Positions 1 through 64,000 of a stretch of 64,000 nt of DNA are shown here, piece after piece. Source of the stretch: Paragyromitra xinjiangensis (Eukaryota; Ascomycota; Pezizomycetes; Pezizales; Discinaceae). The notes under the pieces were generated by a model. The model made no database searches. It saw only the letters and a list, made by a program, of their open reading frames with translations, and had not been told where the DNA came from. The translations under genes were made by a program, and so were the position numbers. Position 1 is the stretch's first letter. Each line of letters begins with the position of its first letter. The stretch covers positions 372,001 through 436,000 of the forward strand of contig JBCAMK010000017.1 in assembly GCA_038503065.1 (NCBI GenBank). Reading direction: 5' to 3'.

Positions 1-1
1 A

Positions 2-745
2 TCCCCTGCTAGCACTCCCTATTACGACCCATACGCCCAACAGCCAGGCGCGCCACCCTCGCAGTACTACGGTTCCCCACCACCACAGCAACAATACGGA
101 GCATACCCGGCACCTTCCCCGGGCGCACCATACTCACCTCACACCGGGTCCCCGTACCAGTCCCCCCCACCGGCAGTCCAAGGCGGGTACTACCCTCCAC
201 AGCAGCAACACGGCGGACAGGTGGGCGACTACTATGGTGCTGCTCCCCCCGCTGATGGGAGCAGATCGGCGGGTGGCACTCCTGGTGGGGCGAGCGCATA
301 TGGGTACCCAAGTACTCCAGTGAACTATCATCAGCAGTCGGTGTATCACCAACAAGGGCCAGGCGGGTATGCAGACCCGTATGCGGCGCATGGACCGTCG
401 GGTCCGGGAGCGTATGCGGATGGGAGCCAGCCGGGGTATGGGTATGGTGCTCCGGGAGGCGCTCCAGGAGGTGCAGGAGAAGGTGAAAGGGGGATAGGAA
501 GCACGTTGGTTGGTGGGGCTGCGGGTGCATTTTTGGGAAAGAAGGTGGGGTTGGGGAGTATTGGGGGTGCTGTTGCGGTGAGATTCCTGTCCTAGTTCTG
601 GTTGGAAGAGTGAAGTTTGGAGTGGTTGTGTGCTAGAGATCGTTGTGCAGGTTTTGAGAATTCTCTTGCTGATGGGTTTGTTCGGTAAACTTAGGGTGCG
701 ATTGGAGCAAATCTGCTGAACCATAAGAAGAAGAAGCATCATTAG
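2..745 (+). CDS. Glycine-zipper 2TM-type protein, 3' part (5' end outside window)
   Basis: The frame is open from the first bases of the window, so the gene begins upstream. Exons are <2..577 and 695..745; the intron starts GTGAGA and ends CTTAG. The visible N-terminal part is low complexity and rich in Pro, Gln, Tyr and Gly. The C-terminus has spaced glycines (GSTLVGGAAGAFLGKK, then after the intron GAIGANLL) and a Lys/His-rich tail. Known: this pattern is typical of fungal glycine-zipper 2TM proteins, which have a disordered Pro/Gln/Tyr region before a membrane-interacting zipper. The function is not known in detail. Reading past the splice site would give an early stop at 595. Confidence 0.7.
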
Positions 746-2180
746 AGGGAGCTGGAACTCCTGCCTACCTAACGACGGGATATAATAGGTAATGGATCAT
801 GAGGCTATGGATTTGGGATGGAGGAAACATTGGTTGGATTGAAGGAAGGCACAGGTCATTGATGGCGTTGGATCTGTTCATTTTTTTTACTATTATTGTT
901 CGGTTTCGTTGTTTTCTTGTCTAATTTGGTTCAGTATGATATAGTTCATTTTTTCGAATTTATTCCATTGCTTTTTGTTGGTTTATAGTTCAAATTGCAT
1001 CAACTACTTTTCCGGTAGGACGGATCAGAGTTTTATAATATTTCTGGTGTACGATATTTCTCGTAGTTGAAAGGAATTCGCTGGGTGGAACTGGGGGTTG
1101 AAGCGAGAATGGTAATAGAATCATAAATTATCACTCGGATCTGAAAAATTTAAGTTTAGGGTGGAATAAAGTAGACGTTATGCATACGATGTCACTCGGC
1201 GTTCTAGCTACTTCTTCACGGGCGACGGCATGGTTACTCCTAGTCAAGGCTTCGGATAGCAGGAATTTGTTTGGAGAAGCTGGGTGAGACGTGGTAAGGT
1301 TAAGGGTATATTGCTCCTTCGAACTCTGTGAGTGGTGAAAGATCTCTCCGTTCTGTCATCGGATATCTCATTGAGTATTTCTGGGTGTAGTGGCTCGTTG
1401 TTATGGGGAGATCATTGGGACGACGGGTGGTACGCAGTCGCAGATCCTATCGTGACACTAATGTATTGAAGTTTGAGCTTGTAGAATAGACGAGATGAAT
1501 GAATGAGTGCTGTCTTTGTCCTCTGTGTTCAGACGAGTTCATAATCTTTCCAGTATAAGTATTGTAGAACTGAACCAATGACCCAGAAAACCACCCGAAC
1601 AAACATTCTATTGGAGATTACGAAAAACTCCAGTCCAGGGCCGCTTTGAGGGGTAGGCTTAACCCTACTTTGAACTTTCATCCCTTCTATTTATTTGTTA
1701 AGCGTAAGCTTTCAACTACGACGCTATTACCCTACATTTCCCTTTATTCTCTACACAACTTCCACCACACAACTTCGTCCCCAGAACATGACCATTTCAA
1801 AATTACAATTGCAACGGAAGAACTTTTCCCATCAAAATCAACTCCATAAACTTCTTAACCAGCTCGAAGCGGCATCAAGTGTTCAAGGAGCCCGCCTGAA
1901 ACAAGGGTAGAAATCTGATGACACGACTGGGGCGGACAGGGCGTCTATGGAGGGGGGGAACAAAACGTCGCATAGAGAGGAGGAACAATTTGATTAAGGC
2001 AACATTGGACAGAAAGGAAATGTTCCGTGGGGTGGAGAATGATGGAACATTGATCAAGCCCGCCAATTTGGGATCGAGCTTCATGATTGGAAAAACCGAA
2101 GCTGGAACCATTGTACAGGCCCAATTCCGTCAACCTTTCGACCCGCATAAGCAAAAAAACCCCTGCACCACGGTTTTGGA
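746..2180. other. Intergenic, no supported gene
   Basis: About 1.4 kb. Short open frames near 1786-2190 lie directly before the zinc-finger fragment and could be a degraded 5' part of it, but I could not join them convincingly. Nothing else is recognisable. Confidence 0.4.
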
Positions 2181-2186
2181 TTGGTG

Positions 2187-2600
2187 TTGATGAAGGGGTT
2201 GGGAGTACTAATATGTACTACATGCCAAACAGGATTAGGTTCTAGGCACGTTTTCGGGCATATGAAGACAGCCCACAACATGGAAGAAGGGTGTAGGAAG
2301 AAGATCGAAGAGTTGATAGAGGTGATGAATTTGAAGCACCCAGACGATGTGATTTTGCCCGCCCCTGGAGGTAGGCCGGTACCAAATTTCAAGGTCCATG
2401 GTGGGTGGGGGTGTACGAGTTGTGCCTATGCTGCAAAAGACAAAGCGGTGGTGAAGAGACACATAAAGAGCTCCCACCCAAAAGACTTGTGTGGCTATCA
2501 GGAATCTCAGGTCCAAACCCTTTTCAAATTTTACGGGAGAAAGCTAAACCTCAAAACCTCCTCCTCCACTTCCTCGGAGGAGGAGAGGGAGATCCACTAA
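2187..2600 (+). pseudogene. OrsD/DUF3505-like zinc-finger fragment
   Basis: The 138-residue frame from ATG 2187 contains two C2H2-like units: CTTCQ followed by HMKTAH near the start, and CTSCAY followed by HIKSSH near residue 95, with VPNFKVHGGWGC before the second. Known: this pair, followed by a VQTLF motif (seen here at about residue 115), matches the N-terminal region of the fungal OrsD (DUF3505) family, whose members are usually several hundred residues or more. Here the frame stops soon after the motif and no further exon is evident, so I call it a truncated or relict copy. A short genuine gene remains possible. Confidence 0.55.
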
Positions 2601-5347
2601 AACCTCAAATGACAATCCTGTCTTATAATTCGAGCTGGTCCGACAGAGGTTGCGGTATTGAGGGGGCTGCATGAAGAGTCCACGCCGGCAAGGTTAGTGA
2701 ACATATTCCAAAATACTACCACTAAGCATGACTAAAATAAGAATAAAAATAAGTCTTAGTATGCTAATTAGTGTTGGATAGATACTGAGAATTCCCCCGG
2801 AGAGATTTGTATATGGCTACCAAAGAGGTCATAACTCAGGTAAAGCGAAGGTTTGGCTTCAAAATCGAGCCCACTAAAAAGGCCTTCATGGGAAAGCACG
2901 AACTGACGAACGTCGACCTCGATGTCTCGAGAGGAATCACCACTTGACGTGGTGCTTTGACCTCACCTACAGCTCGATTATGTGGCATGTGGAATGGGCA
3001 TGTTTCTATCTTTCGTGTATGATTTCTATCATGCTAATCAATGATGAACAGCCTCTAATACCCTCTCCTCTCTACCCATAGAGCTCAATTTTCTTGAAGG
3101 CCTTCTCACTAGTGAGGATATCGATACTAAGGTTAAGAGTCCGCTTTCGAGAGTCCATCTCTGATCTGTAGGAGCAGCCCTAAAGAACTAGAAGTCCTCG
3201 CAGAATCACTTTCAGCCAATAGCCCAGCCTGTACGGTCGATCTAAAGTTGGACACACCGAAGGGGCGTCAGCGTCCGCCTAAAGGTAGCCTTCAAGCATC
3301 ACTATCCAAAGAAGGCATGGAACTAAGAAAACGATTACTTCTAGTGCACAAACCACAAAGCGAAACCACCACGGCGGGAGAGCGTTGACTTAGATGTATT
3401 TGTGATGGTGACTGGAAAAAATACGGGTCTCGAGGAACTTAAATATCATCCAGCTACACTGAGGGCAGAGCAAACACTCAACAGGGAATATAGGTTAAGG
3501 GCTACCCAAGAGGCCACGAGGAATTGCCACCGTGATTCCCCGCAGAACAACACTAAAATAATGCAAAATTACAGAAGAGACTGTGGCATGGTGCTTGTGA
3601 GCTACTAGCTACTTAGAAAAAAGGTCTTCGATGGGGGAGGGCTCACAACTGCCAAAATAGCGAAGCGCATCGCAGATCTAGAAGGCTGAGGGTACTTGCA
3701 AAAAATGTTTTTAAATTAAATTAGCCCCAAGGCTACGCTTCCCATCCTTCTTATCCATAAGTATCGTTTGTGTTTCGGCGCTTTAGAAAGCTTCCCAGGT
3801 TCGTAGTATTCATATCCAATCTTTCCGAATATTAAATAGCATTCTGATCATACCTTACGACACAGGAGCGAGACGGAACGGAACATTTTCGCAAACCCGC
3901 TATACAGACATCGCCCCCATATCCCATTCGTATAAGGATGCTGCAAGGTCAGATATATTACGTCTTTAGATATATCGTAAAGCTTAGGTTGGGAACACAG
4001 AAGCTTGGGGAGACAATAACCGAGAAATCGCTGGGACTGCCCTTCCCAAGGTCCGGCAATAGAACAGGGGAAAGGTGTCAGTTTGGAGGGAAACTAGCCG
4101 CTTAGTATTACGGAAATATCACAGAAGGGAGTGGGTGTAGTATGTGAGGGGAAAGGGGATGAGGTTATAGATATGATGCTTGGTAAGATAGGGAATTTTG
4201 TTGCCGCTCGCGTTTGTTTAGTTTTATTTCTTAAAGTATTCTTGGCTGGAATTACAGATATACTTAGCTGTGTCTTATCAAAGCTAGCGGGCGCTGGTAT
4301 AATAGGTTTGCTAGCTGGCTGGCTGTACCTAATAGAGAATCTATATCTCTAGGGGCGTAATTACATAAATTGCGAATGATATCCCGTGATGAACACCTCA
4401 TCAACCCAACCCCACCAGCCTCCACTTCCTCACCACACACCATAGAGAGAAATACGCAATATCGAATAGGTTAAACAGAAAGGCCCCACACGGGGGACTC
4501 TCCGCCCTTCATATTTTTATTTTTATTTTTTCGCCACCTTGTTAGCGACACTTTTTTTTTCCGTGGCCTTATTGGTATCGAGGTACCTCCTCCCAAGCCT
4601 ATCCCATCTTATACCTATATCCCATACCATACTAGATGCAGTGTCGTATATCGATACCCAAACACAAAGCCAGAACCAGAACCAGAGCGAGATCAGGACT
4701 ATAACAGAAAACCCCAACCGGTGAGATCGAAAGATTCATATCCCTTCCTTGGCCTCTTTGGCACCCACCTTATCCATATCTGCCATTTCATGGAGTAGAT
4801 AATAACAAAAGAAAATAATAAAAGAAATCAACAAACAAAAAATCAACTGATAAAGCACAAGACCATAAAGCCATGCAGAAAGCTATCCACGCCAGCAACC
4901 CTAAGATTCGTACCATAGCACAAAATACTATCGCATTTTCCTCTTCCCGCCATTAAAATTCATGATCTTTCTCTTTCTCATCCAGTTCCTCCCTACCCTT
5001 CGACGTAACGTGGATGTAACCAAACCGTAGAATACAGAAATCCCACATAAGTACTCCCATCAACCGATCGAACGAAGCACCCTCACCAAATATTTTTTTT
5101 CCCTTGATTCGCCTGCCAATCCTCCTCTTGGCCGTCCCCAAAAGCGTTATCAATGTTGCCCCAAAGTGAAATCAAAACTCCAAGACAACACAGAAAGCCA
5201 ATCCCAAAAGTAAAACACTCCAAGGAAAAGCCCGACATAAGAAAACAGAAGGAAAAAAAGAAAAAAAGAAAGCATTTTCCCACCTCAGGTACCTATCAGA
5301 AAGAGAAGAGCACCTATACCATACCAATAAGTTTCCCTCAAAGAAAC
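2601..5347. other. Intergenic, no supported gene
   Basis: About 2.7 kb with only short random-looking frames. One at 4131-4352 would encode a hydrophobic peptide of 73 residues, without similarity I can name. AT-rich stretches near 4500 and 5230 are low complexity. The end adjoining 5348 probably holds the DCP2 3' UTR. Confidence 0.4.
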
Positions 5348-7890
5348 TTAATGCCCTCCTTCGGTCGCCACACCTTGCAAATAAGCCATCAAATCCTCCC
5401 TCTCCTTCCCCAACGGGCTTCTCGGAATTTCTACCCTCTTACCACCCCTCCTGCTCCCACTCCTACTCCCTCCCCTGCTCCCACCGCTCACGCTCCGGAC
5501 TCGCATCGGCTTGATCGGGCTCTGCTCGGGACTACTCATCACAGCCTCTTCATTCAGCTGCGTTGTAGCCGGCCCGGGGGTACCTGTTCTGAACATAGCT
5601 AGCAAGGTCTGCTGTTGCTCGTTACTCACGCTCTCCCGTCTATCAAACGCAAGCCCTTGCGCAGGCTGCACTGGTGTCTTTGCTTTCGGCGGACCGTACT
5701 GGCCCTGTCCACTCGGCGTGTTGGAAGACGGGCGGAACTGTGGTTGTGTAGTACTAGGACGGCTAGGTGGGTTGAAGGGCTGAGGAGGGAATGGTGTGAA
5801 TAGGGATGAAAGGGCAGCAGCGGGTGCACCATTAGCGTTGCCAAGTGGATGGGGTTTGTTGCCTTGGCTTTGCTGCTGTGCGCGTGGGCCCTTAGGTGTG
5901 GGTGGTTTATGGGGGTTGGGGGTTGGAGTAGCGGCTTTGGTGCGTGTTGGGCTCGGGGTTTGGGGAGCGGGGGGCGGAGCGTAGGCGTTTGTTTGCTGGG
6001 GCACTGGTGTTGCTCCTTTTAGAATTGACAATAGCATGCCTGCCTGTCCTGGATCTGGGGGCTTCGATGGTACCGGTGGAGGGATGAATGCATCCAGGGG
6101 AGCGGGTGGTGGTAGTGAAGTCTGCTGTGGGTACCGCTGAGGCGGCACGTATCCGTTTTGGTTCACTGGGCTAAAGGCTGGCTGTTGTGGATGTGGTGGT
6201 GGGTATGCCGGGTGGCTCTGAGTAGGAGCTGGAGGAGCGGGGTGATTGTACTGATTAGATTGGGGATGAGGAGGCTGCATTTGCGGCGGAGGAGCAAAGC
6301 TGGATGTTAGTGGCGGAGATGGAAGCTCTTCCGGCACGTTACGAGGGAATTGAGGCCATCCAGTTCCAGCACCTATGCCACCTGTATTCTGCAGCGGAGT
6401 AGGAGCTTTCTGCTGTTGCTGCATTGGTTGTGGTCTCTCAGCGGATTGAGGGATTTGGGTAGGAGGATTTGAGACCTGCTGCCGAGGTTGTGGGATGGAG
6501 AAAGATTGGTTTGGCGCTGGAGGCGCTCGTTTCGGAGTTTGGGGGGTTGCTTGTCTATTCACCTCTGGAGGTTGGCTTAGAGCAGCAGATGCATCCCCGC
6601 CTCGTAGCATTGAAAGAAGAGTACGTGGGTTTGGTCCCAATTGTGCTACGTCTGGATGTTCATTATTTCCACTGTGAATACTGACACCACCGCTTAACAT
6701 GTTCATCAATCTCGTCGATGATCGATCTACCTGCTCCTTTGGAGGCCCAAGGTGAAGCATATTCTTCAGCCTCATAGATGCCTCATCGTGATCTATGTTA
6801 TTTGAGTACCCATTAGCTGGTTGCGTGTTTGGGAAGTTTCCTGATCCCATAGACGCATGGGTGAGAGGCGGGGATGAGAGCTCCTCTTCGAATTCTGTTT
6901 CCTCTGCTGGTATCAAGTTTGCTGCTGCTGAGAGCTTTTGTTGGTGTTGGTCTTGAAGCCATTGCCTGCCCGTGGTAGAGATCCATTTACGGAGATCCTT
7001 GAGGAAAGGAAGTACCATGTAGTATTTCCCAGTCCGAATATCATTCTGAGGTGGGTTTTGCTGTTTCTTCTGTTTGTTGTAAGTTGGGAGATCGGACAGT
7101 TTGTGCCATTTGATATCCTATCCCAACTAAATCAGCAATTGAGACAACATCCATATCCCAAAGAATAAACCCACACTAATCTCTTTCCTTGTCTGACACT
7201 CAAACGCCGTATCCTCCGGGATACCCGGCACAATAAACAGCTTCAAATTCTGATCCCTCATAGTCATCTCCACGAAATCCTCCTTCCTCGCAAACCCCTC
7301 GCAATCGAACCCCGTCTCCTCGCGCACTTCCCTAATCGCACACACCAGATCGTCTTCATCCTTATTGATCTTCCCTCTAGGGAAGCTCCAGCTCGCGCCT
7401 TTCTTCCATCCCTTCACGAGCAAACACTTGTCCATCGTTGGATTCAAAATGATGGCTCCGCGGACCGGAACTCGTGTTTTGTACGCCATGAAATGGAGGA
7501 ACGCGCTTTCGGCGCCATTGGGCGGGAGCCCGGCGATCAGTGGGAGAGGACATACAGCGAAGATCTTGGAGAGGAAGGAACGTAGGTTGAGGGTTGGGAG
7601 ACTAGGGTTAATTTCGCGGATGAAATCTTCAAAGTACCATTGCGCGGCTTCGATCTGGAAGGACAATCGCTGCAAAGAAACCCTTATCAGCCTTGGGTTA
7701 GGGTACCCGAGTATGGAGGGGAAGCAAACCTCGATTGACTGCAGCTCCTCCTCCGGGAGATTGAGAATGAATCTACACAAGCAACAAACAATCAGCGACG
7801 TATCCTCCCGCCTACACGTCAAGACTGGAGGTTGTGTTACGCACTTGACACAGAGATCATCGAGGACTTCCACTAGCGTCGAACGACTAT
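5348..7890 (-). CDS. DCP2: mRNA-decapping enzyme subunit 2 (Dcp2), Nudix hydrolase
   Basis: Dcp2 removes the 5' cap of mRNA in P-bodies, with Dcp1. Exons read on the minus strand are about 7890..7845, 7772..7730, 7669..7175 and 7117..5348 (introns of 72, 60 and 57 bp). The joined product has the N-terminal Dcp2 domain (EVLDDLCVKFILNLPEEEL, QWYFEDFIR), then the Nudix fold: AYKTRVPVRGAI, GWKKGASWSFPRGKINKDE, and the Nudix box with REVREETGFDC supplying the catalytic Glu residues. The tail of about 560 residues is Pro/Gln-rich and disordered, with repeated RLKNML/LLSML-type leucine motifs, as in fungal Dcp2 (binding sites for decapping activators). The true ATG is not fixed: the codon at 7873 is GTG, and a further 5' exon upstream of the TTTTTTTTCTAG acceptor at about 7900 is likely. 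Confidence 0.92.
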
Positions 7891-8926
7891 AAATCTAGAA
7901 AAAAAACCACAACCTAGGCATCAGCCTCCTCCTCGTTGTCTCCATTATATCCTCCAGAGACCGAGCAAACACACATGAGATGAAGTAACAGGCTCCATGC
8001 AACTTGTGCTCCCTCTGGGCTATCACGGGGGTTCGACTGATCCCCGGTGAGCCAGACAGCAGGTGGGTAATAGGTAGTGAGCCTCCGTATGGACCACGAA
8101 TTTCGAAGTTCCACCAAAGGAGGGGGGTTACTCGAACAGAAAATATAAAAAGTAAAGAGGTTTAAAGTAGAAAAGCCACAATAGCAGAAAAAGGACGCGC
8201 GACCGAGTTGTAGAGTTGTCGTGTATATTAAAAAAAAGCTTCACCCAAAAGACGTGATGGTGATAACGATATGGTGGTGAGGTGGTGGGGAGTGACTTTG
8301 GGGGCTGCCTTCTGCCTTCTGCCTTCTGGCACCTGCGGGATTCAGGCAGTCGATCCAATCTTTGCTGCTTGGTGTCACAACCTGAATGGAGTCTGAGAGC
8401 GATAGTCCGCCTGCACAGCCACACAGCCACAATGCTGCAGCGGGCCACAACCGAGGTTGGAGGCAACACAACGTCATAGCTAGACGGTGGCTGTGCGCCT
8501 TGTTCAGCAGTCTCGAGTCTTCTCTCGAAGCGACAACGCACAGCCGCACCTAGATTAAGCTTGTTTTCTCGCTGTTCAGCTCAGGTGTTGATTCTTTCGC
8601 CATTAAGTGGCACGCCAATCAGCCCGCTGCCTCATCACTTCGCTCATCATCTCGTCTTGGGCATTTCCAAGTTTTTTTTCTCCCCTTCATCGTTGGCCTA
8701 CATTGACAGGTTTGCCATGAGCAAACACCACATAAATGTTCAACCCCCAGGAGCTGCTCGTCATGGAGTTTGTTCTACATCCAATTGTGCTGCCACTACA
8801 AAACGTCTTTTGTGGCACATCCTTTGTCTCGTTCCACCATCACGAGACTCTACCCAGTAGCTCCATATAACGGAGCATTCCCGTATAGCTCAGTTCAAAC
8901 TATCTTGAACGTCACACGCTACAACA
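7891..8926. other. Divergent intergenic region (DCP2 / DUF4112 promoters)
   Basis: About 1 kb between two divergently transcribed genes. It probably holds both promoters, 5' UTRs and the missing first exon of DCP2. A short triplicated GCCTTCT tract lies near 8310-8328. No other gene is supported. Confidence 0.4.
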
Positions 8927-9857
8927 ATGTCTGGCCTAATCGCAAAATTCGTCTTCAACAAGATCCTGCGTGAAAATGCCTCCAACAACCAAGGTCGCAC
9001 TGACCCATACTTTGAGACCGTTCCAACTTCACGTCTCTCTTTATCTGGCCAGCCCAAGACCAAGAAGCAGCGAAAGGCTCTCCCGCCTGGTTTAACGCGG
9101 GAGGAGGAGCAGGTCCTTGTTAAGGTCAAGAGACGGGCTTATCGGCTCGATATGGCTTTTGGAAATTGCTGTGGAATGAAGCTTGGATGGAGTTCTCTTA
9201 TAGCTATAATCCCTGGGATTGGAGATGTGATTGATAGTAAGAGCCCCTTTACACTTTACCTACTGAAGGGTGAGAAAAGAAACGAATACTCACAATTAAA
9301 CAGTGCTTCTCGCAATGATGGTAATCCGTACCGCCTCCGAAGTCCCCCTCCCCACCCCGGTGAGGCTCCAAATGGTCTTCAACGTCGTACTCGATTTCGT
9401 CATCGGCCTGATCCCATTCCTCGGTGATATCATGGATATTGCATTCAAAGCCAACACTCGCAATGCTATCGTGTTCGAAAGCCACCTCCGTGATATCGGT
9501 GCCGAGCGGATCAGAAAACAAGGACTTCCACCGCAGACAGACCCGAGTCTCGGAGAGGTGTTTGATGAGCAGCAGCAGGTTGTATCGCAGCAGCCAATTG
9601 CCGAGCCGCCGCCAAGCTATAGTGGTGGAGGTTGGTTTGGACGTGGGAGAAGGGAGTATGATGTGGAAGCTCAGCAGCCGAGTGGAAGTGGAACGGCGCC
9701 GTTGAGAGGAGGAGATAGGAAGCATGGAAATGGGAAACATGATGCGGGGAGGGTGTCGAAGCACAAGGGCTCGAAGCATGGATCAAGACGTGAGTCCTCG
9801 AGAGGTCATAGCAGTAGAACGGGGGCCCAGGAGAGTGGGGTTAGAAGTGGGCGATAG
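8927..9857 (+). CDS. DUF4112 family protein
   Basis: Exons 8927..9236 and 9304..9857 give 287 residues. The conserved DUF4112 core spans the intron: YRLDMAFGNCCGMKLGW and IIPGIGDVID before it, LLAMMVIRTAS and NVVLDFVIGLIPFLGDIMD after it, then KANTRNAIVFESHLRD. The two Gly/Pro/Asp-rich hydrophobic segments are the family hallmark and are likely membrane-associated. The C-terminal third is Gly/Ser/Arg/His-rich and low complexity, as is usual in fungal members. The biochemical role is unknown. ATG 8927 gives the complete N-terminus that fungal homologues show before the domain. Confidence 0.85.
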
Positions 9858-10507
9858 TTTTGTTTGTCTACGAATCATGAGGGATAGAAAGGGTTGGTGA
9901 ATTATCTGTATGGCAAAAAACAATGAGTATATAATCTGGCTGGTATGGAGAATAAGCTTTGGCGCTGGGAGGGGTGAGAGGAGTTTAGGATATATCGATG
10001 ATTGCTTTCTTTTTTTTCTTTCTTTCCTCCTCTTTCAGCTGGACCTTTTTTTTTTTTTAATTTCCCTCTAGCGATTTGACGCAATATCGTTCCCGTACGC
10101 CTCCCGCTGTACTCTACCTAGTCTCCTGTCTTAAACAAGATCTGAAATCGAGTTAAGCTTCCATGATGCGATGCGATGAGCACTGAGCATCGAGCGACCA
10201 TCTGATGTTTCTAATCACCTCACCTCACCACATGTACTCGCCCGACCCAATTTCCCAGCTCCATTCCCCGGTAGCGAGTCCTCCCCTCTTCCCCTCCGAT
10301 CGCACCAATCTCGGCAACCCACCCCTGGCAATCCCTGCTTCACGTGCATTCCCTTCGCCCACCCCCCTTCCGTCAACTCACCACGACCAACCACAACCTC
10401 GGTCCGGCCCTTTAACGCGCAAAAGGCAAAAAATTAATTAGTTCTCACGCGCGAGGAGAGGGACGGAAAAAAAAAACGATGAGCTGGCGCCCCATCCCTC
10501 ATGAGGA
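9858..10507. other. Intergenic, no gene seen
   Basis: Includes T-rich tracts near 10010-10060 and the presumed promoter of the PEX11C-like gene. No coding signal is convincing. Confidence 0.4.
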
Positions 10508-11686
10508 ATGAAAACACCACCTCCGTCCGCACCTCCAGATTCACCGGCCTTGTTGTATCTCCTCGCGCTATGTGACCCAGGAGGACAGAAGAACGACAAC
10601 AGCAACCATAACCATAACCACTACCACAATCACAATACCAACAATAACAAGGATAGCTTCTACAACACGTACAGCGATTACTTCGGCACCATGGACGGGC
10701 TGAATAAGATAAACCCGTTCTCCGCCAGCGCTGGCGGGAAGAAGGGGAGAGATATCAGCAATATGAATATTGATGATATCGTCCGTGAGCTGCGGAGGCT
10801 GCTGCCGGAGCTGATGACGCGTTTTCACCATTTTATGCTTAGAGCACACCGGTACGAGTCCTCTGTTCCTTCTGCGATTGTTGTTGTTTCGTAGTGTTCA
10901 GCTGGTTCTTGTGGTCAACCATGGGTACTAACAAGCGCCTGAACACAGATTAATGTCAACACCATCGGGCATCGATAAAGCCCTTATGACAGTCTCCTAC
11001 ACACTACAGCTCCTAACCCCACAACTCCCACCCTCATCATCTCTCCCGTCATCCTTCCGCGCCCTCACCTCCCTCATCTCCGATATCCGTATCTTCCACC
11101 GTCTCTGGGGACTCCTCGGCATCTACTCATGGGGTCACTCGCTCCTGCAGCACCCGCCGCGAGACCTCACGATCCGCCGGATCGTCGCCGCGCAGGTACT
11201 CGCGAATGCGGCGTTCCAGGTGCTCGAGAATCTCGCGTATTTAGCGTCGCATAAGGTGGTTCCGGTGGGGAAGCGCGGGCAGGGGAGACTGTGGGTGTGG
11301 AGTAGTCGGTTTTGGATGGCGCATGTGGGGTTGGAGTTTTGGCGGTTACAGAGAGTGCGGGAGATGAGGGTTGATGGGGCGAGGAGGGGAATTATGGGGT
11401 CGGATCGAAAAGAGGACAAAAGGTGGAAGAGAGAGTTGGTGGCGAATTGTGCTTATGCACCGTTGACTGTATGGCCCTTGTCCTTATTTCTTTATTTTAT
11501 TTATTTTTATTTGTTCTCTTGATTTGAGGGACAGGAGGAAAGGGTTATTGGGAGGTTATGCTGATTGTGAGCGTGTAGCTACATTGGTCGGTCCAGAACG
11601 GCATGATTGGGCCGTCGGCGGTAGGTGCCCTTGGATCGGTAGCGGCGGTTATCGGATTGCAGAATGCGTGGGCCGCGACGGCATAG
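10508..11686 (+). CDS. PEX11C: PEX11C-like peroxisomal membrane protein
   Basis: Exons 10508..10851, 10949..11468 and 11579..11686, phases consistent, about 323 residues. The core starts with TPSGIDKALMTVSYTLQLLT, followed by a region of amphipathic and hydrophobic helices (SDIRIFHRLWGLLGIYSWG, QVLENLAYLASHKVV) and a last exon LHWSVQNGMIGPSAVGALGS ending in a hydrophobic stretch. Known: this matches the PEX11C branch of the Pex11 family, which acts in peroxisome proliferation and fission at the peroxisomal membrane. The first exon includes an Asn/His-rich segment before MDGLNKINPF. The start could instead be the internal ATG in that segment. Confidence 0.78.
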
Positions 11687-14202
11687 ACCACGTGAGACTC
11701 CATAAAGGTTTGCTCAGCAAATGGGTTTTAGCGGGAAGGGACTTGGGTGGGGGGGGGGTTGCTATGTTTTTATGTATGAAGAGTGGAGTTGTACTCTAGA
11801 TGTATATCGTGATGAGACGAAAAGAAATGAATTTAAATAATTTACGACTACACCCGAGTCCCACCTAGCACCCATCTTCCCTGATTTTTCCTGTCGTAGG
11901 GTCTGCGGAATAGTAATCTGGCTCTTGTTGCTCGAGAGGGGTTCCCATTGCCGTGGAAACGTACAACACGTAACGCCAATGCCAATCATCGTGACCTGTC
12001 AGATCTGCCAGTAATCGGATCCGAGCAGTGTCCCGCGACCAACGGAGTCTACCGATGCATTCTCTCGTCGTTGGTTGAGAATCTGTGTTATGGAGGATCT
12101 GCAAAGGCGGGGATGGTGGACGCTATGCTTCATGGTGTATCACTCGGAATGTTGGTGAGTCTTGTCTTCTGATAAGTTGGGGTGAAACGTGCGGGGTATC
12201 CACAACCTGGGAAACAAAGTTGCATAAGACCCGCGTGATTGGTTCGGGGGTCTAGGTTCGCTTTAGGGTCGTGAAGTTCGGTGTTGAGGCTGCTCTGTGA
12301 GCGGTGGGGTTTTGATGCTGTTTTACGGGATGGTCTTCTTGTCGTTACTCCTTCGTGTTGTATGTACGGATAAATGGCAGTTTATCATCAGGGTGTGGTT
12401 AGTGGGGGCTTGTCTACCTTGCTCTCATCTACCCCTCTTCTCTGCTCCGCTTCACCATACCCTCTTATTACCACCAATACTACTATCTCTCCTACGGATA
12501 CAACGAGTCCATTCGTTTATTCCACCTTAGGGCCCGGGCTGGACAACTTGACATGGTGTTAGCAAAGGGGGAGAGCACTCCCAGGTCTCCTGCTTCCTTT
12601 CCGCCGTCCAGTCCATGACGTAGGCCCCATTTATCCAGACTTGAAAACCACCATCGACAGTTCTACTACCTACTGTGTTTCGAGTTCAGATCCAATGCAG
12701 ATTATCACAATAGTGTCAGTGAATGCTAACGAGAGCGTGCTATGTGGATCCTAGATGATAGGCCCAGTACAGAGAGTCTGGATGAAATCGACCATTGGTT
12801 AGGATTGACCCGGGGGACATGACCCTGGATGTCACTCCATCTGCTGATGTGTAACTCGATGTTTTTCATAGCTGCTATGTTTGGTCTGTCTGGATAAGCC
12901 GAGGTGGGCTGTGGTAGATCAAGTCTGCCTTCATTTATGGATATCGGACTACACCAACACCTGTGGAGCTGTTAAGAACTGGTGGTGGGTTATCTCACAG
13001 CATTATCAGACTCTGGTCGGGGTCTTATGCTAGCAGATAATTTCCTCTGCTCGGTGTTACTATTGTCATGGGAGCAAAGTCTCTGGGAACGCCATTAAAT
13101 TTTGTTTCCGGATTTTTCGGGTCTGCTATGAGGGTCTTTCGACTCGTCGACATGCAAGAGCAAACTGGCACTCTTAATAACCGCTTTCTTATCTACAGTT
13201 ACAGTACTGGTCATATTAAAAATACCCAGTAGCTCTTACATTACAAGAATTGGTTATTAGCATTTTGCACGTGAACACATCATGCCTCATGACACTGATA
13301 GGGTCAATATTTACAGCCAGGGTCTCGTCCTTCAAAAGTTGTTTCCCATCATTATCATTGGAGAACTAGATTAGGAGACCTAAATGGACTCAGGTGTCAA
13401 GGGACAACTAACTGGCTAGAAGCGACTCGTACTCAGTTTCACTAACACCGTGACGGAGGCCAGTGCAAATTCTATTCGTCTGAATATTGTGATCCCAGGT
13501 TCTCTAGGCTTGACACGTATTGATGTAGGAGCTGGATATAAAGATTCTAGTGGTCTGCAAGGTGGTCACCATTATTCGTGGTCTTGGTGATGGAATCCTT
13601 TGTTAGAATACCTGTTATTCTTGCTACTACCACCATACAGTGCCAACAGGGCGGTTTACAAGCAGCTTAATCCGACTTTTTAGCTCCTTCGATTTTACCC
13701 GAGAACTTCTAGCATCTACTTTCTTTCCTTTTCTTCATTTTTTCTTATTTCATTGGGGAATTACATCTCGCCAACTTATCTCCTCCCGTTAGCAATAATG
13801 AATCAACCTCAACCTAGGGTTGGTAGCGATCCATCTCTTATGAATTAGGTGAATTCTTGAAAACCTGATCTTCATGCATATCTCTAGACTCGCTTGGAGC
13901 TCAATATAACTCGCAAGTGTTTGGGTTTCCGCGTAGCAAGTAAGAAATTTGAATTGGAGACTAGGAGTGAGTGAGTACTCATGACTAAGATCCATGTGTA
14001 AAGATAGTCCTTAGCGAGAAGCTAATAATATACAGCAAAGGCATATCCCTAGCTACCATGAAATTTGATATTTGCTATCTCGTGCCATGTGGTGTTCGTG
14101 AATTGCCTCGCCGCACATGGCCTCTTCAAATCATGCTGAATGTGTCGCTTATCGAATGCCAAGGGAAAAGCGATAGTAATAAGTAGAGGCGAAGCTAGCA
14201 TA
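11687..14202. other. Intergenic flank left of the element
   Basis: About 2.5 kb. Only short frames with no recognisable domain. Several regions look like eroded coding sequence, but I cannot name a family. It ends at the left terminal repeat. Confidence 0.4.
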
Positions 14203-14252
14203 TACAGTGCTTCCCTACCTACCGGCGTTCCCTCGGTAACGGCGCGGCGTTT
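14203..14252 (+). repeat. Left terminal inverted repeat of the element
   Basis: It begins TACAGTGCTTCCCTACCTAC and matches the reverse complement of 60797-60846 with five mismatches in 50 bases, four of them transitions. The similarity stops abruptly on the inner side. It lies at the end opposite the captain. Confidence 0.82.
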
Positions 14253-14929
14253 GGGCCACTAAATTTTAGAAGCACTAAAAACAATTGTAAAGATCTGAAA
14301 AAAATTCAGGTTGAAGAATAATATTAGTAAAGTAATATAGGAGAAAATCTAATGTGTGCAATTGTTTCTGGTTGCAATAGCCCAGCTCTGGAGTTGGGGT
14401 TTTGTGCCAGCTTGTGTTGAGGGCTGCGACCAAAATACTTGGCTGCAAGAATAGAGACACAGCACCAAGCCCGAAAAGTTTATGCAAACTGAATCCAGTA
14501 GAGTATACACCAGATATTATACTATCATGCTATAAATTTTCAGCACATCCTGCTAATATTTGTTGGGTAATCGGTCTGGAATGCATGGAGGTAATACTTC
14601 CGATAACGGTAGCAGGAGTACCCTTTTGGCTACTTTCTGGGCCCAAATGTGGGTTCCCTTCATCTTGTGCTTGATATGTCCAAGAGTGGGCTTCACGTAC
14701 GAAACTTGTTCAAGCCAACGGTCCAAGTGCCAGGGCCAACACTCTACGCGCCTGGCCTCACAGCGCGTGTGAGCTAGTTTCAGCTCGCGCTGGCGCAGCG
14801 GTAACATGAATCTCGGTTATTGTTTCCCCAGCGTGGTCAACAAGGTAGACAACCTCACTAGTGTGTGTCAAGTGAAACTACGTACATTGACGTACGTTTG
14901 AACGCCCTTCTCCCTTTAAGATAACGTGG
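14253..14929. other. Subterminal region, no gene seen
   Basis: Non-coding between the left terminal repeat and the CGTACG array. Short frames only. Confidence 0.35.
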
Positions 14930-15900
14930 CGTAGGCGGGGTCAGCTTCCATGTCTAGGCGCGACTACGTACGATTGCGTACAATCGCGTACGGTTGGTGT
15001 GACGGCTTACCATTTATGCCCATGTGACAACGTACGACAACGTACGATCGTGTATATTTTTGGTGCTTTCAAGGTTAATATAACAAATAAGATCAGTTTC
15101 AGCGGTTTGTTGCCCCGTACGATTGCGTACGATTACATGCGATTCAGCAAGCAAGGAGCAAGGCAGAATATAACGCAAACAGGGATCTTCTTTGTACGGC
15201 TGCGTACGATCGCGTATATTTTTGGTGCTTTCAAGGTTAATATAACAAATAGGATCAGTTTCAGCGGTTTGTTGTCCCGTACGATTGCGTACGATTGCGT
15301 ACGATTACATGCGATTCAGCAAGCAAGGAGCAAGGCAGAATATAACGCAAACAGGGATCTTCTTTGTACGGCTGCGTACGATCGCGTATATTTTTGGTGC
15401 TTTCGAGGTTAATATAACAAATAGGATCAGTTTCAGCGGTTTGTTGTCCCGTACGATTGCGTACGATTGCGTACGATTACATGTGATTCAGCAAGCAAGG
15501 AGCAAGGCAGAATATAACGCAAACAGGGATCTTCTTTGTACGGCTGCGTACGATCGCGTATATTTTTGGTGCCTTCAAGGCTAATATAGTAAATAGGGGT
15601 CTATAACGAATAGGATCAGTTTCAGCGGTTTGTTGCCCTGTACGATTACGTACGACTACATACGATTGAGAAAGGAGCAAGGCAGGATATACCGCAAACA
15701 GGGATCGGTTCTGGCGGCTTTCCTTTCCATCTTCGTACGACTGCGTATGATCGCGTATATTTTTGGTACTGATCAATTTTAGCGGCCTGTTGCCCCCGTA
15801 CGATTACGTACTGTTGCGTAAGACTACGTACGATTAAGCAGAATATAGCGCAAACAGGGATCAGTTCTGGCGGCTTGTTTCCGCCTTTGCACGACTGCGT
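14930..15900 (+). repeat. CGTACG-rich tandem array, about 172-bp unit
   Basis: The segment GTATATTTTTGGTG recurs at about 15052, 15214, 15386, 15558 and 15755, giving spacings of 162, 172, 172 and 197 bp. Each unit carries several copies of CGTACGATTG/CGTACGATTA in direct succession plus a shared block beginning AGGATCAGTTTCAGCGG. The palindrome CGTACG is strongly over-represented. The open frames inside follow the repeat and are not taken as genes. The array lies about 0.7-1.7 kb inside the left terminus. Confidence 0.85.
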
Positions 15901-16158
15901 ATGGTCGTGGTAGATACTATCAAGGTTCCAAATGGAGTCAGTCCTGGCGGCTTACTGTTAGCGACTGCATATGATTGGGTACATTTCGCTGCGGTCAAGG
16001 CGCAACGTACGCTTGTACTTGCTCTTGGTGGTTACCATGCTACCCCAGCCTTGCTTCGCCCCGCAAAACAGGTTTACTTTCTAGATAGTGGGATACTTAT
16101 ATGATGGTTGGGACGGCGACAGTTTCGTATTTTCACACCACCTCTTGTGCTCTTAACT

Positions 16159-18427
16159 ATGACTTCCCCCGAAAAACAAGTAAGTTTACATTCTTTTCCG
16201 TATCTCTTTTATGACTATTTGAAGCTGACCACAACCCTCCTAGCCGTTGATTTCTCGTGGTACCGGTTACTTCGCCAGCAAAGGTTATCTAGATTGGGAC
16301 GTTGTCGATTACCTAAAGTACACGATTTTGCACGAGCCATGTAAATACGTTGAAGCACCCGCATTACGGCAGGCGTTCGATCTGGCGATCGATACCTATA
16401 TCAAAGAGTTGGAGAAAATTGACGATGACACGACGGGAAAATGGACAGTCGACCAGCGTGTCAAGGCTAGCCGGCTTATTAAGAATTATCGAAAGGTACG
16501 TGAACTTTACTCCGGAAACATAACAGATGGATATAATAGCATGGCGGGGACTTTCCGGTCCTTGATCATTCAAGGCTGATCGCCGAGCCATAACGCTGGC
16601 GTTGGGCAAAGATGACTTCCTTGGTCTATCTAACCCCCAACGGTGATCGCCGAGCTATAATACCAGTGTTGAGGCATCAGGTGACTTCTTCAGTCTACTG
16701 ATGTTAAGGCTTCTCGCTCACCCTTCACTGGTCCCACTGGGCACTGGGACTTCCTCGGTCACTGCTGTTCTGGTGGGTGATCACACTGATATTTTTACGA
16801 TCAAACTAGGGCGGCGGTCGGAAACGCGCCAAATTATGGCGTGAATCAACCGGTGTATCACGGGTATTTGTCCAGAATTCGTCTGGGTTCGCTATTGGAA
16901 ATCACAACCAGATCACAAACGTAAAGAAGAGGAAGCGGAAAGAGCGGGGCGATGAGGTTAGTTACGTTATTAAATCCATAGTGCTGTCGGTTTCCTGACA
17001 GAATTCAGTCCAGTGGAAACGTCCTGCCCTGGAGCCCAACTTCTTTCGTGAAGAAGTACAAGGAGATGGACAAAAGCTCTATGTGGGCACTTCCAAGTGG
17101 CACTTTCGTCGAAGCGGTTCTCTATGATAAATTACATGACGCAAGTCATGAGAGTTTGGGGCATTCATTTGTCATTGATGTCTTTGACCCTAACGTTGAG
17201 AGGCTCTTTGACCCATGTGATTGGGAGGCGATACTCCGTAAAGTACCCGAGTGGCCGGAGAACGACCGGTTGTTGGGGGAGTCGATGAAGAAATTTCACC
17301 AGGTAGGTTGATGTGGTCTGCATTGAGTTTCCTCGATCTTCCTCGATCTCACCTTTTCTCAAATAGCTGGAAACTACTGCGGATTTGCGGCATATTTTAG
17401 ACACAAATTCGTACCTACCCGAGGGTGAATCTTACGATCGCGATAAGCATTACGACTTATACTGGGTCCACTTGGTCTGGTCGATGTTGTGGGTATCCCA
17501 TCTTTCCTAACCCGCTTCTGTTGAGACTTATTCCTGGTTCTAGGCTCCCGCTATTTGAGGACCCTGATCAGGTGCTCCGGAAGAACAATCACGAAGCCTG
17601 GTACGACATCAATATCTGGTCTGTCATAGTCGATCGTTGTCTGCAGGACCTCCGGGGGATGGTTGTTCTTCGGTATGCCACTTGATCCTTTTAAGTGTCC
17701 CCTTCTGAACTCTTGCAGTAAGGAGTCGACCTGCTTCGCCAGTTCCCTTAGGAAAAATCGGGATAGAGTCGATACAAACAAACGGCAGAAAATCGGCTCA
17801 CGTTTTGATGGACTCGTTCGGGATAACAACGGCGAGTATGAGTATGCCGCGATAGAGGGTGCTAGGTCCTTCGGCGGTGTGACATGTACCAAATGGCTTC
17901 AGGACTCTCGGAGGGTAGCGAAAGCTCTCCATGACATGTTATCCCATCTACAGGATGAACTCAGTTGCCAGGATATAATTCTAGGTAAATTACAAGTGGT
18001 TGGGCTGGTGAGCGCGGGTAAGTGAGATTCGAGTCTCTCTACCTTTACTGATTGTACTAAAACGCTTCCAATTTAGGGTTACATTGCCAAGTTCTACGAA
18101 TGAATCATGCAGATGGACATGTGTGTATTCTGAGCCGAGATAAACTATGCAAGGTTCCCACCACGGTAAAAGAATCACAAGATTTGTTGATGCTGTTATT
18201 TAGTATTTGGCGGATGAAGGTGATTACGCCCCCCGTCACGTACTTGTAGTGGGTGAAATTTACTCATAAGCTCTTAGATGTTGATAAGGGATTGCAAGGC
18301 TACTTTCGACGGTCGTTTTGCCACGAAGTCGGACTTATTCGCACAGCTAATGAAGCAGCCTGGGTTGTCTTTTTCTCGTCCTATAGTTCCAACGTCTTGT
18401 GATACCGAAGGCTATGAAAGCTCATGA
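16159..18427 (+). CDS. Conserved-looking fungal protein of unknown function (cargo), nine exons
   Basis: The inferred exons (16159..16179, 16244..16495, 16810..16956, 17009..17302, 17367..17492, 17560..17672, 17719..18017, 18077..18219, 18278..18427) keep frame throughout and give about 514 residues with no stop. I do not recognise a named domain. Visible blocks are WYDINIWSVIVDRCLQDLRG, then SLRKNRDRV, then IGSRFDGLVRDNNGEYEYA with AAIEGAR, then KWLQDSRRVAKALHDM. The spacing of D, E and E-x-A around RFDGLV..EYEYAAIE is reminiscent of a PD-(D/E)XK nuclease-like core, which is only inference. The exon at 17560 could use another acceptor. It is the gene nearest the left end of the element. The full reading frame suggests it is not decayed. 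Confidence 0.6.
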
Positions 18428-19478
18428 ATGATGGTGATAACGATGTCATTATTGGAGGGTGGTTTGTCCTAGCGTTTTATGTTTTGTTTTAGTATGCTTT
18501 CGTGGATGTTTGGACTAGTAGAGACTAGTCCACTTTGTTGCTAGTTCGGTTTCTTTTGCTACTTATAGCTTGTTTTTCTTCGACTTCATCTCCTGTTCAT
18601 CATCATCAGACGATACAATCGGTTCCCTTCTTTGTTCTTCCGTTCCCATCTTTTGACATGTTTCGTTTGTTCCTGTGATATTTTCATTGTTATTAGGTGG
18701 AAGAATATACTTTTTATGTTTTATAACCGCATCTCAATTCTCATGCTGTCAGTTCTAGTGTTATGCGCGATGAGCTGTTGATCTCATATCAGCTTTAAGA
18801 GAACTCGTGCTCTAGGATATGGACTTCGGCCGGAAGGAACTAGGCTTCGCCAGCAAATGTTTCGTCCTTAGCCAAAAGACACCCACCACACTGTTCACGG
18901 TCCTTCGCAAATCTACTGTTCTCAAACAATGAAACGTATTACTGCGACGGATAGGACGCAAACAACCGCAACATAAATCCTCCCCTTTCTCTACTATATG
19001 CTTCCCCTTCTGCGTAGTAAAGCCTACTTTTAGGGGCTATCGGTGCCAATATAGCAGCGGGGTAGGGCCATCACCCCTATATCTGTATGCCCGTCCAATC
19101 GTCAACCTTCTGTGCTGGTCAAGAAAATTGTGCCATGCTGTGGCTCCAGAAAACAACATATATTAACGTTAATTCCCCAATTCCCTCCTACTCCATATCG
19201 AGCCAGGAAATTATTAGAGCCTAGAGCTTCCTTCCCGATCTGTCACCGTTTTGATTGCCATCATATTCTTATCCGACGTGATACTGTCTTCTCTCATCTC
19301 GCTTGCCCCCGTCTTCCTTGCTTCCACATCGCTACCCAACATGATCTGATATTCTCCAGCTTCGTCTATTGCCGTCTCCTCTGTTGCTATACTCTTGTCC
19401 GACATGACCTTGTCTTCTTCCGTCTCGTTTGCTGTATTTTCGCCCAGCATTGTCTCGCTGCCACTGCCTATCAGTCTG
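18428..19478. other. Intergenic, no gene seen
   Basis: Pyrimidine-rich stretches (18490-18720 and 19110-19470) with imperfect short repeats. The frames here are not convincing. Confidence 0.35.
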
Positions 19479-19933
19479 TTAGGTTATTTTTTTTTCATTC
19501 CTGATGAGGTCCATACCTTTTGGTTCGTTGCGGCTTCTCCTTATTTTCTTCTTTTTCTCCCTGCTGCTATGCTTCATGTTGTCCCAGCTCTTCGTCCAAC
19601 ATAGATTTATTAAGGTGTCTATCTTTTGATCAAATGACTTCCGTTCGTCAGGGTCTTCAGGAACCTGTTCTGTGATAAAGCTACGGATTTGGGAGGCGAC
19701 CTTGCTTCTGATTGATTCCTCCAAATCTGTCCAGTTGCGAAGCCTACGGTCCCAGCGGTCCCGAAATATTTTCTGCATGCTTATCAGTAGTGGTGGAGTT
19801 GTTTGGTAGGGAAAGCCCTTACCCGAACCACCTTAATCTGAACTGTCCCCCCCATTTTCCCCTCAAGTGCTACAAATGGATTTTCCGGGGGTGAGATTTT
19901 CGTAGATGGAGTTTTTTTGCCGAGTGTAGACAT
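19479..19933 (-). CDS. Small basic hypothetical protein (cargo)
   Basis: Two exons (19933..19823 and 19772..19479, minus strand) join in phase to 134 residues; the 50-bp intron has GTAAGG and GCAG ends. The product has FRDRWDRRLRNW, a stretch of predicted helix (LEESIRSKVASQIRSFI) and a Lys/Arg-rich C-terminus. No family is recognised. Confidence 0.45.
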
Positions 19934-20215
19934 GTTCGTGTTGCGCGGTTAGCAGCAAACTCCCAGCCTAGTGACAGTTATATACGCCAAGGCAGCAACA
20001 CGTGGTCGGGAATAGCTGTTCCGACCACAAAGTACCCTATTGGGCCAAGCGACTCATGAATACATATAATTACTGCGCCCTAGGAATCGGCTGAACTCAC
20101 GGGAGCCTGATTGGTTGAACCCGACTGAGGTGTGGACGCGGAAGGATACGATGGTAGGACGAGGATAAAATACCGTGTAGAGCACAGGCCTGAGTTAGAA
20201 CGGCCCGCAAGATGT
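19934..20215. other. Short gap, no gene seen
   Basis: No coding signal; precedes the minisatellite. Confidence 0.3.
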
Positions 20216-20370
20216 GGGAGCCCGCAGGGGATGGGAGCCCGCAAGGGATGGGAGCCCGCAAGGGATGAGAGCCCGCAAGGGATGGGAGCCCGCAAGGAAT
20301 GAGAGCCCGCAAGGGATGGGAGCCCGCAAGGAATGAGAGCCCGCAAGGGATGGGAGCCCGCAGGGGTTAG
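20216..20370 (+). repeat. 17-bp minisatellite, about nine copies
   Basis: GGGAGCCCGCAAGGGAT-type units begin at 20218, 20235 and 20252 and continue with 17-bp spacing to about 20370, differing by A/G changes. Because 17 is not a multiple of three, the open frames over it are artefacts. Confidence 0.9.
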
Positions 20371-21197
20371 GCACATATCTTAGCCATCACATAACCCTAC
20401 CCTAAGCACTTGTGTGGGACGGGTATGAGAGATATTACGTCATAGGTTCCTTTCGGACTTGAGCCTCATGATCTAGATCAATCTACACGTGACGCTCTTG
20501 CCTGATCATTCGTGCTTCAAGCAACCAATTACAACTGATACTCCCTTTCTCTTCACGAACCCCCCTGATGCTAACTGATAGCAATCTCATTAGTAATCCC
20601 AAGTTGGCTGAATACGGCAGCTTCGCCGAATCTTTCGCTTCGCTCGGAGTTTGTGGCTCATGGGCACCAACATTATCTCACGAAGCCAGACGATAGGTAG
20701 AGCATAATATACATGTATCTAGTAGGATACAATCAACTGGTCGAATAGCCCACAGATATGCGGCGGAGGTACTGGTGATCAGATCCGTAAGATGAATACT
20801 CATGGAGGGTCCTATCCTTTTGGAAGCCTTTGTATTTCAATAGAGGCATTACATACATAAAAAATAGTAACCAGCTGAACGATTTAATTCGGCCTATAGC
20901 TATGACGGATATTGAAAGTAGTTTGATCCGAGCATTAGGATTGTGATTGGTTCGGTTTAACTCCATACGAGTCATAACTTGTAGGTGATCATCTGCTCCC
21001 CGGTTCACATGCCCGCTAATAGCACTATTCTACACAAAATATTATATCACAAAGGTAAAGTTTACTTGATCTTAGGCGGTTTTCCCTTTGAGATAGTTGC
21101 CCTAGCGCTTGGCCAATGAACCAGTACTTTGTGAATATACGCGCCTTATAACAAAACCTGATTCGTAAGTGTGATACTAGTGTATATAATAAGCACA
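20371..21197. other. Intergenic, no gene seen
   Basis: No recognisable coding sequence. A CTTTGTGAAT motif shared with other cargo intergenic regions lies at 21128-21137. Confidence 0.35.
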
Positions 21198-21198
21198 G

Positions 21199-21402
21199 AC
21201 ATCAGACCATAACTTGCATCGATATCAAGTTTCAAGGCTCGAGTTCTCTAATTACTGCAAAGCGCTAGTATTCACAAATGTCTGCCTTCTAGGTGAAGAT
21301 CGTAGGCATCAGACCGCAACCTGCATCAAGTTTCAAGGTTTGAGTTCTCTGCAGTGATTGCTGCAAAGCGCTAGCATTCACAAACGTCTGCACTTCAGGT
21401 AA
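21199..21402 (+). repeat. Two-copy direct repeat (about 105 bp) upstream of the small HTH-like gene
   Basis: Both copies contain CATCAGACC..AACTTGCATC / AACCTGCATC, TATCAAGTTTCAAGG, GAGTTCTCT, TGCAAAGCGCTAG, ATTCACAAA and GTCTGC. They lie in the presumed promoter of the gene at 21452. Confidence 0.75.
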
Positions 21403-21451
21403 TGCGGCTGGACTATATATATAATGCGAGCATGGACATCACCGATAGATC

Positions 21452-21814
21452 ATGAGACAACTCGAAATGTGGAATAATCTTGAAATAGCCTACCTCGTTT
21501 TTTATTTATACCACCGTATCTCTTACCGAAATATTGCAAAGCTACTAGCTCGAGAACCTTACCAAGTACGAACTAAAGCTAGATCCCTCTGTCGGGAACA
21601 CGACTTGAACAACGAAGCCGGCCAGGTTGATACCGAGAAAGTCAGAATTGAATTTTCTGCATTCCTATGGGGACATGGGCTTTGTTGGAGAACCCTTTCC
21701 AAAGAAGAATTGGCTATAATCGACATGGTATGTAACTTTTATCCTGGATGTTCTGACTATTTCATGACTGTTTGGTAGCTGCCACCGATCCTCGAGGTTG
21801 AAGAGGGCTGCTAG
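21452..21814 (+). CDS. Small HTH/SANT-like protein, paralogue of the gene at 36941
   Basis: Exons 21452..21727 and 21779..21814 give 103 residues (intron GTATGT..TAG, 51 bp). The pattern W-x-x-LE-x-AYL-x-FYL..I..xxIAKLLA..VR-x-KAR-x-L-x-R..DL is shared residue by residue with the product at 36941, which also has the LS-x-EE..I ending. The arrangement suggests a short helix-turn-helix or SANT-like DNA-binding fold (inference). Two copies within one element suggest duplication of a cargo regulator. Confidence 0.55.
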
Positions 21815-22395
21815 CTCGGCGGGAGGACTGTGATCGGGGGGTTTAGAGCATAAGTACGTAAATTTATCTTTGAGAGTTAAGCCTTTAATGACGTATTAGG
21901 TCCCAAATACTTCTATCTCTGGCAAAAACATTTGCCGTTACGCCTATTAGACTTTTGCTTAGTTGCGCGGTTTATTTTAGTTATAGTTTCAATCGCTGTC
22001 TCTGATTAAGAAATGTCTAATAGTTTTTGTTTGATTATTTATTCTAGAAAAGATACATGTAGTCTCGGTGACCAAAAACCAAACCAATGAAATGAATAGA
22101 GAACAAAAAACAAGATATTGCGATCAAATAGATCTGGAATTACAAAACCGTAATATTTCCAGGCTGACTTAAGAGAGATTTCGAGAGTCTTGTCCCGGGG
22201 ATGCGCAGGCGGGGATTCCCTCGCAGGTGAGTCATGATACCTGCGCGATTTTAAGAATGAAAACCTCCCGCGTCTCACCCTAGGTTAGGATAGCTGGGGA
22301 GGTGTAGTAAGAAAAATATCTAGCTTGATCAACGTAAGTAATAATAGAAAAACTGATTTAGAAACTCCTAAGCCACCCCTACCACTCAAAACAGC
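21815..22395. other. Intergenic, no gene seen
   Basis: Region between convergent genes. No coding signal beyond short frames. Confidence 0.35.
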
Positions 22396-24206
22396 CTAAT
22401 CAAAAGAAGACACGGTGCCCGCAGGCTTCTCTGGGCAGAAGAGCAGCTCTTCAAACCTAACATTTTCTCTAAGCATTTTCCCTACAATTTTGCGTATTTT
22501 ATCCCTAACAATATAGTCTGCGCAGACTTCAACCCCCCGATATCAGCGAAGCACCGCTTGCACCATCAAAAGTACATACCTGCAACAACTGTACGGCCTT
22601 TTTGCTCCTTGAGTTCGCGTTGCACAAGTGCTTCAATGTCGGGCATTTCATATACTTTTTTGACGCGTTTGTGAATTCCATACTCTACCCTATCGCCAGG
22701 TTGCATTTCCTGACTGTAGTATTGCCCAAGCACGTAGAGCTTTATATCGAGGATCTGGTTTGGTTTTATCAGCTATCACCTATCGAGCAAAATTATCAGT
22801 CCAATGTATACATAGTGTTCATCCAATTTCAATAGTTCCTTCATCCATTTGTTTACCCAACCTTCGTCGCACTCCTTGTCAATTTGCCAAAAGAGGGAAA
22901 TCCGTCCGGTTTTTACTTCACGGTTATTGTGTCCTTCTAGAAGCCTCCTTATATAAGGCAAATGCCCGGCAATGCCGATTCCGGTAGCAAATAGAACAAC
23001 ATTACCGTATGCACCAAGATCCTTCTCGATTCCATAAGGGCCTTCGATGAAAGCTCTTAGCGAGGAACCCGCATATCTCTTCAGATTCCTTGTAAATCCT
23101 TTGCGGGGCTGAATTAAAAACACAACTTCTGTGTCACCGTTTTCATCTCTGTGCCACCAACTAACGGCAAATGGATGGTATTGAAACCAGGCGCAAAAAC
23201 TGACTCCAGGGACGCAAAGATATATATACTGGCCGGCTTCGAATTTCCAGGGCCTCCGAACCTTTAAGCTCACCTGAAGTGCATCATCCGAGAGCTGCTG
23301 GATTTCCGCTCTCCCCGCAAATGAACCACGGACGATGTTCCGATATACCGAAAGAGCAATATGTAGAGCTATAGCTGCGCCTAGTATTGAAATCCCCAGG
23401 ATAAGATATATCTTCACTATCTTAGAAATGACATGGTACCACAGCATAGCCACAGTTACCATCGCGAACAGCATATGCATCTTTAAGAAAATCTCATAAA
23501 ATAGGTGGCGAATAAATTGTAGCGAGAAAAGGAAAAGAAATAGTATTCCTCCAGCTGCCTAGGAAATACGTAAGCTACAGTTAATAAGAGTGTGGGGAAG
23601 CGGCGAGGTTACCAGCAGCCCAGGAAGCTTAGGTTTTGACTTCACTTCTACGAGCGAGATGATTGCATGCGTGAGACCCTGAACAACAGCTACCCTCCCA
23701 ATCCATCGATGTGCACGGCTGTAATTCTCGTATGACAAGCCGCAAAAATCCGCTACCACATTCATGCGACCGCCGGCACACAGAGGTATCAGATTCACCA
23801 ACGACATCAGCCCTGACCGGGCCCCTAGCTGAGTGATGTTTTTGATCCCGAATACCAGGCATATAACATTCCCCGAGAGATATGACAGCACAAGAAGAGA
23901 CTGGAATCGAGTTATTGTACCTTCACCCCTCAAAATCTTAGGAATTTGGGGGTAGATTAGATGGCTGAGGATAAAGTATGCCCCAAGGTCATGTATAGTT
24001 GAAAGGGCGGTACGAAGTAAGCGATAGATAATGCAAAGAGCTATCAGCGCCCCGAAAGAAATTGCATACCATTGGGTGATTTCCATAGCTAGTTCTGCCC
24101 TGTGAAAGTATGGTACATGGCGCGACTTTATAGTAAAGCACCTCAAGGCTCCATTTTTGGCTGAAGCTGGAAATGGACGTAAAAAATAGACGTAAAATGA
24201 TGTCAT
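22396..24206 (-). CDS. Ferric reductase / NADPH-oxidase-like transmembrane protein (Starship FRE-type cargo)
   Basis: Exons on the minus strand are 24206 (or 24086)..23613, 23558..22812, 22754..22580 and 22526..22396. They are in phase and give 548 residues, or 508 from the second ATG (MEITQWYAIS). Several membrane helices carry the paired haem histidines (AHRWIGR and LTHAI; IRHLFYE and WYHVIS). The cytoplasmic half has the FAD-binding FQYHPFAVSWW, the NADPH-binding GIGIAGHLPYIRRLL and a C-terminal ending in VRFEELLFCPEKPAG. This is a plasma-membrane ferric/cupric reductase fold that moves electrons from NADPH across the membrane to Fe(III). All hallmark residues appear present. Ferric reductases are one of the recurrent accessory genes of Starships. 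Its neighbour on the same strand encodes a GPI-type surface protein. Confidence 0.88.
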
Positions 24207-24588
24207 CTGGGTGGGTGTGGAGCCACAGCTGATCTCACTAGTGGGCGCGTATGATCACAGTACGGTGGAGTGAGAGCTTGTCATATACGGTCTATAACTA
24301 CATGTATAATTCAATTGTCACATGCGTGTACTCAATAACGACGAATTCACACTCGAATAACTAGGAGCACAAAAAGAGCTAGAACCCTCGAAAAATGTCC
24401 GTCAAAGGAATAGCTGGTTTGCAAACCGGAACTCAATTTTGACCATATGCATTTTATTTTATTTTAGATACCCGCGAAAACGTTTATTAACACCCTCCTT
24501 GAATACATGCAAAAAATACCCCCAGATTGACTGGTGCTTAACATAAAACAAAACAAAACAAAACACACCATTCTTATATCGCAGGAAA

Positions 24589-25222
24589 TTACACTAAAAC
24601 CATAACAAGCAGCATCAAAGCAAAATGCCCTCGGGTTAACGCCAGACTTTTGCCAATCGCTATCGCAGCAGAGCCTCCAGCACTTGGAGTGTCCAATATA
24701 AGTGGTGGCCCCGTAGGGGTAATTGTGGATTGAAGGGTCGCATTGGAGTCGTTCCTACCTCCGGGATAATATGACGGGCTCAAGGAAGCCCCCGTTTCGG
24801 CGGTGCCTTTAGCACCTGTCCATATGCATCCGATGCCAGTGCCAATCCATCCAGTACCAGTTAGACCCAGGCATGAATAGGTGCTCGTAGGCCTGTCTTG
24901 ATACGTAGAGTTACTCCATCGAGTGCTAAACAAAGCCCTCGTTTCAGCGATGCCTCCTGTGCCAGCCTGGAGGCACCCAGTACCAGTGACAATACATCCA
25001 GAGTTGGTTGGCCTTGGGCACAAGTAGGTGCTTGTCGGTCCAGTTTGATTTGTCGAGTTATTCCAGGTATGGGAAGTCTGAGGGCTATGACTCAAGTCAG
25101 TACTGGTATTGGATGTGAGTTTTGGGCTTGGTGACTACGTACCGAGCGTTCGACTCCAGCCAAGCAGCAAAACTTGCAGAGACCAGCTGCAGAATAATAG
25201 TAATATGGAATAGAAGATACAT
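24589..25222 (-). CDS. Predicted GPI-anchored secreted protein with internal duplication
   Basis: Exons 25222..25143 and 25084..24589 (intron GTACGT..ATAG, 58 bp) give 191 residues. The first exon encodes a typical signal peptide (MYLLFHITIILQLVSASFA). The mature part has a duplicated block of about 48 residues, each with NNST/SNST, GPTSTY/RPTSTY, a Cys pair (GCIVTGTGC / GWIGTGIGC) and ETRALFS/ETGASLS. It ends with a Ser/Gly/Ala stretch and a hydrophobic tail (HFALMLLVMVLV), as expected for a GPI signal. There are several N-glycosylation sequons. The function is not recognised. Its position upstream of the ferric reductase on the same strand hints at a surface role, possibly linked to metals (inference). 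Confidence 0.6.
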
Positions 25223-26220
25223 TATTCAAGTCTTCACTTATAGAGTCACTAACTTGATCCTCGTTATCCCCGTTATCCTATTTCCTATTTTTTGGGGGTG
25301 GTTGTTTTTTTTTTGAGGGGGGTTTGAGGTGATTAAAACAACTGGCTCTGGGGCTCGAATCGGCCGGCCGCTGTTCTGGGGCCATATTCGGCTCTGGGGC
25401 CATATTTGGCACATGAAGCCAAAATCGGTCCCCACACATTAGCCAGGCACTGATGGAGGTAGCGGTGAATCCCCTTTTGATACTGCCAACCTTGCTAAAC
25501 CGAATCGGGTATGAAGAGGGCTGGTTTCGTACCTCTAGGGCATGTCTCAAAGTTGGCGGCTTCAACAGAATTCACCTTTTACCTATTGCCCTCTTAGTTT
25601 TATGTGTGACTTATCAGCGATACATGTATGTTATTTTATTCATCCCTTTATAATACTAGTGAGTACATGTATCCTTTGGACTTTCTACGAAACAGCTGAG
25701 GTATGAAATATGGCCGACCAGCCCTAACCCTAAACTCCAGTAGATTAAACCCTCCAAGCACCTAACTACATGTACACACTAGGTATCCGCACCCCCTTCA
25801 AGCGATTCGTGGCGCAGAATCCAAATATACAAATACTTGAATAAAATACAGGATAACGGGATAATTTTTTTCTCCAAAGTAGTCTCCAAGGACAAATTAT
25901 GGTATGAATTGATTGATTGATGGCTATAGTTCATACACGTGCACGCATCCAGCCCTTAGGCTATGACGGCACATAAATAAACACTCCATAACATAAGGAA
26001 TAAACAATAAAACAAAATCCAAAAACATAAACAAATACCAAATCCTTAACAAATGAAACATAAAATGTAACCAATTTCATCAAACGTAATAATTATGGTA
26101 TGAAATCGCACTAGTTCCTTTCAAGGAGCATCCAACTTTAAAGAGAGAATTCCTTCATCAGTATCGCTTGCCTCTAGTAACATGGTTAGCTTGCCGAAAA
26201 TATACATGAGAACAGTTTAT
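25223..26220. other. Intergenic, no gene seen
   Basis: AT-rich stretches and a short duplicated GGCTCTGGGGCCATATT segment near 25377-25412. No gene is supported. Confidence 0.35.
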
Positions 26221-26780
26221 CTAGTACCTAAACGAGCTCCTCAGATATCTTGATGTAGATCCGCCTCGCCAAACATGCTTATTTTTGAGCTTCATGCATT
26301 CTTCCTGGAAAAGTTCGTGGATAGATCTGTTGGCTCGATGTTGATCCCTCGTTTGAGGTGTTGGGTTGAATTCTTGACACAATGCGTTGATAGGTCCTAA
26401 TTCTTGAGAATCTAATCCGCCAGCCTCTAAAATCACCTGGCACAGAAAAACACCACCAGCCATCCGTGAAAGAGTATCCGTGGGCATCAAGTCCACCCAG
26501 GAAGTAACAAAATACTCCCAGAGTGCCTCAAAGCTAAGTTCAAGGTGGTTGAAACGCAAAATTCGGCCCAAAACCTCACAAAACATATCTCCATCTTCGG
26601 ACTCCAGGTAATATATTAAATCCATAAGTGAAGTGTTTCCCGAGAGCTCGTCGGACAAGTTGAGGTTTCGATTTATTATATTTGCAAGAGCTCGTACGAC
26701 ATACTATAATGGGCTCCGGTTAGTTCCCGAATGAAATAGAAGGTACAAAAACGACATACCATCATTTTTGTCGATTCCAT
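26221..26780 (-). CDS. Hypothetical acidic cargo protein
   Basis: Exons 26780..26760 (MESTKMM) and 26703..26221 are in phase and give 167 residues; the 56-bp intron has GTATGT and TATAG ends. The product is acidic and helix-rich in the middle (EALWEYFVTSWVDLM), then basic near the C-terminus. No family is recognised. Its presumed promoter is the 117-bp tandem array directly upstream, which is unusual. Confidence 0.5.
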
Positions 26781-26801
26781 TGTTTATTGCTGGTGTGCTG
26801 A

Positions 26802-27230
26802 GATAGGTACTAAAGATGGTTCGGGAGATAGGATGGATTGGAAAATGGTGTCGAGAAGAAGGGGATTCACGCCTATTTATCTCGACTGAGCGCTGGAAGG
26901 AAGCTTTGGCGTTGGCAAGATAGGTACTAGAGGTTGTTCGGGGGATAGGATGGATTGGAAAATGGTGTCGAGAAGAAGGGGATTCACGCCTATTTATCTC
27001 GACTGAGCGCTGGAAGGAAGCTTTGGCGTTGGCAAGATAGGTACTAGAGGTTGTTCGGGGGATAGGATGGATTGGAAAATGGTGTCAAGAAGGAGGGGAT
27101 TCACGCCTATTTATCTCGACTGAGCGCTGGAAGGAAGCTTTGGCGTTGGCAAGATAGGTACTAGAGGTTGTTCGGGGGATAGGATGGATTGGAAAATAGT
27201 ATCGACAAGAGGGCAGACTCGCACCTATTT
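26802..27230 (+). repeat. 117-bp tandem repeat, about four copies, in a promoter region
   Basis: GATAGGTACTA starts at 26802, 26919, 27036 and 27153, exactly 117 bp apart. Each unit contains GGGATAGGATGGATTGG, GATTCACGCCTATTTATC and GCGCTGGAAGGAAGC. The last copy is more diverged. The array begins about 20 bp upstream of the start codon at 26780 (minus strand), so that gene's upstream region has been amplified. Confidence 0.9.
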
Positions 27231-28140
27231 ATCTTAACAAGGCCTCACACACGACTATCATAGACCTAGCCAACAGTGAATACCATGCTCTTAATGGGCC
27301 GACGGCTCTAATACAGCAAGTAATAGAGTCTCGAAAATAGGCACATTCTAACAGGGTTTTGAAGCCCGCTATCATACCCGTAACTAAAACATCAATGCCA
27401 ATTATAGAACCACGGCCAGCAGTGAGTATGTTATCCCCAAAACCACAGAAAGTAGAAAGTCATAGGTTTGTGCTAACAAACCCATGGTTAGGACACTAAT
27501 ATTAGAAAAGTACCAATAGGACTGTATCCTAGAGTGTACGATAACCAACTAGCATGGCGAAGACGCTGATAACGGGATCAAGCCTTTCTTAATAATCAAG
27601 ATAAACCTCGGAGAGTTGTGATTTGGAATATTAAGGTGAGCTAAGTATTGCCTGTCTTATCTGATTAAGTGGACTCACCAGCCACTAGAGAAGTGGAGGA
27701 GATCGCGAGGCAGAGGGTACCTATAGCGAGGCTTGGCTGACAAATCGATCTCCATTAGGTGGCGAGGTATTGGGTTTTTGAGCTAAGCTTCGGTATACCT
27801 CTGCCCCGCGATCCCCTCCAGGGTATTGAATCTAGTAACTTCATGAAACAAGGCGAGGAGCTATCACAAGTGGTAGAAACTCCCCTAACCCTTGGAACCA
27901 ACACCCAGCTACTCAATTACCCGGCTAGGCGACCCAGTATATAGAGAGCTCTACCACCATGACTCAACCCTGTAGGAGCGAAAGGACAACCCTAAACCAT
28001 CGCCGCTGTCAGAATCTGTCGCCGCTACCACTCATCCTCATCTAGGGAATCTCGATCGGGAGCTCACGGTGAGTCTTGACGCTCGCTCCTACACATGTCC
28101 CCCCTATAGCTAAGACCTCTGCCGAATCAGCTGACGATGA
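27231..28140. other. Intergenic, no gene seen
   Basis: Short frames only, no recognised domain. The last part holds the promoter of the gene at 28141. Confidence 0.35.
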
Positions 28141-28769
28141 ATGAGACAGGTACACATGGCTGCTGCTGCTCGCGATCCAGAACAGCCTGACTTTCAGGCT
28201 ATGGCTATCAGCATGAACAATATCGTTCGGTCTTCGGGAGAGCTGGCGACTCAACTTTCCCGGTTTCCAAACTCTCCTGCTTTCGACGGTGGAGCTCTGG
28301 TCTTGGCTGAAGTGAGGGCTATGCGAGAGGAAATGGGGCGACGCTTCGAGAGCATGGAGAAAAGACACCAGGCAGCGTAAGTCTTGACGGCTCTTACATA
28401 GGGGCTTCACTCCCGCATCTTGTCTTCTACTAATAGAAATGATGAAACTGACAGCCTCTAGTGACTATAACGCGGTGGCCCGTTTGACTAACAGCTCTCT
28501 TGCGATTACAGCCGACTCTCAACTAATTCCTCTGCGGACACATCGGAATGAGGATGTCGAGGACTTCCCTGTTACTCTGGGTGAGATCGATCACCTAACT
28601 TGTGAGTTCTAGCTCTGATTATTTTACTGAGGGCTATCTGTTAACTGATGGGGAAGCTGCGGCTGTGAATTCCATCCTCACCAGCTATGGCTTACCAACC
28701 ATGGGTACTATCGCCGTCCGCCGGCGGCAGCTGAAGAAGTACCTGGGCATCACCATGGCTGGTATCTGA
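28141..28769 (+). CDS. Small conserved fungal protein of unknown function (cargo)
   Basis: Exons 28141..28376, 28462..28601 and 28657..28769 join in phase to 162 residues. The pattern is an N-terminal segment with LSRFPNSPAFDGG, a coiled-coil-like stretch (EVRAMREEMGRRFESMEKR), a second exon with NAVARLTNSS and DSQLIPLRT, then DFPVT, and a last exon with SAAVNSILTSYGLP followed by RRRQLKKYLGI. Known: I recall this architecture from many fungal hypothetical proteins (N-A-R..NS, PL, FP-T, L..YGL, RR..L..IG), with no defined function. The last intron (GTGAGT..GAAG) is the least certain. Confidence 0.6.
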
Positions 28770-29167
28770 CTAGATGATTAACTGGTTATTGGCCGTGAAC
28801 GCTAGGCTAAATAGTTGGAATGAAGGCCGGGTTAACTTATTTTCCATAATGTATATAACAGAGTTCACGTAATTCGATCTGATTTGATCCAATCTAACCT
28901 AATCTCATCCACCGTTCACGCAAAGCGCTATCGATACTAACACCCTAGAGGAGAGTACGGGGGCTAGAGTAGTAGGGACCAAAAGAGTTTAGGGAGTTAT
29001 AGAAGGCAGTTGACGAAAGGGGGATTACGGTGAACATAAGTTGGCGCGTTGTCACCTGTGGACAATATTAGCATCTAGAAAGTCCTGTGTAGGTATAGTA
29101 GACTACAAGTCTCGACAAAGCCGATTCGACTTAATATATTTCACTACAGTAAAAACACTATTACGAA
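28770..29167. other. Intergenic, no gene seen
   Basis: 3' region between convergent genes. It contains a short stretch of TCTGATTTGATCC/TCTAACCTAATCTC-like imperfect repeats near 28878-28910. Confidence 0.35.
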
Positions 29168-32100
29168 CTACAAATCTTCTTTAGGCTCTGGTCTCCTCTC
29201 GAATGGGTTCGTGGTTGAAAAGTTGATTTCTGGCCCATCCTTCACCTGTTGTCGAAACCTCACTTCGCCCTCATTGGTTTCTGGCCCATGCATCACCTGT
29301 TGTTGAACCCTCACTTCGTCCTCATTGATCCCTGGCCCATGCATCACCTGTTGTTGAACCCCCACTTCGTCCTCATTTATCCTTATCCTTTTCCGGCCCT
29401 TAGCCGACTCCGCTAACTGGGTAACCTCAGTAGGAACGTCAGTCATAGCTTCCTTTGGGGGGCCTTTTGTCGGCCGGATAGTCTTAGCCTTAAACCTAGC
29501 TGCCGATTGAGAGTTCCCTTTGCTGAATTCTGACTTGCTCAAGAAACAAAAATATCTGGGGTTAGTTTCTAAGTACTTGGCTCTGTCGGTAATAGCTTGA
29601 CCTTTTGTGTCGACAAGTATAAGCCCTCCCTTCATGACCTTGGTTAGCAGCGTGTTCAGTTCGTTGGGCGCTATTCTCATCGCCCTTGCACCAAACGGAG
29701 AAGTAATTTTTATTTTAATCGAGTCTAATGACCTGTCCAAAGCGACTGCTTCTGCCTTCCTTAAGTCCTCGTCAACTATATCTTGATGTTGGGATACTTC
29801 CAGTTGCGTGGTAGCAACCCCCAGATCGGATGCTCTGTCTAGCTCTGGGGTTCCCTCGGCCGGTTCCGCTTGCATAGTAGTAGCCTCAAGAGCGAATTCT
29901 CTGGGTGGCACAGGGTAAGACGAATGTGGATCAATAAATCGCTCGTTTCGTCGATGTTGGATTGATTCCGTTTCTATGGTGTTGAGCTCTAGGCCAGGTG
30001 TTTCGGGAAGTTCAGGGACTATTTCAGTATCCTAGACGTAATGAGAATTAATCAGCAGCTATAGAGTGACACGAATACAAGAAGTGTCTTTTACCATCAC
30101 CGTATGGTATTCTGTCTGTTCCGCTTCCATGGTAGCACCGAGACTCCCAGGCGACACCGGGAGCAACGAATGTGGATCAATAGATTGCCTAGTTTGCTGG
30201 GTTGATTCCGTTTCTGTGGTGTTAACCTCTACTAGACTAGGTGTTTTGGGCAGTTCAGAGATTATTTCGGTATCCTAATAAGAACCAATCAACAGCTGCA
30301 GGGATATCCCATAGTTAATCGAGAAGTCACTTACCATCGATGTATAGTACTCTGCCTGCCCCGCTTGCGTTGCTGTGACTCCTGGATCGAATTCCCTGGC
30401 TGCCGGGGTTAGGCTTGAGACATTCTCGGGTTCCTAAATAAAAGTTAAAACACAGCCACTGTAATGTCAACACACTCACTATTGATAAGCCAACCAGCCA
30501 AGCGGACGATTGCCAGTAAAGCAAGGTCACATGACTAAATGATCTACCTGTGAGTATAATAATCCGTCTCTTACCATTCTATGACTAGGGGTACCAACAC
30601 CGAAACCATCGGTCCCAAAAAAAGAGAAGTAAAAAGCTTCTCTCGCTTGAAATGACGAAATTTCCTCTCGGCTACCGAGGTCGCCATGAAGGTTATCGAA
30701 GAAAAGGCAACGCTTGTCCCGTTCATAGTCAAACTGGAACGGACGTCCACATCTTCGCAGAAGATCTCCGGAAAATTTCTCGATTACCGAACTCGGTGCT
30801 AATGCAGCGTTTCGTTTTTTTACGAAAGTATCAAGAATAAGGGATATATTCTCGACGCTCTTTTCAAGGAACTTTTCGTCGTAGTTATAAGATTCCCGTG
30901 GTCTGGCATCAAGCAGGAACGCCCGAATCATTTCCTTCTTCGAATTCTCCGACCTGATCGTTTGTATATCGGCCGAGTTAAAACCAAGCTTACACGCTAG
31001 ATCTGCAAATCCAAGCCAGATATTATGATCGACTTCTCTTAGAGGTGGCTTGGATCGTCCGTTCTCCTTACGTGGTGATACTGAAACCAATTCCGGAAAA
31101 TGACGCATAGCATACATCCAAAGCTGCCTGTATCCCATTTCCATCTGTACAGGTAAACTTCCATTTGCGGTACGGAATATTCCTTCACCTATCTCTATCT
31201 TAAATGATCCGCTGTCTGTAGCGGCAAACGCATGCTGAAACTCCCTGTATACAGACGTTTTTGTCTTTTGGCTGCGCCCGACCAACTTCTTCATCGCATT
31301 TGCGAGAGGCTCGAGATATTTAAGATCTTCAAAGAACGTAAAAATGCTAGGTATTATTCGTTTTATTGCATGGATGTTGTGTAGGATTTCTGCTCTTGCC
31401 TGCGCACCTCGCACTGAAGGAAACAATGTCCCATTGCGCATGTTGTCATTTATCTCGGCTAAATCTCTTACTGAAGTTGGGGCACGCAGTTGTAAGACCT
31501 GGACAGATCTGTAGTCTACTGTTCCCATCAATTCTAGATGCCCTGTAAATATCTCCAACCACATGCTGTGAATATGACGAAGGTAATGGAGTAACTCCTC
31601 GTTGCGGTCAACACCAGCTGAAAAGCTATCAGGGAATCGAGTTCGGGCATACCTCGTCACAATTTAGGGTTAGGAATCTATGCAATGTGCCCAACTTGAG
31701 ACCAACCCATAAACCAGGTATATCGATGAGTTGGTCAAACGCCTGGCAAAACCCCGGGTGTTTCAAGAGTTGGCATAGATCTTTATCCTTTCCTTTAGAC
31801 AGGCGTGACCGCCATTGACTCTCCCCCATATTATCACCACTCTTATTGCATAAACGGATATGTCGCCAAATTTCCCCATCACTAATGTTCAACGAATTTT
31901 CGTAGTCTTGAACAATATTCCTTTGCAAGCACTGGCTGGCTAGCCTGATATCAGCATGCCAATGGTGCCGATTCAGATTTAACGGGTGGAATACCTTCTA
32001 CATAAATATCAACAACCCACCACTGATCGACCCGAGGTAGAAAACCATATGCGGCGAGGATACGATGCCTCCCATGCAGACACCTTAGCACGTTTTGTTC

Positions 32101-32415
32101 ACTAAACTCTAAGTGGGGATAGGGTCCGATCTGCTTTCGGGCGTTCCAAGCGCGCTCAAAGAGGGCCCCCTCGACAAGGACTGGCACATGGTTTTTTGCA
32201 TCTAGGCGAAGGCAGCCTTCCATTCCGAAAATTCTCTTCAGTCTCTCAACATTTTTCTTATCCAAATCACGTGAGTAATCACAGGTGAGCTGAATAGAAT
32301 CCAATCGAACTACTGCCGACCCCTTAAAGGACGATACCTTAGCGGAGTGTATATGATTTTCGACTTGCGATTGAACTCTTTCCATTTTTGGGATTTCTCT
32401 TGTTTTTAGACCCAT
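29168..32415 (-). CDS. DUF3723 family protein (Starship auxiliary gene)
   Basis: Exons 32415..31995, 31939..31653, 31597..30575, 30433..30335, 30274..30095 and 30031..29168 join in phase to 957 residues. Diagnostic DUF3723 blocks are LDKKNVERLKRIF, LDAKNHVPVLVEG, LRCLHGRHRILAAYGFLPR with DQWWVVDIYVE, ISDGEIWRHIR, PGLWVGLKLGTLHRFLTL, then EELLHYLRHIHSMW and IPSIFTFFEDLKYLE. Known: DUF3723 is one of the most frequent accessory genes of Starships; its function is unsettled. The C-terminal part is low complexity. Two tandem exons encode related segments (DTEIISELPKTPSL and DTEIVPELPETPGL, each followed by TETES and SIDPHS or FIDPHS), a duplicated exon-intron unit. A triplicated NEDEV/QQQVMHGP motif lies near the C-terminus. 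The complete frame suggests an intact gene. Confidence 0.9.
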
Positions 32416-32649
32416 CGGGAGAAACTTAGAGGTTTATATAGCACCCATTCATGCCAGCCGCGCGCCAGCGCAGTGTATCATTTTGTTTACATTCACAGCG
32501 CTTAGGCAGTCTTTTCTTATACTTAAGCCGAAACGAACTTTTCGGCAATTTCAAGCTAAATAAAGATTTGATAAAATTAACGACAGCTGCTTCTCTATAA
32601 AGACCAACAACACCACCACCGACCGATGGCCAACAAATCTCCATAGATC

Positions 32650-33170
32650 ATGGCCAACAACAATAAACTCTCAGGCTTACCGATGGGTAACAGTAAGCAC
32701 AGCCAACGGTGCGCAAAAAATAGATTCAGAAAACGGAGGGTTGGGCTTTTCAAAAAAACTTTCGAGCTTAGCAAGCTTTGTGAAGCTAAAGTTTTCTTGG
32801 TGGTTGAGAAAGACAACCGTTTCTATACCTTTAAGTCAACCAACGATGAGTCGTGGCCACCTACTATGGCAGAGATTGTCTGCAACCACCATCTACCCCG
32901 ATCAGTAACCTCGATGCTGACATAAGGATACTATAGAATAAGGCTTATCCGCTGCCTGAGAACAAGTTTCCATGCCATTTCGAAAAACTGGGTGTCTCAT
33001 CCGCCAATTCCAAGGCAAACCCAGTGCCAGCAAAATATACAAAGAAAGGGCTCGACACAGAGTTAAAAGCGCTTTCTTCACCTCCATTGATAACAGATAC
33101 ACGATTATCCGCTGGTTCGGCAATTAGTTATCAAGCCATACATTCTCGAGGTAATCAAATCCTAAACTAA
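32650..33170 (+). CDS. MADS-box (SRF-type) like transcription factor
   Basis: Exons 32650..32904 and 32937..33170 give 162 residues (intron GTAACC..ATAG, 32 bp, unusually short). Residues about 20-60 match a MADS domain: KNRFRKRRVGLFKKTFELSK, LCEAKVFLVV, then FYTFKS. After it comes ESWPPTMAEIV and, in the second exon, YPLPENKFP, which I recall from short fungal MADS-like proteins with a WPPS..YPLP motif. The role is presumably sequence-specific DNA binding as a dimer in the nucleus (inference). It is divergent to the DUF3723 gene, with about 230 bp between start codons. Confidence 0.72.
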
Positions 33171-33191
33171 AACACAAATTACACTGTCTCA

Positions 33192-33715
33192 CTAATACAA
33201 AAGAGACTCCGACGGCCACCGTGTTCCAATTTGATAATATTCCACCCCCACCATCCCTGTAGCAACCGAAGCCACCAAGCGCGAGTACTCTCTTTCTTCC
33301 CACTGCTTCTGCTCTTGCTCATCTAGTTCAAGTATAGAGATTATCTATCATAGTCAGTTGAAGCTTGTGATAGCATTACGGATATTGGTTTGTTACCTTG
33401 TTTTGACCATGAGCAATATACGAGGAAGGTCCACCCCTACGATCTTCGGGGTGATTATCCTCTTGATCTTGATCATTAGATTCAAGAGTAGGGAATGACT
33501 TTCGGAGTTAGTTGAAGGCTATGGAATTATAGATGGTGTATTACCCTGTTTCGGATTGCGTAGAATTTTGTTCGCAGACCGTCCTGTGTCCTTAAGGTCC
33601 TGGAACGCATGTTGTAATGCTTTTGGATTTTATTCCATTGCTTTTTGCCGTGTTTCCTGTATAGACGTATGAGATAAAGGATATCCTGTGGACTGTATTG
33701 TGTTCTACCGGCCAT
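33192..33715 (-). CDS. Myb/SANT-like DNA-binding protein
   Basis: Exons 33715..33545, 33498..33397 and 33344..33192 join in phase to 141 residues. The first exon is a single Myb/SANT-like repeat: YSPQDILYLIRLYRKHGKKQ, then WNKIQKHYNM and LRTKFYAI, with the spaced aromatic residues of that fold. The second exon is acidic and polar; the third is a helix-rich Glu/Gln stretch (DEQEQKQWEEREYSRL). Myb/SANT genes are reported among Starship-associated genes (from memory). It is convergent with the MADS-like gene. Confidence 0.65.
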
Positions 33716-35126
33716 TGCGTGAAGTTTACTTTGGTTTACAGCTTGGATGGGGGAAATTAAACTTGTTATATAGAAATTTTTTTCACACCGCACCCACACC
33801 CGCACCTTTACGTATACGAGTTGGACGCTTTTTTCAATAATTGATAGACCTCCGTATCCTGATCATGAGAGCACTGATTGGCTATAAGCGGGCATGCGTA
33901 TCTCCCCTAACCTACATGTAGGTGGACACCCTCTTCTATGAAGAAACCAGGGATTGGCCGTAGTGATATTCCGCGGACAAACGCGCTTACCATGTCGCAT
34001 ACGTGCTATAGCGCTAGGTAATGGGAAGTTGTTGTGCTCCAACCAAATGTGGCAACTCTAGCCACCCAGCCATCTGTCGTTTGTGCCTCACACGAGCCGT
34101 ATCACCCGCATCTCCAGTTTGGAGAAGTAGCTCTCCAGTGCTTTCACGTAGAAAAATTTCTCTAGGGTTGGTTCTATTTAAATTTAGACCGGAGTCACTC
34201 GGGAAAGGCTGCTACTTGGTATCTCCCTTCATTCATACCTGCTAACCGGGCGCGTCAAACCGGAAATGGATTTCGCGCCAGGTATTGGCTCTGTGGCCTC
34301 TTTTGCACTCCAGGCGCCCAATGGCGCGAGAAGCGTTAGAGTCGTGTCACCCAAACGCAAAAAAACATAAAATTGCCTACATCAACCACACTTCAATCAA
34401 GCTTTGACCTCCTCAGCATGCATCTTGGCTTTGGGGACGATCTCAATGCTCTAGATTCCGGCCTAGACGAATTCACCACTCTACACCTTGATAGTGTATC
34501 ATCCCTTCCTTCGCTTTCAGACATGCTATCTAAACTCGAAAGGGTGGTAAGCAGGCGGTATCACACCGTGACAGTGGTGAAGTCAGAAAAAGGCTCTACA
34601 CCACCTTCTATGGACTGGCTAGCTCCGAATTCGACACCCCCCCTCAAATAGTTTCCTGTCTAAAGTTGTGTGGGACGCGGGACGTAGTAAGGGATTGGTG
34701 GGCTGCGACATTGCCGCTATCGCCTCGTTAAACGACCACCACTACACTGTGCAACAACGCTGGCCAACCACAGAGTTGCTAGATTCGGAAATTGCTGAAC
34801 ATAATTTCGACAGCCACTTTTCTTAAAATATTATGCAATAGGTAGATATATTCTGGGTTAAATAAACCAATGAAGGAAAAACACAAAGTAAGAAATCCCC
34901 ACAAATTTAGACGAGTCCATGTACCGGCCACAGATATTCCTTCCCACCTTCGGGGCTCAAATCATCCCGATATTATTTCGCCCAATTTTTTAATTCTTTC
35001 ACTCATTTCTACCGTCCAGGGTATCAACTCTGCTATGTACTTGTCCAAAACGCTTTTGGGTGATTGTGTTAGCCCAATGCGAAAAAAAAGAAGGGAAAAA
35101 GGTCTGGGTCTCATCTCGACCGCTGA
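33716..35126. other. Intergenic, no convincing gene
   Basis: A 92-codon frame at 34373-34651 has a Leu/Asp/Ser-rich product with no recognisable domain. It overlaps a sequence (about 34585-34700) that is repeated near 55180-55255, so I leave it unannotated as a gene. Confidence 0.35.
34585..34700 (+). repeat. Dispersed repeat, copy 1 (similar to 55180-55255)
   Basis: Shares CTACACCACCTTCTATGGAC / TACACCACCTTTTATGGACC, then GTGTGGGACGCGGGAC / GTGTGAAACGCGGGAC and AGGGAT, in the same order and orientation at both places. It is probably an old element-internal duplication. Confidence 0.6.
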
Positions 35127-35452
35127 TTACATTACTTGCCCTTCTAAATCTTTTACTCTGCTAGAGCTATTAGTGATATAGAAGTTTTATAGTAGTAACT
35201 AGGGAGAACACACCTTGCCTCAAGCTGGATGATCCTTGGATTATCTTGCTCGTTGCTCGATTGCTGGGCTGTGGGTTCAATTTTTTCCTGGGTTTCTTCC
35301 GAGATTAGATCGGCGCCGACATTCAGGCCAGAACCAAAAATGAATTCAGAGTATTCAGAGGCGTCGAGAGGAAAACTCTGAAGATCGATTGGTGCGAGAA
35401 GCTCATCCATGAGTCTTTGAAACTCTTCTTCATTGGAGGAAAACCCTTCCAT
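35127..35452 (-). CDS. Small acidic protein with C-terminal coiled coil
   Basis: Exons 35452..35214 and 35157..35127 give 89 residues (56-bp intron GTGTGT..AGCAG). The N-terminus is acidic (SSNEEEFQRLMDEL) and the C-terminus after splicing is IIQLEARVKDLEGQVM, a short coiled coil with a heptad pattern. No family is recognised. Acidic region plus zipper would fit a small transcriptional regulator or dimerisation partner (inference). Confidence 0.45.
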
Positions 35453-36014
35453 ATTGCGTGTATAGTTAATTAAGGCTGAGTTGAGATGATGATCTAGAGT
35501 AGGGAGCTTCTACGGGTCTTTTTATAATGCATTCACCCGATCGCTTGCTGTTGCGATACTCAACGAAGGCGCCTGTGGCGACCCAAGCAACTATTCTACA
35601 TACTTCTTTGTGAATAGGAAACTTGGTTACCATCGGTGAACAGATTTACTATTGGTTCGAGTTGTTTGACGATCTCTATTTCTGTTAGAAGTTCTGACAT
35701 CCAATCTGTTTTAAGGCGTTTCCCGCTGCAGAACCCGACCATCTGGCCTGACATATTAATTAAGGGAAAGTAATACCCCACACCACAGATTTATAACCTT
35801 GGCGGAAACGACCCTTTGTGAATACACGCGCGTCGCACAAAGCCCAAGTCCTGAAAATAGACGCCCCACCTCTTTGTGAATTCGGTAAGTTTCGGCATGC
35901 GCAACCTCACGTACCCTATACATAACCCACCGAAAGGCCCATAACAGGTGGAAACTCAACATTCCCGAAAACATCACCCAAAATTAGCAAGCTGTAACAA
36001 CAAATCCCATCTCA
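35453..36014. other. Divergent intergenic region with three CTTTGTGAAT motifs
   Basis: Lies between the start codons of two divergent small genes. Exact CTTTGTGAAT copies at 35606, 35814 and 35872. No gene is supported. Confidence 0.5.
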
Positions 36015-36413
36015 ATGTCTACGGAAACTATAGAGCTTCTTAGCCAAGCTTGGAAAGGTTCGCTATCCCCAAGGTTTGCGTATATTTATGTTATTGATTT
36101 CGAAACAGCTCAGAAAGAAGCTCTTGAACTTCAACTCGAGGAAAGCAACCAAAGTTATCAGCGATTATACAATGTCTTCAAATCTACTCGGGCTGCTGAA
36201 GCGAGATGCCATTCCCTGCAAATCCAGCTCGACGAAGCCAATGATCTCGTTCGGGTCACCGAAGCAAAGTGTAATTCTCTGCAAACTCAACTCGACGAAG
36301 CCAACAACCGTTATCGATCTGAATGCCGTCGTAATGAGGTCTTATCGAATAGAATTAGCTGCCTTGAAAGAGGCACGATGGAATTATGTGATGGGGATGG
36401 AAATAGAATGTGA
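36015..36413 (+). CDS. Small coiled-coil protein
   Basis: The frame runs through 132 codons, but a likely 51-bp intron (36059-36109, GTTCGC..AACAG) would remove an odd hydrophobic insert and give about 115 residues. After it the product is a continuous coiled coil with a repeated unit (SLQIQLDEAND, SLQTQLDEANN). No family is recognised. It could bind another coiled-coil cargo product (inference). Confidence 0.5.
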   Translation: MSTETIELLSQAWKGSLSPRFAYIYVIDFETAQKEALELQLEESNQSYQRLYNVFKSTRAAEARCHSLQIQLDEANDLVRVTEAKCNSLQTQLDEANNRYRSECRRNEVLSNRISCLERGTMELCDGDGNRM

Positions 36414-36940
36414 TTAAGGCTTTGTTTATTGCAAGATTTCCAGAATGTAATTTCAAGTTAAATAAGAAATGGGATACCTTCTCTCAGCCTTCAGAGCATT
36501 TTGCGGGTTTTACAATCTGTCTATCACACCCTCCAGTGTAGTCTCGTGCCCAGCCCATACGGCGCAGCTTGCTGCAGCAGCCATAGGCAGTAGGGGATGG
36601 GAACGAGCCTACCTCCAGTGTGCCAGTGTTTCGTGCATTAAACGAGATCGATAAAGGTTTAGCCAGTCACAATCCTCTCATCATTCTTGCAGCTCATATA
36701 GCAGATTACATCAAGAGGTATGGAAACCGGGCACAGCTGTGGACACCCTAGCTCATGAGTGATAAGCTCGGGGCAGCGGTTAGTACTAGCAGCGATGAGA
36801 GATGGTATAAAACTAGGCCTAGGTCTACCAGCTCTCAGGTATGATCCAAGTCCACGAGATACGTATATAAATCTTCTATCTATCTATCTATCTATCTAAG
36901 TCCACATCCTAGCTCTATCACCATACGTCCTAGCTCCACC
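36414..36940. other. Intergenic, no gene seen
   Basis: Contains a short (CTAT)n microsatellite at 36879-36897, just upstream of the small HTH-like gene. Confidence 0.4.
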
Positions 36941-37291
36941 ATGTCAAACCGAAAATATTGGAAACCTCTTGAAGTGGCGTACCTATACTTCTACCTAAGC
37001 CACGGCATAACCCACGAGGGTATAGCAAAACTATTGGCCGTCAAGGCCCCAAGCTTACCAAACCAAGGCCATGACGGCGTGCGGGCAAAAGCTAGGGAAC
37101 TTCGTCGAACATTTGATCTTGATGAGTACGGAAAACCTGATGCCGAGAAACTAAAACGTCGCCTGAAGACACACCTTGATACCCAACTTGGCCTTGCGGA
37201 ATACGATGCCTCCGACCTAGACCCCGAAAGAGATCTTTCCCAGGAAGAGAAAGATATATTGGAATTGGTATTCCCCCCACCCCGAGTTTAG
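36941..37291 (+). CDS. Small HTH/SANT-like protein, paralogue of the gene at 21452
   Basis: A single-exon frame of 116 residues. It shares W-x-x-LE-VAYLYFYLSHGI, IAKLLA, VRAKARELRRTFDL and D-AEKLK with the product at 21452, but has a 9-residue insertion after IAKLLA and a charged C-terminal half ending LSQEEKDILELVF. A short HTH or SANT-like DNA-binding fold is inferred from the spacing of hydrophobic residues. Confidence 0.55.
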   Translation: MSNRKYWKPLEVAYLYFYLSHGITHEGIAKLLAVKAPSLPNQGHDGVRAKARELRRTFDLDEYGKPDAEKLKRRLKTHLDTQLGLAEYDASDLDPERDLSQEEKDILELVFPPPRV

Positions 37292-38592
37292 CTTGCCCTC
37301 ACTGCAGCTGGTAATTAACATGGCGTTAGAGAAGCGACGGTTGCAATTGACGATGACGATGACGCGTGTGATCTTGGGGTTTTTTGTGACCGACTATATG
37401 TATCTTCCTCTAGGTTTACCACTTTAAAGCAAAAACTGTATTGCCGCCTAGTCCAAATCATCGAGTGATTTCCTGTGATGATATTCGTATTGTAGAAATC
37501 GCCGCATTTCGGTGGCGGCTAAAATGTTAGGTGCCTCTGTAGGCGAGTTTTGTGTAATTCTAGCCCCCACAGATTTAAGGCTACTGCGGCAATTATGTCC
37601 ACAGGTCTAGGCCAGACTCAACTATACCACGTAATAATCACGTGATGTAGTAACGGAAGGCCGAACATCCTACCCACCTGGGCTAGTGATTGATTTTCTG
37701 GCCGCCAAGCGCCCAATAGGAAACGCTCGTCCTACGTAATTGTAGGCTTGGGCGGCTGACCTGGCTGCACCACCACCACTTCTTTGTGAATTCGTTGCTA
37801 GTGACGCAATAGGCTGTTAAAATAACAGCTGATCAAGATATTGCGCAATGTGCTAGTACGGCACCGAACATTGAGAAACAGGGTACACGAGCAGGGCCCT
37901 ATCTAAATGGTGCAAGGAGGTAAAAGTCGTATGCACTATATCGCGTCATAGCTTTTGTCGCATGCGATATTCTTGTCCCTAGAAATCAATGAAATTATAA
38001 AAAAGTCGTATGCACTATTAGCTTAATAGGTTCTCATTGGCCTGCTGGGGCTGATCCATGTAGGCACATGCCAGCTATAGTCTGTAGCCTTCCTAACATG
38101 CTTCTGATCGGGCTCTTCGATGCTTAAACTTTGAATGAGGTCAACAAAACTAGCGGGACACAGTGCTTCACGAAGCTATTGTGGGTTTCACTATCACGAG
38201 ACTTATTTAGATACTCTTACTAGTAGTAAATTGATAATTGATCGATAATTCTCATAATACAATTTGAGTAACAGAAACAAAAAAGAAAACGGGGCTATAA
38301 AGCAAATGGAATCCAGCCACAGAACTGCTTGGCCAACGAAGAAAAAACGAGCCTAAACAAGACAAATATGTTATTCAGGTACAAGCCAGTATGTATTAGT
38401 GTGCTGCCTCGCCGATCATGGGAAGCGAAATAAGGAAAGCGGATAAGAAAACTAAAAGCTAAATGACTAAGCGAAGAAAATAACTGGTCACAAACTAGCG
38501 TAACTGCATGCAGCATACGGCAGCAAAAATCGATCACAAACAGAAAGATCGATGATGGTTCCCAATCTCAAGTCTTTCGGCCATTTTTACTG
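37292..38592. other. Intergenic with dispersed repeat; no gene seen
   Basis: Holds CTTTGTGAAT at 37782 and a segment (about 37940-37990, GTCGCATGCGATATTCTTG then CTAGAAATCAAT) repeated near 48437-48483. Several short palindromes (CACGTGATG region near 37639, CCTACGTAATTGTAGG at 37731). No coding signal. Confidence 0.45.
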
Positions 38593-40077
38593 CTAATAGC
38601 CCGGTGAAAAATCATTTGTGTATGAGGAGTCAACGTTATAGTAGTGCTTCAACAGGTTGCTGTCCGCGTATTGTTGTTGCTGCTGGAATTGTTGTTGCTG
38701 GAATTGTTGTTGTGGCCGGAATGGTTGCTGAAATTGTTGGGGTTGTTGTTGCTGGTATTGCTGTGGCTGATATTGTTGTTGTGGCGGCAACGGAGATTGC
38801 TGGCGCTGGAATTGTGGCGTCTGTTGCCTTGATGGCTGTTGACTAGCGAACGGGTTCGAGGCTGAGGGATCATGTGCTGGTGTGCGCTGCCTTGCCCGGG
38901 TTGGAGGAGCCTGCGAAGCGTGTCTTGGTGTCTGCTCCCTTGTCTGACGCGGATTGTATCCTGGTGTCTCAGAACCCCCCCTTGTATCTGGTCGCCATTG
39001 GGGATCTGTTCTTCTGAAATTTTCCCACAAGTCCTGGTAATGCTCAACCGCATCAAAGATTTCTTGGTCGGCTTCCTTTTTCCCTCTTAAGGCTCGGAAA
39101 TCTGTTCTCGTCTCCCACGTGCCAGGTCTGTCAGTCCACGAAATTTTGATCAAAGTTCTAGGCATACGCCTTTGATTTAGATCCATTGATGCCCCAGTTT
39201 CATACGCAACTCCGGCGATGCCACGATAGTATTTGCGGCTTCCTGGGGTTTTAAGTCTCCTAAGGCTTTGGTCGCCAGCGTCAAGATAAGCTCTCTCAGC
39301 CCCAGGTTTCTTTTTGTCTTCTGCAATGTCCTTCTTCCACTCCGGATTTGCCGCTGAGGAAAACAGCCTATATTGACCGCACCTTTTGGGTCCCAGTTGG
39401 CAGACAAACTTCATGCCGGTTCCCACTCTTATATATCCGACTAAACGACCTTCGGTAATTTCAAGATGGTGTTGGCTGTTGTTGAATGCAGGGTCATCTT
39501 CATCGTCATCGTCATCGTCATCAAAGTGAGCGTGAAAGTTCCCTCCACGTTGATCGAGTCGCCCCTCAGGTTGTCGTCCCTCGGATAACTGACTAGGCGG
39601 GTTCCACTGGGATTGGCCTTGGAGGTTCTCTCTCTCAGGTTGACTAGAAGGATTACGAAGGCCCCCCTGAGTTTGATCTGGACGAGTTTGAGGGGGTCTC
39701 CCATTGTTGGTTTTGCTGGTTTTGCTGGTTTTGCTGGTTTTGCTGGTTTTGCTGGGTTTTCTGGGTTTGCTGGTGCGAATATTGGAGGAATTCTCGGGGA
39801 CCCGCCCGGAGGTATTCTGGTGCTGGCTGGGTTCGTCTTGGGGAATCTCGATCGCAGGTTCATGGATTATCGGAGCCTGAAAGGTCAACTGGCCCGGAAT
39901 GGTTCCGTCTTCCCCGATATCCCCATCCCCATCCTCCCAGTCTCCATGGTCTGTCGTCTCGTTACCATCGGGGCTATATTCAGCCCCTAATGGCATCTCA
40001 TAATCGCTAGGCGCGGGTATTTGTAACTCATTTCCCAGTGGAGGGGGGGGAGCGTCCTGTAGGTTTGTGGAGTCCAT
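38593..40077 (-). CDS. Low-complexity protein of unknown function with Q-rich C-terminus
   Basis: A single exon of 494 residues. Order: Pro/Glu/Asp-rich N-terminus, a SKT tandem repeat (KPSKTSKTSKTSKTSK), an acidic run of eight Asp, then a compact central region of about 150 residues (EGRLVGYIRVGTGMKFVCQL .. RRMPRTLIKISWTDRPG .. IFDAVEHYQDLWENFRR), and a Gln/Pro-rich tail. The central region looks folded, but I recognise no family. Q-rich and acidic parts suggest a nuclear or condensate-forming protein (inference). The Q tract is CAA/CAG microsatellite-like and likely variable. Confidence 0.6.
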   Translation of the reverse strand: MDSTNLQDAPPPPLGNELQIPAPSDYEMPLGAEYSPDGNETTDHGDWEDGDGDIGEDGTIPGQLTFQAPIIHEPAIEIPQDEPSQHQNTSGRVPENSSNIRTSKPRKPSKTSKTSKTSKTSKTNNGRPPQTRPDQTQGGLRNPSSQPERENLQGQSQWNPPSQLSEGRQPEGRLDQRGGNFHAHFDDDDDDDEDDPAFNNSQHHLEITEGRLVGYIRVGTGMKFVCQLGPKRCGQYRLFSSAANPEWKKDIAEDKKKPGAERAYLDAGDQSLRRLKTPGSRKYYRGIAGVAYETGASMDLNQRRMPRTLIKISWTDRPGTWETRTDFRALRGKKEADQEIFDAVEHYQDLWENFRRTDPQWRPDTRGGSETPGYNPRQTREQTPRHASQAPPTRARQRTPAHDPSASNPFASQQPSRQQTPQFQRQQSPLPPQQQYQPQQYQQQQPQQFQQPFRPQQQFQQQQFQQQQQYADSNLLKHYYNVDSSYTNDFSPGY

Positions 40078-41353
40078 GGTTCCTGAGCTAAGGTTTTGGA
40101 GGAAATCTTGTTGCTACTATTGTTTGTCTTTCTTTGTTTCTTGAGAGAAATGTCTGAATGGTAGGAGTTTGCTGCAGCCCAGTCTCTTGTTTATATAGAT
40201 TTTGAGAGTGGTGGATGTTACTTTTTCAAGTCCGAAACTAGGTCCCTTGCGAGGTCCAGTTTTAGCTTCCCCCCCCCCCGAAGAAAAAAAAGCCCCGTAG
40301 CTCTTATTCTGGAGGGCTTCAGCCGCGTTTTCCTGCACACTTGTTTCCAAAAAAGAGGTCTCACTATATTCTATGGAGATGTTGATATCGTGAAGCAGTG
40401 CTGCCCTATAAACCCTGGGGCACTGTTATCCAGTATAAAGACGTCCAACATGCCCGCTACAGACAGACTTTCTCGCATATTGATTATCGATTGATTAATT
40501 CATTACGTACCTCCAGACTTTCTTGTATAGCTTTAACAACGCAACTCATCAACATGGATGTCGTTAGCAATTGTAAGAGACAGTTGTGCAAGAAAACGGG
40601 TATGAACACCGATATGGCTAGTTCTAGAAAAATTAGTAACACAAGAAGTGTATAATCTACATCCAGAATCCCGAAACGGTAATAAGCACAGGGAATGTTC
40701 CTTGCTGCCATTGAGGATGCTTGAAATGAGATTCCACCAATCCCACGCAGCGGATAACCTTCGAAAAGCTGTTGGACACAAGAGGCTACTGGTTTTAATG
40801 TTGGATTTTGAAAATGAGTTATTTTACAGACAAATTATTGGATATATTTGATTTTATGGTACAGACGGTAAATTACTTGATACGTGGTGGAGCGATCACA
40901 GGAAGAGGAAAGTGAAGGCCTAGTGTGTACATATATATGCTGTTATGTCACGATTTCGTTCTCTTTGTTTCGGCGTGGATTGTATTTGTGGCTTTCCATT
41001 ATTCTAACTAGGAATACTAGCTACAAAAGGATAGACCCTAAGAGTATTCATCCTACGGTTGCATTTGTGGTATCATAATCTGCATGTATGTAACTTCAAA
41101 ATAGCAATAAGATGGCGGGGTTAGAAAATCGCTTATGGAGCTGCCTATTCAGGAACTCACTAAGATGAATGGGGAACTGCGTCAGGTCCCATAAATGGGA
41201 TTATGCAACCCAAATCAGCGCACACAAAGGGTATCCGAATCTGGACGAACATGGGAGCCCATTTTGGGAGTATTTGAGAACTACATAACATAGAAACCAT
41301 TGCTTGGATGGGTTGCGCTTGCCTGACAGCAAAAAAAAAACAACCATTAAACC
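40078..41353. other. Intergenic, no convincing gene
   Basis: Overlapping frames on both strands at 40398-40850 contain no domain I can name. C-rich run at 40270-40279. Confidence 0.35.
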
Positions 41354-42336
41354 ATGGAAAAACGCAGCGAAAATCGAGTGACTGCCTGGCCTGGAGAGTT
41401 TAATACTGGTCAAATAATCCCCCACCCGAAGCTTCCGCAGCCGCACATGCCAGTAGCTCTCAAGCCACTCAAACCCGTCCTCGAGGAACATACGCTTGTC
41501 CCTAGAATGGGGAAGCCCTGGAAATTTTATCATGGTTTCTTGCACATTGAACTTGGAGGGCCAGCAACGCTAGTGTATCGGAATAAGCCGGATCGCCAGG
41601 TTTTCGCTATAAAACAGCTTAAGGGCACGTATGACGATATTCGGGGATTGTTAGAAGATTCACATAAAAACATTGTCCGATGCTATGATACCTATGCCCT
41701 GCCCGACAGCTTCTTTTTGATCGAAGAATGTATGGACGTCTCTCTGATGGAAGTGATCGCTTGCCCTTGGGACATTGAGGAAGAACAGATAGCAACTGTG
41801 TGTATGGAGGTAAGTAATCTGATCGCATTCTTTTCCTTGAGGATATATTGACCTCTACTAGGTTTTAAGCGGGATAAAATTCCTCGAATCCCTGAGCTTG
41901 CATCATGAAGAAATCACTCCCCGGAACGTGTTACTTTCCATCGAAGGTGTAGTTAAAATTGGAAATTTCTCCCATTGTAAAAAGCGTCAGCAAGGCACGA
42001 GTATGTGTCAATCGCTAAGCCGCCTAGCTATGGAAATGATGGACAGGAATGTTTTCTTGGTTGCAAGTCTGACCGGGGAGCCTCCCGTCTTGCAAGACCC
42101 GCAGCGCTGGTCCAAGGTAGCAAATAATTTTGTCAATAGGCCCCTCTGGGCTTCCTTAGATGACATAGCCAATGTAAGTCATCTTCAACTAGAATTTTCG
42201 TCCAACTCTACTAAGAGATGCAGCATCTTTTTTTGAGAAACTCTCCTAACTGCAGGAGCCTGGTACCCCATATTCGATTCACCATGGCAACAGTACAAAG
42301 AGAATGGAGAGGTGTGGATTGAAGATATGTAGTTAG
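41354..42336 (+). CDS. Protein-kinase-like protein, predicted pseudokinase
   Basis: Exons 41354..41809, 41862..42173 and a third from about 42256 to 42336. Kinase landmarks are visible: VFAIKQLKG (the VAIK lysine), HKNIVRCYDTYALPDSFFLI then EECMDVS at the hinge, and LHHEEITPRNVLL where HRDLKPEN is expected. The catalytic Asp of HRD is replaced by Glu in the shifted motif, and the DFG motif reads GNFS, so the metal-binding Asp is Asn. The glycine loop is also weak. A third exon in the frame that reads WYPIFDSPWQQYKENGEVW fits better than the frame set by the most obvious splice, so either the junction differs or there is a 1-nt shift. It is unlikely to be catalytically active; it may be a scaffold or decoy (inference). 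Confidence 0.6.
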
Positions 42337-42696
42337 GATCGTAAATTTAAGTAATGGTGGATTGGCAATAGCTAATACAATGTTTCAGAAAATACAAATA
42401 AAAGATGCTACCTCACTCAAGTATGATCATGAACGCTAATCGACACATAAATTTTTCTTCTATACTCCTACGGGACTACTAATTAAATACCATCGAAGCC
42501 ACAACAAAGTGAATACTATATAAATAGATAGAAGTGAAATCAAAATCCTCCCATAAGAACCCCTTAGAGCTAGGGGAAAACGTGACACCGGGAAAGACGT
42601 GACAGCGCTAGATAACGGGGATCAGCCCTTTAGGCGCCAAACGAGCGCCATCTCACGTTTTCCTGAGCGAGAATGAGAACGCTTGTTTTCTAATAT
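42337..42696. other. Intergenic, no gene seen
   Basis: 3' regions of two convergent genes; no coding signal. Confidence 0.35.
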
Positions 42697-43050
42697 CTAT
42701 GAGGGTGCTACATACTTCTTCTTCCTTGGATGATCATCAATTTCATCGAGCGCAACCGAGAATACTCTTTTTAGAGATGCTGCCTCTGCAGTTTCGGGGG
42801 GGTCAAAATCTGATAGGATTTCTGAAAGTGCCGAGATGGCAGCCATCTTGGCTTCTCTGAAACGTTGGCGACCAGCTTCGACTTCGCTGGAGAGTTTTTT
42901 GATTCTGCGCCAAGATAATTTATCTTGAAGATTTTCGATTTTCTGCTGAAGCTTCTCGTTCTCTTCTTGGAAGCTCCTCCACTTGCTGCTTTGTGTTTGT
43001 GAGAGAAGGAACTGGGTAATATCGTGATCAGAGCAGTCCTGCGAATCCAT
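42697..43050 (-). CDS. Small coiled-coil protein
   Basis: A single exon of 117 residues. Central coiled coil (SFQEENEKLQQKIENLQDKL), a basic patch (WRRIKKLSSEVEAGRQRF), acidic segment and Lys/Arg-rich C-terminus (PRKKKY). No family recognised. Divergent from the patatin gene, start codons about 230 bp apart. Confidence 0.5.
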   Translation of the reverse strand: MDSQDCSDHDITQFLLSQTQSSKWRSFQEENEKLQQKIENLQDKLSWRRIKKLSSEVEAGRQRFREAKMAAISALSEILSDFDPPETAEAASLKRVFSVALDEIDDHPRKKKYVAPS

Positions 43051-43276
43051 GATAGAGTGTTACGTTTTCTTTGTTTGATTACTGGTCACTATTTGCTCTT
43101 ATATATCAGAGACAAAAATAAGTACACTGCTGAATTTGGATCCGCATCCATTTCCGGCTCCCCCCGTACCTATTCCATTTTCGACCCTGAACCCGTTGAG
43201 TCCATTCCTATAAAATCATGCAAACATATATCTTGATGGTTGACTGAATAACGAAACCCTAAAAAAAACTACAGAG

Positions 43277-46200
43277 ATGTGTAAACATACAGCATGGCTC
43301 GGCCTTGCGGCTGGCTCTACGACTGGTTCGCATGGCACCATGTTATTAGAATTCAACAGACTTCAAAGTCTATTGGCGCTAAATGTGTTTCCAAATCCTT
43401 CGACCCAAACCCCATCTTTAATCGCTTTGGTTGGTGGAAGTTTTAAAACGAATGTAGTGAGGGCGTTGATTTCGCCGCCCAAATCTATGAGGGGTCAAGG
43501 TCACGCCGACGTCCATATTCATGTTTACCCTCCTACCATTAACCACAAAACCCCCGTCCTACTAGCAGATTACACATTTCCTGGACAGATCCAACACGAA
43601 CAATCCTATTTTGATATTAATTGCCACGAAATATTTTGGAGGCCCTTGTCCTGGACCAATCAATCAGGGAAAGAGCTCACACCAGAAAATGTGGCGGAAA
43701 ATGTGGCGGAAAATGTATTAGCTCGCCTCCTGGCGCCTTTCACTGACGTAATATGTATTTTCTCCTCAGATTTTGGGGGCCTTGTGGTGTTGGAGGGCTT
43801 TTGGAAGCGTTGATGCGTAAGGGGAATGCATCGACATTGCCTCAGGTGGTCCGTCCAATTGTATTTGTTGTGATGGACAGTGCTGCCATTCCTCCTCATG
43901 CGAACTTGATTGCGAAACAGTTTTTATTAGAAATGCTGCACTTCAATGGGGAAATTTCGGCCTATTTTTCCAATTTGACGGTATTGCACATCTCTCCCAG
44001 AAAACCCCAAGCGCTCTTAGACCACATACTCCCCGCGGTGGAGGAAATGCAGCGAAGGCGCAAAGAGGCTCGATATCTCTTCTCCTTAGAACATTTTTCA
44101 GCTCTTTTCAAACATGCATGTGATCATTTCTCGAATACAATTACTGAACCTGTTGACTTTGTTAAATTCTCAAGACTTCGAAATCCTATACCACAGGCAT
44201 TCCCACAGCATCTCGCCGAACTTCTGGGACAGATGTCGACAGAAACTGAGATAACCAACTCTGGCGTCCCATTAATTGCCTCAAGCCTATTTTTGGATAG
44301 CAACCCGCCAGGTATGCATGGTTAGTCGTCACCATCCGTAGTTCGGTGACTAAGGCGGTGACTAAGGATGTGCTTTCTAGTTTTCGATCCAGCGTGTACT
44401 TTTAGACTTTTTTACAAAGGCCACTGCGATGCCGCTATTCGAACCCACCCATTATATGGACAGCAACATGCCTTTATTGCTTCGATAACGCCTCTTCTTG
44501 AATGTCAGTTCAGGATCCTCGTCCTTGATTTCGAAAAAAATCATAGAACTTCTGCACAACTACACCGTGAAACGCTCGCAAACCACAGGCAAGTTTGGAG
44601 GGGTTTAAGAAGCGAGATAACTTGTTTCTCCTGTCTTGCTCGTGGGCCTGAGAAAGGCCTTCCTTGCGGTCATGCTGTGTGTGAGATTTGTATCCAAGTG
44701 TTTGGGCATTCGGCGCTTATGGAACCGCATACATTTGTGATCGACCGATGCCCTCTTTGTGGTACCGGCTTCTCGGATTTTAAGGCACAAATTAAACCTC
44801 CAACAGCAGGCATTAGAGTATTAAGCATCGATGGAGGGGGGATACGTGGGGTCGTACCGTTATCAACCCTACACGAGCTGGAGAAGTCGATAAATCAGCT
44901 GGCCGGCTTATCTTATCCCATCCAGGAAAATTTCGATTTAGCGTATGGAACAAGTTCAGGTAGGCCCTCACTTACCCTTCGAAGCAAAATCACTAATAGG
45001 GTAGGTGGTTTGATTGTTTTCGGATTGTTTCTCAACGGCTGGTCCGTGGAAGAGTGTTTGGAGAATTTTGTCACACTGGCTAGAAGAGCTTTTAGGCCCC
45101 GGGACTTTGGCATCCCTTTCTTACAGAAATTTCAGAAATTTCTAGTCTCATATCTTGCAGATAGTCGATACGGGGCCACCAGCTTGGAGATTGCTCTTAA
45201 AGATGCCTTCGGTACCAGCGCTATGCTTGATTGGTCTGAATCATGCAATTTCGGAACGAAAGTGGCTGTGACAGCTACCACAGTTGAAGATTCATCTCCA
45301 TGTATATTTTCTAGTTATAGTGGCATGGGAACCCGATCGGCCGAGTGTGGTATGTGAGAATATCTCCGGTTTCTATACGCACTAACCCTTGTCTAGGGTA
45401 CACAGTGATTAAGAGTAACTCGAGGAAGGTCTCTGTCTGGGAAGCGTAAGATTGTACAATATCCAATATCCTATGGTGTACTGACAAAAGTATTAGTGCT
45501 CGATGCACTTCTGCTGCTCAATGGTTTTTCAAACCAAAACACCTCCCAGGTCTAGGCACTTTTCAAGATGGGGGCCTCCGCCACAATAATCCAGTAAACA
45601 TCGCTTTATGGGAATCAAGAGTAATATGGCCGAACGAGAGTATACTGGATATTGTTCTGTCCATGGGTACAGGTTCAGCATCCGATCTGGCTAGAAAATC
45701 TTTTGGCCCCAGAGGTGTATGGAGAGATGGCTTTATTTCTCGCCTTGTTCGTTCGTTTCTGACCTCTATGGACGGTGAAGATACATGGCAACAGCTCTGT
45801 AACCGGCTCCCAAAGGAAGTAAAAGACAAATATTTCCGGTTTAACATTAGATTCGACGGCAGCGAACCAGCTATAGATGATGTCGACAAGATGCAAGAAC
45901 TACAGCAAAAGGGTAAAACACAGATCGAAACGGGAAACAAGATTGACGTGGCGGAGTCACTCATTGCGAAACAGTTCTATTTCGAATTGGAGGCATCGCC
46001 AATATACTACAAAGGGCGATATCAATGTGTTGGCCGCTTGATCTGTCGCTTTACCGGAGCTCGAAAACTGGCATTTCTCGCCCGACTATCCCAAAATTCA
46101 GCACATTTCCTCTTAGGCCAAAGATCTATAACAAGGGTTTCACAATCATCAAGTGGGGCATTCAGAGAAACAATTTCTTTTAGTGTTAAAGATTTAGACG

Positions 46201-46424
46201 AAGAAGTATCCATCTCTTTAGGGAGCAAATCTACTAAGCCACGAAGTATTAGTGGATTCCCAACTTCGATGACATCCTTGATCTGTGCCCAAGGCTTAGA
46301 TATTATATTCGGAGCTGCCAATCACTCAAAACGGAAATCAAACTACCCCCCTGCAGATCCACTACGGGCGAAACGGCAATGCTCTGGAGCGAAAGTTAAT
46401 CAGGAGCGTACTAGGTCACGATAG
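43277..46424 (+). CDS. RING-type patatin-like phospholipase (Starship PLP-type cargo)
   Basis: Exons 43277..43783, 43822..44311, 44381..44959, 45005..45349, 45397..45445 and 45497..46424 join in phase to about 965 residues. N-terminal part: degenerate P-loop-like GGSFKTNVVRALI and LLADYTF, then ICIFSSDFGG. Middle: a RING-like zinc finger CFSCL..GLPCGHAVCEIC..CPLC. Then the patatin domain: oxyanion loop DGGGIRG, nucleophile elbow GTSSGG (formed across a splice site) and the catalytic DGG in FQDGGLRHNNPVNIAL. All catalytic residues are present. Known: patatin-like proteins hydrolyse acyl lipids; related fungal PLPs act in heterokaryon incompatibility and are recurrent Starship cargo. Oddity: the first intron as drawn is only 38 bp (43784-43821); the alternative is a 1-nt frameshift. 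Confidence 0.85.
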
Positions 46425-47302
46425 CCTCGGTCAAAATACAATACCAGAAATAGACTCCGCATCCGTATGCCTCTACGCCAGGATGCGATTAAGGGGTATT
46501 GGAAGGAAAGATTTGTGCATGAAGTTTTTCTGGAGGTCTAGGAGGGGTTTTTTGCCTCATTTTATCTTAGCGGTCTGTTTTCCTTTCGTTCTGCTTGATA
46601 CTTGTATGCAGCTTTAGTACCACCAAGTGTTAGGGGATAATGTTTTGTATAACGTGCTTTTGTTTGTGAATACACCAGCGTTTAGGCGATGACTGCTGAG
46701 TAGTTCCCAAATTAGGTTGTCCTTACCAAGATACAATTGTGGGCGCTTAGTTATGCAGCGAGTGATACTCCGTGCATCCACAAAACACAGTCCATTGCTG
46801 ACCAGACAATTTGGGCTCAAAAAGCTCCTTTCTGCTCGCTCTGATATTGTTCTTGATTGGTTACTCCGAAATTTCTCTTGCGGTTGTTTTATAATTAGGT
46901 TGTGTTCATCTCATCATGGTGCGTGACTAAGCGACTACCAGTAGAGTATAGAGAAGGTTAAAGATCACATGACGCCTTAAGCGAGCCTAGGAGAATACTC
47001 GTGCTGCCGAAAAGTCCTCGTGTCACGTGCAGAATAACTGCCAGTTATTGGGGTTTAACTGCACGCTATCTATCACGTGACACGAAGACTTTTCGACAGC
47101 ATGAGTACACTACTAGAGTCGCTCCTGGGGTGTGACGAAACTGGGAGTGTGACGAATCTTAATTTTATTCTCACAACAGTTTTACATTTTGTTCCCGACT
47201 AATTTACCACGGCTTCAGCCTCAGTAGGTAATCAAACGAGACCAACTAGCTAAAAGGAGATCCGGCGAACTTGATGACTTCAACGAAATAACATCCCAAA
47301 CT
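46425..47302. other. Intergenic, no gene seen
   Basis: Contains the large imperfect palindrome at 46996-47107 and a TTTGTGAATACA motif at 46663. No coding signal. Confidence 0.4.
46996..47107. repeat. Imperfect inverted repeat, 34-bp arms
   Basis: Arms 46996-47029 (TACTCGTGCTGCCGAAAAGT..) and 47074-47107 pair with three mismatches, all transitions. The 44-bp loop contains further self-complementary parts (AACTGCCAGTT, TGCAG..CTGCA). It could form a strong hairpin or be a small MITE-like relict. Confidence 0.85.
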
Positions 47303-48145
47303 CTAAGACCTCTCTCTCCGGCCTCTCCCCTTATTTAATCTACGCATAAGATATGGCGCAAGCCACGGCTGACAACGCCGACAGGGTGGGTGGACTTTAT
47401 TTAGCGCTTCCTGAAGCGCTTCCGTGGCCTCTTCAAGCTGCAATGTTGGTAGCGAGCCATAAGGAAGTATAGGATTAAAACTGGCTTTTTTGTAGATGTC
47501 GTAGGCAACTAACAATCGTGTTAGTCTCTATTATTCGGGTTCTTTCTCTTGATAGTTACTCACCATCATTTACGATCGCTCTTTCGGCACGCACCGGCAA
47601 GTCCAGGAAGTTTATAAATATTTCCGCCGCAGAAATATGACCGTTCTTGCTTGGAGGGGGTGGGACAGGCTTTGTAGATGTCATCAATTCGTGTCGTCTC
47701 CAGAGCAAAAAACGCGCAAGCCATGGCTCACAGTGCCGGTGAAATGAGTCCTTCTTATATAGCCTTTCCCCAAGTTGCTCAATAGCGAGTTCTATATCCT
47801 TCGCGGGCAGCTGATCAAAAGTGCATTCGCCATCAAACCCAAAAGCACCGTAAACATCCCTAGCATCTATAAGGCCACATTAGCCCTCCCGTTCAGGTTT
47901 TTCCTTGCTATCCGAGAGGGTAATCACTGACGGACGTATATCTCCATTCTGTCGTCTATGCGTGTATGCCCTAGAATATTCATAAATAAGTGTTCCACAG
48001 AGATAGTGCTGATCTCATTCGAGGGCATTGGGATATATTCTGTATCAACGGCTTCTGAAGAGTCGGCAGCGTTTTTCGAGGCTGAGGCTGAGGCCAAGTT
48101 AGGCATGCTAGTATTGCTGGGAGCTAAGGCGTCAGTTGTTTCCAT
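47303..48145 (-). CDS. Hypothetical cargo protein with a duplicated C-x-PWLA motif
   Basis: Exons 48145..47932, 47866..47564 and 47508..47303 join in phase to 240 residues. The N-terminus is Ser/Ala-rich, then HLFMNILGHTRIDDRM. The rest contains two related units: DIELAIEQLGERL followed by HCEPWLARFLLWRR, and EEATEALQEALNKV followed by CQPWLAPYLMRR. No family is recognised. The duplication and clean splicing argue for a real gene. Confidence 0.55.
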
Positions 48146-48765
48146 AGTGCGGTGGTTGTTGGTTGCTGATGTTGTGGGTTTGGCGAGGTGGGGGCTTATC
48201 TGCTATCCTTAGTTCAGTTACCCGGTCTGCCAGCGAAGCGTTCGCTTTCCATGTTCTGGTTGTCACGTGCTTAGATCATAGCTCTTAGTGCTATAGTGAA
48301 AACTGGTCATATGGCGGATCCGGTGTGTGGACACAAATCCGCTGGTGCGGCTCAGGAATATTTTGTCCCTTTGCTAAAAGCACCCCGTCCGCCACACACG
48401 TTTCACTGCAATGTTCGTCCCCACCTAGTTTCTTTCACGCTATAACTTTTGTTGTATGCGATATTCTTGTACTAGAAATCAATTCAAAAAAAACCATGAA
48501 CTTAGCCACTTAAATAATAGTCTCACGCCTGCTTGTATGAGCTGATTATTCAGTGACTTGGTATCAACAAGCATAATGCCTCTTGGCGAGCCGCTGATTA
48601 AGAGACTTGGCACGTGAGACTACTTTCATGTATCTGCGGTACGTCCCGTTAAACCAAGAAACACCCTATCACATGGTATCTCATTCTCATTAAATCACTA
48701 ATAGCCAGATGTTATCACATACACATAGCTTAAGTGTCCTTCCTCGCCTAAGCCCGCATCTCCAA
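48146..48765. other. Intergenic with dispersed repeat copy; no gene seen
   Basis: The segment 48437-48483 (GCTATAACTTTTGTTGTATG.. then CTAGAAATCAAT) repeats the one near 37945-37990. Otherwise non-coding. Confidence 0.45.
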
Positions 48766-51511
48766 CTAGAATCGCAACGTCCGCTCCAACGCCGTTCCCA
48801 ACACCGGTCCCAACACCGGTCCCAACACTCCCAGAAATGTCCCCAGAATTAAAAGGAAAGCCGCGAGAAACAAAGTTAGTTTGTTAAAGCCCAGTGAGCC
48901 ATATTCCATCTGTTCAATGAAGGCGTTGGTATTGGTGATGGATTGCTCCATATACATAGTGCACTTTTCGATTCCCTCCAAATTCGTTTTTTGGGCTGAA
49001 GCGCTGTTAGCCAGGGCTACAAAACAAGATTGAGGTGTCATACTTTTTTCCGCGCTATCAGTAAACATATTTAGACATCGCGCGAAATTTTGGAGGTGTT
49101 GGCACTGGTCTAGGGCTGTTAGCTGGTGTGGATGGGTAACAGAGTTGTGGCGCCATACCGATCAAAGCTTTACCTCCTTTATCGGCGAAATATTTCTGTT
49201 GATCTTAAGGGCTGTTAGCTAGCGCTGTTGGGAATGGAAACTACAACCATACTTTCCAAAGCAGAAGCACAAACATCCTTGAGAAAGCCTAGCGCTGTTA
49301 GTTTGGCTAAAAATGGGGATGGACAAAGCATACCATCGTTACTTCTCAGGACCGTAAGTTCTTCTTTCAGAAGTTTCATGTTATTGGCCGCAACTGGCAC
49401 TGTTAGCTTGGCTGATAAAGATAAGTGACTAGAGCATACTTCTGTAGGACCTCGAGAGTCTATTCTTCTCGATATTGGTCTCATCAACCGCGTCTGGGGC
49501 TGTCAGCTTGGCGAGTAAGATAAGTGGCGAGAACATACCTCTCTCAGCCGCTAGCTCTGTGATCAAGGCCTTGCACTCTTTTGTCTTACGCTCTAGATTA
49601 TCGTCCCGGTACTGTTAGCTCGGTTGATAAGTGGCTAGGGCGTGCATACCTTTGTAGTGCTCCAAGTCCTCGCACTCTTTTGTCTTACGCTCCAAATTAT
49701 CTTCCACGGCTGGTGCTGTTAGCTCGGTTGATAAGTGGCTAGGGCGTGCATACCTTTGTAGTACTCCAGCTCTGCCTCACGTCTCGAATCATTGGTCTCG
49801 GCTGGCGATGTCGGCTCGGCTGGCGATGTCGGCTCGGCTGGTGATGTCAGCTCGGTTGATAAGTGGCTAGGGCGTGCATACCTTTGTAGTACTCCAGCTC
49901 TACCTTCAAGTCCTCGCACTCTTTTGTCTTACGCTCCAAATTATCTTTCGCGGCTGGTGCTGTTAGCTCGGTTGATAAGTGGCTAGGGCGTGCATACCTT
50001 TGTAGTACTCCAGCTCTACCTTCAAGTCCTCGCACTCTTTTTTCGTACGCTCCAAATTACCTCCCACGGCTGGTGCTGTTAGCTCGGTTGATAAGTGGCT
50101 AGGGCGTGCATACCTTTGTAGTACTCCAGCTCTACCTTCAAGTCCTCGCACTCTTTTTTCTTACGCTCCAAATTATCTTTCGCGGCTGGTGCTGTTAGCT
50201 CGGTTGATAAGTGGCTAGGGCGTGCATACCTTTGTAGTACTCAGCTCTACCTTCAAGTCCTCGCACTCTTTTTCGTACGCTCCAAATTATCTTTCGCGGC
50301 TGGTGCTGTTAGCTCGGTTGATAAGTGGCTAGGGCGTGCATACCTTTGTAGTACTCCAGCTCTACCTTCAAGTCCTCGCACTCTTTTGTCTTACGCTCCA
50401 AATTATCTTTCGCGGCTGGTGCTGTTAGCTCAGTTGACAAAGACAAGCAGTCAAAGCATACCTTGGAGCACCCCGCGCTCACTCTGATGATTTTCAATAT
50501 CACCGCGTGGAGATGTAGGGACTAGCGATAGCGGAGCCTCACTAGATACAGTTATGAGATCCTTATCTTCACTTCTGCCGTTGGCCGGGGCCGAGGGTTG
50601 GGGAGATTCGGGAATGGACTTTGTTGCTACACAACCCGTCCGAGTGCCATCATCTACTGGAAAGCGGTAGGAGGCCGGGGCTGGGGCCGAGGGCTGGGGA
50701 GATTCGGGAATGGACTTTGTTGCTACACAACCCGTCCAAGTGCCATCATCTACTGGAAAGCGGTAGGAGGCCGGGGCTGGGGCCGAGGGCTGGGGAGATT
50801 CGGGAATGGACTTTGTTGCTACACAACCCGTCTGAGTGCCATCATCTACTGGAAAGCGGTAGGAGGCCGGGGCTGGGGCCGAGGGCTGGGGAGATTCGGG
50901 AATGGACTTTGTTGCTACACAACCCGTCCGAGTGCCATCATCTACTGGAAAGCGGTAGGAGGCCGGGGCTGGGGCCGAGGGCTGGGGAGATTCGGGAATG
51001 GACTTTGTTGCTACACAACCCGTCCGAGTGCCATCATCTACTGGAAAGCGGTAGGAGGCCGGGGCTGGGGCCGAGGGCTGGGGAGATTCGGGAATGGACT
51101 TTGTTCTACACAACCCGTCCGAGTGCCATCATCTACTGGAAGCGGTAGGAGGCCGGGGCCGGGGCCGAGGCTGGGAGATTCGGGAATGGACTTGGCAAAG
51201 TGTGTTGCTACACAACCCGCGGTTCCTGGCGAATCGAGTTCCTCTTCTTCCTCTTCCCCTTCTACCACTCCTTCTTCCACTCCCGCTCTTTCTCCTTCTC
51301 TTTCTCCTAAAGTCCGTAGTTAATATATATGTTTTGATATGTCTAGGCAAAAGATAGAAATACTTGTTAAGAGGGTACGGTTCAAGTAATTGTTTGAATT
51401 TAACGAAGAAGGCAGCGTTCCATAGCCCATTCCTAGCCTAGTGTTTATCATTGAAGAACGCTGATAGGGTGGGAACCCCATGATGTCAAGAGAATCGTTG
51501 GTAGAACTCAT
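48766..51511 (-). CDS. Repeat-built coiled-coil protein with C-terminal membrane segment (many micro-exons; possibly disrupted)
   Basis: Read on the minus strand: a first exon from ATG 51511 (MSSTNDSLDIMGFPPYQ); after a roughly 50-bp intron an acidic stretch; then six to seven 32-residue repeats (96 bp each; KSIPESPQPSAPAPASYRF then VDDGT); then about eight 116-bp units, each a 72-nt exon (24 residues, DNLERKTKECEDLKVELEYY, coiled coil) plus a 44-bp intron GTATGC..CACCAG; then further short coiled-coil exons through 49200-49600; and a last exon (48766-49068) ending in one hydrophobic helix (TLFLAAFLLILGTFLGVLG). A 2-bp deletion in the repeat at about 51106 breaks the frame between the first part and the rest, and a 1-2 nt difference affects the unit near 50240-50270. 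These may be mutations or assembly errors. Exon limits are approximate. Function unknown; a membrane-tethered coiled-coil rod is inferred. Confidence 0.5.
49630..50460 (-). repeat. 116-bp tandem exon-intron repeat, about eight copies
   Basis: GGCTAGGGCGTGCATACC recurs at 49633, 49737, 49865, 49981, 50097, 50213 and 50327, mostly 116 bp apart, plus a variant start at about 50440. Each unit holds one splice donor, one acceptor and a 72-nt exon in the same phase, so copy-number change keeps the reading frame. One unit (49790-49855) also carries a small GGCTCGGCTGGCGATGTC triplication. Confidence 0.88.
50590..51200 (-). repeat. 96-bp coding minisatellite, about six copies
   Basis: GGACTTTGTTGCTACACAAC occurs at 50616, 50712, 50808, 50904 and 51000, exactly 96 bp apart, with a degenerate copy at 51096. 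96 bp encodes a 32-residue Pro/Ser/Ala-rich repeat. The copies are almost identical (single-base differences), implying recent amplification or gene conversion. Confidence 0.92.
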
Positions 51512-51839
51512 TGTAAAAGAAATGTTTACCTTTAGCGCCCTTGAAAACACCAGTTGTCTACTCCTCACTATATACTTCGGACCCCGATTCCCCCCTAATG
51601 ACACTTATCTTTCATTTTGATGTATTTTCTATACTATGTCCAGTCAACACTCAACGCCTGAGTGAAGTGTGCCCTGAACAAAGTGAAGGGCTGTGGTGGA
51701 TTGCAACGGCCTAGCGAGGTTTTACCAGTAGCACTTACTAAACAGGCAAAGCTGTCCGGCGATCGGATTCGGTGCGTGCTTGGTCCCTGTGGTGCGTGCA
51801 CTCCCTTGGTGGGGCCTGTTCCCTGATTCCTTTGCTGTG
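51512..51839. other. Short gap, no gene seen
   Basis: Promoter region of the repeat-built gene; no other signal. Confidence 0.3.
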
Positions 51840-52390
51840 TATCCTGCGTCGTGCGTCCTGCGTCATGTATCCGATCGGCGCATATGCTAGATAGGCAAAA
51901 AATGCCCAAACCGCGTGCAAAGATCCCAGTAATACCTGCCCATTTGTCATGCTGGTATCTTGTGCCGCGTACCCGATCCGCACTTCCTTTTGCCATGGCC
52001 GATCGGCACTTATGTGTGGCGCTACTGACACCTGATGCGACCTGTTTCTTGCTTCCTGCGTCGTGCATCCAATCTGCACCTCCTTTTGCATTGACCGATC
52101 GGCACTTATGTGTAACGCTACTGATGCGTCATATTCTTGATGCGACTTGTTTCTTGCATCCTGCGTCGTGTATCCAATCTGCACCTCCATTTGCCAAGAC
52201 CGATCGGCGTTTATGTGTGACGCTGCTGGCGCATGCCACGTCCCTGCTGCGACCTATTTCTTGCTTCCTGCGTCGTGCTTCCCGCGTCGTGTATCCGATC
52301 TGCACTTATGCCAAAGAAGCAAAATCACTCAGCGCTCGTTTCTTTTGCTGTGCTTCCTGCATCGTGCACCTGATCAGCGCTTAGTAGTTT
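51840..52390. repeat. Degenerate tandem repeat with CCTGCGTCGTG and GACCGATCGGC motifs
   Basis: Blocks such as TTCCTGCGTCGTGCATCCAA, TCTGCACCTCC, GACCGATCGGCACTTATGTG recur at about 51850, 52050, 52155 and 52265 with variable spacing. Long frames on both strands follow the repeat and are not called genes. Confidence 0.7.
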
Positions 52391-52552
52391 GGATCTTTTG
52401 TGTTGTGTACTAAGAATGGACCCATGTTATCTTGAGAACATCATAACCCCTCGCAAGCAACGAGTCATAGAGTTTCTTACATATCTAATTTGTTATAAGA
52501 ACGGGCGGCCCAGTCCAACTACAAGCTCACCTTATCATCTCCCTGAACTAAT

Positions 52553-53206
52553 ATGTGCACTATTGCAATGTCTACTACTCACGTGGCCCAACCTAGCCCC
52601 AACCGTCCTCCTCCTCCTCCTCCTAATTCCCCTTATGCTCCTTCCTTGACTCGCCAAGCCCTCTTCTCAGCACCTCGTGACACTGCCATCGACAAAGTTA
52701 TTGCTAGGATCAACGAACAGGACCCCGAACTTGCGCAAAAAGCAATGCATCAGTTAGAAACTGTTTTGAAGGCCCAGGGCGACTTACAAGAAGAGTATGA
52801 TAGTCTTCAGTTGAGGCATAAGGTGCTCCAGGGTGTTTACAATTCTTTTTGGGATGAGTTCCAGCAATCAAAGAATAAGTACACGGCTATGTTAGTATAT
52901 CATTTTGCAAAAACACACAAACCCAATTTGGCTAATCAAAGCTTTAGCTTCGAAACTACGAACCAAATTTTCCACCAGATTTTGTCATGTTCTGAGCAGA
53001 CATATCTCTTCATCATGTATCCTACATATGATGCGAATATCGACGAATTGTGAGTATATGCAAAATCCGTCGAAGTTTGCATAATGGACCAAGTTAATAT
53101 TTAATTTAGCTATAAGGATCTTGTAAGCGGTACTACCAATTGTATTAGCACGATTTGTAAGAGGGCTATTGACCAGATGCACCGCGGAAAACCCCCTAGT
53201 TTGTAG
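52553..53206 (+). CDS. Hypothetical cargo protein, Pro-rich N-terminus and helical core
   Basis: Exons 52553..53049 and 53110..53206 give 197 residues (60-bp intron GTGAGT..TTTAG). An N-terminal Pro run (SPNRPPPPPPNSPYAPS) is followed by a helix-rich segment (DKVIARINEQDPELAQKAMH, then QEEYDSLQLRHKVLQGVYN) and a Cys-containing C-terminus. No family recognised. The ATG at 52568 (MSTTHVAQ) is an equally good start. Confidence 0.5.
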
Positions 53207-53947
53207 TGGGAGCAAAGTACCCTGCCTATGGTCGGCTTTTACATTTTGCGCCCTGGTATGTAGCTGCGCTTTTATTTTTGCGCCAGGAGTTCCTTGCACT
53301 TCATACATATTCATGTAGTTATCATCGGTTGGTCATACGCCTATGATTGGATAATTTTATCAACGTATATTTTTGCTGTACGATCGTAATCCTCTTATAT
53401 GTAACTGGAGATATTTATGCATGAGACTGTGAAAAAAGAAAAAAGAAAAAAGAAAACCTCTTATCTCCTTATACTTTACAAGTCACGTCCGACCTGCGGC
53501 CAGATACGTGCATGTTTACAAAGTCTGTAAATGGAAACTTTGGAGCATTGTTTCTCAAAAATTTAGAAAGACTAAAACACATGTATGTTTCTCGTACAAG
53601 CTTTTTCCAAGCCCGGAGCAGGATCCTTAGTTTGTGCGGAGGTCGTATCCTCGGTGATTAAGAGTTGACTAATAGATATACATGTATCAGAGTGTGTCAG
53701 GTGGTGGCGAATGAGAACTGGGGCTGTTGACTGTCACTATTAATATGTCACAAGCAAACTGCTTTGTGTCTTCCAGCCTTCCGTTATTTTTTCCTTGCAG
53801 GGACCCTAGTGAGAGCCGATTTCAGACCCTTAACACCACGCTGTGTGATATCAGTAACCCATTTTTGGCTCCTTTTTTTTTTTGCAGGCTAGATAAGAGG
53901 TTATAAAGGAAACCATTTCTCCGGATAGGTTCAATATCATACTTTTC
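53207..53947. other. Intergenic, no gene seen
   Basis: Includes an (A)nG run near 53432-53456. No coding signal. Confidence 0.35.
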
Positions 53948-54987
53948 ATGAGTATTGCAAGCATGAAAAATCTACCTCCGGAAATTTGTCTTCTAGTTAT
54001 GGAAGCGATTCCGTGCCTGTCTACCTTAGGAAATCTCATATTATCCCTAAAGCCCTTCTTCATGGTATTTTATACCTACCGGTCCCGCATTATAGTATCA
54101 GTTGTCAGGAATCAATTCGGATGTGCTGCTAAAGAAGCACTGTTTTTAGCCACTGGTCGAGCCTTGGAAGCAACATCCGAGGAGCTGAGAGTGGAAAAAG
54201 TAAAGTCTTTTCACTATTTTTTGTGGACCGACCACCACATCGATTGTAGCGTACTGAGCAAGTTACTCGAGATTGGCCAGGTTGTCGAAAGCCTTACTTC
54301 TATCTTTATCAAGCACATGGCCCCGAGGCTTTGGATGAAAGCAATTGGTAGCAAACCCCCAAAATCATTCAAGCATACCGAATTACGGTTTCGAAGGACT
54401 TTATACCTCTACTGGATTCTTTGTCAGCTCTTTCATGATTACTCACCAGAATTTCACCCCCGGACTTATTCAGTTAAAACAAACGTGGAAATTTTTGAGG
54501 AGTTTTACCGCCCACTCTCCGTCCGGGAATGGTTGGACATGGGGTTTTTTGAAGAATGCTTCTTCCCTCGATTTATGGAGAAAATCTGTGGAGAGTGCGA
54601 GACCTTGGGTAGAGGACTTTGTCACGGTAAGACCCGATCGAAGCCCGAGTGTAACGTATGTATGCTTACAAGAGGCTAGCCACTCTCCACCGCTTTGTGT
54701 TCAAAGGAGGCCCGGCGGAACTGGTGGAGCTATATAGATTACACCATCTGAAAAAGTCATTGAGTCGAAGTTACATGGCTAGCGAGGGGTCACCGTTATT
54801 ATTTAAGGGTCTTCGAGAAAATGTAGCAATCGGCATTGAAACACTATGGGGCGAAAGGGTTGGAGATGTCGATGAAATGTCAGAATCCCATCTAACTTGT
54901 CATAAGTGGGCAATTTTTGAGCTGGATGGCCTCGATGGGCAACGACAGGATATCCTAAGGAGTGTTTGTGGAGATGCTGGGTCTTAG
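53948..54987 (+). CDS. F-box-like protein (cargo)
   Basis: Exons 53948..54626 and 54680..54987 give 328 residues (53-bp intron GTAAGA..GCTAG). The N-terminus MKNLPPEICLLVMEAIPCLS, then LGNLILSLKPFFMVFYTYR resembles the degenerate F-box start common in fungal proteins (LP.EI...I...L..L..L...). The rest is helical and unassigned, ending with a segment (LHRFVFKGGPAELVELYRLH) that I have seen at the end of such proteins. A role as substrate adaptor of an SCF ubiquitin ligase would follow if the F-box is real (inference). The frame is complete. Confidence 0.55.
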
Positions 54988-55558
54988 CGTTGTGAGTGGG
55001 TGTAGATGTTAATGTGCGATTGGGTGCTGCAGCCTTTGGTTTAGTAGCGTTATGTTATTAGTAGTCTTATAATTATCAAGCTTTTTTATCGCAATCCCAT
55101 GCTGTCAGGTTGTTATTGCCGAGCAGCAACACCAACCAAAGATCGTTTGTCCCTAGCCGCGCTTTCTAAACCCGTAGAGTCACTAGAAAAGGTCGTACAC
55201 CACCTTTTATGGACCGGTTACCCCTAAAGGTGTGTGAAACGCGGGACTTGGCGAGGGATGACGCTTCCAGGGTCGCCTCCTGCTAAGCCTTCAAATAGAA
55301 CGTGTCTGTCCGCCAAAAAGCGCGACCAGGGTAGCGCAGCCTACCTACGGAATCAGGTGGCGTGGGCTACATTATCTTGAATAAGCGCACAAATTCACAA
55401 AAGAACTAGGATCACGTTTAGGCGGCCGTTTATGGCACCAATGCCCACTTCTGGCACCCACCTTTTGCGCCGATACCCATTCCCAGCCATCATGACCATA
55501 AAAAGGTGGGTTTTGGGATTTAGGAAACGAGAAAAGGCCTGTAGTGATCAATAACACA
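54988..55558. other. Intergenic, no gene seen
   Basis: Holds the second copy of a dispersed repeat (55180-55255) and, at 55393, ATTCACAAAAG (near-match of the CTTTGTGAAT motif on the other strand) about 165 bp upstream of the Ulp1-like gene. Confidence 0.4.
55180..55255 (+). repeat. Dispersed repeat, copy 2 (similar to 34585-34700)
   Basis: See copy 1. This copy lies between the F-box-like gene and the Ulp1-like gene and lacks the segment between the two shared blocks. Confidence 0.55.
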
Positions 55559-57431
55559 ATGAAAAGCAACGAAGAACTATTGGCTTTAACAGATTTCGTA
55601 TCCAATGCCTCTAACGAGACGATTTCAACTATAGCAAGGGACCGGCTAATCATGAATCTTATAAACAACTATCTTGATCGAACCACCGACTCTGATCGGG
55701 AGGTAATATCGGCAAGCTTAATCAACTTCTCGCTTGTGGAGAGAAATAGGAAAAGGCCTCGAGGACTATCCACCACCTGTGGGAGCGCTGAGATTCTGCA
55801 TAAAGTATCTAGAAGCGATTCAGAGCGATCGGTTGCGATTGAGAAAGTAGTCTCTATATGCCAAGATTTTGACTGTCGGTATGCTCAAAAGATGATATCC
55901 GAATGGAACGCCAATGGAAGCCTGAGTTTCTCGCACAAAGGGATCCTCTGGTGTGGGCCCGGGAATGAAACAGAAGCAGACAAAGTTCGGCGTCTACACA
56001 CTACAGCTATGCTTTCTGAGACTGAGCTCGGTCTAGTTGCTATTCAACGGCGACTATCATATTTATTCCTAGCCTGTGTTTTTGAAACACCTGAACGCGA
56101 TAAACACCAGGCATCAATGAAATTATTGGAGATGATCCACGGGCCTGGATGGAACGACAAACCAGACGGCGAAAGGAAAAAAAAACAACTTAATTATAAA
56201 ATCAAAGCTGGGAGAAGGTGGCTTCAGCTAGGAAGAGAGTTTGGGGTTGGCATTGTGATGCTTCCAGGACCTAATTTCCAGCATTCCTTGTATGACCCAC
56301 CTAGAAAATGAAAGGATAGTACTGATGAGTAGCAGCTTCGAACACAAGATGAAAAATTCTTCCGTTCCGCTGCTTATTAATTGTATAAAGGGAAGTCACC
56401 AAGATTTGGTCAAACTGGCTTCCGAGGCGACATTAACTATCACTCGACATATCGGCATCATTCCGCCTGGGTTGGGGGCAGAAAACCTTACCATTTTAGG
56501 GACTCATGATATGGAAGGCCAATTTTGCCGTGATTCCCCGTCGACCAAGGGTGTATCCCTTAACGACATATGTGGCAACAGCCAAGATATGGAAATTGCC
56601 CAGCCAGAGATAGTGGTGCGTAGCGATGGATTTCAGCTGGGATCATTTGGAAAATGGCAACCCTTGCCGCCTTGTGACCAATGTGATCCCTTCTTCTGGG
56701 ATGAATGGGTATTCAAATCTTTTCTCTTGGTTCCTTCTCGTGCTGAAGAATTAGCGGTCAAAAATCTCCGGACAGCAGTGGAGTATTCCGCCGTATCAGT
56801 TTTCCGAAGATACCCTCACAAGACTACTGCCTGGCGGCATGTTAAATGATGAGATCATAAATTTTCTTCTATTTTACTATCACTCTGTTTCACCTTCGTA
56901 TAAGAGCTGCCACTATCTCCCTGTTAAATCTCTCGCGCTATCCTCAAATTACTCCCGCCAAAGTGCCCTAGGGCGATACGAAGCATCAAAGATCGTAGTC
57001 CCATTTTGCCGAGAAGAAAATTATTGGGTTCTACTTCTTATTGAGTACAGTACTAAGACCTTTGTGGTTTATGACCCTATGCATAAACAAACGGATTGGG
57101 AGAGGGTTAGTTACCTAGACCTTATTCTTTGTCATCCCCTTTTGCTAAATTTTATTAAGGTGCTTCATGATATACTTGAAAATGATGGCCACCCTACAGA
57201 CGGATGGTACATCGATAATACTGTAAGTGTGCATACATCCCCATCCTTAATATTGCATGTTGAAATATATAGAAATGTGCGGCTCAATCCAACGATGCGG
57301 ACTGTGGTGTGCACCTAATATGGAATGCAAAGTGTCTCTTTAATTCCTGCGATCCAGTCGAGATCAAGTGCGAGAAACTGAGGGAGGAATTTGCGGGCAT
57401 CTTGGAGGGTTCATATCGTACCAAGATATAA
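55559..57431 (+). pseudogene. Ulp1/C48-like cysteine protease gene with a frameshift
   Basis: Exons 55559..56289, 56330..57222 and 57273..57431. The C-terminal domain is a C48 (SUMO-protease-like) fold: LLPGGMLNDEIINFLLFYYH, IVVPFCREENYWVLLLIEY, VVYDPM, and across the last splice QSNDADCGVHLIW with the oxyanion Gln and catalytic Cys. The catalytic His expected before W (HW) is Tyr here (NYW). At about 56779 the frame must shift by one base to go from RAEELAVKNLRTAV to WSIPPYQFSEDTLTRLL; no acceptable intron is present, so the gene is either mutated or mis-sequenced there. The N-terminal 250 residues match no domain I can name. Ulp-type domains are common in fungal mobile-element genes. Confidence is high for the family, moderate for the pseudogene state. 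Confidence 0.7.
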
Positions 57432-57840
57432 AGTGTATAAACCTTATGTTAACGTCTCACTTTTCATTCACTGCATGTAAGGGCAAATATTTTAGTGTAA
57501 TTGATTCTTGAATTTCTTCGCCGCATCACAGCAGATTTCATACGACATTTATGCCACCGATTTATAGCATGTCTATGGAAAGATAGGAAGCACAGATGCG
57601 AGTTGATTCGCAATATGCGTGTTTCAAGAAGAAGCTCAGGCAATTCGGTCGTCTGGTACACCGGTTTCTTTCGTTATAAGTGACTACATGTATGTGTAGG
57701 GTGTGATTCAGAGTTGGAATACTTCACGATGTAATCGAGTTGGCGAGAATCATTTGTGGGTACGTACCTCACTAGAAAGATTAACTAAGGTTACTTAATA
57801 AAATTTTTGCGAAAGTAGTGTTATTAACAAGTAAACTAAG
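57432..57840. other. Intergenic, no gene seen
   Basis: 3' side of the Ulp1-like gene; short frames only. Confidence 0.3.
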
Positions 57841-58045
57841 GTCCTCGGGATGGGTTTGGGGGATTGGGTGAAGAACAAAAAAGAGCTGCACACTCTAGGT
57901 ACATAGAAAGGATCGTGATATATTCGTAGGGTGATGACCTAAGGGCCCTCGGGATGAATTTGAGAGATGAGATGAACAAAAAAAAAGCTGCACACTCCAG
58001 GTACATGGAAAGGATCGTGATATATCCGTAGGGTGATAGACCTAA
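57841..58045 (+). repeat. Two-copy direct repeat, about 110 bp, downstream of the captain
   Basis: Both copies share CCTCGGGATG, GAACAAAAAAGAGCTGCACACT, GGTACAT(A/G)GAAAGGATCGTGATA, then TCGTAGGGTGATG/CCGTAGGGTGATA and ACCTAAG. They lie just 3' of the captain stop codon, probably in its 3' UTR or terminator region. Confidence 0.85.
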
Positions 58046-58123
58046 GAAACGGGCGCAAACAAGCATAGCGGGCTGACTCCGTAGGCAGTGACAGATATAG
58101 GATAAAACCAAACGCATGGAGAC

Positions 58124-60243
58124 TCAGCCCTGCTGGAGACAATCGCCTAGGCTCAGAGGAATGCCGTGATGTAAAACAAAGTGATTTTTGAAGATTCCGA
58201 TTTTGCTGCACTGGACCCCACAGGGGCATTGGATTGGAGTACTCGTAGTCCTGGGTAAATGTTTCGAGACTACGTGACGTTTTAGATTTGAGCGAGTCGA
58301 AGCCTTAGTTGAGCAAAAAGGGCAGGCAAGGGATTTTGGAATTTGCTTGTAGACTGTTGAATCTTCCCAAATTAGTTCGAGTTTTGGTTCGTTGGCATCG
58401 GACAGGCAGGCCGTTGGAGTTGTTTGAAGATCCGGCTTTGAATCCTGCCCTAAATCCTCCAAGGCGGTGCTGGGCAAACAGAACTGAATAAGATCTCGGA
58501 TGATGTCAGGGCGTCGGTGGTTTGGGTTCGGGCGACCGAAAATCGACTCCACAAGAGATTTATGCCAGTCAGATAGATAGACACGTTCCTCCACATGTAG
58601 TGGCGGTTCTTCTCCAGCCAGTTGCTGCTGGATCTCCCGGCTGCTCCTGGTTTTGAACCACTCAGCCCTGAGTTGAATTGTACCATTGTTAATAAGCTTC
58701 TCTTTCCTACTCTTTATTAACAGGTCCAATTCACGAGAAGCCTCGGAGCCATTTTCGGCCCTGCCCCGATCTTTGATTAGCCCCTCCAAAAGTTCGTCAC
58801 TAGCCCATATCTTTTCGATTTGATCCCTATCCAATTTGCACGGAGCCATGGGATCTCTTTCCAGTCGTCGCAGAGCTTCGAGGATTTCTGATTGTGGGGC
58901 TGTTCCAAAGAAGGCAGCTTGTGTATCAATCCGAATATTTCTGTCGGCATAGTAGCCGGCGAAAATTTGCGGGGTTGTATGCCCCATGATCTGGGTTAGC
59001 TCCGCAGGTGTTGCAACACGACTTATCGCGTTTGATGCCCCCCTTCGTAACCAATAACAGGTGACACTTCTGGCAAAACCAGCGTGCAGCCCGCCATTTT
59101 TTAGCATTCCGGAAATTGCTGCATATGTCATGGGGTTTCCGTCGGAGCCACAACATATTGGTGTATTTAGGAGCTCTGGCTTGAACGAAATCTCCATGTA
59201 GGGCGTTGTTCCTGTAACCCGAAGGTCAAACAGATTCCCTGGAGCATTCATATCCGCAATCTCGAAGGCTTGCCTCGCACAAGCTAATGTGATGAAGTCG
59301 AATAGGGGACAAAGAACTGTGTTGTCCATCTCGAAAAGAGCAAACCCAAGGCTAAAGTCTCGTTAGAAATTTCTACAGAGCTTTGCGACCGTTACTACTT
59401 ACGCCACTTCATCTCTTTTGCCCTTTAGTTTCGTCAAATTTATCTCAAGTGCGAACTTGCACTGACCGGATGGATATCTGACAAGGTATAGCTTTACGTC
59501 CTAGTATCCATTAGTCTTTTCTCCTTGATCTCCACGAATAGAAGTCGAGGTTTCCTAATACCTTATAAAAAAGAGCTTCGTTCTTGTAGGTTGATGTCTC
59601 CATTATAGCACCAGGCCTTGTAGCGGTGTACGCCATTATTTTAGCCATAAACGAACATTGGATCAATCGAAGGTCGGGCCGATAATTCTTCCACTTCCAG
59701 AGACCCTCTAAGATGTTGACGAAATCGCTCGACGTGACCACCGCCTTATCTCCACCCCTAGTTTTCAAGCCAAACGTTCCAGCCATCTCTTTCTTCATGT
59801 GCTATTTTGGTTGTTAGTTCCCTCTGAAGTGAAAAAAATAAAGGCTAAACTTACCAGATGTACAGCTGTATTGATATCGCTCCTAACCTGAAGCCCCCCC
59901 ATTTTATCGCGATAGAGTGACTGCAGGTTTTTATACGCGGTTTTCAGTGAAGAAATACACTGTACCTTCGTTACCGTAGCCTTCCAATCAAGGTAAGTCG
60001 CTATATCCTCCGCATCCATCTCTTTCATAGTCTCTTCGGGATCGCACTGGAGCTCATCCTTGCAAAAACTGAACTAATTAGTACTAACGAAAATATGGGG
60101 TAGGATGGGTTTTTATTTACTAACCGATCCCATAACCGTTTTTCACGATCCATTGATAACTGGGTACTAGGGGCATAGTCTTTGGTTGTAGCCAGCCTCT
60201 TGGTCTTGCGCTCTGCTCTCTTTGCTTTCCAGTCTGTCGCCAT
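58124..60243 (-). CDS. Starship captain: DUF3435 tyrosine recombinase with C-terminal C2H2 zinc fingers
   Basis: Exons 60243..60125, 60068..59855, 59801..59562, 59500..59403 and 59351..58124 join in phase to 632 residues. Catalytic landmarks of the tyrosine-recombinase core: MAYTATRPGAIMET (first Arg), KDVKLYLVR and LTKLKGKRDE after it, CYWLRRGASNAI (second Arg), LTQIMGHTTPQ (His) and AGYYADRNIRIDTQAAFFG (nucleophilic Tyr region and DUF3435 signature), then LRRLERDPMAPCKL. The C-terminus has two zinc fingers (CPFCS..HVVSKH and CPCGVQC..HFVLHH). Function: DNA cutting and joining that moves the whole element. The first ATG considered is 60243 (MATDWKAKRAERKTK); an in-frame start at 60408 is possible. 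All introns are 46-60 bp with good ends, and no stop or frameshift was seen, so it looks intact. Confidence 0.92.
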
Positions 60244-60509
60244 CTTGTCTGTGAACTTGGGATATTTGAATCTAGGGATGGATATCGTTGACTTCGAGGA
60301 GTGTCGGGTGAGCGAGTAGTTATTTGGTGCTCTTCCGGCGAGGAAGAGCTGTATCTTTATCTCATCGAGAATATGGGACACAGCCCGCCCATCAGGGCTC
60401 CAAAGCATGTAGCCTAAGTTTGGCCATTAACTTGACTGTTCGTTCCATCGTGAGACCTCGTGCGCGTCCGCCATGTAGAAAAGACTTCGTGGGAAAATCG
60501 GAAGGATTT
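60244..60509. promoter_or_regulatory. Probable captain promoter / 5' UTR
   Basis: Directly upstream of the captain ATG. An in-frame upstream extension to 60408 exists. No specific element was identified. Confidence 0.35.
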
Positions 60510-60640
60510 GTCGAAGAACTAGTCTATCATTGAAGCGAACTCATCTGTCGGTGAAAGGGACTGGCCTAGTAATGAAAGAAAGGACTTGTTGGTGAAGAGG
60601 GAACCACTTGTTGGTGAAGTGATGGCACTTGTTGGTGAAG
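60510..60640 (+). repeat. Subterminal 21-22-bp direct repeats upstream of the captain
   Basis: ACTTGTTGGTGAAG is repeated exactly at 60584, 60606 and 60627, with degenerate relatives just before (CTATCATTGAAGCG, CATCTGTCGGTGAAAG, CTAGTAATGAAAG). Spacing is 21-22 bp, two helical turns. Located between the captain start and the right terminal repeat. Confidence 0.85.
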
Positions 60641-60796
60641 CGAAAACGCTTGGCAATTTTTTAGTCTAGGTGGAAACTATTTACAGTTTCTTAAACAAAA
60701 AAAAGAATCCAAGAATGGTTCCTGAAGCCCGTTTTAAGCGACAAATGATCTCCAGATTTTGTTACTATGGAAAGTTTGGGCGTTGCAATCTGGTTG

Positions 60797-60846
60797 AAAT
60801 GCCGCGACGTTACTAAGGGAGCGCCGGTAGGTAGGGAAGCACTGTA
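60797..60846 (-). repeat. Right terminal inverted repeat of the element (captain end)
   Basis: Reverse-complement partner of 14203-14252. It lies about 550 bp upstream of the captain start codon and about 620 bp before the flanking MFS gene, which is where a Starship 5' terminus is expected. Confidence 0.82.
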
Positions 60847-61464
60847 GCTACAATAGCAAATATTTAGCTTCCCCTGTTTATATTGCTGATGTCCTCAGTA
60901 CTAATTGGCCATCTAATGGTACCTTCCCGCATCGTAACTACATGTATGCAGCCACGGCCATAGTTTCCCCATTGATCCTGGTATACCCGCACACAACACT
61001 CGGAGAAACCCTGGTGAGGAGCTCCTGACGCCAAGTTAGTTGTCTAAGCCCGACATATGGCGGGGGAGCATTCGTTTCGAGATATCGATCGGTACTCTCT
61101 GGTACGAGCCCTGGATGTAAACACATTTCGTTGGGGCTCTCATACAGCCATGCCGTTCTTCGTATTGCGGTGGGATCTGTCTTGACCCCTCACAACTCAT
61201 CGGAATGTTGTTTATCACTACCGCATGCGGAGAGTGAGGTAAATGGCTTCACTCGCCTGACTACTGCGATCCTTGCTTATCGGGTACTCAGTGGCCAGGA
61301 GATAATTTAAATTTCTAGATAGATAATTCACTAATCTTCTTTCCTTTTCCCCTACTCGCCTAGTTCTCCTGATTGCTCGTGTCAGTTTCTTCAAAACACA
61401 AAAATCTACTTCGGAGCCTCGTTCTTCACCATACAGAAGTTCGATTTGGGCTAATAGATTGAGG
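60847..61464. other. Right host flank, no gene seen
   Basis: Between the right terminal repeat and the MFS gene. A frame on the minus strand (61218-61655) overlaps the MFS first exon and is a shadow. Confidence 0.4.
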
Positions 61465-63516
61465 ATGACGAACGCCGAAAGCATAACGAAGCTCAATCTC
61501 AAGACTTCGGGATCAAACGAACGTTCTGAGTTCGTCTCTTCCGAAGAGCCTACGGAGTTAACAGCGCGTGTACTCGATGTGGCCGCAGAAAGAGCACTTT
61601 GTAGGCGGTTCGACTTCAGGTTATTACCGGTTCTAGCTCTCATGTACCTATTCAACGCGTAGGTCTTGAGCTCCAGTTTTCGGCCCAGCTGTGCGGAATA
61701 CTAGTGTTGAGTGTATGGCTAATATCAGACACACCGGTAATTCAGACTAGATAAAGGCAACCTCGGGAATGCAAAAACTAATGGATTCGAAAAGGATTTG
61801 GGATTCAAGAAGAATCAGTACAATATCATTTTGTCTGTGTTCTACGTACCATACGTTTTATGCGCGCCACCTCTAGGAATGATAGGGAAGAAATACGGGC
61901 CTGCTAGAGTGCTTCCGTTGATGATGTTTTCGTTTGGGAGTATGACTTTGCTTAGTGCGTCTGTTAAGAATTTTGGGGGCATGATGACGGGTAAGTGCCT
62001 ATAGAGTGATCATCCTAATATCTAACATCTAATAGACGTGGGATAATAGTAAGATGGTTTCTGGGGATGGCCGAGAGTGCATTTTTTCCCTTGGTTATAT
62101 ATTACCTTACAACATTTTATAGACGTGGCGAGTTGGCACGACGTCTAGCTATTTTCTATGCCGCTAGCAATATTGCTAATGCCTTCAGCGGTATGATAGC
62201 AACTCTTCCCTCTGCATATCTTTTGGTTAGCTAAGATTTTCGAAAATCGCAGGTCTATTGGCTTTTGGCGTTTTCCAAATCAAAAGTTCTCTCCCAGGAT
62301 GGCGGTACCTTTTCCTAATTGAGGGCTCCTGCACAGTTTTATTTAGTTTCTTCGCATTCTGGTACCTCCCAGAGAGCGCAGCGAAAGCCCGCTTTCTCAG
62401 CGCTGCGGAGAAAGAATTAGCGTTCCACAGGATTCAAGTGGACAGTTCGTCAGTTGTGGACGAGAATTTCAATCTTAGGGAATCGTTGAAAGTATTCAAG
62501 TTGCCGGTTGCTTGGGCTTGGTTGGCTATTGAAATATGCCTTGGAGTACCATTGCAGAGTGTTTCCTTATTTTTACCACAAATCGTTGCGCGCTTAGGGT
62601 ACGATGTTATAAAAACAAATCTGTTTACAGTTGGTATGCGTTCTGTGGAAAGTAGGGGAAATCTTGGGAAAGGCGAGTGCTTACGCGTGATTAGCTCCAA
62701 ACGTTACTGGGGCGGTCATGTTACTTATATTAGCATTTGCTTCAGACTATTTCAGGCTTAGATTTCCATTCATTGCTTTAGGTTCGGATAATCTTTCTTC
62801 CGTAAAGGAATAGGTAATGCTGATATCTATTTGATAGGCTTCTCGTTCCCGCTCATTGGATTCATCATTTACGCGAGCATTAATGTGGTTGAAGATAAGC
62901 AGGTGGCTTATTTCGCCACTTTCATGATGTGCTGGGGCACATCGGCACCCAGCGTTCTGTTGTCGACTTGGTGTAGGTGATATATCATGATTCGTCATAT
63001 CTTGGCTAATAGCTCGAAGACAACAACAATATCGCACATGAAGGAAGAAGAGTAGTTCTTACATCCGTTGGAGTTCCAGTACGTATATTCATTTTTGCTT
63101 AGTATGTTATTCACATAATTTTATGCTAATAACCTCATAGGTTGCGAACATGATGGGTAGCCAACTATTCATCAGAACCCCTTAATGTCTTCTCAAGCTA
63201 ATGGAAAGTAAACAGGGATTGTAAGTTCCAACATATTTCGTGCTCAAGATGCACCTGACTACATTCGTAAGTCGACCGTCGCTTATTGTCTCCTATGGTT
63301 ACTAGCTTTGGTACTTATTATTCTTTAGCGGCTTTAATTACAACCGCATGCTTTGGAGCTGCTGGCCTACTGTTCGCCTCAACTCTTGGGACCTTTATGA
63401 TTTTCGACAACAGAAGGAGAAATAAAGAGCAAGGGGTTGATATAGATGCTCGAGATATCCCTACGATGTTGCTTAAGGACGGGCCTGCCTCACCTGATTT
63501 TAGATGGTTTCTGTAG
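61465..63516 (+). CDS. MFS transporter, anion:cation symporter (allantoate permease/Dal5) type
   Basis: Ten exons (61465..61658, 61746..61990, 62050..62190, 62253..62633, 62695..62781, 62838..62972, 63020..63078, 63141..63156, 63216..63266, 63329..63516) join in phase to 498 residues, the usual length. Landmarks: LPVLALMYLFNALDKGNLGN in helix 1 and the loop, GMIGKKYGPARVLPL (MFS motif), VRWFLGMAESAFFP (helix 4), LPGWRYLFLIEG, WYLPESAAKARFL, SNIFRAQDAPDYI near the end, and FRWFL at the C-terminus. Known substrates of this family are organic anions such as allantoate, ureidosuccinate, nicotinate or related compounds; the exact one cannot be told. The gene has an extremely short exon 8 (16 nt) and a weak donor after it. 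It lies outside the element and looks intact. Confidence 0.85.
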
Positions 63517-63840
63517 AAGTAAAATACCTTATTGGTTTTGGTAATTACGTTCAGTTCCATCACAAGCCTAGCGCTATGCTATATCCAACCTCACGGACTT
63601 CCTTCACCATGACCTAAACCTAAGATACTCAGAATAGTATTTGTGGCCGCGAAATTTCAGGCTTTCTAACACACATGATTTGAGGCCAGATTAACTGCTA
63701 AAGATAGATCAGAAGTGGTTCTTCCTAATATCCTCCCGGCCCAAGAGGGGAGAAGGGTCCTACCTTGTCTTGTTCTCACTTTATTCTCGCACGATCCAAA
63801 AGTTAACAGCGACCCCACCCTACTATTCCCGGCTATCAAT
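63517..63840. other. Intergenic, no gene seen
   Basis: 3' UTR of the MFS gene and upstream region of the next gene. Confidence 0.35.
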
Positions 63841-64000
63841 ATGAGGGAAAAGCTGAAGATGAAGTTCTTTTTTCCGTGCCTTTTACAATGCCTCCTCCTA
63901 CTCTACCTTCCTGGGATAGCTTCATCAGGAGTCACTCCACACACATTCCCCCACAAGCAGAGCTATCAAGATTCCACCAAAACCTCGCTCCTTCCCCGCT
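63841..64000 (+). CDS. Predicted secreted protein, 5' end only (runs off window)
   Basis: From ATG 63841 the frame is open to the window end (53 codons). It encodes a short basic N-terminus, a strong hydrophobic core (FFFPCLLQCLLLLYLPGIAS) and a likely signal-peptidase site, followed by a polar Ser/Thr/His stretch. No family can be named from this part. A second ATG at 63859 (MKFFFPCLL) gives a more typical signal peptide. Confidence 0.55.
   Translation, partial: MREKLKMKFFFPCLLQCLLLLYLPGIASSGVTPHTFPHKQSYQDSTKTSLLPR

Follow-up and report, generated by a model that had tools for sequence, protein, structure and literature searches.

A 46.2-kb Starship integrated within a putative Tc1/mariner-like non-autonomous transposon whose unsplit copies appear to preserve its empty site

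The window, a 64,000-nucleotide stretch of the Paragyromitra xinjiangensis genome (C17:372001-436000; 48.2 Mb in 22 contigs were searched), almost certainly holds a 46.2-kb Starship that integrated within an older, ~440-bp, putatively Tc1/mariner-like non-autonomous transposon, splitting it into pieces of 365 and 78 bp with GG at both junctions. The Starship is genuine and looks complete, as an earlier note on this DNA had proposed, whereas the boundaries and terminal repeats given there are an artefact of the nesting. Judged by sequence comparison, the paralogous copies of the target transposon preserve the Starship's empty site. The arrangement comprises the following features.

14568..60768, minus strand: Starship proper, 46,201 bp (junction alignments, and a second copy, C2:1332926-1384854, that shares both termini)
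60768, and 14568 or 14569: captain (5') end and 3' end of the Starship, the latter ambiguous by one base
14566..14567, plus strand: left-hand GG of the 2-bp direct repeat (junction alignments)
60769..60770, plus strand: right-hand GG of the 2-bp direct repeat (junction alignments)
14203..14567, plus strand: left part (~365 bp) of the ~440-bp small transposon (MITE) that was split, with the left terminal inverted repeat at 14203-14252
60769..60846, plus strand: right part (78 bp) of the split MITE, with the right terminal inverted repeat at 60797-60846

The Starship was originally taken to run from 14203 to 60846 and to end in 50-bp inverted repeats. These repeats are present as described, with 45 of 50 positions identical, and one other inverted pair was found in the window, 34 nt long, 76% identical and A/G-rich (seed 14, minimum length 25). 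However, the 50-bp repeats are not Starship termini but the ends (CAGTGCTTCCC) of a ~440-bp multicopy transposon split by the Starship, of which at least 15 other copies or remnants exist in the genome. A query of the initial 298 bp of the reported element matched 15 genome places besides the window; with the last 547 bp as the query, just the final 78 bp, whole or partial, recurred at these places, and in most small copies this right-end match lies ~440 bp from the left end. All 15 copies were fetched, and the left-side query reached to window position 15000. The left-side match ends at window 14565-14570 in 15/15 copies, and the right-side match begins at 60769 or 60770 in 14/15, both pieces being adjacent in the copy; the exception, L030, carries a deletion just past the junction, yet its alignment is continuous across it. 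Where the unsplit copies read TTGTTGGGAAAG, the window has TTGTTGGG, then 46.2 kb, then GGAAAG. The small copies read ...TTTGTTGGGAAAGTTCGGG... uninterrupted, with small variants, and the window reads TTTGTTGGG to 14567, then the 46.2 kb, then GGAAAGTTTGGG from 60769. A search for a junction pattern found it in 12 of the 15 small copies and missed L030, L034 and L035, whose alignment rows nevertheless run through. Thus, the genome copies run on across the point at which the window is interrupted, showing that one small transposon has been split by a 46.2-kb element. The empty site that had been predicted, a join of 14202 to 60847, is replaced by a join of ~14567 to 60769, found in the unsplit copies of the same genome. 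The earlier note had also stated that its reading would fail if many solo copies of the 50-bp repeat proved to bound an unrelated small transposon; such copies exist, and they overturn the boundaries but not the element.

The split target is short, multicopy and bounded by inverted ends, as expected of a MITE, and the longest open frame in the small copies is 44-89 aa. Some copies are incomplete, among them L026, whose left end is replaced, and L035, a remnant. TA flanks both ends in 9/15 copies as cut for alignment, and from TA and the CAGTG ends, which we take to be traits of the Tc1/mariner superfamily, the analysis suggests a Tc1/mariner-type MITE, in which TA may be either a duplication or part of the repeat. 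Since the small copies are just 72-97% identical to the window copy, the MITE family is probably older than the Starship's spread.

Searches with the right and left ends each returned one long, high-identity match elsewhere in the genome, on C2. From end to end, the C2 and window elements are colinear (51,929 bp vs. 46,201 bp), with 98.82% identity over 45,617 aligned positions and 538 mismatches. Both copies carry AATCGGTCTGG at the left and CCAGATTTTGTTACTAT at the right, and outside these shared termini they have in common just GG at the right junction; their 2-kb flanks share chance matches of 12-16 bp only. That these termini recur on both C17 and C2, between unrelated flanks, indicates at the sequence level that the Starship has moved. 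The genome search proposed in the earlier note for further copies with the same boundaries thus did recover a second copy, but one from which the 50-bp-repeat boundaries are absent, and the unsplit small copies together with the C2 termini rule out 14203-60846 as the Starship ends. Base 14568 (T) differs in the alignment both from the C2 base and from the unsplit small copies, and because it fits neither the C2 flank nor those copies, the left end is given as 14568 or 14569. The C2 junctions read ...GGGGC/AATCGG and ACTAT/GGCAAACC (slashes mark the junctions), a reading that makes a 3-bp repeat, GGC, possible there, so that the direct repeat flanking the Starship is GG in the window and GG or GGC at C2. 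A direct repeat of 2 bp, possibly 3 bp at C2, is a weak indication and too short to prove the ends alone. TAT beside GG at the 5' end is common to both copies and absent from an older end fragment on C15.

Terminal inverted repeats, common in Starships but optional, were not found beyond chance at the true ends: the best local match of the terminal 60 bp, under one scoring scheme, scored 7, a value reached in 286/500 mononucleotide shuffles. The "unusually long terminal repeat" of the earlier note therefore falls. Near base-level ends could be obtained from one genome because the target is a repeat whose unsplit, paralogous copies act as empty sites. For the C2 copy, no empty site was found when 800 bp of each flank were searched in the genome; one flank has a dispersed repeat of ~225 bp that lies 260 bp away from the Starship, and the other gave partial matches of 67-89% identity. 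In the 70 kb around the C2 element, the unsplit small transposon gave no match except one of 19 bp (E 0.58). The genome searches, which give a lower bound, found no third full Starship copy.

By analogy with its family, the captain, a tyrosine recombinase, would excise the Starship and recombine it into a short target; captains move Starships via site-specific recombination with such targets. Here, the Starship would have inserted in a pre-existing MITE copy, dividing it into 365 and 78 bp with GG on both sides, and the 50-bp inverted repeats would play no role in its movement. It is extremely improbable that the 50-bp repeats instead belong to the Starship itself as its ends, with the ~440-bp copies being its internally deleted derivatives. 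The small copies do have both ends in common with the 46.6-kb interval, and a single internal deletion followed by amplification would yield a common junction; however, the C2 Starship lies elsewhere without 50-bp-repeat ends, the second GG is missing from the small copies, which are uninterrupted exactly where both Starship copies end, and divergence within the small family (72-97% identity to the window copy) is far greater than between the two Starship copies (98.8%). For these reasons, the small copies were rejected as Starship deletion derivatives. A composite, in which the outer MITE ends are still usable and both the captain and a Tc1/mariner-type transposase could move the 46.6 kb, deserves equally little credence. 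The window arms match at 45/50, no worse than those of the best unsplit copies (42/49 to 45/50 in L021-L025), and TA is present at both outer ends, but the genome searches found no second copy of such a unit, and 46.6 kb is far above the 440 bp of the family. Similarly, it is very unlikely that the locus is a doubly mobile nested unit, with the captain, a Tc1/mariner-type transposase and a 46.6-kb passenger, whose captain uses a minimal core of 2-3 bp, so that the 5' TAT could be carry-over from an earlier site. Under the preferred reading, integration of the Starship in a MITE, no target preference can be claimed, because there are just two insertion sites, one of them within a transposon.

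The captain that would drive this movement is encoded at the right end of the element.

58124..60243, minus strand: captain, DUF3435 family, 632 aa (exons 60243-60125, 60068-59855, 59801-59562, 59500-59403 and 59351-58124)

The earlier call of a Starship-type element with an open, inward-pointing, outermost captain is confirmed. The hand-spliced frame is open over five exons and encodes 632 aa, in a predicted gene model whose four introns were hand-placed from splice and branch motifs, and residues 138-472 match DUF3435 with E 4.5e-44. The ATG at 60243 is 603 bp from 60846 and 525 bp inside the true end at 60768, and the only frame of at least 110 aa nearer that end, 60025-60426, contains the captain's first exon. 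The captain is thus the first gene at the 5' end and points inward. Candidate catalytic residues are R173, R326/R327, H348 and Y357/Y358, which we assign on the assumption that the usual tyrosine-recombinase motifs apply. At the C-terminus, zinc-finger-like matches are weak and under the Pfam cut-off, and a KCMF1 zinc-binding segment matches at E 0.0012; among solved structures listed at E<=1, zinc-finger chains match this C-terminal part, along with one weak ribonuclease match (E 0.94), and no recombinase appears in that list. Captain families include Phoenix and Hephaestus. Genome matches to PF11917 (DUF3435) and to the captain's last exon occur at the window and C2 loci only, both being lower bounds. 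With the best 7997 candidates scored, the relatives of the captain comprised one protein, from a JGI source, at 73% over 63% of the query, and none in viral contigs was confirmed.

The interior of the Starship carries the following genes and gene pieces.

22776..24254, minus strand: ferric reductase-like gene, a pair of open pieces that share a frame (Ferric_reduct, FAD_binding_8, NAD_binding_6)
30527..32433, minus strand: DUF3723 gene, three exon-like pieces (E 3.2e-87, 1.1e-29 and 1.3e-16)
33527..33862, minus strand: Myb/SANT-like DNA-binding piece
41351..42236, plus strand: protein-kinase-like pieces (weak)
44362..46424, plus strand: RING-patatin gene, two pieces (patatin 3e-5 and 8e-5)
56755..57318, plus strand: possible Ulp1/C48 peptidase piece (20.8 bits vs. 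a cut-off of 20.7)

The DUF3723, ferric reductase and RING-patatin genes that had been reported are thus present by profile matches, except that both patatin scores (3e-5, 8e-5) fall under the family's curated cut-off and that the RING was read by eye, as a RING-like Cys/His cluster upstream of, and in the same frame as, the patatin GGGxRG motif. The cargo is typical of Starships with this proviso on patatin. No NLR domain was found in the 38 of 58 Starship frames of at least 110 aa that were scanned with Pfam.

Both ends of the Starship have repeats just inside them.

14880..15900, strand not assigned: array of CGTACGATTGCGTACG-type repeats near the 3' end, containing 172-bp tandem units (limits approximate)
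60586..60640, plus strand: TTGTTGGTGAA(G) repeats near the 5' end, present in three exact copies and nowhere else in the window in exact form

In the 3' array, CGTAC/GTACG has 49 starts within 14000-15999 and never more than 4 per kilobase elsewhere; at the 5' end, the three TTGTTGGTGAAG repeats at 60586-60640 lie just inside the Starship end. As a guess, these subterminal arrays might be putative recombinase-binding sites.

The two copies differ in their state of preservation. The captain is open in the window, whereas in C2 a premature stop interrupts it at codon 386, and the DUF3723 match of the C2 copy contains one stop. Three inserts of more than 1 kb are present in C2 and absent from the window copy. 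One of 1,036 bp, with GTACG on both sides and TG...CA ends, is solo-LTR-like; the other two, of 2,313 and 2,078 bp, are related to each other, have minisatellite-like bodies and carry CATCAG...CTGATG ends, the 2,313-bp insert interrupting the patatin gene at the position of window 45388. Four more length differences span 117-252 bp, three being longer in C2 and one in the window. Measured in 2-kb bins, the copies diverge by 0.15-1.6% over most of the Starship and by 2.8-4.1% in the four bins from 34 to 42 kb, and because of this unevenness they are probably not simple parent and daughter. With C taken as the older base, both copies show an excess of C-to-T differences at CpG, which is stronger in C2 (113/4114 CpG sites vs. 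136/17022 other C sites) than in the window (62/4114 vs. 141/17022). RIP of the CpA type was considered as a source of the copy differences and was not seen. The window Starship may have been active recently; the difference between the copies amounts to 1.2% of their aligned bases, and the C2 copy is decayed.

In the passages of the literature available to this comparison, captains lie at the 5' end of Starships and are necessary and sufficient for transposition (PMC12153272), and DUF3723, ferric reductase and patatin are prevalent cargo (PMC12134995). The window Starship resembles those of, e.g., Aspergillus fumigatus in its inward-pointing outermost captain, its size, its short direct repeat and its same termini at two loci (PMC12153272), and it resembles known Starships in carrying all three of these cargo types (PMC12134995). 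Of 20 curated A. fumigatus Starships described in those passages, 19 have direct repeats of 2-12 bp, a range at whose low end the 2-3 bp seen here fall, and 18 have terminal inverted repeats, whereas none was found in the window Starship (PMC12153272). The weak zinc-finger-like matches at the captain's C-terminus may be a further difference from known Starships. The same source warns that transposons at the insertion site can lead to wrong calls of target, direct repeat and terminal repeat, and the present locus is a clean example of this trap, the insertion-site transposon having yielded both false terminal repeats and false boundaries (PMC12153272). The locus also adds one apparently complete Starship with an open captain, plus a decayed sister copy.

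Starships inserted in other transposons have already been reported (PMC12134995, PMC12153272), and those of some captain families prefer other transposons as insertion sites (PMC12134995). The window Starship is like those of PMC12134995 in sitting in a transposon, and no novelty is claimed for such an insertion as such; a whole-word literature search found no published case of a Starship inserted in a MITE. The split target itself is like a Tc1/mariner-type MITE in its ~440-bp length, inverted ends, TA in 9/15 copies, short frames and multiple copies. As far as the account of ToxTA in Sanctuary describes it, that system likewise nests a TA-duplicating Tc1/mariner-type element and a Starship; however, there the small element lies within the Starship, whereas here the Starship lies within the small element (PMC12506042).

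When the element in the window is compared with its second copy on contig C2, the two differ by 2.8-4.1% per 2-kb bin across window 34000-42000 and by 0.15-1.6% elsewhere. This diverged stretch includes the following feature:

38593-40113, 506-aa open frame over tandem repeats

The high divergence at window 34000-42000 could possibly reflect exchange with an unseen copy, or the presence of fast-changing genes.

The C2 copy also carries two mutually related inserts of 2,313 and 2,078 bp, at the positions of window 45388 and 48277, respectively. Both have CATCAG...CTGATG ends with TT or AT on either side, and their bodies consist of imperfect tandem repeats. The inserts are perhaps members of a family of non-autonomous transposons whose class is unclear. 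Tandem units of 96 bp, with several frames open, occur within the element at window 50487-51201, where Pfam matches to Tnp_DNA_bind and Statherin were obtained, with no individually significant stretch; these matches look like repeat artefacts.

Elsewhere in the genome, DNA at C1:1120381-1122369 matches two stretches within window 16528-18411 at 70-73%. No gene was identified in these window stretches, and the C1 locus may be related, at some distance, to one of the cargo genes. An additional DUF3723 match lies at C9:2023085-2023955, on a contig for which no DUF3435 match was reported. At C15:1244147-1244362, a sequence matches the outermost ~235 bp at the element's captain end with 69% identity, and the letters common to both finish with GATTTTGTTAC, 3 bp before that end in the window. 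A tblastn search (E 0.01) of 20 kb of sequence from this locus gave no captain relative. The match would be either the old remnant of an element end or part of a related element.

Between the two element copies, the C-to-T differences cluster at CpG rather than at CpA, most of all on the C2 side, a pattern that points to decay of the methylation type and not to classical RIP.
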